DNA of 64,000 nucleotides from NCBI GenBank assembly GCA_963281255.1, contig OY725502.1, positions 3,782,001 to 3,846,000 on the forward strand, given 5' to 3'. Below the pieces are notes generated by a model that did not search any database, was not told the DNA's origin, and saw only the letters and a program-made list of their open reading frames with translations. This document shows, piece after piece, positions 1-64,000 of the stretch. A program made the position numbers and the translations under genes. This stretch comes from Aphrocallistes beatrix. Taxonomy: Eukaryota; Porifera; Hexactinellida; Sceptrulophora; Aphrocallistidae. The first letter of the stretch is position 1. Each line of letters opens with the position of its first letter.

Positions 1-66
1 ATAAATAAAATGAACTACCTGCATTTTCAATAAAATGATGTTGAGTAAGCATTGTCTACTTTGTAG

Positions 67-3000
67 GTCGCGACATTTTGACTGATTTTGAAACTGCATT
101 TGATCAAACACCAATTGGTGTGTCGATCAATTCCATAATTAAAAGGCATAAAGAAACTCCAATCGCATCAATCTATCTTGATGATTTTATTAATTTAGTT
201 ATTTATCCAAGAGATCTAATTGAGCATAAGGTACGTAAATCTTTTTTGTAAGACGTTTTGTCGATTATTCTCAAGTATTGTCAATCTTCTTTTAGATTCA
301 TTACCTACTATTGCTCAATGCTGTCCTAAAATTGAAAAAACTGCATTCCGAGAAAGACCTGGTTGGAACTTCACAAGGTGACACTCAAAATCCAGATTCA
401 TCCCAGTTGTCGATTCCCTTGATCCATGTTGCATATGAAATGTTACTGAGTCGAATAACTTTCGTGAAGCAAGGTTATGGATTGAAATTTCGTGGACAAA
501 AAGAAATTGGAGAATTGATTGAAGATTCAATGAAAAATGATCCTAATGGAAAATTAGGAGAGAAAATTGATTCTTTAATATTCAAATCAATATTAGAAGA
601 ATGTAAACCTAATTTAGGGGATATGTCTACTAAAGCTGATTGGGACTTATGGTACTTAAAAGTAAGAAAGTTTCAACCTCTCATTGAAACCAATATCAAT
701 ATAATATTCTCTAATCGTGAAACAATATTGTCTATCAAGTGAGTTAAATAATACTAATACAGCATTTTTGATTAAAGTAATAAATAGTACATAATTTTCG
801 ATATAAAATTCTTAATTCCTTCATTTTTTAGACGAGCTTGGAATGCCAGCCAAACTATTTTGATTTTTGTTGCCAATTTTGTACTTCAGAGCGAATACGA
901 TATGAAAGCCTATTTGCACCAAATAAACACGGTAAGTTGTTTATCATATTAGTTGGAGTTATATTGTGAGTTATTCGAAATGAAATGATCTCTTAGATGG
1001 TTTACGCTCCAAATACAGAATTCGACTCTCCTGAAATTTTGAAGCGGATTTTCATGGTTTTAAATGCATTAACAAAAAAGGTTAATACTGAGATTAGGTG
1101 AGTTTTCTGATTATATATACCGATATTAGTCATTCATTTAGCAAGCACAACATTCTAACGGTGGGTCATAATCATAAAACTGAGTATGTTGAATTAGGTT
1201 CAATTAATCCAATGAGACCTAAATTTGAAAATTGAAAACAAAGTTCACTTGGACAAAAGAGATGCTAAAATTCGTACTTCTGTACCAAAATCCCCAGGTC
1301 CCCTTAAATAGGCATTTTTACCCTAAATGTCCACTTGGTTTGATAACTTGGAAGTGGACTTCTTTGCAACATTTCCCATTTTCAATCCTTCCAACCATCA
1401 TACAATCATAACGGAGGTAATTATACGTCGATTGGCAACAGAACAATGGTTGGAAGGATTTGAGAAGTTTACAAAATACCCAATTCCAAGTTATCAAACC
1501 AAGTGGACATTTCGTGTCAAAAAGGGACTTTAGGGCTTTGATACAGAGTAACAAAATTCAACATTTTCTTTTATCCAAAAGTGGACTTATTTTACAATTT
1601 TCAAATTTAGGCATTGTCCTTATTTAACCTAAAACCGGGAAAAATTAATAATAAAATTGGTTGATAGTAAGATCCTCGTAAATCAGCCAGCCAAAGTAAA
1701 TCTAGTGGCATGTTCTAACCAGCCTCCAAAATGTGAATTTTCAAAATGTACCTATCTAACAATATTTGTTGACAATGTTATTTCCTGAATACAGTACTCA
1801 ACTGAACATCACATGTATCAAGTGTAAACGCCATCCTGCTGATGTGATCGCCCTAGCCTGTCTTCACTACCGATGTAGAAATTGCTGCCCACATGTCAAG
1901 CCAGAATCAAAGTGTCCTGATTGTGAAGATGATATATATGCTTCAGTTATAGTGTCAGAACGTGAGCAGCATACCTTTAAGTGCAAGTAAGTTTATTAAA
2001 TTAATTGTATTATTAATCATTTGTTAAAATGTACTTACCTGTATATGATTATCATCACCTCATCCGAGTTGAGAATATGAATTATTATACTACAACCTCG
2101 ATTCCCTAAACGATCAAAGTTGTTTGCTAACTTTCAATACTATAGAGTTATCATCTATTCCCCATAGAGTGCGGAATTAAGATAATTCATAACTTGGAAT
2201 TTTAAATTTTTTCGAACTTGATTTTCAATAAGTATGTAAGTTATAAAATCCAGTTTTGTACTAGTCAAAAAGGTATGTGATCTGGTCCAGTCTGATTTGT
2301 TAATTGCTAATAAAATAGGGAAATGGTGAGCAAACAAAATGAATTCAAAGCCATTTCAACTAATTTTATCATGGAGTTCCTCTCATGCATCACCTTTGCT
2401 ACATCGGATACCTCAGAAGATGATAAGGGTCTAATCGAATATTTAATTGGGTACATCGCACTTGATGAGAATGCATTGGAAACCCTGCCAGATTTTGAAA
2501 AAAATGACGTCTCACTTTTCCAAGAGGGGATTTTAAAACCGTCAGCAACTGTTAGATTATTCTTACTTCAACTTTTAATCAAAAACAGGTAAATAGTTCA
2601 TTATTTCAGGCACTTCTTAGGAAACACATTATATACTTATAGATAAATAGGTCTACCAATGATATATTTCGATCACTCTTTTCTTATTTTCTATCATTTT
2701 TGAAATTATCCTTATAGATTTCATTCACTACGGAACAAGTTATCTGAATATATGGAATTAACACTAAAACAAGTAAATCGAAAGGAAGAATCAGCTGCAC
2801 ATGAAATGATAATTCTTTTCGTTCAGTGTTTCGAGGTAGAATCTTTTTAAATATTGTTTTTGTTGTTACGTATCAATATTTTATTTTCTTACAATTTTAG
2901 GATTATTTCCATTCAAAATACTTTTCTCTATCAAATGAATCCTTAAAGACCGAATATATATCTTCATATATGATTCCCAATCGAATATCTGATAATTTTG

Positions 3001-6000
3001 AACCTCTCACTGTGCAGAAAGATCTTACACCTGCCTATATTGAGTGTGTAGCAATCTTAAGATTTATTGCACTCACCATGTGTAATTTGATATTTCAAAA
3101 GTATGATCTCCAACGAGAAGCTCTATACATTTTACTTGATCGTGAAAAATCTTCTTATTTTATTAAACAAATAAGGGCTCAAATTCCTAACAAATTCATA
3201 CTCCTACTGGAAATGTTCAAAAATTTGTGCCTTTCTGTCACTTGTTCTGAACAGATCAAAACTTTCATAATGAAGTCATTCTATTCACACTGGGGCTGGG
3301 GAGGTTTGAGGTCGATTCTTAACATTCAAGAATTCAGTTGGATTATGCCATCAGAAGAATCTAAACACACCCGTGTTAGTTCATATGTTTAATATGGTTT
3401 ACAACAAAGATTATCTTTAATAATTTCTACATTTAGATTTCCCACATACCCTTGGATTTATTCGCTGCATTCGGTGCTGACTATCAAGAAGCGAGAAGGG
3501 CTGTACATTTCCTCCTTCATCAAGATGATGTTTACCTACTAACTGAATTTATTGATCATCAAAAATTGAATGTGTGTTCAAATATTTTCGACTATTTTTG
3601 CATATCTTTATGAAATTTACTTTTACCCAAATACTTTCTATTTTAGAAAAATAACAGAATCATTCTACATCGGTTCATTATTTTTGCTATTTTTACAGAA
3701 GGATATTTACAATACCTACAGAATGACAGTACTAGATTACACATTGTCCGTTACAAGGTGCTGTAGCTTATCCTTAAAGATAGCATTATTATAATGTTGA
3801 CCTAATATGTATGTATATATTGCTCTATAATCTTTTGAATCTTTTAGATTGACAACGTATCGAGAATTCTAAATGCAAACTTGGACACTATGCCGAGTGT
3901 ATTGAATATTCTTATAACCCAACTTCTCAAGAATAACTTATTTAACAATCGTATCAGTGAATTTATTTTATCGCCCGATTCACATGGATATACACCTACG
4001 ATTTCAAGTATATATTGTCATATTGGGATACTACTACATCATGCATTAGCTGAAGAAAAAGAAAAATTCCTAACTCCTCTTACGCTCATTTATTCGAATC
4101 CCTCAAAACTTAAGCACAAATTATTCCCTACAATGGAAAACATTGAATCCTCCTCTTCTAGCCAAGTGACCATTACAGAAGAAGGAATATGGTATCAATG
4201 TCCAAATGGGCATCCATATCTTATTGATGATGTAAGTAGTATTAAATTACCATACCGTCTTTCACTGAATAAGCGCCGAGGGGTTAGATAAGATGCGAAC
4301 ATTTTAATGTTGGTAAACCACCTGTTATTGCTAGTTGTATTTATGAATACTCTTAGTGATTAGTAATGAGATTAGAAATCATTTATTTCTTCAAACGCGA
4401 CTTTTTTCAACCGATACTGCGCGTTGAATTTTTGTGCTTTTGAGCACGAGAAAAACAAGTGCTGGGGATTTAAGGTGCACGAAAATAATGAGCGCCAAGG
4501 AGCATATTCAGGTAAAGACAGTACGTACTTCAAAAGCGTAACTACCAGTAGTACAAACGCTATTAATTGCTATCATGTAGTACACCGCCATACCATTTAG
4601 GGGATAACTGATTACCAGTGATATCAATATTTTGCAAAATCCATCGTCCTGTAAAATTACATTGCTAAACCTTTAAGGATACGCAACATTTTAGTCACAA
4701 CCTTAAGTATTATGCCAATTATTTTAAATATTTGATCCTCAAGTGTGCAAAATCATTGCCTATATACACTTGTTCAGAGTGTGGAATCTCAATTGAAAGT
4801 TTTTTTCATCCAATGCAAGCTGATGTTATAAAGAAACAAGACAGAGGACACTTACTCGGAAATCCGTTAGAACGTCAGCCTATAAATATTGGCCTCAGGT
4901 AATCGAGAGAGGAAAGGAAAAATCTTCAAGTTTAGTGACATGAATTGGACTTTTAAAATTTATTTTTTATATAACTAGGAGGATATCTGCAACATCTGTG
5001 TCGATAATCCGGGCTGTAATGCATGCGATCTTCTCCTGGGCTGCTTGTGTGAAGTATTACAATAACCTACAGCATCTTAGAGAACTTACAGAACATGTAG
5101 GAGAAATGGAGATAACGAAATTTTACTTTTTACATTTGTTCATCGATATTCAAGATATCGCAATTTCAACTGGAAGAGATTTTGAAGAAGCAGTATTAAT
5201 TGTGCACATGGTGATTGATGCGATAATCAACTGTGAAGAAAATATTGGTAAGTTTACCAAATATTTTGTGCTGTTCAGAAATTCTGCTTGTAGTAATCAA
5301 CAGGTAGTAGGGATCGTGGGTAACATTTATTTTTAAATATACTTTAGTCAATATAGATACAGTCCTTACATCAAATCTGCTTCGAGAGTCTTGGGAATTC
5401 TTCTTCGACAAATATTTCATCACTCCAATCCTTGGAAACCTGGATACTATGGTGGGAGAGAGAATGACACACGTACGAAATGATGCAAGGGTATTGAATA
5501 ATACTGTTTTGAGGTATGTTAGATATAAAAGTGACGTAGCCAAAGTTCCGTCTAATGTTACAATGCTGATGCTCCCGTAAAATGTGGTCATGATTTTTTA
5601 TAATAAAATATACCACAAAGAAATAGCATTATTCAGAATCATCCCCGGGTATTTCAAACTAGCTAAGAACGTTCATGTCTCTCCACTCAAATCTTACGCT
5701 GCACAACCGTGAAACCATTCCGGCTACACTTTTGGTCATCATGTCGTTTTGAAATTCTTGTATAAAAATGTATGTATCCATTTTAGATCACTTTATGAGA
5801 AGGATTCAACATCATCCCAAACAGAAGCGAATTTATGGAGATATAGAAATATAATCTGTTTCCAACACTTTAAAAAGACATTCAACTCACAAGGTCTTGA
5901 AAAGACTTTCAAATATTCACTACTTGCGAGATTTATTCAAGGAGAGCTGATTTTGTCTGCAACTCGATTTTTACCAGAAATATTTCGTCTTCAGCTAAAA

Positions 6001-8500
6001 CTTTCACAGGGAAAATTCTTAAAAATATATGAAAAAATGCATGCAACAAATACAATCCAACATTTTCTTGATAAAATCAAGGATGGTAAGTTTATTATAT
6101 GTAATTTACTCATCTCTCTTAGTAGATATTTATAATTTTTCATGCTTAAATTCTTAGAGGAAGGTCAAAAGGCAGTTGAAGAATATGAATTTTTAATCAA
6201 TGGATTTGCATCTGCCTGGATTTTAATTGGAAATGAAGTAATTATTCAACTGGGTCTAGATTTAAAGTTCCAGGAGGTGTGTATAAAAGAAACACCATTA
6301 TCATTTCTTCTTCCTAATTTTTTGAAAGATACATCAATCATAGAAGCATCAATAAAAATGTTGGTGAATAGTCACAATTCAATTATTGAAGAACAAAAAC
6401 GATGTTCATTTCTCCCTAACAATGAAAAGTAAGTTTATAAATTGCATATTACCTTCAGTTAAATGTTGTTTTGAGAGACAAAAAGGAAGAACTTAAATCT
6501 TTCTCAATTTAATATTTAGCATGAGAGATGAAAGAATCAATCTCAACAATGTATCTCCAAACAACTTGATCAACTATCATCAACAACTGGACAAGCTTAT
6601 CATATCCAACGCACGATATTCACTCCAATTTGGAGAGGGAACTAGGATAGAATATGATTATATGACTATTGAGAGACAATTAGTTGATAAATTCATTAGT
6701 TCCAAGCCATATATAATATATCTTCCTAGACCTAACATCGCAACAGAAGATAACATTCGAGCGAAGATTCAAAGGATAAACGAATTAATTCCCCAGGTTG
6801 ATAAACATTGCTTATTTTGTAGATATGTACGATGCAAATGTTTTCAGAAATTCTATAGTAAGGAACCATTCAAAAGTCTCATAGCTCAAATTCTTACAAA
6901 TAATTCTTTTTTCCCTTCTACTATATTTTAGCATTTCATGGTACACAGCTATCTACTTAGGGCGGTCAGAAAGTTCTAATCAGTGTTATCATACACTCTT
7001 ATTGTACCTTATTAGATTGATATTGAAGCTTGAATTTACTTCTTAACACATTCACAAGTGATACCAATTTACAAAATCAAAATCTAGAGAAAACTCTTTG
7101 TATACCACTTCCTATATATTGTGTCGCTTGAGCCACCGTGTAAAATTATGGCCACAAACCACCCGACTTTCCCTCAAGAGTAACGACATTACAAGGGCAT
7201 TACTAAGCGATACGAATGCTCAAATACAAATCAATCTTAGGAAGTTGATGGGAATGATACTCTCTCAGATTCAAATATCTGATAATGGAGCCTACTTTTT
7301 AGGGAAGGACGAGTGGTGAACGGGTGATTTGTGGCCATAATTTTACACGGTGGCTCAAGCGACACAATATATAGGACGTGGTATACAAAGAGTTTTCTCT
7401 AGATTTTGATTCTGTAAATTGGTATCACTTGTGAATGTGTTAAGAAGTAAATTCAAGCTTCAATATCGATCCAATAAGGTACAATAAGAGTATATGATAG
7501 CACTGATTAGAACTTTCTGACTGCTCACTTCCTTGCATGTTATTTCTCTTTTAATGCACCTAAAATGTATATTGGCTTTTTATCTTAAGGATATACTTGG
7601 TGAAGATATAAGGAAGAAGATATTGACTGAATTGCAAACTATTGAGAGAATATCTGAAGTTTTGGATTTACTTGAAGTAGTCATGGGATTCGCAGGGTCC
7701 GCAGGAGGCTTCCAAAACAACAAAATACAAAACTATCTTCGTGATGTCCTAAAATACTCACGTGGTCAAGATCTCCTCAGCGAAACGGTTAGATATAATC
7801 ATTTGATCAGTATTATAATTATCAATGGGGCTATATCATTGCCAGTTTTTGTTGTTTTTTACTATTATACGTTTATCCCCCTCTTTATAAAATATCATCA
7901 TAACCATATATTCACACAATTGGATTTTCTAGTTAATTAATAATTTAGATAACAATGCATATTTTATAACAGGCAAACATCAATTGTTGTATGAAGCATA
8001 TAGTTTCATTCTGGAGGGTGTTATCAGTTGAAAAGGCTATAATTTTTGTTCAGCATAATCAGGTTTGTTATTCACTTTGAAATTTTTTGAATTTGATTTT
8101 TTTCCATCTATTTCATCTTTATTTTAGTATCCTTTCAGTTCATTTCCAGAGTATCTTTACAGACAACTCAATATCGAACAAATTAAGGAATTTAATAATA
8201 ACATTAACCTCTTGCCCCTTAGAGAAATACTTAGCGAACTTCATGACTTTATATTTTTCTCTCTCAAATCCTATAATAGTACTCAAGCTGATTGCCCGTA
8301 AGTAACTTTAGCCCTGTCGTCATTTTATTTATTTATTTATTTATTATGACTGCACGATTAGATTATATGACTGCTTCAAATATTACTTCAAAACTGAACA
8401 GAATAAAGAGCTCGAGAATTTTCCTTCACGCATATTTTCCAAAGACATCTTCGTGTCTCATACAATACACGTTTGGACTATATTAGCTCAAGAAACATGA
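67..8500 (+). CDS. RNF213: RNF213-like E3 ligase, copy 1, 3' half (5' end outside the window)
   Basis: This is the C-terminal half of a mysterin/RNF213-type giant E3 ubiquitin ligase, a cytosolic enzyme known in vertebrates to ubiquitylate proteins and bacterial lipid A. I joined 21 exons: 67-230, 296-738, 832-931, 997-1097, 1795-1986, 2319-2588, 2718-2835, 2901-3374, 3437-3571, 3647-3757, 3848-4231, 4744-4898, 4979-5247, 5348-5513, 5787-6085, 6158-6428, 6520-6796, 7590-7787, 7973-8062, 8128-8297 and 8362-8500. Together they give 1,507 codons with every phase consistent and one TGA at 8498-8500. Exon 5 holds a complete C3HC4 RING (CIKC, CLH, CRNC, CPDC). Exons 11-12 hold the RZ finger (CPNGH then CSEC), followed by the GHLLGNP motif. 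I see no stop or frameshift, so this looks like a working gene. The ATPase half should lie upstream of the window. Exon borders are inferred from splice consensus and from comparison with the second copy. Confidence 0.87.
1098..1794 (+). other. Intron 4 of RNF213 copy 1, carrying a foldback insertion
   Basis: This 697-bp intron separates the exon ending GAGATTAG from the RING exon. It contains an insertion at 1325-1512 with 27-bp perfect inverted arms. Short reading frames on both strands here come from the foldback and are not genes. Confidence 0.7.
1325..1512. mobile_element. Foldback MITE-like element with 27-bp inverted arms
   Basis: The arm at 1325-1351 (AAATGTCCACTTGGTTTGAT...) is exactly repeated in reverse at 1486-1512. 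The paralogous intron of the second RNF213 gene, near 25640, has one arm-like stretch (AAATGTCCACTTGGTTCG) but not the rest. The inverted copy is therefore specific to copy 1. No transposase is present and no target duplication was recognised. Confidence 0.6.
4232..4743 (+). other. Intron 11 of RNF213 copy 1, splitting the RZ finger
   Basis: This intron separates the two metal-binding halves of the RZ finger. It contains about 232 bp (4334-4565) bounded by the direct repeat ATTGCTA (4327-4333 and 4566-4572). The second RNF213 copy lacks this stretch and has a different element at the equivalent place. I see no terminal inverted repeat in it. Confidence 0.5.
6960..7526. mobile_element. Long-arm foldback transposon (MITE) in intron 17 of RNF213 copy 1
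   Basis: This 567-bp insertion has about 200-bp imperfect inverted arms. The left arm begins GGGCGGTCAGAAAGTTC and the right arm ends GAACTTTCTGACTGCTC. They converge on a central stretch of about 160 bp (7162-7319). The same intron of the second RNF213 copy (near 31920-31960) runs straight from the left flank to CACTTCTTTGCATG, so it is an empty site. The flanks TACTTA and CACTTC may be a degraded target duplication. A 73-codon open frame inside is part of the arms and not a gene. Arm length would suit a Mutator-like or foldback element, but the superfamily is not established. Confidence 0.78.
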
Positions 8501-9528
8501 GAATATTGTTGTCTATTTATATAACTTTTATCCTTTGAACGAACAGTATCTTATTTTAATTTTATTGAACTCACTCTATTTTCCCAGGATTTGAGCAAAA
8601 GACTATGACAAAAATCCAGGTGAATAATAGCTGACTTTGACAGTATATCCATAAATTGTGCAATAAATCGTAATATTTTAGTCGTTTGGCATGAGATCAT
8701 GATATTTAGTTGAAATTGTGAGAGATATTTTTGGAGATATAAATGCAATGGATTTTGGATCGCTTCAAAATTTAAATTTATGAATATTTGGTATTAGGTC
8801 ATAGAGCAGTAGCATTTTGAAAGCAGTGAACAAGTAACATGATATGCACCTATATGCAAAGTATTCCGTTCATAATACTTATAAATGATCAGTTTACTCA
8901 TGAATTATGTTTTACAAATGTACAATATGTGTAATTTAGGTAACTACTTCTAAGTTAAGTAATTCATTGTAAAATGGTGAGGATTATGACTCTTTAATAG
9001 TACTTGAAAATATTTACCAAAATAAAGTTTTTATAATAATCCATCATAATTTATGCATTAGCCAATTTAAAGGTAAATATTAAGTTTATGGTGTTTCCTT
9101 CATTAAATATATAAACAATTCTCAACCTTACTTTTATATTTATCGCTAGCGCAACACACATTCGTTACATTAATAACGAAGCCTCTCTGAAAATGCTTTT
9201 TGGTTATCCATACCCACAAATCAATGATTAATGAATTCCAATATAAATATTAATTACTATTTCTTAAGTTGTTCCTTTTCATGGATACAAAAATTATCAG
9301 TCCTCAAACTGACGTAGCAATATGTCATTATTAATAATTGATAAATAATTACAGGATAACAAACTATTTTTCGTATTTTATAAAAGGGAAATATCGAAGG
9401 ATAATTGTTTTTGTTGTTTTTTAATTGAAGAATAATTTAAATTTTAATTAATTATATTACTTCACTTACTGTTCGTTCATATTATTAGTTTTTTTCCCAA
9501 TTCCTTTATCACGATCCAATGATACAAG
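8501..9528 (+). promoter_or_regulatory. Spacer between the two RNF213 genes: 3' end of copy 1 and promoter region of copy 2
   Basis: This AT-rich kilobase lies between the TGA of copy 1 and the ATG of copy 2. It should contain the 3'UTR of the first gene and the promoter and 5'UTR of the second. An AATAAA occurs near 9021. I see no convincing open frame, RNA gene or strong core-promoter motif. Confidence 0.4.
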
Positions 9529-12500
9529 ATGCCAAAAGAATGCAAAAATGAACAGTGTCTATTTAATGGCGAAAATCCTGATGGATGTCCTGATGTTTAT
9601 AAGCTTTGCCCTATATGTGGGTCAGAATTAAAAATGAAAATAACAGAACCAACTGCTGAACCTGAACTCCCAACATCATCTGACATGTTCACAATGGATA
9701 TTGAGAAAAGGCTACTGAGTTCCATTTTTTATGAACACCCACTTATCGTATTTACTACTTCTATGGTGAAAAGCGACTTTGAAGCTATCATGGGACACTT
9801 GACAATCAGGTTTCGAAGTCCAAAATTAGGAGGTTTTTCAACCGAAATGCTTTTCTTGGAGCGTCAAGATAGATTGATTGATTTCAAAAATACATCTTAC
9901 GTTATTCTGAAAGGCACCTTAAAACTACCTCAGGTTATATTACAATACTTAGATACAGAAATTACGTTTGGTATCGCTTACAAATATTTTTTGGCAGAAA
10001 AAGAGGAACAAATGCCTTGGGTTAAGGGTAAATTTGATCGCTGTCTTTATTTAAATAAGGAACATTTTGAAAAGAAATCTTACAAATATGATATTATGCC
10101 AATCCATCGCACTTCTAATGAAAGTACTCCGATCTGGCGACTTTCATTCAACATTCTAGCAAATGCTTTAACCTTAGATCCCACCTTTCAGTTAACTACC
10201 TTTGAAGAAAAAGTTCATTCATTCAAATCAATTACTAACCAAATTTTTTCTTCATGTTACATTAAACAAAGCAATTCTATAAGTTGCGATTTTTTACCAC
10301 CTGATTTATGTCCTAGTCACAAGTTTCCAGAACAAAAGAGAGAAGCAACAACAGAATGGTATCTGGATCTGTTCCATCCACCCATTAATCCAGAAAATTT
10401 CCTAAAATACCTCTTTCTTATACTACTCATTTATTACAATCAGGAACTTTGCAGTATGGAGAAAGCTGTATTCAAAAAAGTTTACAAATGTTTAAGAATG
10501 GACGATATCGAATTTTTAATCTCAAATAAGGTACACACTGTACTTATTGGAATGCTTCAAAATCGCGAAAAATCTTTGCAATGTCTACAAAAATCCTTTA
10601 ATGCAACTTTATTTGATAAAGATATTTCTAATACAAAAGTATTAATTCGATTACTTCCGCTTTATCATTACATTTTTGACACCCAAAGGCAATTAGCATA
10701 TGAGCATAAACATCACAACTTCACTAATAATGAATATTGGGGATTTCCATCGAATGTATCTATAAAAGAGTTTTTTCGTGAGAAAGAAATAGATCATTTT
10801 GAATATTTCATTAATCTGATGGTCACTTATGATCCCATCATACTTGACAGTATCGTATTACTCACTTTAAATCTTAAAAATATTCACGATCTTTCAAACA
10901 TAGCTTCAATCCCAATCGTGTCATTTGTCACAGCTATTATTTATCGGATCAAGAATTGGGATTGTTATCAAGCAGATTCAACCTTGAGAAATAACGCATT
11001 TACGATCATATATACTAAACTCACAAGTAATGCTAAATCTATTATCCCCACAGACCTCGATGAACTTTGTGATGCACTTTTCATACTTTGGGAATTAACA
11101 AGTAAAGAATCTTTTTCTGAACATTACATGACGAAAGACGAAGTTTTGCTCCATTTGGAGCTCACAGGGAAAGTTTTACAGATTTATGATGAAATCCATC
11201 CTATTAGGCTTCAAAAAGCTGATTTTGAGCCACAGCCTTGCAAGCATTTGAAAACCTCAGAAGAGCTACTAAATATTGTTCTAAAACTACTGCAGAAATT
11301 TCTGATAGTGTCAAACGCTGAAGTGAAAAAAATTCTAAAAAGATTGGAATTTTGGAATAGACTTTTCAATATAGAGTTCCCGAAGTCATATAAATGGACT
11401 GATATAGTTGAGAAATGTTTTATACTTCTAGTACAAGCTATATGTATAGAAGATATCATAAGTGTATTTATTGCAATGTCAAAAGAACAAAGATTTCATG
11501 AAAAGATGTTCTATACTTTCAAAGATCAAATAATCGACAGTGTCGCATCTGGTCAGCATATGAATGAACAAGAAAAAATATTACGAAAACTTGAAAGTAT
11601 TTCTCACAACAGTCCTACAGTGTTAATGGAGATTTTAAATACTGTGTTAGAGCAACAGAAGGACTTTTTCAAACAAGATCCAACAATTCATGTATTGTCA
11701 TGGTCACCTTGGTCTATTATATTCAAACTTCAATTTACTCAAAAATTTGAAAATCCACATAAAGAAATACAAATTTTACTTGAGGAAGCTAGAGATAATT
11801 TTTTCGTGGTAGTGGATGAGCTTGAAAATACACGAATTCCCATAAGAATACTAAAACATATTGCTAGAAATCAATCTTCTTTTTTCAAGATTTACGAATT
11901 ATTTGACAAAGCACAATTAATCCAAAAAGATTTCATTAGAGAATTAACAGAGACTCTTGAATACTTCGACGACCAATTTAAATGCATAAAGTACTTCCAT
12001 TACATTCTCAATTATGCAAATCACCTCTTCGAATGCCAAGAAATCAAGGACTTTTTCAGAATAGATTTCGAATCGCAACCATTAAATGAAGTTTGCCTAA
12101 AAAATCCAGGCGGCGAATATTTCCTTGTTCCACAATCATTATTAGCCAAAAAAATCAATACACCAGAAGCAAAAAGTATATTCAAAAATTCTCCAAATTT
12201 GAAAGAGTCGACTATATTTTTAAATATTTTAAAACAAATCATTTCGTCCAAATATGAATTTAGTCAATCAATAATTGTTGAACTAGCAACCATTTATGAG
12301 GAATTATGGTGGCCTGCTATTATTGAGTGCGAAAAATTGATAAATGAACTTTTTACAAAAACAATATCTCTATCCAATGTTGAAAAACATTTCAGGATCT
12401 ATGTCGAAGCAGAGGAGAACATGGCCACTGATATTGACCACATTTGTTGCGTCATTGAACATATTAAAAGTGATGTTTCATATTCACAAGATCTCAGCAG

Positions 12501-15500
12501 AAATTCTTCCAGACAAGTTATAAATTATTTCAAGCTTCATGAATCGTGTGAATTTGCAGTTTCAATTAATCATGTTAGGAATAAATACTGTCCAGAAGGA
12601 AACTTTCATGAAATAGACTTGCTAGTGAAGCTAAAAAACATTCATTTTACAGACAAAAACCAACTGAAGGTCGTTAGTAAAGAGTTGATAAGTTTATGTT
12701 CACAGCTTTCTAAATATGACTCATATGCTAAAAATCTTCTTGATGCCTTTATTGACCACCCACCTTTCATTAATTGGGCTCGCACCACCCTTAAAGATCG
12801 TGACCAGCTCAAAGTCTTCGTTGATTTGGCCCTTGCATCATATGGTGAAACAGATTTCGATATTACACGTGTCACATGTTTACGTTCAGTTTGTTACCAT
12901 TTAGCACCTCTTATCTTTGATTTACGGCCGAATAGTGATTGTACAGAATTTTTAATTCTCTATGATGTGGTATTAAATCAAATAGTAGGGGGGAAAAAGA
13001 ATTTTTTGAATGCCTTTAATGAAACAGCTAATTTACTGCATATATGGAGACATATGACCATTGCCCATACTTCTGTCGGGAAGAACGCGATTGGAGAACT
13101 TACAGAAATACTGGAAAAAGGAATTTTCCAAATAAAAGTTGATAGTTATTGTGATCTAGGAGATATTATCAATCTCTACCTTCAAGAATCCTCATCACTC
13201 AATATTACATATAGGCTGGATTCTTTAAAAGATCTGCAAAGCAAAATAGCTTTGATTAGGGCAGATTCTCAAAAAAAAGATGGCATTGAACTGTTTACTT
13301 CACTATTAGAAAATATTATCGAGCTCAGTTTCCTAATCACTAAGTTGAATAGAATTGGTCACATCTCTTATACTAAATTTTTGAGGGAATATGCATGTTC
13401 AGAAGAAAATCTTTTCAAACTAGGCAGGGAAATAGAAGTCGGAAACAAAGAATACGCAGAATGGAGTGAAGAACTGGAGACAGCTCGCTATCAATGCGAT
13501 TCCTTGAACTATTATACTGCGATGCAAATTTATATCTTACGTAGGGACCTTAAGGCTCTTCAATATGGTTCATGTGATGATCCACAAATCATTCATATCC
13601 TATCAATCTTACATCATGAAATCACTATTGAGTTGATAAAGGAAACCCTCGACCATATTTCTAGTAATATTATTCCAAAGTTAGACGTTTCAGAAAGAAC
13701 GCATGAAAACGTGCAAGATCCAGATCAAGTTCAAAGAACAGAAAATGATTCATTGGAACCTTTTCCCCTTGAATTTAGTCAACAAGATAGAGATATATGT
13801 TTCTCACTTCAAGAACAAGATGTAGATTTTATACGGTCGATTTTCGCAATAAAAAAATTCAAACAACAGTCAGATAACTATGAAGAATTTGATATATTAA
13901 CATTTTGCCTGAATAATTCAGAACAAATAGAATTTGAAAGTAGCAATAAGGTTGATACCCACGAATCAAATGCAGTAACTAGTGAAAATATAGAAAACGA
14001 TAACTACCTTTCATTAGAAATCTTGATTAAATTCTTAGAGCAGATCAGAGAAAATTCACCGAAAGTTTCACGAATACTTCCTCAGACATGTAAGAAAGGA
14101 GAGCCTAACTTATTGTTCATTCCTCAATATGAAATAATCTACTTTTTGCTTTCTCAATATTTAGATCCCGAAACCAATAATCCTTTCCCTGATAATCAAG
14201 AAGTCTTCATATGTAATCCGGAAACATCAGATGAAGAAATTGATATTTTTATGAGAAGAGCAATTTGGGAATTGAATTCAACATCGCTCTTTTCTATGGC
14301 ATTTATTGAAAAATTGCAATATGATGTGGCAGTAAAATGTGTTTCCCGACTTAAGCTCTATGCTAGATCTACACAAAGTTCAAGTTTCAAATTACTCTTA
14401 ATTTGCTCGTCCGAATACGAAAACAGCTCATATTTCACATCTGCATTATTCAAGTACAAAAGGATCGCACCATCGACTTTCGATGATAATCAATTGAAAA
14501 TTGCCATTTTACGAAACCTTTCTCTTCAAGAGGTTCCAGTCGTTCCGGGTAATCAAGATTCATTAAAACCTGGATGTTTAATCGATCCTGATAAAAGTTA
14601 TGCTCGTATTGTCACCTCTAACTCAGTTGGAGCAGGAAAGTCTTTAGCCATCGATAGATCTATTTCAGAACTAAAACGATTACAAGGTCTTCCTAACAAT
14701 GCTGTTTGTTCTACTTGTATTCCAATTTACTGCGGAATTATAGATGATAACGAAATTCTGAATTATCTAAAGTTATCTGAACCAGAAAAACGAGAGATCT
14801 CATGGATATATTATTTTGATATTGCATCAACAATTGGAGAAGAATTAATTCCATTCTTGTTTAAACTGTTGATATTAGGGTGCCTTAAAGATCAAAATGG
14901 TAATTTATGGGTCTGCAAGAAGACAGATTATTATATTATTGAAATGACTCAAACTTCAAGAAATGAGCAACTTCATCGTTTTTGTAATCTGCTACCTAAG
15001 TCATTCTGTCTTCAGCCAAATTTAGCACTTTCGAAGATGAAAAGCAATGCAGAGACTACTGAATTAACTCTGGACATGAAAGAGTTTTGTTCTCCTTGTT
15101 TCCAGAGAATTTACACTTATTTGATGAAGAAAGAATTGAAGGATGATCTTGAGAATTTTGAATTTTCAGAAGAGAATAAGGTTAAAGGGTGTCCAGTTAA
15201 TTTTCTTGAAATCGTTTTAAAGAATTGTGGAATGAATGATCCTTCCTGGAGTGAATTGAGTTATTTTATAAGATTTTTAAACCAACAGCTATCTGTGTGT
15301 GAACAAAATATCTACTGTAGACCTTCACAAATGGATAAGAGCTGGAAAGGTTTTAAAACCTTTCTAATTAACCGTATGATACCAATGTCTCGAGATATAG
15401 CCACACCTTCACTCATTAGTTCACTAGAAAGTTCATCACGTGATCTATTAGATTGTTACAGAATTGAGCCAAGGAGAAGATGGGAAGAAAATACTCAACC

Positions 15501-18500
15501 TTATATATATCTGAACGAGGATCGACAATCAATGACTTTCTTTGGGTTTAAAATTACCAAAAGTTTAGATTTAGTTGATGTCTTCAATTCATCAAAAGTA
15601 ATTGAGAAAAATTCCATATCTAGACAGTTGTATTTAACCTTGCTACATAACCGCGTCGATTTGGAAGAAAATTGTTATAATTGGGATAAAGAAAAGAAGA
15701 TCAATGTGCTAGCGAACGTAATGGGGATCATGAAGCTTGATCCCGACAAACCCGATACTTTAATCCCGATAAAAGATCCAGATCCAACCTACGTACTCAC
15801 AATAGACAACATGAAAAAGATTCTTGCAATCCATATGCGTTTTAGATGCAACATTCCAGTCATTATAATGGGGGAAACTGGCTGTGGAAAGACAAGGTTG
15901 ATTTATTACATGTGTCAATTGCAATCTAAACACTTGGATAGGAAGAATATGCGAGTGCTGAAAATGCATGGTGGAACAACCAATGATGACATAATCAAGG
16001 AATTAGAAGATTCGATAGAACTAGCCAAAACAAATATTAGTCAAAACATCGATACAATTTTATTCTTTGATGAGGCAAATACTAGTCATTCCATTGGATT
16101 GATCAAAGAAATAATGTGTGATAGGCGAGTGAATGGCAAACCTATCCCGAATGATATCCGACTTCAGTTTATAGCGGCTTGTAACCCTTACCGTAGGCAT
16201 TCTGAACAAATGCTTCGAAAGATTCATTCTTCAGGTCTTGGCAGCTATAATTCACATCAAGAAACTAAAGAAATGTTTGGTAATATTCCATTGCGAGAGC
16301 TTGTATATAGAGTAGTTGAATTACCTAAAAGTCTTCGTCCATTAGTTTGGGATTTCGGTCAGCTAAATTCTGACGTTGAGAAGTCTTATATCAAGGAAAT
16401 AATAATAAAACAACTCGAAAACTCACAATCAAACATTTTCAATCAGGATTTGGTAAATCGTCTCTCTGACATTCTTTCTGTTATTCAAGGATACATGCGT
16501 ACACGTGGAGACGAATGTAGCCACGTTAGTCTCAGAGATGTAGAACGAGTAATGAAGGTGATGTTATGGTTTTACAAAAAAATGATTATTTTCTCTATCA
16601 ACTTTGAATTAAACCAATTGACAACCAGTTTTTTGCTTTCACTAGCTATCTGTTATCGTGCAAGACTGACTTATCGGAGATCATTTGATGCAACTTTAGT
16701 TTTACACTTTCAGAATCCTTTAAAAGAATTGAAAAATGAAGATATCATTGGGACTGAAATTGAAAGGTGCCAATCTGCTATAGTAGATAGCATGAAAATA
16801 GGCGATCATATTGCAAAAAATTCAGCCTTGAAAGAAAATTTATTCCTGATGTTTGTATGCATTGAATTGAGGATACCACTTTTTATAATTGGCAAACCAG
16901 GAAGTTCAAAATCTTTAGCTAAGACTATAATTAGTCATTCTATGGATGGAGAAGGTTCACGAGAAGATAGCAAGTTAAAATTCTTTAAACAACTCCATAT
17001 GTTATCATACCAATGTAGTCAAATCTCCACTTCAGAAGGAATTCTTAACCTCTTCACAACATGTCAAAAAATACAAAGTAGAGAGGATCCAGAAAGATTT
17101 GTGGCTTGTGCTGTTTTGGATGAGGTTGGACTAGCTGAAGATTCTCCATCTTTACCTTTAAAAGTTCTGCATCCCCTACTTGAAGACGATACATCCTATT
17201 TAGGGGAAAACACCAAATGCGAAAAAGTTGCGTTTATTGGGTTATCTAATTGGGCACTAGATCCCGCCAAAATGAACCGTGGCATAATGGTATGTTTAGA
17301 AGATCCCAACCAAAGTGAGTTGATTTTAAGTGCTAAGGCTATTTGTCAATCTAACAGTATGTCAGATTTACACTCGAAAAAGATAATTCCTTTCATCAAA
17401 GAATTAGTTGAATCATATTTAGCGCTAGTCATGATTCAAAGGGAAAAATATCATTTAGAATATTTCGGTCTTCGCGACTTTTATTGTTTGATAAAGCTGC
17501 TCTACCAAATCTGCATGAGGGAGGATTCTCAATTAAACAGATTGATACTCTATCATGCTGTGAAGCGAAATTTTGGAGGATTGAAAGATCTAGATGCGTT
17601 TTCCATTTTTGAGAAACGTCTCCATTTCAGAGAAGATACAGGAAAGGGTCCAGGTTCTACACCTTTAGAACTAATATCGTCGAATCTCGTATCGCATCAA
17701 GGTAGTTTTTACCAGAAAACTCGATACTTATTGCTCATTACTGAAAATACTGCTGCATTAGATATTATTAAACAATCAAAACTTGTTGATATTCAAGATA
17801 CCCGGATACTCTTTGGAAGCAGCTTTCCCAACGATTTGGAGTATTCTACAATTTGTCGCAGCATAAACAAAATCAAAAACTATATGGAAACAGGAAAAAC
17901 TGTCATCCTGACGAATATGCTGAATTTATATGAAAGTTTATATGATGTCTTCAATCAATATTATCTGGAATCCTTGCAACGCTCTTGGGTTGACATTGGC
18001 TTGGGTACCCATCGAGTAAAATGTGCAGTTCATGAAGATTTTCGACTTATAGTAGTAGCAGATCATTCAACAACATATACTAAATTTCCTTCAGCTCTGA
18101 TTAATCGTCTAGAAAAACACATTCTCACAGTTTCTACTATATTATCTTATGAAGAACTGAAAATGGCCAACGAAATTAAATTATATGCATTGGATTTCGC
18201 AAATGTTAATACTGGGCCGTACAAGAATAAATCAAAGTATGTAGTGGGTGATTGTTTTGTTGGCTTTCAAGAAGATACATCTGCTTTTATAATTTACTCA
18301 CATTTAAACAATCCTGAGGAATTACGGCTTCAGGAGTCAACTAAGACGATTATACGAGAAATAGCTCTAAAGACACTTCTTAAAATGTCAACCCCTGACT
18401 CCATATTGAGGTTAAATGATACCAAATTTAATGGAGAAGCAAATTCAATACTCCAAACTTACTTAACCTTACCTCTCCAGAGTTTGGCTGAATATCTACA

Positions 18501-21500
18501 ATTTATTATGGCACATCAACATTATTTTTCTCAAATAACGACCCATTCAATTGTGTTGATGGAATCAGAAGCAATAGAAATAGAAAATTCTTTATCAACT
18601 GAAGAATATTCCGTGTCAGTTTATGTTTTGTATCTTCTGCAATTTCAAACTAGTCAACAGTTCATGTCAAGAATTAAGGAGATAATGACTAAACCAATTG
18701 ATCGAAGGAAGAAAGTACTGTTGATACAATGTGAAAATGGCCACATACACGCTGACTTAATTGCTTGCACTAGACACAGGATTATGGAAGAATTTACTCT
18801 AATGGAGACAAATATAAATTGTAGTATATATGTGATAATCATTGTTCGTCTGCCACGTAAAACTCATTCTTTTGCTTCTTTTTGTGGAAGTAATTGGGAC
18901 ACCGTACATATTGAAGAACTTCGACCTCCTGACCTCACCATATTGCCACAATTCCAGGACTTAATTCATCTATCACTCTCAGAAATATTCGCAGGGAAAA
19001 CAAGTGTGAGTATTTCCAAAAATTTACTATAAATGTAACCATTCCCTAGGCATATGGGTGGTTATTTGAGGTGCGAAATGATTTTATTGAAAAATACTTT
19101 TATAGGTCAAAGATTCAAACAATCAAACATCAAAATTTAATCAATGTACAAGGCTGTGTACTACTGTACAATCAGCATTATCATTGTTGGTTGAACGGAA
19201 AGGAAGTCAAGTTAGAACATTGAAAAGGATAAAACAGTTTATCACTTTGTTGCATGATGACAGTTATCGAGGTAAGTCCCAATAGTTTATTTTATTGTAT
19301 TTAAGGTTGTCCATTATCTAACCATCCCCCAAGAATCTTCAGAAAAATTCACAATGCTCGAGAGTGACTATTTAATTTTTTACTTAAAATACTTTATGGA
19401 TGTGAAGTTAGCAGCACGTTCAGCAGCGAAAAGTGAGCAGGGTATAATTGATTATAACTTGGCAGTTCCTCATAGGATCTTGATCAAATTTGAAACAGAA
19501 CATCATGAGCGAGGTAGTTTTGTGTCATTTTAATATCTAACGCCTCCCATTTATAACCACATGACAATGACGATGCAAATTTAATGCAATTTCTATAGGA
19601 TTTCACTATAGCTCAAAGTGAGCAGGGTATAACTAGTTCTAGTTTCACAGTGCCTTATAGGATCTTGATCAAATTTGAAACAGAACATTATGAGCGAGGT
19701 AGTTTTGTGTCATTTTAATATCTAACGCCTCCCATTTATAACCACATGACAATGACGATGCAAATTTAATGCAATTTCTATAGGATTTCACTATAGCTCT
19801 AAGTGAGCAGGGTATAACTAGTTCTAGTTTCGCAGTGCCTTATAGGATCTTGATCAAATTTGAAACAGAACATTATGAGCGAGGTAGTTTTGTGCTATTT
19901 TAATATCTAATGCCTCCCAATTATAACCACATGACAATGACGATGCAAATTTGATGAAATTTCTATAGGATTTCACTATAGCTCAAAGTGAGCAGGGCAT
20001 AACTAGTTCTAGTTTCACACTGCCTTGCAGGATCTTGAACAAATTTGGAACAGAACATTATGAGCGAGGTAGTTTTGTGCCATTTTAATATCTAATGCCT
20101 CCCATTTATAACCACATTACAATGACGATGCAAATTTAATGAAATTTCTATAGGATTTCACTATAGCTCAAAGTGAGCAGGGCATAACTAGTTCTAGTTT
20201 CACAGTGCCTTATAGGATCTTGATCAAATTTGAAACAGAACATTTTATGAGTGAGGTAGCTTTATGTTATCTTAATATCTAACACCTCCCGATTAAAACC
20301 ACGTGACAATGATGGTGCAAAAAATGGACATTTCTATTTAACTCACTATAGCTAGTGAGCAATGTGCAACTATTGAATTGATTACTGACTAACAATATAA
20401 CACATTTAGATTATTCTATAGCTTCTAATTTCACAATACGCTATCCTAATGTATGTCAAGGCTAATCCTTGTATAAGTAAATATCGTTAACCAACATTTT
20501 CATCCAAAATGATCAATTAATTTGGTTTGTGATCCAATTTGTATGCTTCCAACTTCTTTCACCTGTATTTCCGGTTGAAAATGATCTCTAAACAATCTCA
20601 GGTAAATCCTAGTCTCTGTCAGGTTATGAGAAGAATGTTTCTCATTGAACCCATACCCTGAAAGTTTCATCTAACATTTGCTTTCATCTTTGTAGACAAA
20701 ATGTCAGTACCTAGGATCTGTGCTGCTAAGAATATTTCTAAGTCAGTACCCCAAGATCCTAATCGGTCCATCAAGCTTATTTTGAGATATTCTTCTATTG
20801 TGTTGCAACGCGCTTCGGTAGCAAATCATTTCGAGCGTTACAATACTTCGAGCATGTTTCTCTATATTCTCCTTTCATTTTTTGTATTAAGAGCCCTCTT
20901 AATTGTTGGTGATAGCTATCTGTCCCTGCAATTACGTAAGACAGTGATCTAAATAGGCCATTGCCATCTGGTGAGATTCTGTTCTCTCTAGAAGGTATTA
21001 GCTGTCGAATTTCCAGGAATTTTTCAATAGCTTCGTTCTTATACAAAACACCCTTTGTATACGTCATTTGCAGAAATTTGCGTTTTTCTTTCTGCCAGCT
21101 TTGTGTTACTGGCTTGAAATTTCCGTGATAAAAAATGTAATCCCTTCAACGGAGATAGGTTCGTCATCAAGGCTATCATCATAATGCATTGCTCCATTTT
21201 TTCCATTCATCTTTTCACCTATGATAGTACTTTTAAAAGATAGTTGGGTACTGACTATGTCTTGCCACATGTCATTGTTAAACCTGGATTTTGACATGTG
21301 TTAGGATTTTACTTTTCTGAGTACATCAGTTGAATGCAAAGAATTAAAGTTACCATGTTTCGCAGCAGTAAAAATGTCAGGTTCAGTGAACAGAGAATAA
21401 TGGAAATTTGAAACACTTTTATTCTGAGTTGTTCTGATATAGTTTCCCTTCTCTCGCCTGCTAAATGACGGCTTTGTGATACTGATTCGCGAAATAATCT

Positions 21501-24500
21501 ATTGAAATTGCATTCTGGTTCTAATTTGTTCTTAATTTCAAAAAACGATTCTTAACCATTCATGCACAGGGATGGTGAAAATGCTGTTAACAGCCACTTT
21601 GGCTGTTTGCTGTTAACAGCTCACAATTGGCTGTTAACAACTACAATTTCCAAACAATTAACAGTCTAGCTCTGCTGTTATTTGAGCTTTTAAAGCAAAT
21701 TTATTTGCTGTTAACAGCCCAATTCGAGCTGTTAACAGCCCAATTTGAGCTGTTAACAGTCCGATTTGAGCTGTTAACAGCCCAATTTGAGCTGTTAACA
21801 GTCCGATTTGAGCTGTTAACAGCAAATTTAAAGCTATATGGTTCTGTTTATATTCGTATATTTTTGAATAATTTATCTCAAATTTGGCGAATATAAATAG
21901 ATAGAGACATAGTATATAAATTAAAATTTTGCGATAGCTGTTAACAGCCACAATTTTGTGTTGGCTGTTAACAGCTGCTAGCTGTTAACAGCTTAGCTGT
22001 TTCCATCCCTGTTCATGCATTATTAATGAATCTCGCCTTGTTCAATCTCATGGGTTGAATCATTCCTATTTGATAAGTTAGCATCATCACGAAAATTATT
22101 TTCTGCTAATAGACATATACTTACAAAATCTGAAAAAACTTCACACGGTAGATCAGAAAATTTAATACTTATAGGTAAGGATGTAGTGATAAAATTTGTT
22201 TGAACCTGTGATTGAATGTTGTATCTGTTGTTGCGCCATGTGTTCATATGCTTTGCTCGTAGTTCTAGACGATTTCGACCATATACCATTTTGCGAGCTT
22301 TCCCCAAAAACCAAACGGATTACGCCAATTTCTAGTCATGTTAAGATTTTCCAGTACAGTGAATTTACGCAATTCAAATTTCGATAAAGCATTTAGTATC
22401 TTCGAAGGTAGATTCTGAGACAAATGATAAATTTGTTGTCACCATTTTCTAAAATTTTAAAAAAATATTTTTAAAAAATCTATTCAGCTGTGATGGAAAC
22501 CCTAAGAATAAAAAGTGACCATTCGAGTAATCTGCACACATCAAATGAACCAAATCGATTTGTTAACAATGAATTGTATAAGTAGCAAATAGTGATTTTA
22601 GATAGTCTTATCATTTAAATATTACTACAAGTATAGTATTTTGAAAATATTTTCATTCGAAACCATATTACATTTATTTTCGCATTGGTTAATCACAAGT
22701 GATATCAATTAATTAGTTATATTATATTAGTACATATTCATCATCATCCGCGTAAAACTAAGTTTTGGTTTCACTGGATGTTAATCTTAGCTCTGTGGTG
22801 AATTCATAAATTTGTTGGACAATAATCGTAAACAGGTTTGACCAAGACTCGAAATCATCGCATTAAACTGTATGGATTCCAGGTTTCCTCTGTACATTGA
22901 AATTCCAGAAGATCGGAGGCACTATTATTAATTTGTAAAATTTAATATTATGAATTACCACTTATAGTATATTCTATTTATGTTTCAAATTTGATCAAGA
23001 TCCTGCAAGGCACTGTGAAACTAGAACTAGTTATACCCTGCTCACTTTAAGCAATAGTGAAATCCTATAGAAATTTCATCAAATTTGCATCGTCATTGTC
23101 ATGTGGTTATAATTGGGAGGCATTAGATATTAAAATGGCACAAAACTACCTCGCTCATAATGTTCTCTTTCAAATTTGATCAAGATCCTACAAGGCACTG
23201 TGAAACTAGAACTAGTTATACCCTGCTCACTTTAAGCAATAGTGAAATCCTATAGAAATTTCAGCAAATTTGCATCGTCATTGTCATGTGGTTATAATTG
23301 GGAGGCAATAGATATTAAAATGGCACAAAACTACCTCGCTCATAATGTTCTGTTTCAAATTTGATCAAGATCCTGCAAGGCACTGTGAAACTAGAACTAG
23401 TTATACCCTGCTCACTTTGAGCTATAGTGAAATCCTATAGAAATTTCATCAAATTTGCATCGTCATTGTCATGTGGTTTTAAGTGGTAGGCGTTAGATAT
23501 TAAAATGGCACAAAACTACCTCGCTCATAATGTTCTCTTTCAAATTTGATCAAGATCCTATAAGGCACTGTGAAACTAGGACTAATTATTTCCTGCTCAC
23601 TTTTCGCTGCTGAACGTGCTGCTAACTTCACACCCATAAATACTTTAACGTCCAAGTACGGGAAAAATGGTCTATGTTCAAAAATTGTTCACAATTTTAG
23701 ACATAATTATCCTTAAAGTAACAACGATAATTTTGATGTCTTACTTGTGTATGCTTGTTGTTTATTATTTTTTTAATGTTTTTTAAGTTATTTCATGGAA
23801 AATATGCGAAATCATTTCGGAACTATTGGACCATAAGAACGTACCAATCTATTCTAAAGATTGGTCACGATCTGCAGCATTTAAAGAGCATCTCATTCAA
23901 TCAGCTGGGACATTTAGAAAAGCACTCTCGAAAGAAATTGATATAGCAATAATACCCTTAGTTGCCGAGACATTGGCATATCTTGATCGAAATGGAAATA
24001 TTGATCTTGTATTTTCAGATGATAAACCAGCACTTAAAGATTTGTGGAAATGTATATTTATTGACAATTATTTGCTGTTTAATCATTCACAAGCCATCAA
24101 TCCTGTAATAAGTGGCGATAAAATCAAAGTTCAGGTGATTAGCGATGGTTGGAATGGAAACTTTTTTCAATCTGGTTTCCCTTTTTCATGGATTATAGTT
24201 CGAAGTATTAATGAACTATTGAATAAAATGAAGACTCATTCTGGTATGTTTACTTCGACCAAATAGCTTATTTTCATTAAAATATTTTTGCTGAGTTAGC
24301 ATTATCTACTTTATAGGTCGCGACATTTTGACTGATTTTGAAACTGCATTCGATCAAACACCAATTGGTGTGTCGATCAATTCCATAATTGAAATACATA
24401 AAGAAACTCCAATCGCATCAATATATCTTGATGATTTTATTAATTTAGTTATTTATCCAAGAGATCTACTTGAGCATAAGGTATGTACAAGTAGATGTCC

Positions 24501-27500
24501 TTTATAATTACTTGCCTATTATTCTCAAGTATTGATAACCTTCTTTTAGGCTCACTACTTACTATTGCTTAATACTGTCCTGAAATTGAAGGGATTACAT
24601 TGTGGAGAAGACCTGGTTGGAGCTTCACAAAGTGACACTCAAAATCCAGATTCATCCCAGTTGTCGATTCCCATGATCCATGTTGCATATAAAATGTTAC
24701 TGAATCGAATCACTTTCGTGAAGCAAGGTTATGGATTGAAATTTCGTGGACAAAAAGAAATTGGAGTATTGATTGAAGATTCAATGAAAAATGATCCTAA
24801 TGGAAAATTAGGAGAGAAAATTGATTCTTTAATATTCAAATCAATATTAGAAGAATGTAAACCCAATTTAGGGGATATGTCTACTAAAGCTGATTGGGAC
24901 CTATGGTACTTGAAAGTAAGAAAGTTTCAACCTCTCATTGAAACCAATATCAATATAATATTCTCTAATCGTGAAACAATCTTATCTATCAAGTGAGTTA
25001 AATAATAAAACAGCACCTCTCATTGTCACATCACCACTCGAAATTGTATTTTAGCATTTTTGCTTAAAGTGATAAATAGTTCATAATTTTTAATATATAA
25101 TTCTTAATTCCTTCATCTTTAGGCGAGCTTGGAATGCCATCCATACTATTTTGATTTTTGTTGCCAATTTTGTACTTCAAAGTGAATACGATATGAAAGC
25201 CTATTTGCGCCAAATAAACACGGTAAGTTGTTTTATGCCAACCATAGAATTAGTATATTGCGAGTTATTCGTAATGAAATAATTTCCTAGATGGTTTACG
25301 CTCAAAATACAGATTTCGACTCTCCTGAAATTTTGAAGCGGATTTTCATGGTTTTAAATGCATTAACAAAAAAGGTTAATACCGAGATTAGGTGAGTTTT
25401 CTGATTACTATATACATGCACCAATATTCGTTATTCTTTAGTAAGTACAATATTCTAGTTGTGGGAAAATATCATAAAGCTGAGTATGGTTGATCAATAA
25501 TATTATTCAAAGTTAAATTATGTCAATGAGACCTAAATTTGAAAATTGTAAAAGAAAGTTCTCTTGGACCAAAGAGATGTTAAAATTTGTGTCTCTGTAC
25601 CAAAATCCCCAAAGTCGCCTTAAACAGGCATTTTTCCCCTAAATGTCCACTTGGTTCGCTAACTAGGTAAAACAAGAGACTTTGGGGGCATTAGTACAGA
25701 ATAACGAATTTCAACTTCTTTCCTTACCCAAAAGTGGAATTCTTCATATTCTTTAAATTTAGCTCTCATTGGCGTGATTTATCCTAAAACTGAAAAAATT
25801 GATAATAATTGGTTGATATTTAGATCTACGTAAATCAGCATTTAAAATATCATAAAGATACCCCAGTTTACCTCCACCTTTTTCAAGCGCACCCTGAGAT
25901 CCCACAAAAGCGCCGGATACCAAGTGAGTATAGTCTAGCTCAGTTATTACTCAAATAAATCCCACTGTGTCCACTGTGACTATGCTCACTTAGTCCGGCG
26001 CTTATGTGGGATCTCAGGGTGGCGACTGCTTGATAAAGGTGGAGGCAAACTGGGGCATCTTTATGATATTTTTGAGGAATTCTTTTGGGAAACATTGTAT
26101 AGTATAATAATGCAAATTCAACATTTTTTATTTTTATGATGAGTCATCGTCACTTAACTGCATATACTATATATCCATCAAACGGTGCCAGGATATATGT
26201 GAACATTTATTCGTTAGAAGTTCTCTTATATCACTTTTTAGTGTGGAGTTATTAAGTTTTAAACATCTGTATAGTTTTATCCTTATATGGATATGAATAA
26301 TCATATTTTAATTTCTCAGTAATTATTGAGCACTTGTCATCTCTTCTCTTAGCTATTTGTTGTGTACTCGTATTAATGGGAATAGATATTCAGTAATAAA
26401 CTTTTAGCAATCTCACACTTCTGATCATAATTCGTGTTAAACTTGAAACAATAGAATTTGGATTGCAATGCATAGTGTGAACTAAATAATTAATTTTTAA
26501 ATAAAGATTGTGATGTGTATGTTCTAACCAGCCTCCAAAATGTGAATTTTCAAAATGCACCTATCTAACAATATTTGTTGAATGTTATTTCCTGAATACA
26601 GTACTCAACTGAACATCACATGTATCAAGTGTAAACGCCATCCTGCTGATGTGATCGCACTAGCCTGTCTTCACTACCGATGTAGAAATTGTTACTCACA
26701 TGTCAAGCCAGAATCAAAATGTCCCGATTGTGAAAATGATATATATGCTGCAAGTATTCCGTCAGAACGTGAGCAGCATACTATTAAGTGCAAGTAAGTT
26801 TATTACATTAATTTTAATTATATTATTAATCATTTGTTAAAATGTACGTATATTATTATTATCACCTCATCCGAGTTGAAAATAGGGATTATTATATAAC
26901 CTATATTCTCACATTGGAGGTGCAGAATTAAGATATTTCATACATTGGAATATAATCTGTTTTCGAATATTTTATTTTATAGATTTTCAATAATTACGTA
27001 TATTAAATTAAAGTCCAGTCTTGGACAGGGTCAAAAAGGTATGTGACCCGGTCTAAGTCTGATTTGTTAATTGCTAAAAAATAGGGAAATAGTGAGCAAA
27101 CAAAATGAATTCAAAGCCATTTCAACTAATTTTATCATGGAGTTCCTCTCATGCATCACCTTTGCTACAGCGGATACTTCAGAAGATGATAAAGGTCTAA
27201 TCGAATATTTGATTGGGTACATCGCAATTGATGAGAATGCATTGGAAACACTGCCAGATTTTGAAAAAAACGATATCTCACTTTTTCAAGAGGGAATTTT
27301 AAAACCGTCAGCAACTGTTAGATTATTCTTACTTCAACTTTTAATTAAAACAAGGTAAACAATTCATTATTTTATGCACTTTTAGGCACTACATCATTGA
27401 AAAATTGATCTAGCCCTCACTTTTTCTTACTCCATCATTTTTAAAAAAATATCCTTATAGATTTCATTCACTACGGAACAAGTTATTTGAATATATGGAG

Positions 27501-30500
27501 TTAATACTAAAACAAGTAAATCGAAAAGAAGGGTCAGCCGCACATGAAATGATACTTCTTTTTGTTCAGTGTTTTGAGGTATAATTTTTTTATTTTTAAT
27601 TGTCATTAAATCTCGATTTTTACTCGATATATCCCAATTTTAGGATTATTTCCATTCAAGATACTTTACTCTACCAACTGAATCCTTAAAGATCGAGTAT
27701 ATATCCTCATATATGACTCCCAATCAAACACCTAATATTTTTGAGCCTCTTACGATGCACAAAGATCTTACACCTGCCTATATTGAGTGTGTAGCAATCT
27801 TAAGATTTGTTGTATTGACCATGTGCAACTCGATATTTCGAATATATGATCTCCAACGAGAAGCTCTTTTTATTTTACTTAATCGTGAAAAATCTTCATA
27901 TTTTATTGAACAAATAAGGGCTCAAATTCCTAACAAATTCATAGTCCTACTGGAAATGTTCAAAAATTTGTGCCTTTCTGTCACTTGTTCTGAACAAATC
28001 AAAACTTTCATTCTGAAGTCATTCTATTCACACTGGGGCTGGGGAGGTTTGAAGTCGATTCTTAGCATGCAAGAATTCAGTTGGATTATGCCATCAGATG
28101 AATCCAAACACTCCTCTGTTAGTTAATTTGCTTGATATTGTTTCATAACAATGCTTATCCTTAATAATTTCTACATTTAGATTTCCCATATTCCCTTGGA
28201 TTTATTTGCTGCATTTGGTGATGATTATCTAGAGGCCAGAAGGGCTGTACATTTTCTCCTTGGTCAAGATGATGTTCACTCGCTAACTGAATTTATTGAT
28301 CATCAAAAATTGAAAGTATGTTCAAATATTTTTGGCATATATTTATGAAAATTCTTTTTTTTCCTTAAATATTTTTAGAAAAATAACAAAATCGTCCAAC
28401 ATCGGTTCATCATTTTTGCTATTTTTACAGAAGGATATTTACAATACCTAAAGAATAACAGCACTGGAGTACACATTGCTCGTTATAAGGTACTGTAGTT
28501 TATCCTTAATAATAGCATTATTATCATTTTGACCTTGCATATTGCTCTATAATTATTCTTTTGAATCTTTTAGATTGACAACTTATCGAAATTTCTAAAT
28601 TCTAAATTGGGCACTATGCCGAGTGCATTGAATATTCTAATAACCCAACTTCTCGAGAATAACCTATTTAACAATCGTATCAGTGAATTTATTTTATCGC
28701 CCGATTCACATGGATATATACCTACGATTTCAAGTATATATTGCCATATCGGGGTACTTCTACATCATGCATTAGCTGAAGAAAAAGAAAAATTCCTAAC
28801 TCCTCTTACGCTCATTTATTCGAATCCCTCAAAACTTAAGCACAAATTATTCCCTACAATGGAAAACATTGAATCCTCCTCTTCTAGCCAAGTGACCGTT
28901 ACAGAAGAAGGAACATGGTATCAATGTCCAAATGGACATCCTTATCTTATTGATGATGTAAGTAATATTAATATTAGCATATGTACTTAAAAAGTTTAAC
29001 TACTTATACAGATGCCATTTATTGCTACAGTCCACTTCCGAAACCGGGCCATACCGCAAACCGGGGCGCATCCGGAAAAATATGGTCGTGTTCAATACAA
29101 ATTGCTCTCGGAAACCGGGGCGAGCTTAGATGATATTTTTCTTGGCAAAATTATATTTTTAGTTTAAAGCATTCCATTTGTATATGCTTAATGTATGAAG
29201 AGTTGTTACAGCATTTATGGGTGTGGGTACCAAGATAAATTAGAGTCAAAGTCAAATTTTTACTGTCATCAATGTGATGCCTATGAGACAGACTGACTGC
29301 GTAGTGTGTACATACGTATACTATACAAGGGCGAAACAACAGGTATATGTGAGTCGTGTTACTTTTTGGAGTGGTCTTACTATACCAAATGATTGTGGAT
29401 GTTAGTTTACGCAGACCCAAGATTATTTATCTTAAAATGCTTTGTTTTTGTCACGAGCTATACTAACTTGATAGAATACATCTAATCACTCGAAAACCGG
29501 GGCGCCCAGCTCTGGTCCCGAGGTGTCCCGGTTTTCGGAAGTGGACTGTATCACTTAGTACACCACCATACCACCTATAAGATGACGGATTGCCTATTAT
29601 ATCAATATTTTCGCCGAAATCATCATCCTACGTATACAAATTTCATTAGTTAAACCTTTAAGGATAAGTAACATGGTCGCTAACTCAGATATGATCAATT
29701 ATTTTATACGTCTTATCTTCAAGTGTGCAAAATCATTGCCTATATACACTTGTTCAGAGTGTGGGATCGCAATTGAAAGTATTTCTCATCAAATGCCTGG
29801 TGAAGCTGGTGATGTTGTAAAGAAACAAGACAGAGGACATTTACTCGGAAATCCGTTAGAACGTCAGCCTATAAATGTTGGCCTCAGGTAATCGAGAGAG
29901 GAAAGGAAAAATCTTCATTTAAGTTTAGTGACATGAATTGGACTTTTAAATTTAATTTTTATATAACTAGGAGGATATCTGCAACATCTGTGTCGATAAT
30001 CCGGGCTCTAATGCATGCAATCTTCTCCTGGGCTGCTTGTGTGAAGTATTACAATAACCTACAGCATCTTCGAGAACTTACAGAACATGTAGGAGAAATG
30101 GAAATAACAAAATTTTACTTTTTACATTTGTTCATCGATATTCAAGATATCGCAATTTCAACTGGAAGAAATTTTGAAGAAGCAGCATTAATTGTGCACA
30201 TGGTGATTGATGCGATAATCAACTGTGAAGAAAATATTGGTAAGTTTACCAAATATTTTGTATTGTTCAGAAATTTTGTAGTAATCAAGCGGTGGTAGGG
30301 ATCGTGAGTAACATTTATTTTAAGATCCACCTTAGTCAATATAGATACAGTCCTTACATCAAATCTACTTCAAGAGTCTTGGGAATTCTTCTTCGACAAA
30401 TATTTCATCACTCCAATCCTTGGAAGCCTGGATACTATGGTGGGAGAGAGAATGACACACGTACGAAATGATGCAAGAGTATTGAATAATACTGTTTTGA

Positions 30501-32884
30501 GGTATGTTAGATATAAAAGTGGCATAGCCAAGAGTTTTCTTCTAATGTTACAATGCTGATCCCGTAAAATGTGGTATTGATTCTAGTAATAAATATACCA
30601 CAAAGAAATAGCATTATTCAGAATCATCCCCGGATATTTCAAACTAGCTAAGAACGTTCGTGTACATCCACTCAAATCTTACGCTGCGCAACCGTGTACC
30701 ATACCGGCTGCACTTTTGGTCATCATGTCGTTTTGGAATTCTTGTAGAAAGTGTGTGTATCCATTTTTAGATCCCTTTATGAGAAGGATTCAACATCATC
30801 CCAAACAGAAGCGAATTTATGGAGATATAGAAATATAATATGTTTCCAACACTTTAAAAAGACATTCAACTCACAAGGTCTTGAAAAGGCTGTTAGATAT
30901 CCGTTACTTGCGAGATTTATTCAAGGAGAGCTGATTTTGTCTGCAACTCGATTTTTGCCAGAAATATTTCGTCTTCAGCTAAAACTTTCACAGAGGGAAT
31001 TCTTAAAAATGTATGAAAAAATGCATGCAACTAATACGATTCAACATTTTTATGATAAAATCAGAGATGGTAAGTTTATTATATGTAATTTACTTATCTG
31101 TCTTAGTAGGTATTTATAATTTTTCATGCTTAAATTCTTAGAGGAAGGTCAAAAGGCAGTTGAAGAGTATGAATTTTTAATCAATGGATTTGCATCTGCC
31201 TGGATTTTAATTGGAAATGATTTAATTATTCAACTGGGTCTAGATTTAAAGTTCCAGGAGGTGTGCATAAAAGAAACACCATTATCATTTCTTCTTCCTA
31301 ATTTTTTGAAAGATACATCGATCATAGAAGCTTCGATAAAAATGTTGGTGAATAGTCACAACTCAATTATTGAAGAACAAAAACGATGTTCATTCCTCCC
31401 TAACAATGAAAGGTAATTTTATAAATTTTATATAAAATACAGTTAAATGTTGTTTTGAGAAACAAAAACTTAAATATTTCTAAATTTAATATTTAGCATG
31501 AGAGATGAAAGAATCAATCTCAACAATGTATCTCCAAACAACCTGATCAACTATCATCAACAACTGGACAAGCTTATCATTTCCAACGCACGATATTCAC
31601 TCCAATTTGGAGAGGGAACTAGAATAGAATATGATTATATGACCATTGAGAGACAATTAGTTGATAAATTCATTAGTTCCAAGCCATATATAATATATCT
31701 TCCTAGACCTAACATCGCAACAGAAGATAACATTCGAGCGAAGATTCAAAGGATAAACGAATTAATTCCCCAGGTTGATAAACTTTGCTTATTTTGTAGA
31801 TATGTACGATGCATTTTTTTTTAGAAATTCTACAGTAAGGAACCATTCAAAAATCTTATGGATCAAATTCTTAAAAATAATTTTTTCCTTTTATTATATT
31901 TTAGCATTTCATAGTACACAGCTATATATATATCACTTCTTTGCATGTTATTTCTGTTTTAATGCGCCTAAAATGTATATTGGCTTTTTATCCTAAGGAT
32001 ATTCTTGGCGAAGAAATAAGGAAGAAGATATTGACAGAATTGCCAACTATTGAGAAAATATCTGAAGTTTTGGATTTGCTAGAAGTAGTCATGGGATTCG
32101 CAGGGTCCGCAGGAGGCTTCCAAAACAACAAAATACAAACCTACCTTCATGATGTCCTAAAATACCCACGTGGTCAAGATCTCCTCAGCGAAACGGTTAG
32201 ATATAATCATCAGTATGTATCAATAAGACAATATCTTTGTACCAGTTTTTAAAATTATCCTTTACTATTAGTATGCACTACGAAATATCATCATAACCAT
32301 ACGTCACACGATTGAATTTTCTGGTTAATCAATAATTTAGATAACAATGTATATTTTATAACAGGCAAACATCAACTGTTGCATGAAGCATATAGTTTCA
32401 TTCTGGAGGGTGTTATCAGTTGAAAAGTCTATAATTTTCGTTCAGCATAATCAGGTTAGTTATTCATTTTTTGAGTTTGATTTGATTCGATTTATTTTAT
32501 CTTCATTTTAGTATCCTTTCAGTTCATTTCCAGAGTATCTTTACAGACAACTCAATATCGAACAAATTAAGGAATTTAATAATAACATTAACCTCTTGCC
32601 CCTTAGAGAAATACTTAACGAACTTCATGACTTTATATTTTTCTCCCTCAAATCATATAATAGTACTCAAGCTGATTGCCCGTAAGTAAATTGGTCTACC
32701 CCTGTCGAAATTTTATTTATTTATTTATTATGATTCCACGATTAGATTATATGACTGCTTCAAATATTACTTCAAAACTGAACATAATAAAGACCCCGCG
32801 AATTTTCCTCCCCGCTTATTTTCAAAAGACATATTCGTGTCTCATACAATACACGTTTGGACTATATTAGCTCAAGAAACATGA
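9529..32884 (+). CDS. RNF213: RNF213-like E3 ligase / AAA ATPase, copy 2, complete gene
   Basis: This is a complete mysterin-type gene, combining a dynein-like AAA core with an E3 module. Exon 1 (9529-19005) encodes 3,159 residues without an intron. It begins with a zinc-ribbon-like Cys cluster (residues 4-34, ending CPICG) followed by a long helical stalk. AAA site 1 has Walker A GETGCGKT (2115-2122) and Walker B FFDEAN (near 2181). AAA site 2 has GKPGSSKS (2455-2462) and LDEVGLAED (near 2531). Exon 2 is 19106-19271 and exon 3 is 19334-19432. The chain then jumps a 4.36-kb intron holding the large insertion and continues at 23788. The joined frame is 14,733 nt, about 4,910 aa, close to vertebrate RNF213 (about 5,200). 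The start is the first ATG and opens with the Cys cluster. The splice across the insertion is inferred from phase and homology. If it fails, the ATPase and E3 halves would be separate, broken genes. Confidence 0.88.
19430..20354 (+). repeat. Tandem array of about 185-bp units, left arm (5 copies)
   Basis: Units begin AAAGTGAGCAGGG near 19430, 19614, 19800, 19985 and 20170, with a degenerate sixth start near 20353. Each unit contains GGATCTTGATCAAATTTGAA, GAGCGAGGTAG and CACATGACAATGACGATG in the same order. The first and last units are the most diverged, as expected for array edges. Confidence 0.9.
20795..21297 (-). pseudogene. OTU-type cysteine protease remnant within the insertion
   Basis: Two minus-strand frames (21297-21106, then 21067-20795) read as parts of one protein broken by a stop and a frame change near 21080-21105. 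The second part has the layout of an OTU protease N-terminus: SPDGNGLFRSLSYVIAGT followed by QLRGLLIQKM. In active OTU enzymes the motif is D-G-N-C, with the Cys as nucleophile. Here the Cys position is Gly. No His of the catalytic dyad is seen before the frame ends. OTU domains turn up in animal transposable elements, so this is best read as decayed cargo of the surrounding insertion. The upstream part (SKSRFNNDMWQD...) is not recognised. Confidence 0.6.
21567..22011. mobile_element. hAT-type MITE with perfect 8-bp target duplication
   Basis: A 445-bp element bounded by CAGGGATGG (21567-21575) and its inverse CCATCCCTG (22003-22011). It is flanked on both sides by the identical 8-bp TTCATGCA (21559-21566 and 22012-22019). 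An 8-bp duplication with CAGGG-type ends is the hAT signature. The interior is built from copies of the palindrome GCTGTTAACAGC, including a run with 21-bp period (about 21700-21825). Because the motif is palindromic and the spacing a multiple of three, both strands show false frames rich in LLTAQ. No transposase is present. Confidence 0.92.
22023..22307 (-). other. Unrecognised 94-codon minus-strand frame in the insertion
   Basis: This open frame lies upstream, on its own strand, of the OTU remnant and just outside the nested MITE. It may be an N-terminal part of the same decayed element gene (basic start, RNNRYN, acidic tail). I recognise no domain and cannot exclude a chance frame. Confidence 0.25.
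22983..23612 (-). repeat. Tandem array of the same 185-bp unit, right arm, inverted (about 3.4 copies)
   Basis: The reverse complement of the left-arm unit recurs here. The CCTGCTCACTTT marker lies near 23036, 23222, 23407 and 23592. The spacing of about 185 bp equals that of the left array. The two arrays form a very large inverted repeat of about 630 bp per matched arm. Confidence 0.9.
23788..32884 (+). CDS. RNF213: Exons 4-25 of RNF213 copy 2: E3 shell, RING, RZ finger and C-terminal domain
   Basis: Exons: 23788-24243, 24317-24480, 24550-24992, 25123-25222, 25291-25391, 26602-26793, 27085-27354, 27461-27578, 27644-28117, 28181-28315, 28379-28489, 28574-28957, 29724-29887, 29971-30239, 30336-30501, 30771-31069, 31142-31412, 31497-31773, 31998-32195, 32365-32454, 32512-32681 and 32746-32884 (TGA). 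From the second of these onward, every exon has the same length as its partner in copy 1, except the RZ-finger exon 29724-29887, which is 9 bp longer. The RING (CIKC, CLH, CRNC, CPDC; about residue 3675) and RZ finger (CPNGH, CSEC; about residue 4220) keep all their ligands. The first exon here (23788) matches the RNF213 region around the AGTFR motif and DLW. Read alone this would look like a separate gene, but its first exon starts mid-domain in a phase that fits exon 3 at 19432. Confidence 0.88.
25392..26601 (+). other. Long intron before the RING exon of RNF213 copy 2
   Basis: This 1.2-kb intron corresponds to the 697-bp intron 4 of copy 1. Extra length comes from a palindromic element (25845-26073) and roughly 450 bp of AT-rich sequence after it with no recognisable content. 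Homology to copy 1 resumes at TGTTCTAACCAGCCTCC (26519). Confidence 0.6.
25845..26073. mobile_element. Palindromic MITE-like element
   Basis: About 90-bp arms face each other. The left arm carries AATATCATAAAGATACCCC, CCTCCACCTTT and CCCTGAGATCCCACA. The right arm carries the inverse of each, in reverse order. The central loop is about 50 bp. Copy 1 lacks the element at the matching intron position. No clear target duplication is seen. Confidence 0.7.
29028..29548. mobile_element. Tc1/mariner-like MITE with TA target site
   Basis: A 521-bp element starting CAGTCCACTTCCGAAA (29028) and ending with the inverse TTTCGGAAGTGGACTG (29548). It is flanked by TA on each side (29026-29027 and 29549-29550). 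Short inverted ends beginning CAGT and a TA duplication are the mariner pattern. It sits in the intron that splits the RZ finger of RNF213 copy 2. Copy 1 has TTATTGCTAG at this spot without the element. There is no transposase frame; a minus-strand frame inside (29151-29420) has no recognisable domain. Confidence 0.85.
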
Positions 32885-34215
32885 AAATATTGATGTAGAT
32901 TTTTATAATTTTATACTTTGAACGTACTTTATCTTATTTGAATTTTAGTTGAGTTTACTTTATTTTACCAGGTTGCTCATTAATAAAGGATGAGCAAAGA
33001 CTATGCCAAAAAGGTTCCTTGCTTTGGGTGAAGGAATGGCTGTGGCACATCTAACTCATTTTTATCCAATTGATTTCATAGCCTAGGCGACAAAATCCCC
33101 GAATATTTTGTAATGGAGTAACTACTACAGTTGAAGAGTCGCTTTTTTGACCCTGGATTTTTGTCTATCGTTTCTTTTTTGTCGCTAGGCCTCTGTAAAC
33201 ATTGTTTTAGTAGTATTAGTAACTCCATTACAAAGTAGTTGGGGTTTTTGTCAATTTGCCTAGGCTATGAAATCAATTGGACAAAAAAACAACTTCAACT
33301 GTACTAATAAAACAATGTTACAGAGGCCTAGCGACAAAAAACGATGGACAATAAACCCGGGGTAAAAAAAGTCTTCACTATACACAAACATTGCGTTTGA
33401 ATATTGAAGATCATTGGGCACAGCAAAATTTGATTTAGTAAGTAGATCCATTTTATTGATCTTTTAGAAGAGAAATAAAAAAAATTATAGACCAGTTTGT
33501 ACTAAATTTCTTTTTTTGCTAAATATTTACCAGGAGATGAAATCATGATATTAGATGTACAGTCGAAGCCATTCTTTTTATCCAATTGATTCAACAATAG
33601 CCTAGGCGACAAAAAAACGACTTTTATAATTGAGTGATTACTAATAAAACAATGTTTACAGAGGCCGACGGAAAGAACGATGTACAAAAAAACAACTTAG
33701 TCTTTTGCCATGAGATCATTATATTTAGTTGAAATTATGAGTTGATGGCCAGGTTGTATCCGGGTTTTCTAAAAGATTATATACGATCTTTTGATTAAAA
33801 ATCCCAGTCCTTTATCCCTAGTTTTAGGCATTTCAGGGTATGTACTTTGTGGTAAGTTCGCACTTCGGGAAGCAAGTGAAGATCTAAAACAGTATAAGAC
33901 CCAGTACGAGAATCTGAGGTTTTAAATAAAATGTCGTCTCGGATTTTGTATAAATCCGGTTTTTTAAGGCTGTCCCGGATTTAGTAAAAAATTATTAGAG
34001 GCACCTTGGTAAATTTGGTCATAATTTGACGAATTTCCTATTTTTAACAAGGTCATGTCTTGTCAGGGATCTTCATACGTGTGGAATCTATGATATAGAG
34101 GACTCAGGGGCAATTTGCGTTTCACAGAAAGATATTTATTTTCCTTCAAATATTACATCATAACTATTTTATATTAGCGTTTTTGCTTATTCAAATAATT
34201 ATCAATAAGTTGACG
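32885..34215. other. Spacer between RNF213 copy 2 and KIF6, rich in foldback repeats
   Basis: This 1.3-kb stretch holds no gene I can support. It contains a foldback element and related fragments (33067-33680). The KIF6 promoter and 5'UTR should lie at its right end, but I see no distinct core-promoter motif. Confidence 0.5.
33067..33279. repeat. Foldback repeat with CCTAGGC core
   Basis: CAATTGATTTCATAGCCTAG at 33067 is matched in reverse by CTAGGCTATGAAATCAATTG at 33260-33279. The inner parts (TTTGTAATGGAGT and ACTCCATTACAAA) also pair. A related, more diverged fragment (CCAATTGATTCAACAATAGC onward) lies near 33579, and CTCTGTAAACATTGTTTTA stretches recur in both directions near 33190 and 33650. 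Confidence 0.65.
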
Positions 34216-37200
34216 ATGGTGAAAGAAGGGATCAAGATATTTTGTAGGATCCGGCCCAGTATTAAGTCAAATCAAATCGGAAATTTCTTCGTTAAATCAC
34301 CTGAAACATCGAAAGAAAGTTATGCCATTTCCTTCCAGATACCTAAAAATGCGAATGATGGAATGGTCAACAACAAAAAAGAAGTTTACCACTTCAAATT
34401 CAACCAAATTTTCCAGAACCAAACCGAACAAGATGAAGTTTTCTCCAATGTCGCATCTCCAGTTATCGACAATGTTATCCAAGGTTACAACGGAACAATA
34501 TTTGCCTATGGACAAACTGGATCTGGAAAAACTTATACAATGACAGGCGGAACTGAAAAATACACTGACCGCGGAATTATTCCTCGAACCATTTCGTATT
34601 TGTTTGATTATTTCAAGAGAACCTCTGGTTTGGTTTTTACACTACAAATATCCTACTTGGAGATTTACAATGAGCATGGATTTGATCTTCTGAACGCTGA
34701 GCATGAAGCCAGTAAACTGGAAGATCTGCCTAGAGTTGCACTCATGGAAGATGCACAAGGTTACTATTTTTAATTTAAACAATCTGTCAATAGTATGAAG
34801 ACAATTTTCCCTTTGTCACGAGTTTTATTTTAAAATAGGAGTTAAAATTGGATATATAGGCTAAAAATCAATAAAAGTTAGGTTATTTTTATAGAACTCT
34901 AAGTTTAGTAAATTAAATTTGAACTGTAAAAAAGTGTTCTTTATAATATTCTTGCTTGTCATATCCGTATTTTCATGAAAACATTTGTGTTTTTTTATCA
35001 TATTTATTGACAGATAGATAGTTATTCCCGGACATTTCATTTACTTATATCCTGAATTTTCCAGATGCGGAAAAAACATTTGGAAAAGTTTTAACGTTTT
35101 TCTTGTATCCATTGTTCATTTATTATTTGTAGAATCCACTGTATTTATTATTAAATATCCAATCGTTTGAGACCTACGTAGGAAGAGTGCTAATAATTAA
35201 GGATATTCACATGTATACGTGGTTAATTGGCCTCTATAGAAATTATTTCGAATTTATCTTTTCCAATTCTGCTTTGGAAGGCCGATTTCATTGTCAATTT
35301 ATATATATAGAACGGCGATATTGACCTTTAGTAATAAGAAATCCTATTTTTCCAAGCTATCGCGTTTGAATTCAGTTTTACAAAGTATACTTTAGTTAGA
35401 CCATGTCTGTTGATTGAATATATTATGGGCAGTTTAGAATAAATAAAATTTATAAATTTATAACTCGAATTTATAAAGACATTTTGGGTTAAGGAAATAC
35501 ATTTCTTTGATTTATTAACCTATCGCCATATCCTTTCCATATTCAAAATTTCAATTGAGTTTGATCACGGGTCGAAATGCTGGACATATTTTCCAGTATT
35601 AGTTATATTAAAATACTCAATTGATAGAAATAATACTTTAATAATAATATAAATTAGCAAATTAGACGAATTGGCTCTTGGCTCAACTATTACCAATCAT
35701 TTTATCTGGAAATTATGCTGGGAATGTTTCTATAGATTCGTTTACAATATGTGCCGCAATCAGGTAAAATCCTTTTCCAGAGTCAGCTTATTAATTAATT
35801 TATTTATATGTCTAGAGTACCTTTGGCCTTTTCAAAATGTTATAAACCTTATACAATTTAATTATTCTTACCTGATAACCTTTTCTAATCTACAGGATGT
35901 ATTCATCTACGAAATCTTTCTCTTCACTCAGCCAATACAACAGAGGAAGCGCTCAACTGGTTGTTCATGGGCGATACGAACCGAGTGATAGCAGAAACTC
36001 CCATGAACATGGCATCAACCCGATCACACTGCATTTTCACGCTTTACTTAACCAGCAGAGAACCAGGTATATTGAAGTATTTACATTCAAACTTGTGTAT
36101 ATATCATATATTGTAACTTTATCACGAATAAGAGAGGAATTACGGACGGCCGACCGGATACCAACACTCATTTTAGTAGTATTCATCCTATAATATTATA
36201 TTGGATCATAGGGCCAATATAATAATATAGGAAGCACACTAGATACATTAACAATATCTAAAGAAAAGCATTAGAATGTCTTAAATTCGGAAATTTCCGG
36301 AAATTCTCAATATTTTAATATCTAAAATTTCCGGAAACAATACCTATTTATTTCTATTTTGATGGAAATGCCAAAAAGGATATGTTTTAATATTTTAAAA
36401 GAAATCAAATCAGGATTTTGCCTATACCAATAGTTGTAGAATCTTGAAATAATATTACTGCTGACTTCATATTTTTAGACTGTTGACCTTCATAATTATT
36501 GTTTAATTGGCACAGACCTTGGCTCATTATGAGTGTTTTGTGCAAAATCATTCCTAATGAGCCAAGGTCTGCTCCTCTTATTTTCTTTCCTACATTATGC
36601 TTTCTGGGTATCTAGTATTTGCTTAATGGGCAGATTACGAATCATTCTAATGCCTTTTAAATATTATGTCACTAAATTACGAAAATTAGTGACCTAATAT
36701 TTAAAAGGAATTAGAATGACTAAAAATATTTAATTTAGTGAAGGGATAATCCTTTTATATGAATTCCTACTCATATTCGAAAAATCTCAAATAATATTAA
36801 TAAGTATTGAAATGGTTGGTCGTGACCTTCATTTCATAAGGCCAACTCACGGTTTAAAAAATTTGACCAGGGAGACCGAAGTCCATTGAGTAAACACTTG
36901 TTTGGGTCTTATGTCAAAATCGTCGACCATGCAAGATAGACCTTAAGAATGTACATATTATCAGCATACAAAAACATGGTATCAAAGTGTACCGTATCCT
37001 TTGTCAAAATTAAAAAAGATAAGCCATCATATCGTTTCGCTATAGGCATATTTAGTAGAATCAACTTTCTAATTTTTAGGATTTATGGGGTTATACGAAT
37101 TTTTAGGCTTCATGCACCCCTCATATTAATAATAATATCTAGAATAATCTAAAATTTCCGTAATGATAGTTTATTTTTATGAAATTCTTTCATTGTACTT

Positions 37201-40122
37201 AGGATCTGATGTTCTTCGCCGTTCAAAGCTTCATCTTGTCGATCTTGCCGGTTCAGAGCGAATCGGTAAAACCGGTGTGAAAGGATCTCTGCTGACAGAA
37301 GCTAAATACATCAACCTCTCTCTCCACTACTTGGAGCAAGTAATCACATCTCTCTCAGAGAAGAGAGGACACATCCCTTACAGGAATTCCCTCATGACTT
37401 CTGTACTGAGGGATAGTTTGGGTGGAAATTGTATGACGAGTATGGTGGCAACTTGTTCTGTTGAATTGAGCAGTATAGACGAGTCCATATCTACTTGTAG
37501 GTTAGTTCGGTTTTAATAAATTCATATAGTATTTATCTAAGCTTCACATTTTTTTCATTTGAAACGTTAGGTGACTATACGAGTATATCACTATTTTCTT
37601 TACAATTTCTATTTTGCAATACTTTTTCGATTAAATTGTAAATTTTACCTCCCTATAGAGGGTTGATAATCACTGACCTAGCAACAATCATATGTATTTT
37701 GAATATTTTCTAATGCGTTAATAAATATACATATATAATGGAAAAAAATTTTAAACATTAGCGAAGACCTTAAAAATTTCCTCTAAAGCTGACCTTAAAT
37801 ATTTATTTACAAGCGCGTGGCGAACGTTTGTGTTCGCCTTTGTCGCATATTATTACGTAGATTTCTTTGATAATGGAATTTATAAGATAATTCAGTCAAA
37901 TTAAAAGGTGACAGTAACGCCATCAAACATGATTACTGAGAATTTTCGATTATACATATAAAATATTAAGGTAGGGAATCTTATTATATATCTCTGTGTC
38001 CATGTTTACGTTTGTATCGCTTGTAATTTTCCATTATAACCTAAAATCATTATATTCGTTCTTGATACATAATGATGACGTGATATTTTACAATGTTTAT
38101 ATAATGGTGTCATCATGTGAAGAATATATCTTTCTAAATGCCTATGATCAATGGGGTTTTTTCTGAACTGGTCACATATCCTTAAAAATCCTTAAAACAG
38201 TTTGACAGGTGTGAACATCGAATTGATTTGGTGACATTTATAATTCTTGTTCATAAGTATTTGTATTTATATTTAAACTAAAGATTTGCACAACGAGTTG
38301 CTCTGATAAAGAATGAAGCTCTCGTGAATGAAGAGTTGGATCCACGTGCTATGATAGCCCGGCTCAAGCTGCAGGTGAGTGAGCTAAAGCAGGATTTAGA
38401 ACTGGTATCTGGAAGTGAGCGCATAGAAGATTTGACTGAAGAGGAAATTGCCGATTGTAGAAAGGCTGTGGATATTTATCTTGATGAAACAGATGTTGAA
38501 ACACATATACAGGTAAGAGGCACATACCTGAAGATTTTTAAAGGGGCAGGAACTTATCGTTGCATAGATTCATAAATATACAAGCGCGCTTCGCTGATTT
38601 CGCGATGCGACTGACGGACTTCCTGTAAGCGGCTAGTTAGACAGGATACTATTAGACATGAGGGGGCTATTATAATTATTTCCATTGTTTAAACCATGGA
38701 TATTTATGTAAATTCAGAATTATTATAAGGTGCCCGAGTCATTATCATCCCTGATGAGTAAGCATTTTTAGATATCAGTAATAATAGTAACCCATAAAGT
38801 ATCTGATACGGAGATGAAGTGTTCGCCAGTCACACAGCGAAAGCAAGATGAGCGAACTTGTTACATAAAAAATAAAACCTAATTCTGGGTTTCGGCTTAA
38901 AATGTTCGCTTTCGTTGCTTTTTTGGTCTTATGTACGCAAACAATTTGTGAATAAATTTCTTTAACTCATTTGTCATTAATTTATAAGGTCACTGGGGAT
39001 ATGCGTAAGATTCACTGCTGCTTCAAATATATTAAAGAAAAATACCTGAAAATCCAATTCAATTCACCACAAAAAGGTCCCAAGTCTTCTCACAACAGTC
39101 CTAACGAGATCAAACTTATACAAGATGAAGGGAAGTTAGAGAAACACCGGATGGGGGTGGAATCAGACTTACTCACGATGGATGTGAACAGGTTGAGGGA
39201 GCTTTTGAAGCAGCGAGACGAAGAAATCAATGTATTAGTAAAACTTTTGAAACAGGAAAAGGAAAGTTTTGCTGATACTCAACGGTCTCTTTTTATCCTC
39301 AGAGAGAAATATATTGAAGCTACTGGTCACAATATTGAAATTAAATCTATACGAAGTGATAGCCTTATGAATGCAAAACGGCCACAAACCGACCCAAATA
39401 TCATGCAAAGAGAAACTTCTAGCATTTCCACTGCCTCGAGTGTAATGAAGGAATCCATTTCAGAAGAAATGTATTCTAGAAAACGATCCGAATTCTCTAA
39501 AGCACGTCAAACTGCTTTTGAAACATTTCGTAAGTCACATCCATTGGACGCTATAATAAATAAGCACAAGGTAGCATTGGGAAAGTGTTTCTCGAAGGCT
39601 AAAGTATTAGGCGAGAAAGTGAACGCTTCACGTATAGCGATGAATAAAATAAAGACCCAGATGCAGCAGTTAAGACTTTCTAATGTTAGCGACCCTCAAA
39701 CAAGTTTGGATTTTGAACAAGAGGATGAGAGACTTCGAAATCAGCTTGAAAGTCATAAAATAGGTTTCAAAAGTGAATGTGCCGCATTGAAGGAACTTAA
39801 AACGGAGATTGAACATACACAACATCTGATGGAGAAGTTGAAACTTCAGATTATGAAGGATTTTGATTCATGGTGGACTGACCAGGTAAAAACACGAAAA
39901 AATTCAGTTTTAGACAGCCCTGCTAGCATAAATAGCACTGCTCTTTCAATCGACTTCAGTCAATCACAATTAAATGCTAATTCAGATCTTCTGCATTCAA
40001 ATAATGTGAATCCTGCATTTAAGCCAGATTCCATTCATATGATGGACGATAGAAAATTGGATAAAGGTATTGGTGGACAGTTTTATCAAATGAAACACGA
40101 ATTATTAGATAAGCGCACTTAA
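34216..40122 (+). CDS. KIF6: Kinesin family member 6 (kinesin-9 family motor)
   Basis: KIF6 is a microtubule motor of the kinesin-9 group, found with motile cilia and flagella. Five exons join in phase: 34216-34759, 35896-36066, 37203-37500, 38284-38512 and 38989-40122. They give 791 aa; human KIF6 is 814. The motor fills the first three exons: FAYGQTGSGKTYTMTGG (P-loop), GDTNRVIAETPMNMASTRSH (switch I), HLVDLAGSERIGKTG (switch II), then LLTEAKYINLSLHYLEQV and PYRNSLMTSVLRDSLGG. Exon 4 begins RFAQRVALIKNEALVNEELD, the KIF6 neck, and exon 5 is coiled coil with a low-complexity tail. The start at MVKEGIKIF matches the family; an in-frame upstream codon lacks family support. Introns are long (0.5-1.1 kb) compared with RNF213. 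The polyadenylation signal AATAAA (40122-40127) overlaps the stop codon. Confidence 0.93.
36513..36718. repeat. Two hairpin-forming inverted repeats in KIF6 intron 2
   Basis: The first pair is CAGACCTTGGCTCATTA (36513-36529) with its inverse at 36555-36571. The second has 33-bp arms (36643-36675 and 36686-36718) starting CATTCTAATGCCTTTTAAAT, with a 10-bp loop. They look like degenerate foldback elements in a 1.1-kb intron. Confidence 0.6.
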
Positions 40123-40372
40123 ATAAAGTTCATTTTTACTGCTTAGAATCCTGCTTTATATACTCTTGTACATGTCAGAATTATTACTCTGCAAACACCC
40201 AGTCATTGATGTGGTATTACTAATACATTCCTCTTCATATTGTTAAATTGAAAATTTAACTATTTTAATATACTACTTCAATGTCTTAATTCTGGCACCA
40301 AAGTCCAGATTCCTTAACAATCTTAATAATATAAAATATTTTAATGAAAAGTTTTGCATGCATTAGATTACC

Positions 40373-40861
40373 ATGACTTCTACTGAAGATATACCGGAAG
40401 TGCCTTTAAAATCCTCTCAGTCGACTGCGAATAACGTTGACAATGGCGACTGCCGCAAAGAGCTAACCGACCTTTTGAAGAAGAAACACGAACTCGAACT
40501 CAATCTAATCTCGTTAGAGAAACAGATTTACAAATTCGAGGAATCCTATCTCGACGAGACTCAAGCCTTCGGTAATGTTATCAAGGGTTGGGACGCTTAT
40601 CTAACTTCAAACATTAAGTCTAGTTCTTCCAACCAGAAGGGAGATAAAAAGGTTAAAAAATGGAGAGATTCCGATAGACTTTTCTCAAAATCTTCCGCTA
40701 CCTATGAATATGCACTTAGAGCGTCCCCAGTAGGGACTCCTGGCAAAGAAAACCGTTGCTTAGATGATGCCTTTGCTGGAAGAAAGTCCGAATCAACCCT
40801 AACTCCCAGTGGGTCGCCTTCATTGAAATCTAGCAAGAAAGCAATGAAAAGATCAAAATAG
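40373..40861 (+). CDS. MEAF6: MEAF6, subunit of NuA4/MOZ-type histone acetyltransferase complexes
   Basis: Single-exon gene of 162 aa. Residues 27-80 carry the Eaf6 signature: a short coiled coil (RKELTDLLKKKHELELNLIS), then LEKQIYKFEESYL and ETQAFGNVIKGWDAYL, followed by a basic stretch and RLFSKSSATYEYA. The family protein is a small nuclear scaffold subunit of NuA4/TIP60, HBO1 and MOZ/MORF complexes. The tail is Ser/Lys-rich and ends KKAMKRSK, which could act as a nuclear localisation signal. It is slightly shorter than the human protein (about 190-200 aa). It starts 251 bp after the KIF6 stop, and an AATAAA lies at 40985-40990. Confidence 0.92.
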   Translation: MTSTEDIPEVPLKSSQSTANNVDNGDCRKELTDLLKKKHELELNLISLEKQIYKFEESYLDETQAFGNVIKGWDAYLTSNIKSSSSNQKGDKKVKKWRDSDRLFSKSSATYEYALRASPVGTPGKENRCLDDAFAGRKSESTLTPSGSPSLKSSKKAMKRSK

Positions 40862-41373
40862 CACATTTTTAGTGGACGCATTGAAAGGTATTGTTGTGGT
40901 ATTTCATTGATGTCTGCTACGAATTATTTATTACATATCATCCTGATAAGTTTTTAAATTCCTTAATTAGAATGCTGACTGACAAATAAATTATTTAATG
41001 GAGCAAAAGTTGATAAATTAATTGAAAATATTCATACTGAATATTTTCAATTAATTTCCCCCCATACTAACCTTTTGGTTGAGTTGAGAGAATATTTGAA
41101 TGACCATATCTTGTATGGTAATATGCTCAGTTGTATTTATCTACAAGAAAATTCCCTATTGTGTAATATGTTTCTCATTATGCTTGTGGTAGCACATTCA
41201 CTATTAGCACATGTTAGCTCTCCCATTCAATACTTAGTTTAAGATTATAGTTCATATAAAATGTTATTGAGCTGTTTTCAGTATTATAAAGTTGATAGGT
41301 GTAAGAAATTTGCAAAAAATGTGTATAAATAGCCAAAATTGTTTATAATCATAAATAATATTATTTGGTGAAA
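40862..41373. other. Spacer after MEAF6 with a perfect hairpin
   Basis: About 500 bp of AT-rich DNA. An AATAAA at 40985-40990 fits the MEAF6 3' end. At 41017-41056 AAATTAATTGAAAATATTCA pairs with TGAATATTTTCAATTAATTT around a minimal loop, directly after the presumed polyadenylation site. No other content is recognised. Confidence 0.5.
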
Positions 41374-42462
41374 ATGGTTTTTTTAATAGAATTGTACTAT
41401 ACCTCAGATAAAATGTTCATTGTGATAAGTTTTACTTTTGCGTTGTCTACGTTTTTCTGGATCTTGTATTTCATCAGGAAGCTAGTTGTTAACTTCAGAA
41501 TTCGCAGGAATCTTCTCGCGAGAAATGAGGATATCGATACCCTGCAGAAAATAGAAAAACTAAGTCATGAAATTTCCTTAGACGCTTTGATCATCATCGT
41601 TCTAATATCTGAACTGATTTTTCCAATTTTAATCTCTTTTGAAATGATGTTAGGGCAATTCTCTAATGATTCAACCGCAGAATTTATGCAGGAATATAAC
41701 TGTAGTATGTTAACACGTGGCACTTATATATCTTCTTTATTCAGTAATGGAATCATTGGTTTTATCTTCGAAAGTTTAAAGCAAGGATTCGTTGTCATCC
41801 ATCCCAGATTATACATACTAGTGCTTCAGTATTTAATTTCGAGTTACGGTCAAAGGCAAGACAAAACCAAATGTCTTCGATCCAATTTGGTAATAACACT
41901 TTTTCAGGTTATTTCTGTGGTATTATTAACAGCAATCGTTCAGGTATACTTACTGGGCTTCATGTTATCCGTCTTTTATATGCTCTGGAATTTCATTTCA
42001 ATTATACGTTCATCTCGTCGATTGTCCCTCAACTTAAAATTTTATCTTCAAGACATCAGTTTGATTCTTACCAACAGTGCAATTCAAGAGCACAAGAGGA
42101 TTAAAAGAATGGCTAAATTGTTCAAAATAGTTATGGTTGCTTTCGCTGTCTTATACTTTATCGTTACATTGGGATTTGTAGTATTCACCATTGGTTGTCT
42201 TTGGGTAGAGTGGCTATTTCTCTTTAAGTGTTCGAAAATAAATCCATATGCGATGAGAATTATAGTCAGTGGCGAAGTGAAAAGCATTTTGAATGATATA
42301 AGTTATGTTTCACGTGCATTTCTTTCATTCTGTGGATTTCTATATTTTTCAGGCATTTTTGTGACCAGTTCAATAATGGCGGTCAGGAACTTTGTCGGAT
42401 ACAGAAAGACAAAAGTTTTTAGGGTCAATAAGCAATTGGTTGTCCCTTTACTGACAAAATGA
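41374..42462 (+). CDS. Orphan multi-pass membrane protein, possible 7TM-type receptor
   Basis: A single-exon frame of 362 aa from ATG 41374; an in-frame TTG three codons earlier is not needed. I do not recognise the family. Hydrophobic segments lie at roughly residues 15-35 (FIVISFTFALSTFFWILYFI), 70-92, 115-135, 140-155, 170-192, 193-210, 250-273 and 312-335, so about seven or eight spans. There is no signal peptide beyond the first span. Basic clusters (RIRRN, RSSRR, KRIKRM) sit between spans on what would be the cytosolic side. No GPCR hallmark (DRY, NPxxY) is visible. It lies alone between MEAF6 and PIKfyve in the same orientation. Confidence 0.7.
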   Translation: MVFLIELYYTSDKMFIVISFTFALSTFFWILYFIRKLVVNFRIRRNLLARNEDIDTLQKIEKLSHEISLDALIIIVLISELIFPILISFEMMLGQFSNDSTAEFMQEYNCSMLTRGTYISSLFSNGIIGFIFESLKQGFVVIHPRLYILVLQYLISSYGQRQDKTKCLRSNLVITLFQVISVVLLTAIVQVYLLGFMLSVFYMLWNFISIIRSSRRLSLNLKFYLQDISLILTNSAIQEHKRIKRMAKLFKIVMVAFAVLYFIVTLGFVVFTIGCLWVEWLFLFKCSKINPYAMRIIVSGEVKSILNDISYVSRAFLSFCGFLYFSGIFVTSSIMAVRNFVGYRKTKVFRVNKQLVVPLLTK

Positions 42463-42722
42463 GAAAAATTTGAACAAAAATATTATTTTTCATTTTACAT
42501 ATATTTTATTTTCTGCTGAAAAACATGCTATGTTGGAATTAATGAGAAAATATACTCAACTTATTTAATTGTATGACTTGAAATTCCATATTAAGATAAT
42601 ATTAATAATATTAATTTTTTTAATAATTTATAGTGATAATAATATGTATATATTTTTTGATTAATTAGCAATACATTCGTATACTAAGTTAAATGTATTA
42701 AACGAGATATACAGCAAAAAAC
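42463..42722. other. Short AT-rich spacer before PIKfyve
   Basis: This 260-bp interval must hold the 3'UTR of the membrane-protein gene and the PIKfyve promoter and 5'UTR. It is extremely AT-rich and contains no recognisable site. Confidence 0.4.
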
Positions 42723-45700
42723 ATGACACTCCAATACCATCCAGATTCCAATTCAGTCGTTAGCTTTATAGCTGATCAGACAGAACATATTCCTGGGCCG
42801 TTATCCTCTGTAAATGGCGCTGAAAATCCAGTTACCACTACAATGAATGTAATGCCTGAGATTTTGGAGCCACATCCTATTTATACTACACCCACACACC
42901 GTAGCGATACATTTTCAACTTATCTTCTACACTCGACAAATCGAATTGATTATGACGCAAAGAAGTTAACCTATTTCCAACCAATCGAATTCGAAAGTGA
43001 CATCGGATCAGATGAAGAGATTGCCCAGCATAATCCCCATCCTATAAATGGACATAATTTGAAACCAGAAACGCCATCTAAAGGTGTCACTCCACCAACA
43101 AGCGTATACAACGATTCAACTTCGCCTCTCCTAGCAAAGCGCACAGAAGAATACCATAGCGGATCCAAACCTTCATCAGCCTCACCACCCAAATCTATAG
43201 CAACTGTTAACATACTGCCACAGTCAATTGATGATGCTAAGAATAAGCGTAACGTAATATTTGATGTTCTAGCTCGTTTATCACGGTCCAAAGCAACTGA
43301 AGATGACCAGGGACGAAAGTTTTCCGATGATATGAGACAGTATTGGATGGCTGATCAGACGTGTAGAGAGTGTTATGAATGTGGGATCACTTTTAACACC
43401 TTTCGACGCAGGCACCATTGTAGGATTTGTGGGCAGATTTTCTGTACAAAATGTTGTAGTGAGTATGCACCTGGAAAATTCTTCGGCCTCAACACGAACC
43501 AGCGAGTGTGTTCATACTGTTTCCGTGTCATACGTGATTATGCCCAGACAACCTCTGGAACGGCCGACATGAACAATTTCATATTAGAAACTCGAAATTT
43601 GTCACAACAGAAGCCTAAATTTCCTTCCTTCTCTGTCAACGACTCAAATTCTACCCACGAAATACCAATGAATCCAAACATAGGTCGTTCTCGCACGCCA
43701 GTTAAGATAAGTCTTAAGTCCGACTCGAGCATGATTCTGCCTCATGTACAAGCCAGCCTGGACATAGACCCGAGTTGCATGGATATTCTCGATGAAGATG
43801 AATTAACGATTGCAAAAGACACTCTTTTAACTGTATGGATAAAAATGCAAGACATTAATTCTGGTCTCATCCCACAAACTCATAGACATAGACTTAAGCA
43901 GTATCACAATGCAATAACAGGAGTACAAGTTATAGATTGGCTGATTCAGAATAAAATTGCCGAGTCACAACATTATGGAGAGATTATTGGCCAGGCTTTG
44001 GTAGATGCCAAATGGTTGACCCCTGCGACTAATCTAACGGTACCTTTTAAATACGATAATCGACCATACCATTTACAACATTCAACAGAAGCAAACGATT
44101 CCAATTTCCGGTTAGAAAAAGATATGGATGACCCACTTTGGCTGCAAGCGATTGCATTCAATGATGAGGATGAAGAATCTTTCGATGTGCAAAATGCACA
44201 ATCCACTCATATACCAAGCAAAGTCAATCGTGGCCATTCATTTTCAAACCGTGATGCCAATCTAGCACCCGATTCCACTCCGCAAAACCCTCCTGAAACG
44301 CAACCAGAAGGAATTAACGCTGACTCACAACTTAAAAGTTTGGCCACTAAGTTGAGTCAGGGAGTGAGCTTTGTTGATGCTTTCCTTGGCAACTCATATA
44401 TGGCATCACCAACTCAACATCTACGTCGGGCGAATTCTCTAGGTCAACTCAATCTGATGACTCATGCAAATGAGTTTCCTTATCTGGATCAATATCATTT
44501 TGGCGACTCTTTGAACCTACCGTATGTCCCTTCTCTACAGGCTACAGATGATTTGAGTACCAGTGCTCTATCTAACAAACGGCACGGTTCTGATCCATGC
44601 TATCTCGACAAAACTGTCTATCTCGATTGGACTGATAGTAATAGCGAAACACTTAATGACTATCATACCTCTATCAAGGGAATCCGTCGAAAATCTTTCT
44701 TCGAATTTGACGAGAGCGAAGCGCATAAACGTCTCGATCAATATTCGAATGCTCATTTAAACTCTTTAATGCTGCAGGAATTGGAACGTGCTGGCCTATC
44801 TTCAAAATGGTTCGATGTACTCATGCCAATCATTGCAAAGATTAGTCAAACCGTCCGTCTGAATCTTCAACATGACGAAGTGATGGATATACGTAAATTT
44901 GTTAAGTTCAAAAAAATCCCAGGTGGTACGAAAACTGATAGTGAAATAATATACGGTGTTGTTTGTAGTAAAAACCTGACTAGTAAGCATACACAAAAAC
45001 AATACCACAAACCGAAGATTCTACTTCTGCGGTGTGCTTTTGAGTTTGAACGGAAAGAAAATAAATTTTCATCTTTCGACATGCTGATAATGCAAGAGAA
45101 AGAATATATTTCAAATTTAGTAAACAAAGTATTGGCTTTAGAACCAAATCTAGTCATTGTTGAGCGATCCATCGCACGCATTGCCCAAGAAATGCTGATG
45201 AAGAATGGGATTACGCTGGTAACTAACATGAAACCAAGTGTGATCAACAGAATTGCGCGAAGCACACGTGGACACCAATTGGTATCTCTAGATCAATTAT
45301 TCTGGGAGATTCAACTAGGAGTTTGTAAGAAATTTTACCTTAAAACATTCACAATATCCGAAAATCAGAATAAAACCTTGATGTTTTTTGAAGGTTGTCC
45401 GCCTGTTTTAGGCTGTACTGTCTGCTTGCGGGGCGAAAGTAGGAATGAATTAGTCAAAATCAAGTGTATCGCAAAATTCCTACTTTTAGCCGCGTACAAT
45501 CTCCAACTTGAGAATGCATTTATAATGGACACATTTACCAAACCACAACCTTTACGTCCTCTCCCGAAATATGAAATCAGGACTAACTACCCAACTCCAC
45601 CCGCTACTCCCCGTTTAAAATTAGCACCTGCGATTCAGAGTGATACTGATTTCAATCAAACTATCGATCCTTTATCAGGATCTACCTTATGTACTCAAAC

Positions 45701-48700
45701 TACAGAAGAACCTGGATACGATCTGACGGCTCCGTTTTATAACGTGTTCAATAAGCATATTTTTACACTATCACCTTATTTGGTATTGTCTCCACCATTT
45801 TTGCATACTTTCAACGGTTCTTTGAGTAAAGTTAGGAAATATTTGCCTGGCATAATGTACTGGTCAGGACAATTCGATCCAGTGGATGAAGCTTTGGTCG
45901 TCCAAACGAGTTCTTCCCGAGAACAACTTTGTGCTACTTTAATGCAGGACGAAACAATGGCCATTCTTAGAGGATTATCATTTATTAACAATGAGCCCCG
46001 TGATAATGAGAAGAAAAAGCCCAAAAATGCGTATAAAAAATTTGAAAATAGCAATTACTCTAATACTCATGAAGCAGCTATTGTTGATAGTTACCATAAA
46101 ATCCCACCTGGGTTCATTAAAGGTGTTACTTTCAAGTCATGTGATTATTTTTCCTCGAGCACAGCTCATTGGTTCGTGAATGGTGTGATGCTACGTTCGG
46201 CATCGAAGAAAATGATGGATTTTTTACTCGCTGATTATCGTTCTACTGCTCAATTTAGCCATCTTTACCATGATAAAGTTCCTCCTTATCCTTATATGCG
46301 AGATAAAAGCATTAAAATTGACAAAAATCTTCTAACTGGTTCAAAACGGTTTTACGGACTTGAGAGAAATGATGATTTGAAAGCAGAAATTCCTGTTCTG
46401 GAAAGCTCTCAAGAATTTTTAGAATTAGATCAACATGATTACTTCGATGATATCACATATTCAAGCAAACGTATTGACTGTTTTGACATGCAATATCACC
46501 AAAAAATCCCTGTTTTATTTAGTTCAAAGTCTTCTGAATCTCCAAATTGGCCTTCTGCATGCATAAAACCATGGGTTATTGTAATGGACTTTTACGGTAA
46601 GAAAGATATCGATTTGTACAACTTTCTAATGAGATACTGTTTCAGGCCTAATTATAACTGTCTTAGTGACAAATGCCGTGTCAAAATGGACAAGCATATC
46701 CGATATTTCGCACATGGGGATGCAGCCATTGTCCTTCGTACGAATGTGATGAAAGAGCAATCATCTGAATTTGAACACATTCGTACTTGGGGGCAATGTG
46801 TGACTTGCAATGTTAGAACCCCAGTTTCACCCCTATCCCCTGATGCACAAGCTTTCTCATTTGCAAAATTCTTAGAACTCAAATTCTATGGTAAACACCT
46901 TATTCGTCGTCTCACTTCCCAACAATGTACTCATTCAGTGTATAGTGATCAAGTACAATACTTTTCGTATGGGAGATGGATTGCAGCTTTTGAGTATCAT
47001 AAGTTGAACTTGAAAGATGTCGTTTTACCTTCATCTATTCTTACTTTCAATGCCATGGAACTTTTGTTGAATCAAAATTGGGCAAAGGCCTTAAAGTATT
47101 TGAATAAAAAAATGTCTGAAACTTTTAACTGTCTCTACACTAAGCTTGATTTGCTTAAAGAATCAGCGGTTCGGGGAGATGGTTGTTTCGCGGATTACAA
47201 GTTGAAATTAGCTAGAGAAGAAACAGATTTAATGGAGAAATTGAAATCGTTGATTGAAAAAGCTGATGAATTCGGATGCTTTTCTGAGGTTTTGGATCAA
47301 AGTAAAACTAAAGCCTTCTACAAAGACACACTAGAATATTTGCAAGACCATCTTGCTCACATTAAAGGATTGTTCTCTCGAATAGTGCAAAAATGGAATA
47401 ATCTCTATCAGGGACTGGCTGATTCCGAAAGTACTTCAAAACAAAGAACCAACTCAGGTCAACCAGCGAAAGGTTTTTCAGAATTTTCATCTTCTGTCCC
47501 CTCACGAGAATACTCTATCCCGATTGCAATTCCTGAAGAAATCGAATCTAAAAGTACAGAATCTGAAAACTTGCCGAATTCTGAAAAGTCAGACGGTGTA
47601 GAAAAAATAGTTCCGCAAGATTTATCCAATATTTCCCATTCTCCCAGGATGCATCAAGGTTCTTTCTCACAGCAAAGTGGCCAATCGAGTATCCCAACGA
47701 GTCCAGTAAGAAGCAGTACTTTCCTGGTCCTCTCTAAACAAGGCAGTTCCACCGCTCCTTCTACTCCTGAAATTATAGGTGAAGTGTACACGAACCAACC
47801 TTTGGAAGCACCCAAGAGACAATTATCAGAGCCACCGAATATTGGACTATCTAAAATGAAAACGATGCCTAAAATGATCTCTAGGAGCATTGAGAAGAAA
47901 AATCCACCGCAAAAAGTTGTTTTCACACCAGTACCGTTTCCATTTAACCCTGGAGAACATTTCACCCTTGATTGTGGCCAAATTCCGCTCGCAATCTATG
48001 AAAGTGAGCCTTCATCTATTATTGCTTACGGCCTAAACTCCCCATCGTATAAGGATAAACTCAGTCTCATATTGAAAAGAGATAAAAAGGAGAGGATTCA
48101 CAAAAAGCTAGCAGCATCCAACTCCTCTAACAACGATCCGACTGATGAAAGCTTAGATCTATCAATGAAGTCTGAATCTCTCCTCGACCATGAAGATCAT
48201 ATCGAGTTAGAATTCGAGGATAGCGGAACACATTTCTACTGCAAAGTTTACTATGCACAGCAATTCATGCGTTTGAGGGAAGAAATATACTCCGAAGGGG
48301 AGGATGGATTCATTAGATCGCTTTCCAGGTGTGTTGACTGGGCTGCAAGAGGTGGAAAAACACGTGCTACATTTCGCAAAGTCCTAGATAACCAATTCAT
48401 CATAAAGCAAATGTCTCGTACAGAAGTTGATTCATTTGTCACTTTTGCAAATGGGTATTTTAGTTATATTAAAGCCATGGTTGGCAAGCAGAAACCAACT
48501 GCGTTAGCAAAGGTTCTAGGCGTCTACAGAATTGGTTTTCGTAACACTATCACAAACCAAACGATGAAAGAGGATGTGTTGGTAATAGAAAATGTTTTTT
48601 ATACATATAAATGCTCGAAAGTTTTTGATTTAAAAGGTTCATTGAGGAACAGGTATATGCAACCCAATAATAAGGAAAGCGATGTACTTTTGGATGAAAA

Positions 48701-49079
48701 CCTCTTAGAATACATTGGTGAAACACCAATATTCCTGCGTCCACATGCTAAAGGTGTTCTCGCATGTGCAGTTGAGAACGATTCGGCCTTCCTTTCAAAG
48801 CATCTCATCATGGATTATTCGCTTCTTGTAGGGATTAATGAAGAGACACAGCAATTACTAGTCGGTATTATCGACTATATCAGAACATTCACTTGGGATA
48901 AAAAGCTTGAAATGTGGGTCAAAAGTTCAGGGATTTTGGGCGGGGGAGGGAAAGCACCTACTGTCATTTCACCGGAGAAGTATAAAAAGAGATTCTGTGA
49001 AGCTATCGATAAATACTTCCCGATGGTTCCTGATAAGTGGACAGTATTTGGAACTGAAAAAATACATCTTTCATCTTAA
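42723..49079 (+). CDS. PIKFYVE: PIKfyve, phosphatidylinositol 3-phosphate 5-kinase
   Basis: PIKfyve makes PtdIns(3,5)P2 on endosomes and lysosomes. This copy is one uninterrupted 2,118-codon exon. Domains in order: FYVE finger at about 209-272 (WMADQTCRECYEC, RRRHHCRICG, CSYC) for PtdIns3P binding; DEP domain at about 369-445 (TGVQVIDWLIQNKIAES); Cpn60/TCP1-like domain at about 735-860 (LLRCAFEFERKENKFSSFD); Cys-rich CCR region at about 1130-1470; PIP-kinase domain from about 1820 to the end. The kinase has FIIKQMSR (ATP-site Lys), FDLKGSLRNR, MDYSLLVGI (about 2030) and IIDYIRTFTWDKKLE, and ends PDKWTVFGTE as the family does. Length is close to human (2,098). The lack of introns contrasts with neighbouring genes. 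Confidence 0.96.
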   Translation: MTLQYHPDSNSVVSFIADQTEHIPGPLSSVNGAENPVTTTMNVMPEILEPHPIYTTPTHRSDTFSTYLLHSTNRIDYDAKKLTYFQPIEFESDIGSDEEIAQHNPHPINGHNLKPETPSKGVTPPTSVYNDSTSPLLAKRTEEYHSGSKPSSASPPKSIATVNILPQSIDDAKNKRNVIFDVLARLSRSKATEDDQGRKFSDDMRQYWMADQTCRECYECGITFNTFRRRHHCRICGQIFCTKCCSEYAPGKFFGLNTNQRVCSYCFRVIRDYAQTTSGTADMNNFILETRNLSQQKPKFPSFSVNDSNSTHEIPMNPNIGRSRTPVKISLKSDSSMILPHVQASLDIDPSCMDILDEDELTIAKDTLLTVWIKMQDINSGLIPQTHRHRLKQYHNAITGVQVIDWLIQNKIAESQHYGEIIGQALVDAKWLTPATNLTVPFKYDNRPYHLQHSTEANDSNFRLEKDMDDPLWLQAIAFNDEDEESFDVQNAQSTHIPSKVNRGHSFSNRDANLAPDSTPQNPPETQPEGINADSQLKSLATKLSQGVSFVDAFLGNSYMASPTQHLRRANSLGQLNLMTHANEFPYLDQYHFGDSLNLPYVPSLQATDDLSTSALSNKRHGSDPCYLDKTVYLDWTDSNSETLNDYHTSIKGIRRKSFFEFDESEAHKRLDQYSNAHLNSLMLQELERAGLSSKWFDVLMPIIAKISQTVRLNLQHDEVMDIRKFVKFKKIPGGTKTDSEIIYGVVCSKNLTSKHTQKQYHKPKILLLRCAFEFERKENKFSSFDMLIMQEKEYISNLVNKVLALEPNLVIVERSIARIAQEMLMKNGITLVTNMKPSVINRIARSTRGHQLVSLDQLFWEIQLGVCKKFYLKTFTISENQNKTLMFFEGCPPVLGCTVCLRGESRNELVKIKCIAKFLLLAAYNLQLENAFIMDTFTKPQPLRPLPKYEIRTNYPTPPATPRLKLAPAIQSDTDFNQTIDPLSGSTLCTQTTEEPGYDLTAPFYNVFNKHIFTLSPYLVLSPPFLHTFNGSLSKVRKYLPGIMYWSGQFDPVDEALVVQTSSSREQLCATLMQDETMAILRGLSFINNEPRDNEKKKPKNAYKKFENSNYSNTHEAAIVDSYHKIPPGFIKGVTFKSCDYFSSSTAHWFVNGVMLRSASKKMMDFLLADYRSTAQFSHLYHDKVPPYPYMRDKSIKIDKNLLTGSKRFYGLERNDDLKAEIPVLESSQEFLELDQHDYFDDITYSSKRIDCFDMQYHQKIPVLFSSKSSESPNWPSACIKPWVIVMDFYGKKDIDLYNFLMRYCFRPNYNCLSDKCRVKMDKHIRYFAHGDAAIVLRTNVMKEQSSEFEHIRTWGQCVTCNVRTPVSPLSPDAQAFSFAKFLELKFYGKHLIRRLTSQQCTHSVYSDQVQYFSYGRWIAAFEYHKLNLKDVVLPSSILTFNAMELLLNQNWAKALKYLNKKMSETFNCLYTKLDLLKESAVRGDGCFADYKLKLAREETDLMEKLKSLIEKADEFGCFSEVLDQSKTKAFYKDTLEYLQDHLAHIKGLFSRIVQKWNNLYQGLADSESTSKQRTNSGQPAKGFSEFSSSVPSREYSIPIAIPEEIESKSTESENLPNSEKSDGVEKIVPQDLSNISHSPRMHQGSFSQQSGQSSIPTSPVRSSTFLVLSKQGSSTAPSTPEIIGEVYTNQPLEAPKRQLSEPPNIGLSKMKTMPKMISRSIEKKNPPQKVVFTPVPFPFNPGEHFTLDCGQIPLAIYESEPSSIIAYGLNSPSYKDKLSLILKRDKKERIHKKLAASNSSNNDPTDESLDLSMKSESLLDHEDHIELEFEDSGTHFYCKVYYAQQFMRLREEIYSEGEDGFIRSLSRCVDWAARGGKTRATFRKVLDNQFIIKQMSRTEVDSFVTFANGYFSYIKAMVGKQKPTALAKVLGVYRIGFRNTITNQTMKEDVLVIENVFYTYKCSKVFDLKGSLRNRYMQPNNKESDVLLDENLLEYIGETPIFLRPHAKGVLACAVENDSAFLSKHLIMDYSLLVGINEETQQLLVGIIDYIRTFTWDKKLEMWVKSSGILGGGGKAPTVISPEKYKKRFCEAIDKYFPMVPDKWTVFGTEKIHLSS

Positions 49080-49505
49080 ACAGAAGTATTTTGAACTCCT
49101 TGACTCGTTAGAATAGTTATACATATAGAAGTATTGCCAATTTCACAAATGTGTTTAGGTGTAATTACGTACATGGCTGCTCTATTCAATATGTCAGATG
49201 TTAATAATTATTCGATTTTGTTATATTACATTCATAACACTTGTTAAAACACTATCTCAAATTTAGAATTTGATAATTTTTTGGGGTTAGTAGAACAATC
49301 TAGATTTTCTAAACATGATGTCGCCATTTTTAAAGGGGTGAATTGCACTATAAACAAATTTAATCTAAAAAAATGAGAGAAAAATTCCAGCTAGACGACT
49401 GCGAATATTCATAAAATTGTTTTAACATATTTGTTTTATTTTATCTGATTTTCAATCTCCTGTACTTTCAGTTTCAGAGAATTAAAATACAAATTAGAAG
49501 GTTTG
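49080..49505. other. Spacer between PIKfyve and the ankyrin gene
   Basis: This AT-rich stretch holds no gene or clear signal. It must contain the PIKfyve 3' end and the promoter of the next gene. Confidence 0.35.
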
Positions 49506-52500
49506 ATGTCTCTCAACCTTCCAGTCAATGATGTTCCACTCATTTCGGCTTGCCTACTAGGCAACACCTATGAAGCAAAATCGTTGATAGAACAGAAAGT
49601 CGACGTGAACGCTCACGACTCCGAAAGAAGAACTGCTCTACACATCGCTTCACATTTCGGACATTTAGAGTGTGTCCAGCTTCTACTGAATAACAATGCG
49701 AGGCCTTCTCCGAAGGATAGTCGATGGTTCACTCCTCTTCATAGAGCATGCTCAATGGGGCACGATGAAATTGTTAAACTTCTTATAGAGAATTGTGCTG
49801 AGGTAAATTTAAAACTTCGTCAATCAATTATACTCGAAGTCTTGATTCCTATACTTTTATATTAGACAAGCGCGCTTCGCTTACTTGCGCTGCGCGGCTT
49901 GCGGACACTGTGTGTCCGCAGAGTTATCCAGTGGGCGCTTGGGGATATTAGAGAAACAATACGTCGCTTTCTTGTTCTCTACAAAGTATGCTGAATTGTC
50001 ATTTGTCTGCAGTTACCAGTCAAAAAAACAACAACCATTGCGTTTTAATATATAAGATATATGATCCGATATAATAGTATATGACTATAGGTGTACACTC
50101 CTAAAAGTGTTGGCCGTCTGTCATGATTATTCATTCCTCTAGGTAACAGCTCGAGATAAGAACTGGATGACCCCACTGCATATAGCAGCTAACAATAACC
50201 AAAATGCTTGTGCAGAGATCATCATCCCCACACTGTTGCACCTCAACATCGCTGACCGCACCGGAAAAACAAGTCTTCATCACGCTGCATACAACGGGCA
50301 TCATGACATGACAGATTTGCTGATTGGCCGTGGAGCTAACATAGCTGCGACTGATAAAAAGCAGCGAACAGCTTTGCATTGGGCTTCCTTCGCTGGTCAT
50401 CCTGCTATAGTGGCTACACTGATCAACAGAGGTGCTGATCCCAACTGTAAAGACAAACAAGGCTATACTCCATTACATTGCGCTTCTGCATCAGGAGAAC
50501 TCGGGGTTGTGATGAAGTTGTTAGAGTTATCAGCTGATACAAATATCGTCAGTTCTAATGGATCTACTGCATTGCATGTAGCTTGTCAGAGTGGGCAAGA
50601 TGAGGTCATACGAGTGCTGATAGAACGATCTTCTAACAAAAACCATACAAATAATAAAGGGCAGACGCCATTACATCATGCAGCGTGTTGCCGTTGTGAG
50701 TCAGATGGACTTGAGATTTTAGTCGAAGCAGATGCTCTCCTCAATGAAAAATCGAAAGATGGTCGGACACCTTTACATCTTGCTTGTACTAAAGGCCCAG
50801 CGAGCCGCGTACAATGCTTGATAAACCGTGGTGCACAGATAGGCGTGATAGATCGCGATGGTAATCATCCTATCCATTTAGCAGCCAGGAATGGCTTGCC
50901 TATGGTTTTGAATATTCTCATCCAGCAAGGTGCTGATATCTATAGTAAAGGTGGAGCAGGCATGTTGCCATTACATCTGGCTTGTCTTTATTCACATGTT
51001 GAGTGTGTTCGTATCTTACTGAATGAGATGACGGAACAATCTGTACGTGAATCGCTAGATACTGAACATAGGTCTCCATTACACGCAGCAGCATGTGGAG
51101 GATCTATCGACTGTCTTAAACTCATTCTTGAGCAGAATGTCGCAGTTGATGGTAAGGATTCGAGTCAGCGAACTGCACTGCATTACTCAGCTGGACACGC
51201 AAGATTGAGCTGTGTAACTGAACTGATCGTGCATGAGGCGACTGTAAATATTTCAGATAAATTCGGACGTACTCCACTTCATTACGCTTCTACTTCTGAT
51301 GAAGATGGTCGTTGTGTTAGTCAGCTACTGAAGCGACAAGCCAAAGCCTCCAAACGGGACGTTGATATGTACAATTCCGCGCATTACGCAGCATGCTTCG
51401 GTCGTAAACTCGTTCTACAGATGCTATTAGACACTGCCGCATCCGAGATGTTGATTAGAAGTGGTGGGATGCCTAGAACTACGCCTCTGCATTTAGCTGC
51501 TTTCCATGGACACTTTGCGATAGTCGATGTGTTAGCAAGGCACCCGAATATGGTGGAGGCCAAAGACGCACAAGGACGAACTGCCTTAGACCTTGCAGCT
51601 TTTCAAGGACACACTGAAGTCCTCGAAGTGCTTATATCCCAATTATCTGTAAAAACTAGCTCAAAAGAAGGTGCCGACCGTATGTATCATCAAAATTCTT
51701 TGCTCGCAGCTGATACCGTGACACATCGTACTGCACTTCATGCGGCGGCAATGAATGGCCATACTGCATGCCTTCGAATAATGCTCGACCATCTTAGCCA
51801 TTCACAACAGGCTGACGTACGTGATAGCACTGGTCGGACACCACTCATGATGGCGGTGGCTAACGGTCAATCAGATTGTGTACAGCTCCTCTTAGTTAAC
51901 AATGTTAATATCGATGCTAAGGATAGGTACCATCGAACGGCTTTGCATCGTGGGGCTGCCTACGGGCATGAAGAGTGTGTGGATGCTTTGTTACAGCATC
52001 GTGCTGATGTGAATATAAGAGACAACATGGGTAGAACCGCGGTACACTATGCTGCTTCGTGTGGACATGTCGCACTGTTGAATACGCTTCTGAGAGTTCG
52101 TGGGTGCTTGCATGCAGTGCAAGATAAGTGTGGCTTCACTTCGTTACATTGGGCTGCTTATAAAGGCCATGACAAATGCCTTGAGTGTTTGTTAGAAATT
52201 CCAAGCTTGAGTAGCGATGACCCAGAATGGAAAGGCAATACGTTTTCTCCACTACATTGCGCTGTAGCGAAAAACCATGAAGCTTGTTGCGAGATACTTT
52301 TCGATTCTTTTGACATTGACATTGTGAATGCAACCGATGGTAAAGGACGTACTCCAGTACATGTGGCCGCTTTCTATGATTCACCTGAATGTCTACAGTT
52401 GCTAATGTCGAAAGATGCTTCTATTAACAGCCTAGATGTGGATAAGGTATCTCCGTTAATGATGGCATCGAAAGCTGGACATTCGACAATAATAGAGATA

Positions 52501-52875
52501 CTCCAATCGCGTATGGGCCTACAGGGACCCAATCTTCTTGATCAAGACATCCATTCAAATACGGCATTGCACATCGCATGTCAACAAGGAAATAGCGAGT
52601 GTGCACTGCTAATGCTCAGGAAGGGAGGCAAACCATTAGTCAAGTTATGTAATGCACAACAACAAACGCCACTTCACATTGCGGCTAATAACGGTTTGGT
52701 TGCAGTGGTGCAAGAGCTGATAACACTCGATGCTGATATCCATGCAATAGATAGCAACCAGTTGTCACCAGCACTTTGCTGTGCTTCGACAAATGATACG
52801 GTAAAATGTCTTGAAATTATCCTCAAAGCTTTGCTCAGTCCAAGCAACTCGAACAAATGTGAGGCAACTTCATAA
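49506..52875 (+). CDS. ANKRD44: ANKRD28/44/52-type protein phosphatase 6 ankyrin-repeat subunit
   Basis: Two exons (49506-49802 and 50143-52875) join in phase to 1,009 aa made almost wholly of about 28 ankyrin repeats. Collinear family landmarks are WFTPLHRA across the first exon, ARDKNWMTPLHIAA at the splice, IIPTLLHLNIADRTGKTSLH, ALDLAAFQGHTE and GRTPVHVAAF. Vertebrates have three paralogues (ANKRD28, 44 and 52; 993-1,076 aa) that act as scaffolds for the PP6 catalytic subunit and its SAPS partners. This looks like the single ancestral type, so the symbol is only nominal. ATG 49506 is preceded by an in-frame TTG that is not needed. The intron carries a GC-rich motif shared with a KIF6 intron. 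Confidence 0.92.
49866..49935. repeat. GC-rich dispersed motif in the ankyrin-gene intron
   Basis: ACAAGCGCGCTTCGCT (49866-49881) is identical to 38580-38595 in KIF6 intron 4 and related to ACAAGCGCG at 37809-37817 in KIF6 intron 3. A short palindrome, GCGGACACTGTGTGTCCGC, follows. The surrounding DNA is AT-rich, so this is a distinct dispersed element of unknown type. Confidence 0.5.
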
Positions 52876-53452
52876 ATGCTAGCATCTAGTTTTAGTAGTA
52901 ATTACTCGCGATATATAATAGTCCAACTTTTTACTTGGACTATGATGATAGAAAATATTCTACCGCTTCTCGTTTATCTATTCACACCTTTAGCTTTGAG
53001 TGTTCTTCCTCCTCTCTCTCTCTCTCTGCTTTAACTGCTGAACCTGTATTTATTCTAATTGTATGTCTAATTCACTGGATTTCTGATGTATCCACAATTT
53101 TAGGGGCATATTTGATCTTTTTATTTGGCTAGTTGCTATATTTAATCAAATATGTAGTAGTACATATAAATAGTATATTTTATCAGTGTTATTTCTATTC
53201 ATAAATTGGAAACATTTATTTCTAATATCCATCGTTTCAAAATGATTTGATTTTTGTCCACTAGATAGAACGAGGCTCTTTTGAATGCCTGTATTATGGT
53301 GGGTTTTTTTGTTTCAGTATAGCTCAACAATCCAATTTGGACATTTCGTTTATAAAAATGTAACACTTTCTGGTACCCATGACCTTATCTACACCAACAC
53401 ACTTACTAATACTGATAATTTTAAAAACGTCCTTTTGAAATATACTGTAGCA
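52876..53452. other. Spacer between the ankyrin gene and PDHA1
   Basis: This holds a (CT)n microsatellite near 53010-53030 and AT-rich DNA. A 65-codon frame over the microsatellite has no domain. The PDHA1 promoter should lie within the right half, but no motif stands out. Confidence 0.4.
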
Positions 53453-55555
53453 ATGTCACTCCTCACTCGACTCTTGTTCCGTAGTTCTACTCGGCTGTTG
53501 AGGCCTTCCATATTATTTCCAGCAAAATTATTTCTTCCGACCATCATCCCTACCAAACATATCTATACATCTTCTTTCCTAGCACAGACTCACCCCAGTT
53601 TCGAACAACACCCACATTTCGGTGGGTATAAAGGTGACGAAGTGGCAACGTTCAGTATTCCATCGTATGATTTGCATCGGTTTGAGAGTGGGCCTGAAAG
53701 AGAGATAACTATCTGCAGAGCCGAACTTCTACAGATTTATGATGATATGCTGACCATAAGAACTATGGAAGAGAAGTTAGTTTAAGGAAATGTAATGGTA
53801 TTGAGACGTATCGTCGATTTGGGTGAAAAACTTATCTCCCTATATGATCACTGACACTATATGAGAATTCTCACTGTAAATATTATATACACACTGTTTT
53901 CTTAGGTGCGCAGGATTGTATATGGAGAAGAAAATCCGCGGCTTTTGTCACCTCTGCTCTGGACAAGAAGCTTGCTGTGTAGGATTGGAGTCGAGCATAC
54001 GGCGAGATGACAGCATTATAACAGCCTATCGTGCACATGGATGGTCTTATACACGAGGAATCCCAGTTAGAAATATCTTAGCGGAGTTGTGTGGGAAAGC
54101 TAACGGCTGTTCGAAAGGGAAGGGAGGATCTATGCACATGTATGCGAAGAACTTCTACGGAGGCAATGGGATTGTGGGTGCTCAAATTCCTTTAGGGACA
54201 GGCATTGCGTTCGCACATAAATATAAGAGTAAGCATCTGGTTTGATTCTGAGCAAAAATTAGAATTTCTTTTAATCTAAAAGGGAAAGGTGTTTTTAGCA
54301 AAAAGAGTTCCAATGATCTTTTTCCAATGTAATATTTTCTTTGCCACATTTTTAAAAATATTCAGGAGCATCTCTCCATTACAAAGCAACATATAGATGC
54401 GTATTATAGCCGTCCTAGGGGCGTCTGGAGATCTATATATATGTATGTATAACAATCGAGGATGTATATCGTATCCACTGTATTTCTATTGCTCTCCATA
54501 TCATTAGAAGAGGACAAAGTCTGTGTTACCTTATATGGTGATGGAGCAGCCAACCAAGGCCAAATTTTTGAAGCAATGAACTTGGCCTCTTTGTGGAAAC
54601 TGCCTTGTCTGTTCGTGTGCGAGAACAACAAATTCGGGATGGGAACTAGCGTCGAGCGCGCTTCTGCTAACACCGATTTCTACACGCGAGGGGATACTAT
54701 TCCAGGCATACGTGTTGATGGGTTGAATGTGTTCTCTGTTCGTGAGGCGACGAGATGGGCAGTTGAGCACATACGTGCTGGGAACGGTCCTGTTCTGATG
54801 GAGCTGGTGACTTATCGTTACCGCGGGCACAGCATGAGTGACCCTGGAACTAGCTATAGGACCCGAGACGATGTTAAGAAAGTACGTAATAGATAATACA
54901 AAATGAGTTTCTTACCTAGTCACAACAATATTAATTTGTATGGAGCATACTTGCCAACTATCCCGCTTTTTCGGACATATGCTGAAAGAAATGTTCCCCC
55001 CTCCCCCCGCGAAAACGTTCCAAAAATTGAACTGTCCCGCTTTTCAGTGTGTAGAACTAATACATAAATATGTACTATGTCCCGCTAACTAGCTCAATGT
55101 CCCGCTAAAATACTACTTATGTCCCGATTTTTTCCTTGCAGAGGTTGGCATGTATGATAGAGGTTAAATTTAGTGAATTTATCGTGGAACCTATGAAACC
55201 TACGTATTATCCGAGTTCTAGTCAGTGGCGTAGCCAGACCCGGGCATCACAAACGCTCTGGCTACGCCACTGGTTCTAGTTAGAGATATTTCTACATTTG
55301 AAGACATTTTGTATCATTTAGATCCGTGAGATTGACTGTATCAAAATGGTGAAAGAATCACTTCTAAATTCTAACCTAGCAACTTCAGAAGAACTTGATG
55401 AGATAAAGAAGAAAGTTGATCAGACCATCAAAGAAGCACTAGAATTTGCTTTTTCCAGCCCAGAACCGGAATTGAGTGAGGTATACACCCACGTGCACTC
55501 TACTCCTTATACGGTGAGAGGGAGAGTGCCTGGCGAAGAGTACGAAATATCTTAG
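53453..55555 (+). CDS. PDHA1: Pyruvate dehydrogenase E1 component subunit alpha, mitochondrial
   Basis: The enzyme decarboxylates pyruvate with thiamine diphosphate, feeding acetyl-CoA to the TCA cycle. Exons 53453-53775, 53906-54228, 54508-54881 and 55322-55555 join in phase to 417 aa (human 390). Residues 1-45 are rich in Arg, Leu and Thr with no acids, a mitochondrial presequence. Exon 2 reads [26 protein letters not shown] and [18 protein letters not shown]. Exon 3 has the ThDP motif [13 protein letters not shown], then GMGTSVERA and the phospho-loop GHSMSDPG with both regulatory Ser positions. Exon 4 is diverged at its start: where the family has a conserved DPI after the loop, this has DCI. 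An upstream ATG-proximal frame from 53285 is not needed. AATAAA follows near 55720. Confidence 0.94.
54946..55156. mobile_element. MITE-like element in PDHA1 intron 3
   Basis: The ends CATACTTGCCAAC (54946) and GTTGGCATGTATG (to 55156) are inverted with one mismatch. The interior has three ATGTCCCG(C) repeats. Flanks ATGGAG and ATAGAG could be a worn target duplication. There is no coding capacity. Confidence 0.5.
55223..55272. mobile_element. Tiny 50-bp hAT-type MITE relic
   Basis: CAGTGGCGTAGCCAGA and its perfect inverse TCTGGCTACGCCACTG enclose only about 18 bp. Both sides carry the identical 8-bp GTTCTAGT (55215-55222 and 55273-55280), matching the hAT target pattern with central TAG. 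It lies about 50 bp upstream of the last PDHA1 exon. Confidence 0.85.
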
Positions 55556-58500
55556 AAAGGTTATTATAATTGTATCGAACAGGTAATATTATCTCTAAAT
55601 CAATGAACTTTTATAACATTTGAATTCGATCATTTCATACAATATGTAGAATTACTATATCAGTAATCTATAAAAATATTTTTTTGGTTTGTAGCAGAAT
55701 CGCTTTTTATTTTTGAAGAATAAAATTTTATAAAATCACAGCTAAATAGTGGATTTTTGCTGCTACCAAACTTCAAACATGACTTTGGCCATTGTTTAAT
55801 ACAGTCATATACATTTCTATTGAAGCCAGTATTACCAATATCCTCTAAATCTCTCTTATGATCTTTGCATACCCTGCCTTAAGGTTATTCACCCCACATA
55901 AAGATGTCTAAATTCCAGAAGTATGAATTAATTAGTGTAAGTATTCTGTCGAGCGAATGAAACTATTCTACCACATTTGATTATAATCAAATATTGAAAG
56001 TGTGATTGCGTCAAACTGCTGTAGTCAATAGTTAGTATAATTGTCTCCGCCGCAATGATAATATTGCGTTGAAGGAGAGTTCATTCTTTTATCAAGATCA
56101 AAGTGTTAGGATTGATTATGACTTGATTTCAGTTAGACTAATTAACCACCCTTGTTCCATATGTTAGATCAGTCTTCCCTATCCTTTGCCAGGCCTTGAT
56201 ATGATGACAGTAGTATGATTAATTAGGAAATGCAACCTAACTGAAATTAAAATTCTTCAAAACGGCTACGGTTTTATTAAGTAATATCCTTCTTAAATTG
56301 TAAGAGCATCTCCTAAATAATTGATGTTCAATTTTCATACTTATACATATATAAATTGAATATAAATTCGGTATTTATCATGCATGGTGTGCATATGTAG
56401 ACTTTGAAGTTTTTATGGTAGAGATTATATTATATTAATTTCTTTCTTTTTCTTAATTTTAGTTGGGTATAGTAGGATAATGCATGCGTTATACTTACAT
56501 CCAATAACTGCGGGAATAAATTTCTAGGAATACGGAAATTTGTCTGAACTTACTATGTCTTATTAGGCACTTTTCCTAAAAAATATTAAGAGTCATATTG
56601 CATAATCATTTCTGCGAGATGAATCGGGTCACATTTATGCATTTTCGTTGAAAAAGCATGATGAAAACCACTTAACATCAAACTAACAATATACTTTCTC
56701 CACTGTTAATCTGGTGAAATTAATTACTTGGCACAAGATAATGCTTTGCTTGGAAATTAGCTTGCTTCTGTGTATATACGATTGATTTCTCAGCGTTAAT
56801 TCATTTACGGTGTGGTCGTAATATCCCAGTGCACTCGTTAGGTATTTTGCGCCATATATAATTTCAATTGCCTTCAGTTTAGGCACATGATTGTGCAAGA
56901 ATCTAATTACGGATAGTGTTAGTATTTGTTGATTAGTTGAATTTTACTTTTGTGGCATCATGAATTGTCCAGTTTAAATTTGAGGAATTTCATTAGGGCT
57001 CAAGCGGATACATCAATTTTACATGTCCACCTGGAAAAATGTGTCTCGATTTGGGAAGTTGATTAATAGACAATGATAGTATCTAGAATTCTACTACTAG
57101 ATATGAATGGGTAGGATAACAGCTAATGCTAAAACCGCTCTTGGAAATGCAATATTTGTGAACCAACCAATATGTATATCGATTAATAATTTTGTCCTTA
57201 GGGTCCAGATAGTCTGTCATACCCGAAAATCCCGATTCTGTCTATCTTGTCCATGGTACTATTATTAAAATCCAATTTTTGAGCAAAGTCGAAAACTTAG
57301 AATGCTTGTCAGGGGCGGAGCTGGCTCGATACTACTGGTGGGGCACAGCCTATTTAAGGAGGGGTACACATTTCGTGAAAAATTTTTAAAAGAGTTATCT
57401 TTTTTATGGTGGATTTTGGATAGTTTTCGTCCTGTAGTAGGCAGAGGATGATGGCTGAAATGTTTTGGAAGATTTTTCATTATATTTTTGTTTTAGAATT
57501 CGAGTGTTCCTCACTCCAATTCTCCTGGGGCCTGTACCCACATGGCTTCACCCTCCCGCCGCCATTGAATTGCTTGTTATAACATTTTATTTCAACTAGA
57601 TTGATAAGTTTTGCAAAAATGCACACCATAGATGTATTTATATTGAGTGGTAGATAGCGTCGATAGTTTTAATGTTTAACAATCTTCACAACAAATCAAT
57701 CTAATTATGAAAATATTAATTCACGCCATTTCCGTTAATTCATTTGGCCCATCATACATCTTCATCAAAAACAAGTGTAGTAACTCGATTTTGAATATAT
57801 TAACCAGTGCGTTTACACATTACTGCTTTGTTCTTGTGGTAGATAATACAACGTAATCGTGAATAGGATTGTTGGGAATGTTTGTTTTTACAGATGTTAA
57901 CAAACCCGGTAATTGTTGAAATCTGATCTGAATGTATATACGTAACAAGGTCGGCTGAAGCAGCTCTAAAGTGGTCAGGCCACCTAGGCCTTTTAGTATT
58001 ATGCCTTAACATAAGTGATCAGGCCATGGTCTGACTGACCTGACCACTTCCGCCGGCACTACGTAATCAAAATGATATCCTAACCAATTTCCATGAAATA
58101 ACGTATATCAGAATTAGCAACGTTTGCACGAATATCTTATAACCGCTTGTGATACTGTTAGAACCGCCTATCGGACACAACATCACTCCATTAATCTATA
58201 ATCTCTAAATTATTCATTCAATTGACATTCTAAGGTTTTAGCATTAATATGCCATTGATGATGTATTCTTCACAAAATACTGATCGGCCATATCGATTAA
58301 TAAGAACTTGTATGTTGTAACTAACCTTTTTGGTAAGAGAATCATCATATGAATAATTTGTTTCAGGGCATGTTCTTAACCTAAAATTTGTAATTCAGCT
58401 GTGAAAAACATTCCATGATATACACGGATACCCACAAATCATATGATAGAATGTACGGTATGTAACTGATCTCATAGGTAATCCTTAAGATTTGTGCGTT

Positions 58501-58717
58501 TTCCGAATTGAAAAGTTGCTTTTTCTAAAAGTAATTAATTTAATGACGTAGATATGTATATTTTTAGTAATTGAATACGCCTTTTCTCTAATCAGCCACG
58601 TTACAATTTTCTCGAGTATAGTTATAACCAAAGAAATATGCTTTTAAACCCTGCTGAAAATATTATATTGTTAATTAATTGATGAATAACTATTATTCAC
58701 TTGATTGAAATAGTAAA
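55556..58717. other. 3.2-kb intergenic region between PDHA1 and the KCTD-like gene
   Basis: I see no coding exon here. It contains the PDHA1 polyadenylation region (AATAAA near 55720), long AT-rich tracts, a possible hAT-type element (57310-57569) and a short inverted repeat (57968-58049, AAGTGGTCAG / CTGACCACTT). It is the longest gene-free stretch in the window. Distal regulatory DNA for the KCTD-like gene could lie here, but nothing shows it. Confidence 0.5.
57310..57569. mobile_element. Possible hAT-type MITE
   Basis: The left end CAGGGGCGGAGCTGG is a common hAT-type terminus. The right end carries CCCTCCCGCCGCCATTG, a loose inverse. The flanks ATGCTTGT (57302-57309) and TTGCTTGT (57570-57577) match in 7 of 8 positions. 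The right terminus is degenerate. Confidence 0.4.
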
Positions 58718-59509
58718 ATGGCGAATTTAGTGGAAAGTGAAGACAGCCGACCTATTAATGATAGACCTCAAACGACTTGTACACTCAAGCTCAACGTTGG
58801 TGGTCATAAATTTGAAACCACGAAATCTACTCTCGTGACAGCTTCAGTTTTCTTCTCATCACTCCTTTCAGGTCGTTACCCTACATTACGTGATGAAAAT
58901 GACGCTTATTTTATAGATAGAAACGGAGAATATTTTGCGCCAATATTGTATTATATGCGCACACGCTATTTAACAGTGCCACAAGGCATGAATATGGAAG
59001 CTTTACTACACGAAGCTGAGTATTATCTGCTTGAAGATTTGGCTAGTGAACTGCGACTTATAATTAACCCGCCTGAAATCGTTATTCCCAAAGTAATACA
59101 AACAAACGGCGCCTATTGTAACAAAACCAATTCGAAACTGTTCATATTTGATGATAGAAAAGGTGTGATGCAATTGCAGACACGGGACAATTGTGCTTTA
59201 ACGAATGCAAAAGCAATGTGGGATTTAGAAGGCGTACCGAGTATTTGGGGCGCTACCATATCTTGCAAAGACATTTATGCCAAGTTCATCCACACACATG
59301 TCAGAAAAGGGCAATACCAAATTGAGGACAAATTCGTGCGGATATTTTTGCCTGGGAAAGAACATATAAGTGGTATGGTAACCTCAATCGGTACTTTATC
59401 ACATGATTGCATAAATTTGTACATTCTTGATGGAATGCCAAATCTGGAGAATTCAAATTTATATGAATTTGAAGAATATATTTTCCACCCTCTTCACAGA
59501 AGAAGTTAA
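58718..59509 (+). CDS. KCTD-like BTB/T1-domain protein
   Basis: Single-exon gene of 263 aa. Residues 20-118 form a potassium-channel-tetramerisation-type BTB domain: LKLNVGGHKFETTKSTL, FFSSLLSGRYP, YFIDRNGEYFAPILYYMRT and LLHEAEYYLLEDLASEL. Proteins of this build oligomerise through BTB and often act as Cullin-3 adaptors or G-protein regulators. The rest (about 140-263) resembles the C-terminal domain of some KCTD proteins but I cannot assign a subfamily, so I give no symbol. There is no transmembrane segment, so it is not a channel. AATAAA lies 12 bp after the stop (59521-59526). Confidence 0.85.
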   Translation: MANLVESEDSRPINDRPQTTCTLKLNVGGHKFETTKSTLVTASVFFSSLLSGRYPTLRDENDAYFIDRNGEYFAPILYYMRTRYLTVPQGMNMEALLHEAEYYLLEDLASELRLIINPPEIVIPKVIQTNGAYCNKTNSKLFIFDDRKGVMQLQTRDNCALTNAKAMWDLEGVPSIWGATISCKDIYAKFIHTHVRKGQYQIEDKFVRIFLPGKEHISGMVTSIGTLSHDCINLYILDGMPNLENSNLYEFEEYIFHPLHRRS

Positions 59510-59810
59510 CAATCCTATTTAATAAATGATGAACCCTCAAAAAATTGAATATTTTCTAATAACCATGCTAAAACTGTAGTAATATTATTGAGTTAATATA
59601 TATGATGATTGTTTATATGCTTTGTAAGATTTCGTAATCAATTTGGGGGCTCTTAAAAGCGATGAATTCAGATTTAGAACATTACATTTTGATTTATATT
59701 TTGACCATAGGGCTAAAATAAACTAAATGCTAGATAAATACTATAAACCAAAAACATGTGCTACCTATCCTAATTCGATCTGAAATATCTATCTAAATAA
59801 TCTAAAAAGC
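59510..59810. other. Convergent 3' ends of the KCTD-like gene and ERMP1
   Basis: Three hundred AT-rich bases separate the two converging stop codons. AATAAA for the KCTD-like gene is at 59521-59526. I see no canonical signal for ERMP1 on the minus strand. Confidence 0.5.
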
Positions 59811-62800
59811 TTACAAAGTCCATGTTCTGTAATTTGTTTCCCAAAATATTATATCAACCCATTCTGGCATTTCACTTGCAACCTTTTGTATAATTTCCGG
59901 TGCATCTTCATTAGTCCATATATTTCCTATGGCAATATCTACATTTTCACTTTCTCTGTTAAAACCTTCTATTTCTATCCAGAAGTCAATAATACATGGG
60001 TCAACTCCACATGCTATATGGATAAAATATAGGTTTGGGGTATCTTTCATCAAAATTGCCTTAGGGTCACCTTCGAATGACCAATTTTTCATTTCAACAC
60101 CTTCTTTAGTAGTAATATACATAATTGCTCTATAGTTGATTCTTATGGATAATTCAACTTTTGTAGTATTATTTAACTCGGTGATGCTCTGTGTTGTTAA
60201 AACTGGTTTAGGGACTCGATTACGTTCTTTAACTTTGACATAATATGTTCTGTGAATTTTTTCGAATAGAGGTAGAACAGGCGATAAAGCACAATCGGTT
60301 GCGAATTCTTTTTTATTGCAATGAACGAGTTCTGCCTCATCAAGCGTTGTATGATTCCAACTCAGAATTGGTTGGATGTCTAACCAATCGACTGGAAATA
60401 CCCACAAAAAACTTTCTGGCAAGCTTCCGTTTGTATTTTCTTGTGATGTATAGCTCATGAAAAGCCTCTTTGGTTTTGGGCTTCCTGGTCTCATAGAATA
60501 CGGAAACATAATCTGTGTAATTGCAAGTAAGAAGAATATTAGGATCACTGAGGACGAAACAATAGATATAAGCTTGAATATTTTGCTGTTGATGTACATT
60601 GTAAGCGGTATAAAAAAACTTGTGGCCATCAAGGTTGCGAAACTAACTAATACAGCAATGAAAAGTTCTGAAGGAGTTGACGTGCCCATGCGACCTGTAA
60701 TAGGTATCATCATATCGACGAATACAATAATTGTATATAGCGTCAAAGGTAATGGTATCAATGCTCCTAAACACGTGAGTGTACATATTTTCACTATGTG
60801 AAAACCTGAATGTAATGGTAGCATGTGTTCACCAATAATTCCTCTCGTGATAAAAGGCCCTAAGAACCACAACATCGTTAAAAATGAATTGGACGTATCT
60901 ATTATTATGCATAAAATCAGCTGTAAAACCCAGAAGGTAAGCGTACCAAGAAACAGTCTCTTTTCTTTTTCAATGACTTCTTTTAATTCTGTCGAGCTTA
61001 TCATCCGATAATATACTGATGCTCCAATGTAGCTGGGTATGGAGTATAATACAATGACAAGCCACTGGTTGCTGTACCAAGCCATACTCCCTTGAGGACT
61101 TAAAGTTAAGACACCAGCAATTGTAAGTGGAGGTATCAAACCGCAGACAAAACTAAGAATTACGTTAAGAAGGCTTAAAATAGTCCCCTTAAATCCTTGA
61201 CTGAAAAGAATATATAAAGAAACGATAATACCAATAGATGTACAGATAACAGTGTTCGTTTCTTTCGGAATTGAAAAAGAATAGATTCCGAAGATGTCGA
61301 AAAAGACAGGCGTAGAAGTATTATAATCCAGAGGTGCTTTAAGTCCTTCCGAAATTAAAAGTGCTTTTGTTAGTGATAAGACATTTAAGCCTCCCCGTAG
61401 AATGGAACCATCGGGAATATATTCGCTTTTATCATAGGTTGTATGGTAAATGTAGCCATTCGTTATGTAAGCTATATCAAGGCCAGGTATTTGGCCGTAC
61501 AAAAGAAATATTTTGTAATCTGTGTCTGAAGGGATAATTCCACTCTTGAAGATATCGTCAGCTACACTCGCTCCAAAAGGATACGGTACTGATTTTATGT
61601 ATTCTTCAACAAGCCATGGGTTATTTGGTCCTGTTTGAAACAGGATTTCTCTCCCACCTGATCCTGCAGCCTCTAGGTTTACAAAACCTTTGACCTTTTT
61701 TAGCCATGGATTTTGCGTCGAAAATCCATGACTTGCTTGTAAAAAAGTCTCTTCACCACCATTAAATAACATTATTAGTTCTGTATCAAAATCAAAAATG
61801 CCATCATCTACTTCTTTGACAATGGAAGCTAAAACCTCGAGCATTATTGCACAAGAAACAGCATCATCACTTGCAGCTGGACTATCCATTGCACTATCAT
61901 AATGGGCATTGATTAAAAGGCTGTGTTGAGGAATTACATTTTTCTTATGAACACGTATGGCCACATTACCTACCTCTCTGTAAAGGTTGATCCAAGGAAC
62001 TTTAGTAAGGATTCTACCAATAAAATCACCTACAGACATAAAAAATAATATCACAAACTCCAGCTAATTTACATATTTGGCACTAAAGCCTAAAATTACT
62101 GGAGCACATTAAATGATATTATAAATTAAATATTAATTAGGATATTCGATCTAGGTCTATGAAATTAAATGAATAGATTTGTTCGTAATCAATTCTCAAA
62201 TTATGCATTAGTTGGATTCCTTCAATCTTTTGCATAAATTTCCAAAAGCGATATACTTTCTTCCAATATTATCTTTTTGATCATTCACCTTAAGAGTCAT
62301 ATATCTGATCTCCTTATTCAGAAATAAATGGAATTGATTGAATCAAATTACATGTTCTAGCATGTCATGTTTTTCATTAAACACCTGGATACTGAACTCA
62401 ATCCTTAATTCTACGAATTAGTTTACTATGCTTCTTCAGTGTGATATTTAAAATTTAGGAATATTCAATATAAATTCGGTATTGGATATTAAAATGATTT
62501 TCTCCTCTTTTGAAAAATCAGAATGCAATATATTCTGAAATTTTTCATTAACTAATTGATTAATCAATTAAGAAAAATTGTGATTGTATCCATTATATAA
62601 TTGATCTTTTTAAACAATAATTCACATGCTCCAAACAATCACTTTTACACTACAGTGAAACCTGTTATCACGGTTACTCTATATTATGTTTGGCCATTTT
62701 TGTCTATAACTGCTATTTTGGCCAATCCCTAGGGTAACCGCAAGCAGATGCCACTGTTTTTATCTATTTTTAAGCTTTCGCCGTCTATCGAACTATTAAA

Positions 62801-63136
62801 TTCCTCACCTGAACTTCTGGTTTCTTGAATTTCATATGACATTTCCTTTGAATTCTCCATTATCTGGTCTAGCGCTTTCTTGAAATAGATGGGCATATCT
62901 ATTTCATTGGCTTTCGAACCGACTTGCCTAACTCCATAAGATGTGATAGATTCAAGATAATGACGTGCGTTTTTCACCGAGAAATTAATACTAACCAATA
63001 CTCCACTATCCGTGATGGTTGGTAATCGAAAGGTAAAATGATACACAGTAGCAAAAATTGTCACGTGGTATCCTATGATAAAGAAGATTAGGATATAACT
63101 TTGACGTTTCTGAAATTTGGTTTGCATCCTCTCCAT
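59811..63136 (-). CDS. ERMP1: Endoplasmic reticulum metallopeptidase 1 (M28 family)
   Basis: A zinc aminopeptidase-like M28 protein of the ER membrane. Two exons on the minus strand, 63136-62809 and 62029-59811, join in phase (G|GT) to 848 aa; human ERMP1 is 904. Residues 13-33 are a transmembrane anchor. The luminal peptidase domain has ARHYLESITSYGVRQVGS, then NAHYDSAMDSPAASDDAVS (zinc ligands His 152 and Asp at about 164), FNGGEETFLQASHGF (Glu base and ligand), IIPSDTDYKIF and NGYIYHTTYD (last His ligand), so all metal ligands are present. Eight or more hydrophobic spans follow (about residues 370-620), then a soluble C-terminal domain. The donor GTGAGG at 62808-62803 sits before the in-frame run-on to 62729, so that extension is intron. 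Confidence 0.94.
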
Positions 63137-63856
63137 TGATTAAATTTAGCTTTACAGGGTGTTATATTTCCATTGACTTGAATAAAAATGGTTGGATTTA
63201 AATTAATACTGTTTCTAGTATTAGGTGGTCATTTGTGCTCAGCCACATAGTATCACAATTCAATAGGTTTCAATGCTCGAGTAGGAACATTTCTCATTAC
63301 ACATATTTTCTTTTATTTTGACGAATTTCGTAAGCCCATTACTAATTATGATGAATGCAACGAGATGATTAATAATTTTAATAATTGTGAATTCAATTAT
63401 CACACGATGACATTAAAATTTTAAATTTATTCATCAGTAATATTCTATTTTTGAGATGAATAATGGGAAATTTTCGTCCTATCACTAAGTACTAATAAAC
63501 TTACACCTATGACAAGGATTTTAACGTTCCTTGGCGAATCCATCATGACACTGCTAAAAGCTTATCAAAAATTTTTTTTCTTACTCTTTACACGGTCTTT
63601 GAAAAGAACATTTCAGCCTGGAAGTAGACTGATAATTACATATAAATAATATACACATTTTTTTAATGAGAATATATCAAGAGTATATAGTATTTTTCGC
63701 TTTGCCATCCATCAATTTATAATATGCTTTCCACATACCAAGGCTTAGATACATATGATCGACAGACAACATAACATGAATAGACAACATAACTAACATG
63801 ATGAGAATTGGTTCCCGTAAGGAAATTTAAGAATCAAAAAGTGGCATACAATTTAC
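63137..63856. promoter_or_regulatory. Upstream region of ERMP1
   Basis: This 0.7-kb AT-rich interval lies upstream of the ERMP1 ATG and downstream of a possible exon at the window edge. It should contain the ERMP1 promoter. No clear motif is visible. Confidence 0.35.
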
Positions 63857-64000
63857 CTCAAACTGGTTGCCAACTTGTTCAAATATTCCCCTCATTGCCT
63901 CATTTGGAAATAATTGGTTCGTACAAGTATCTGTGTCGAAGTTTGCCAACATTTCAGGGAGTTGAGGTAGCTCACTGCTTATCTCATTTGAGACAATACT
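63857..64000 (-). CDS. Possible exon of a gene extending past the right edge
   Basis: The minus strand is open in one frame from the window edge to a good donor (CAGTTTGAG|GTAAAT at 63857). It reads SELPQLPEMLANFDTDTCTN and on to FPNEAMRGIFEQVGNQFE. Composition is protein-like and codon use resembles the neighbours, but 48 residues are too few to name a family. It could also be a chance frame. Confidence 0.35.

Follow-up and report, generated by a model that had tools for sequence, protein, structure and literature searches.

The two head-to-tail genes that span the start of the window (the whole 64,000-nucleotide stretch analyzed, C16:3782001-3846000 of a 100.5-Mb genome in 28 contigs) are, as read from their sequence, two intact RNF213 (mysterin) genes predicted to encode giant AAA+ motor ubiquitin ligases. 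We consider it on balance probable that they are recent duplicates, both intact and under constraint, within a family of at least 25 loci in which labor would be split between ligase and ligase-less members. Taken alone, the C16 pair is another member of a known family; what is new here is the presence of putatively ligase-less clusters within the RNF213 family.

Gene Models of the Tandem Pair

A sequence-only reading of the window had described two RNF213 genes sharing 21 exons, 20 of them equal in length and one differing by 9 bp, and this description proved accurate down to its coordinates: Exon 3 of copy 1 begins at position 67, the stop codon of copy 2 ends at position 32884, and the 21 downstream exon pairs run in the same order in both copies, with an AG acceptor at each exon and a GT donor wherever an intron follows. 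The exception in length is exon 14, with 155 nt in copy 1 and 164 nt in copy 2. Within the window, copy 1 is represented by exons 3-23 only and copy 2 by all 23 exons. The upstream half of copy 1, for which a check for stops had been set in advance, lies outside the window (exon 1, 9,475 nt, C16:3771175-3780649; exon 2, C16:3781535-3781990), and both exons are open, so that this check leaves the description standing. With these included, 22 of the 23 exon pairs are of equal length, and the open ATG-to-stop frames comprise 4,818 codons (copy 1) and 4,821 codons (copy 2). At dS 0.20, a duplicate would be expected to keep its exon lengths, and their equality gives no evidence for a special function. 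DNA identity between the copies is 84.8-91.5% across long blocks; judged from these blocks and from the E values against solved RNF213 given below, the similarity is far beyond chance.

The exon boundaries of both copies were inferred from splice sites, frame, and conservation, with no transcripts behind them. A 51-nt candidate for exon 12 was dropped because of a stop in copy 2; enumeration of splice sites led to a 111-nt exon with conserved splice sites, which is open in both copies (3647-3757 in copy 1 and 28379-28489 in copy 2). The giant-exon layout, with one exon of 9.5 kb and then 22 short ones, is old in the family, as the open frame enclosing the AAA core exceeds 2,800 codons in many paralogues.

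Table 1.— Features of the tandem pair and distribution of the loci matching the RNF213 AAA core. Positions without a contig name or Mb are those of the window.
Feature	Position	Strand	Remark
Copy 1 exons 3-13	67..4231	+	Splice sites, open frame
Copy 1 exons 3-6	67-230, 296-738, 832-931, 997-1097	+	
Copy 1 exon 7	1795-1986	+	RING
Copy 1 exons 8-12	2319-2588, 2718-2835, 2901-3374, 3437-3571, 3647-3757	+	
Copy 1 exon 13	3848-4231	+	First RZ half
Copy 1 exons 14-23	4744..8500	+	Splice sites, open frame
Copy 1 exon 14	4744-4898	+	Second RZ half
Copy 1 exons 15-18	4979-5247, 5348-5513, 5787-6085, 6158-6428	+	
Copy 1 exons 19-22	6520-6796, 7590-7787, 7973-8062, 8128-8297	+	
Inverted-repeat (MITE-like) element	6962..7524	.	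Intron 19 of copy 1
Copy 1 exon 23	8362-8500	+	Includes stop
5' region of copy 2	8727..9528	+	Duplicated upstream flank, 76% identical over 812 columns to 5' region of copy 1
Copy 2 exon 1	9529..19003	+	ATG to donor, 9,475 nt, N-terminal arm and AAA core; phmmer to RNF213
Repeat element	19382..23651	.	Inverted arms of 185-bp tandem units, intron 1 of copy 2
Copy 2 exon 2	23788..24243	+	
Copy 2 exons 3-13	24317..28957	+	
Copy 2 RING exon	26602-26793	+	
Copy 2 exon 13	28574-28957	+	Holds first RZ half
Copy 2 exons 14-23	29724..32884	+	Stop ends at 32884
Copy 2 exon 14	29724-29887	+	Second RZ half
Contig C16	 	 	2 loci
Contig C1, cluster	8.08-8.45 Mb	+	10 loci, all on this strand
Contig C6, cluster	0.55-0.70 Mb	-, +	4 loci, three - and one +
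Contig C6, other loci	1.17, 1.58, 2.99, 3.11, 3.18 Mb	 	5 loci
Contig C19	 	 	3 loci
Contig C4	 	 	1 locus
Contig C15	2.48, 3.14, 3.61 Mb	 	3 loci

Identity and Catalytic Residues

A phmmer search with residues 1512-3156 of the exon-1 translation aligned them to solved RNF213 at E = 0, and all nine of the PDB sequences among the matches listed are RNF213; the C-terminal 1,663 residues of copy 2 match solved RNF213 over the E3 module with an E value of 5e-88, with the RING and the RZ finger paired in the alignment. In the human numbering of PMC11549300, counted on the alignment with a chain offset of 40, residues C4505, H4509, C4516, C4525, C4528, and H4537 are aligned in copy 2, and the same residues are present in copy 1. 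Following the roles given in the excerpts of PMC11549300 and PMC12075652, these six are the four zinc ligands, the nucleophile Cys, and the general-base His of the RZ finger. The RZ model PF20173 reaches 29.3 and 27 bits at the two C16 loci (cut-off 27), and a single exon of copy 1 alone scores 26.2 bits. Exon 7 of both copies carries the RING pattern CIKC...CLHYRCRNC...CPDC and aligns to the human RING; the Pfam RING model remains below its cut-off for the copy 1 exon (24.1 vs. 27 bits), so that it is the Cys/His pattern and the alignment to RNF213 that support the RING call. The Walker A (GETGCGKT, GKPGSSKS) and Walker B (FFDEANTS, LDEVGLA) motifs of AAA3 and AAA4 are kept in both copies. 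An intact RING, RZ finger, and open frame had been claimed for both genes, and the residues concerned are indeed present in both, with zero stops.

The pair shares with vertebrate RNF213/mysterin (6tax, 7oim, 8s24, 9jwg) a dynein-like AAA core with two ATPase sites and an E3 shell, RING, and RZ finger with the catalytic Cys/His dyad, all in the same order. It differs from the vertebrate gene in that one 9.5-kb exon holds both the N-terminal arm and the AAA core and is followed by 22 short exons, and in that the N-terminal 800 residues are unrecognizable by sequence; a CBM20 domain or stalk in the N-terminal part gave no Pfam or PDB-profile match.

Selection and Synonymous Divergence within the Pair

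Over 4,815 aligned codons, the two copies show 88.5% amino acid identity, with a dS of 0.204, a dN of 0.057, and a dN/dS of 0.28 (Nei-Gojobori). Neither 14.5-kb frame contains a stop, where 68-69 would be expected in each under neutrality at dS/2 = 0.10 (assuming a transition weight of 2), and the amino acid changes in the AAA core, polarized with 18 paralogues, fall to copy 1 in 10 cases and to copy 2 in 8, with 19 assigned to neither. Both results support the earlier suggestion that selection acts on both copies.

The rate of change varies along the protein. The N-terminal 800 residues have a dN/dS of 0.44 (0.35-0.56) at 71% identity, residues 800-1500 have 0.23 at 89%, the AAA core has 0.17 at 93%, and exons 2-23 have 0.27 at 92%; the N-terminal 800 residues differ from the remainder (0.44 vs. 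0.22, P 0.001, block permutation). Inside the N-terminus, the CBM-like stretch (0.28) is not the fastest, the ribbon having 0.55 and the stalk 0.46. Positive selection on the N-terminus was considered and rejected: No exon-1 window of the C16 pair exceeds a dN/dS of 1 (maximum 0.74, on 5.5 synonymous changes), nor does any 100-codon window of six C1 genes, and we therefore claim only faster or relaxed N-terminal change. In these six C1 genes the contrast is weak (N-terminal dN/dS 0.44, core 0.36), and between the C16 and the C1 genes the N-terminus is 22-23% identical and the core 54-55%. As the excerpts of PMC11549300 describe positively selected sites concentrating in the N-terminus of simian RNF213, a pattern that the faster change here parallels, the N-terminal arm of the C16 pair is a candidate recognition surface. 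In exon 14 of the pair, which carries the second RZ half, the ligase residues are kept in an exon without tight constraint (dN/dS 1.04 on 2.5 synonymous and 9.5 nonsynonymous changes).

Synonymous divergence is patchy: Across exon 1, dS varies between 0.04 and 0.50 when taken in windows of 200 codons, and the pair has an unchanged run of 80 codons and a run of 139 codons free of synonymous change, neither of which was equaled in 2,000 permutations. This pattern suggests gene conversion as its simplest account, local differences in mutation rate being another possibility.

The RNF213 Family across the Genome

An 825-residue query from the AAA core matched 49 pieces across the genome, which we grouped into 28 loci (table 1). 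The phylogenetic analysis covered 26 of these; the broken cores C6_1173 and C19_2037 were dropped, and C1_8273 and C6_601 stayed in, their stops masked as X. The C16 pair (100/100, bootstrap/SH-aLRT) joins the C6 and C1 clusters (96/99), which group together (99/100); as placed by this tree, the two clusters are the sister group of the pair. The C15 loci are set apart on a long branch (100/100), outside the RNF213 clade. At least 25 loci are therefore of the RNF213 type, of which 23 are placed in the tree. The local expansion proposed from the window was thus right in direction and too small in extent, given at least 25 such loci genome-wide. Only a few RNF213 loci are known in vertebrates, unlike the 25 seen here.

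The three C15 loci encode distant AAA proteins, 34-39% identical over the longest core match, that have long open frames and the motifs GETGVGKT and G[AP]PGTSKT; these are possibly unnamed relatives of RNF213. In a C-terminal search, all ten C1 genes and all four genes of the C6 cluster were matched at exon 17. At least two other fragments of the C-terminal part, at C4:1.471 Mb and C19:2.125-2.130 Mb, have no core match. The former (C4:1471419-1472235), with no AAA-core match nearby, has RZ exons reading CPNGD for CPNGH and is probably a worn or partial RNF213 gene. Wear of the RZ outside the clusters is also seen in C6_3182, which lacks the His of the second half, and the PF20173 profile search, the single method applied here, gave nothing beside C6_1173, C6_2990, or C6_3105. 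Only one PF20173 match was assigned outside the RNF213 family, namely a ZNFX1-like gene (C7:4962256). This candidate has an RZ finger with the same ligands; it differs in its NF-X1-like Cys repeats (by eye) and in having no RNF213 AAA core in its 567-codon frame, and represents a separate gene.

The C1 and C6 Clusters

In the 14 cluster genes, a regular-expression search recovered the Walker A motif of AAA3 in 13 and of AAA4 in 14, and the Walker B motif of AAA3 in 12 and of AAA4 in 14. None of the 16 genome matches to PF20173 falls in either cluster, and a genome scan for codons spelling CPNGHP had four hits, in both C16 copies, C4_1945, and C6_3182 (reversed control 0).

The RZ interval was read in 5 of the 14 genes (C1_8084, C1_8130, C1_8447, C6_645, and C6_693), and in these the E3-shell exons are conserved on both sides of it. 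An exon-14 equivalent is demanded by phase and could be placed in all five, with lengths of 161, 158, 155, 155, and 155 nt in the same phase; its ends are inferred, and alternative splice choices are possible. The five equivalents have a common tail around H-x-x-x-DPF-x-RS and a few stray Cys/His, and both the nucleophile Cys at the exon start and the CxxC pair are absent from each; CPNGH was not found in the open frame of the preceding exon in the genes read. The RING interval was read in two genes, C1_8084 (exon 2 to exon 17) and C6_645. The RING pattern was found in neither, the conserved blocks jumping from exon-5-like to exon-8-like; the exon-6 equivalent was likewise unrecognized in both, which makes the absence of the RING a weaker result than that of the RZ. 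By these features, the cluster genes look like natural ligase-less RNF213 motors. They are RNF213 paralogues and should not be called ubiquitin ligases.

Interpretation and Alternatives

At issue is whether the motor or coat function of RNF213 can stand apart from its ligase. In mouse RNF213, ubiquitin is transferred via Cys4462 of the RZ finger with His4483 as the base (PMC12075652, excerpt). In RNF213-knockout MEFs, RZ-dead RNF213 still coats Toxoplasma vacuoles, which are not ubiquitylated, and ATPase mutants form no coating. Bacteria are neither coated nor ubiquitylated by RZ-dead RNF213; these mutants suggest that the coat is separable from the ligase on parasite vacuoles and not on bacteria (PMC11549300, excerpts). 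A multiplied RNF213 with the RZ residues gone in whole clusters and the ATPase kept would be a natural separation-of-function experiment, for which the C16 pair would serve as the ligase-competent comparison. Lineage-specific RNF213 copy-number expansion has been reported for symbiotic bivalves (PMC9993606), a similar growth in an invertebrate lineage; that account, as excerpted, gives the expansion alone, to which the present analysis adds gene structure, intact frames, and putatively ligase-less members. In the literature searched, judged mainly by titles, abstracts, and excerpts and with subscription papers mostly outside it, we found no account of RNF213 paralogues with an eroded RZ and RING.

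Under the division of labor that we favor, ATP-driven RNF213 would assemble on intruding microbes or their vacuoles, as in mammals, and the RZ finger would then ubiquitylate the intruders. The ligase-competent genes, that is the C16 pair and some others, would do the marking, the ligase-less cluster genes would supply motor or coat subunits, and the N-terminal arm would change to fit different targets. The immune or lipid-droplet role proposed from the window alone is putative for these genes. Against such a division stand the functions that vertebrate RNF213 has in lipid droplets and in the vasculature. Some cluster genes, moreover, are broken in exon 1, so that the clusters may be partly decaying rather than specializing. 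A bolder version, which we regard as speculative and rather doubtful, is a partition of RNF213 within this genome into ligases and motors that lack the ligase. The giant AAA+ proteins of the 14 cluster loci, having lost RING and RZ, would then form ATP-driven coats around intruders alone or together with the C16 ligases, with an N-terminal arm that varies by gene and is shuffled by gene conversion in the manner of a repertoire.

Stops or a broken core were found in the stretch read at 4 of the 28 loci (C1_8273, C6_601, C6_1173, and C19_2037), and the worn RZ exon changes almost neutrally, with pN/pS of about 0.6-0.7 in three C1 pairs and pN 0.082 vs. pS 0.064 in one C6 pair (51 codons each). 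Such near-neutral change shows loss of the module, not use of the remaining protein. Both observations, like the dN/dS of 1.04 in exon 14 of the C16 pair, which is based on few changes, fit a history in which a recent tandem duplication of the ordinary kind was retained through dosage or drift and gained no new function, beside clusters that form a birth-and-death family from which most copies are leaving. We nonetheless think this history unlikely, as both C16 copies have stayed intact at dS 0.20 against the 68-69 stops expected without constraint, and as exon 1 (at least 3,129 codons) is unbroken in 6 of 10 C1 and 3 of 4 C6-cluster genes, as it is in both C16 genes, with a core dN/dS of 0.36 in the six C1 genes.

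The cluster genes might instead possess a third, undescribed ligase site or an unrecognized RING or RZ exon, and hence not be ligase-less. The RZ was read in 5 and the RING in 2 of 14 genes, the missed exon-6 equivalent in both RING-read genes indicates limited sensitivity, and a motif scan would miss a RING interrupted by an intron. A hidden ligase is nevertheless improbable in our view: The exon-14 equivalent is in phase and without the nucleophile Cys and CxxC pair in five of five genes, PF20173 has no match in the clusters (0/16), the CPNGHP codons are confined to four genes outside them, and the conserved blocks skip the RING position in two of two.

Flanks, Insertions, and Other Observations

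The upstream flank is duplicated along with the gene (table 1). Intron 1 of copy 1 measures only 885 nt, whereas that of copy 2 hosts a 4.3-kb repeat element; conversely, intron 19 of copy 2, with only 224 nt, has no room for the MITE-like element of copy 1. Because their insertions differ, the two copies represent separate loci and not alleles. Although uncollapsed haplotypes could in general yield similar tandem copies, an assembly artefact of alleles (haplotigs) placed in tandem is extremely improbable in view of the 11.5% amino acid difference, a dS of up to 0.50 in windows, the distinct insertions in each copy, and a tree that includes wider clusters on other contigs.

A 301-base probe from the repeat element in intron 1 of copy 2 has at least 127 matches genome-wide; an ORF on the minus strand of this element (20798-21145) is OTU-like by eye and has no Pfam match. 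Farther along, positions 34099-64000 of the window hold a kinesin, a 2,125-codon ORF (42702-49076), an ankyrin-repeat protein, a pyruvate dehydrogenase E1-like gene (by eye), a BTB protein, and an ERMP1 peptidase on the minus strand. The 17,996-bp contig C28 is mitochondrial, with the recognized protein genes all on one strand; TGA stands for Trp, and conserved sites, by our reading, show AGA at Ser positions, which we take to be an invertebrate-type mitochondrial code.
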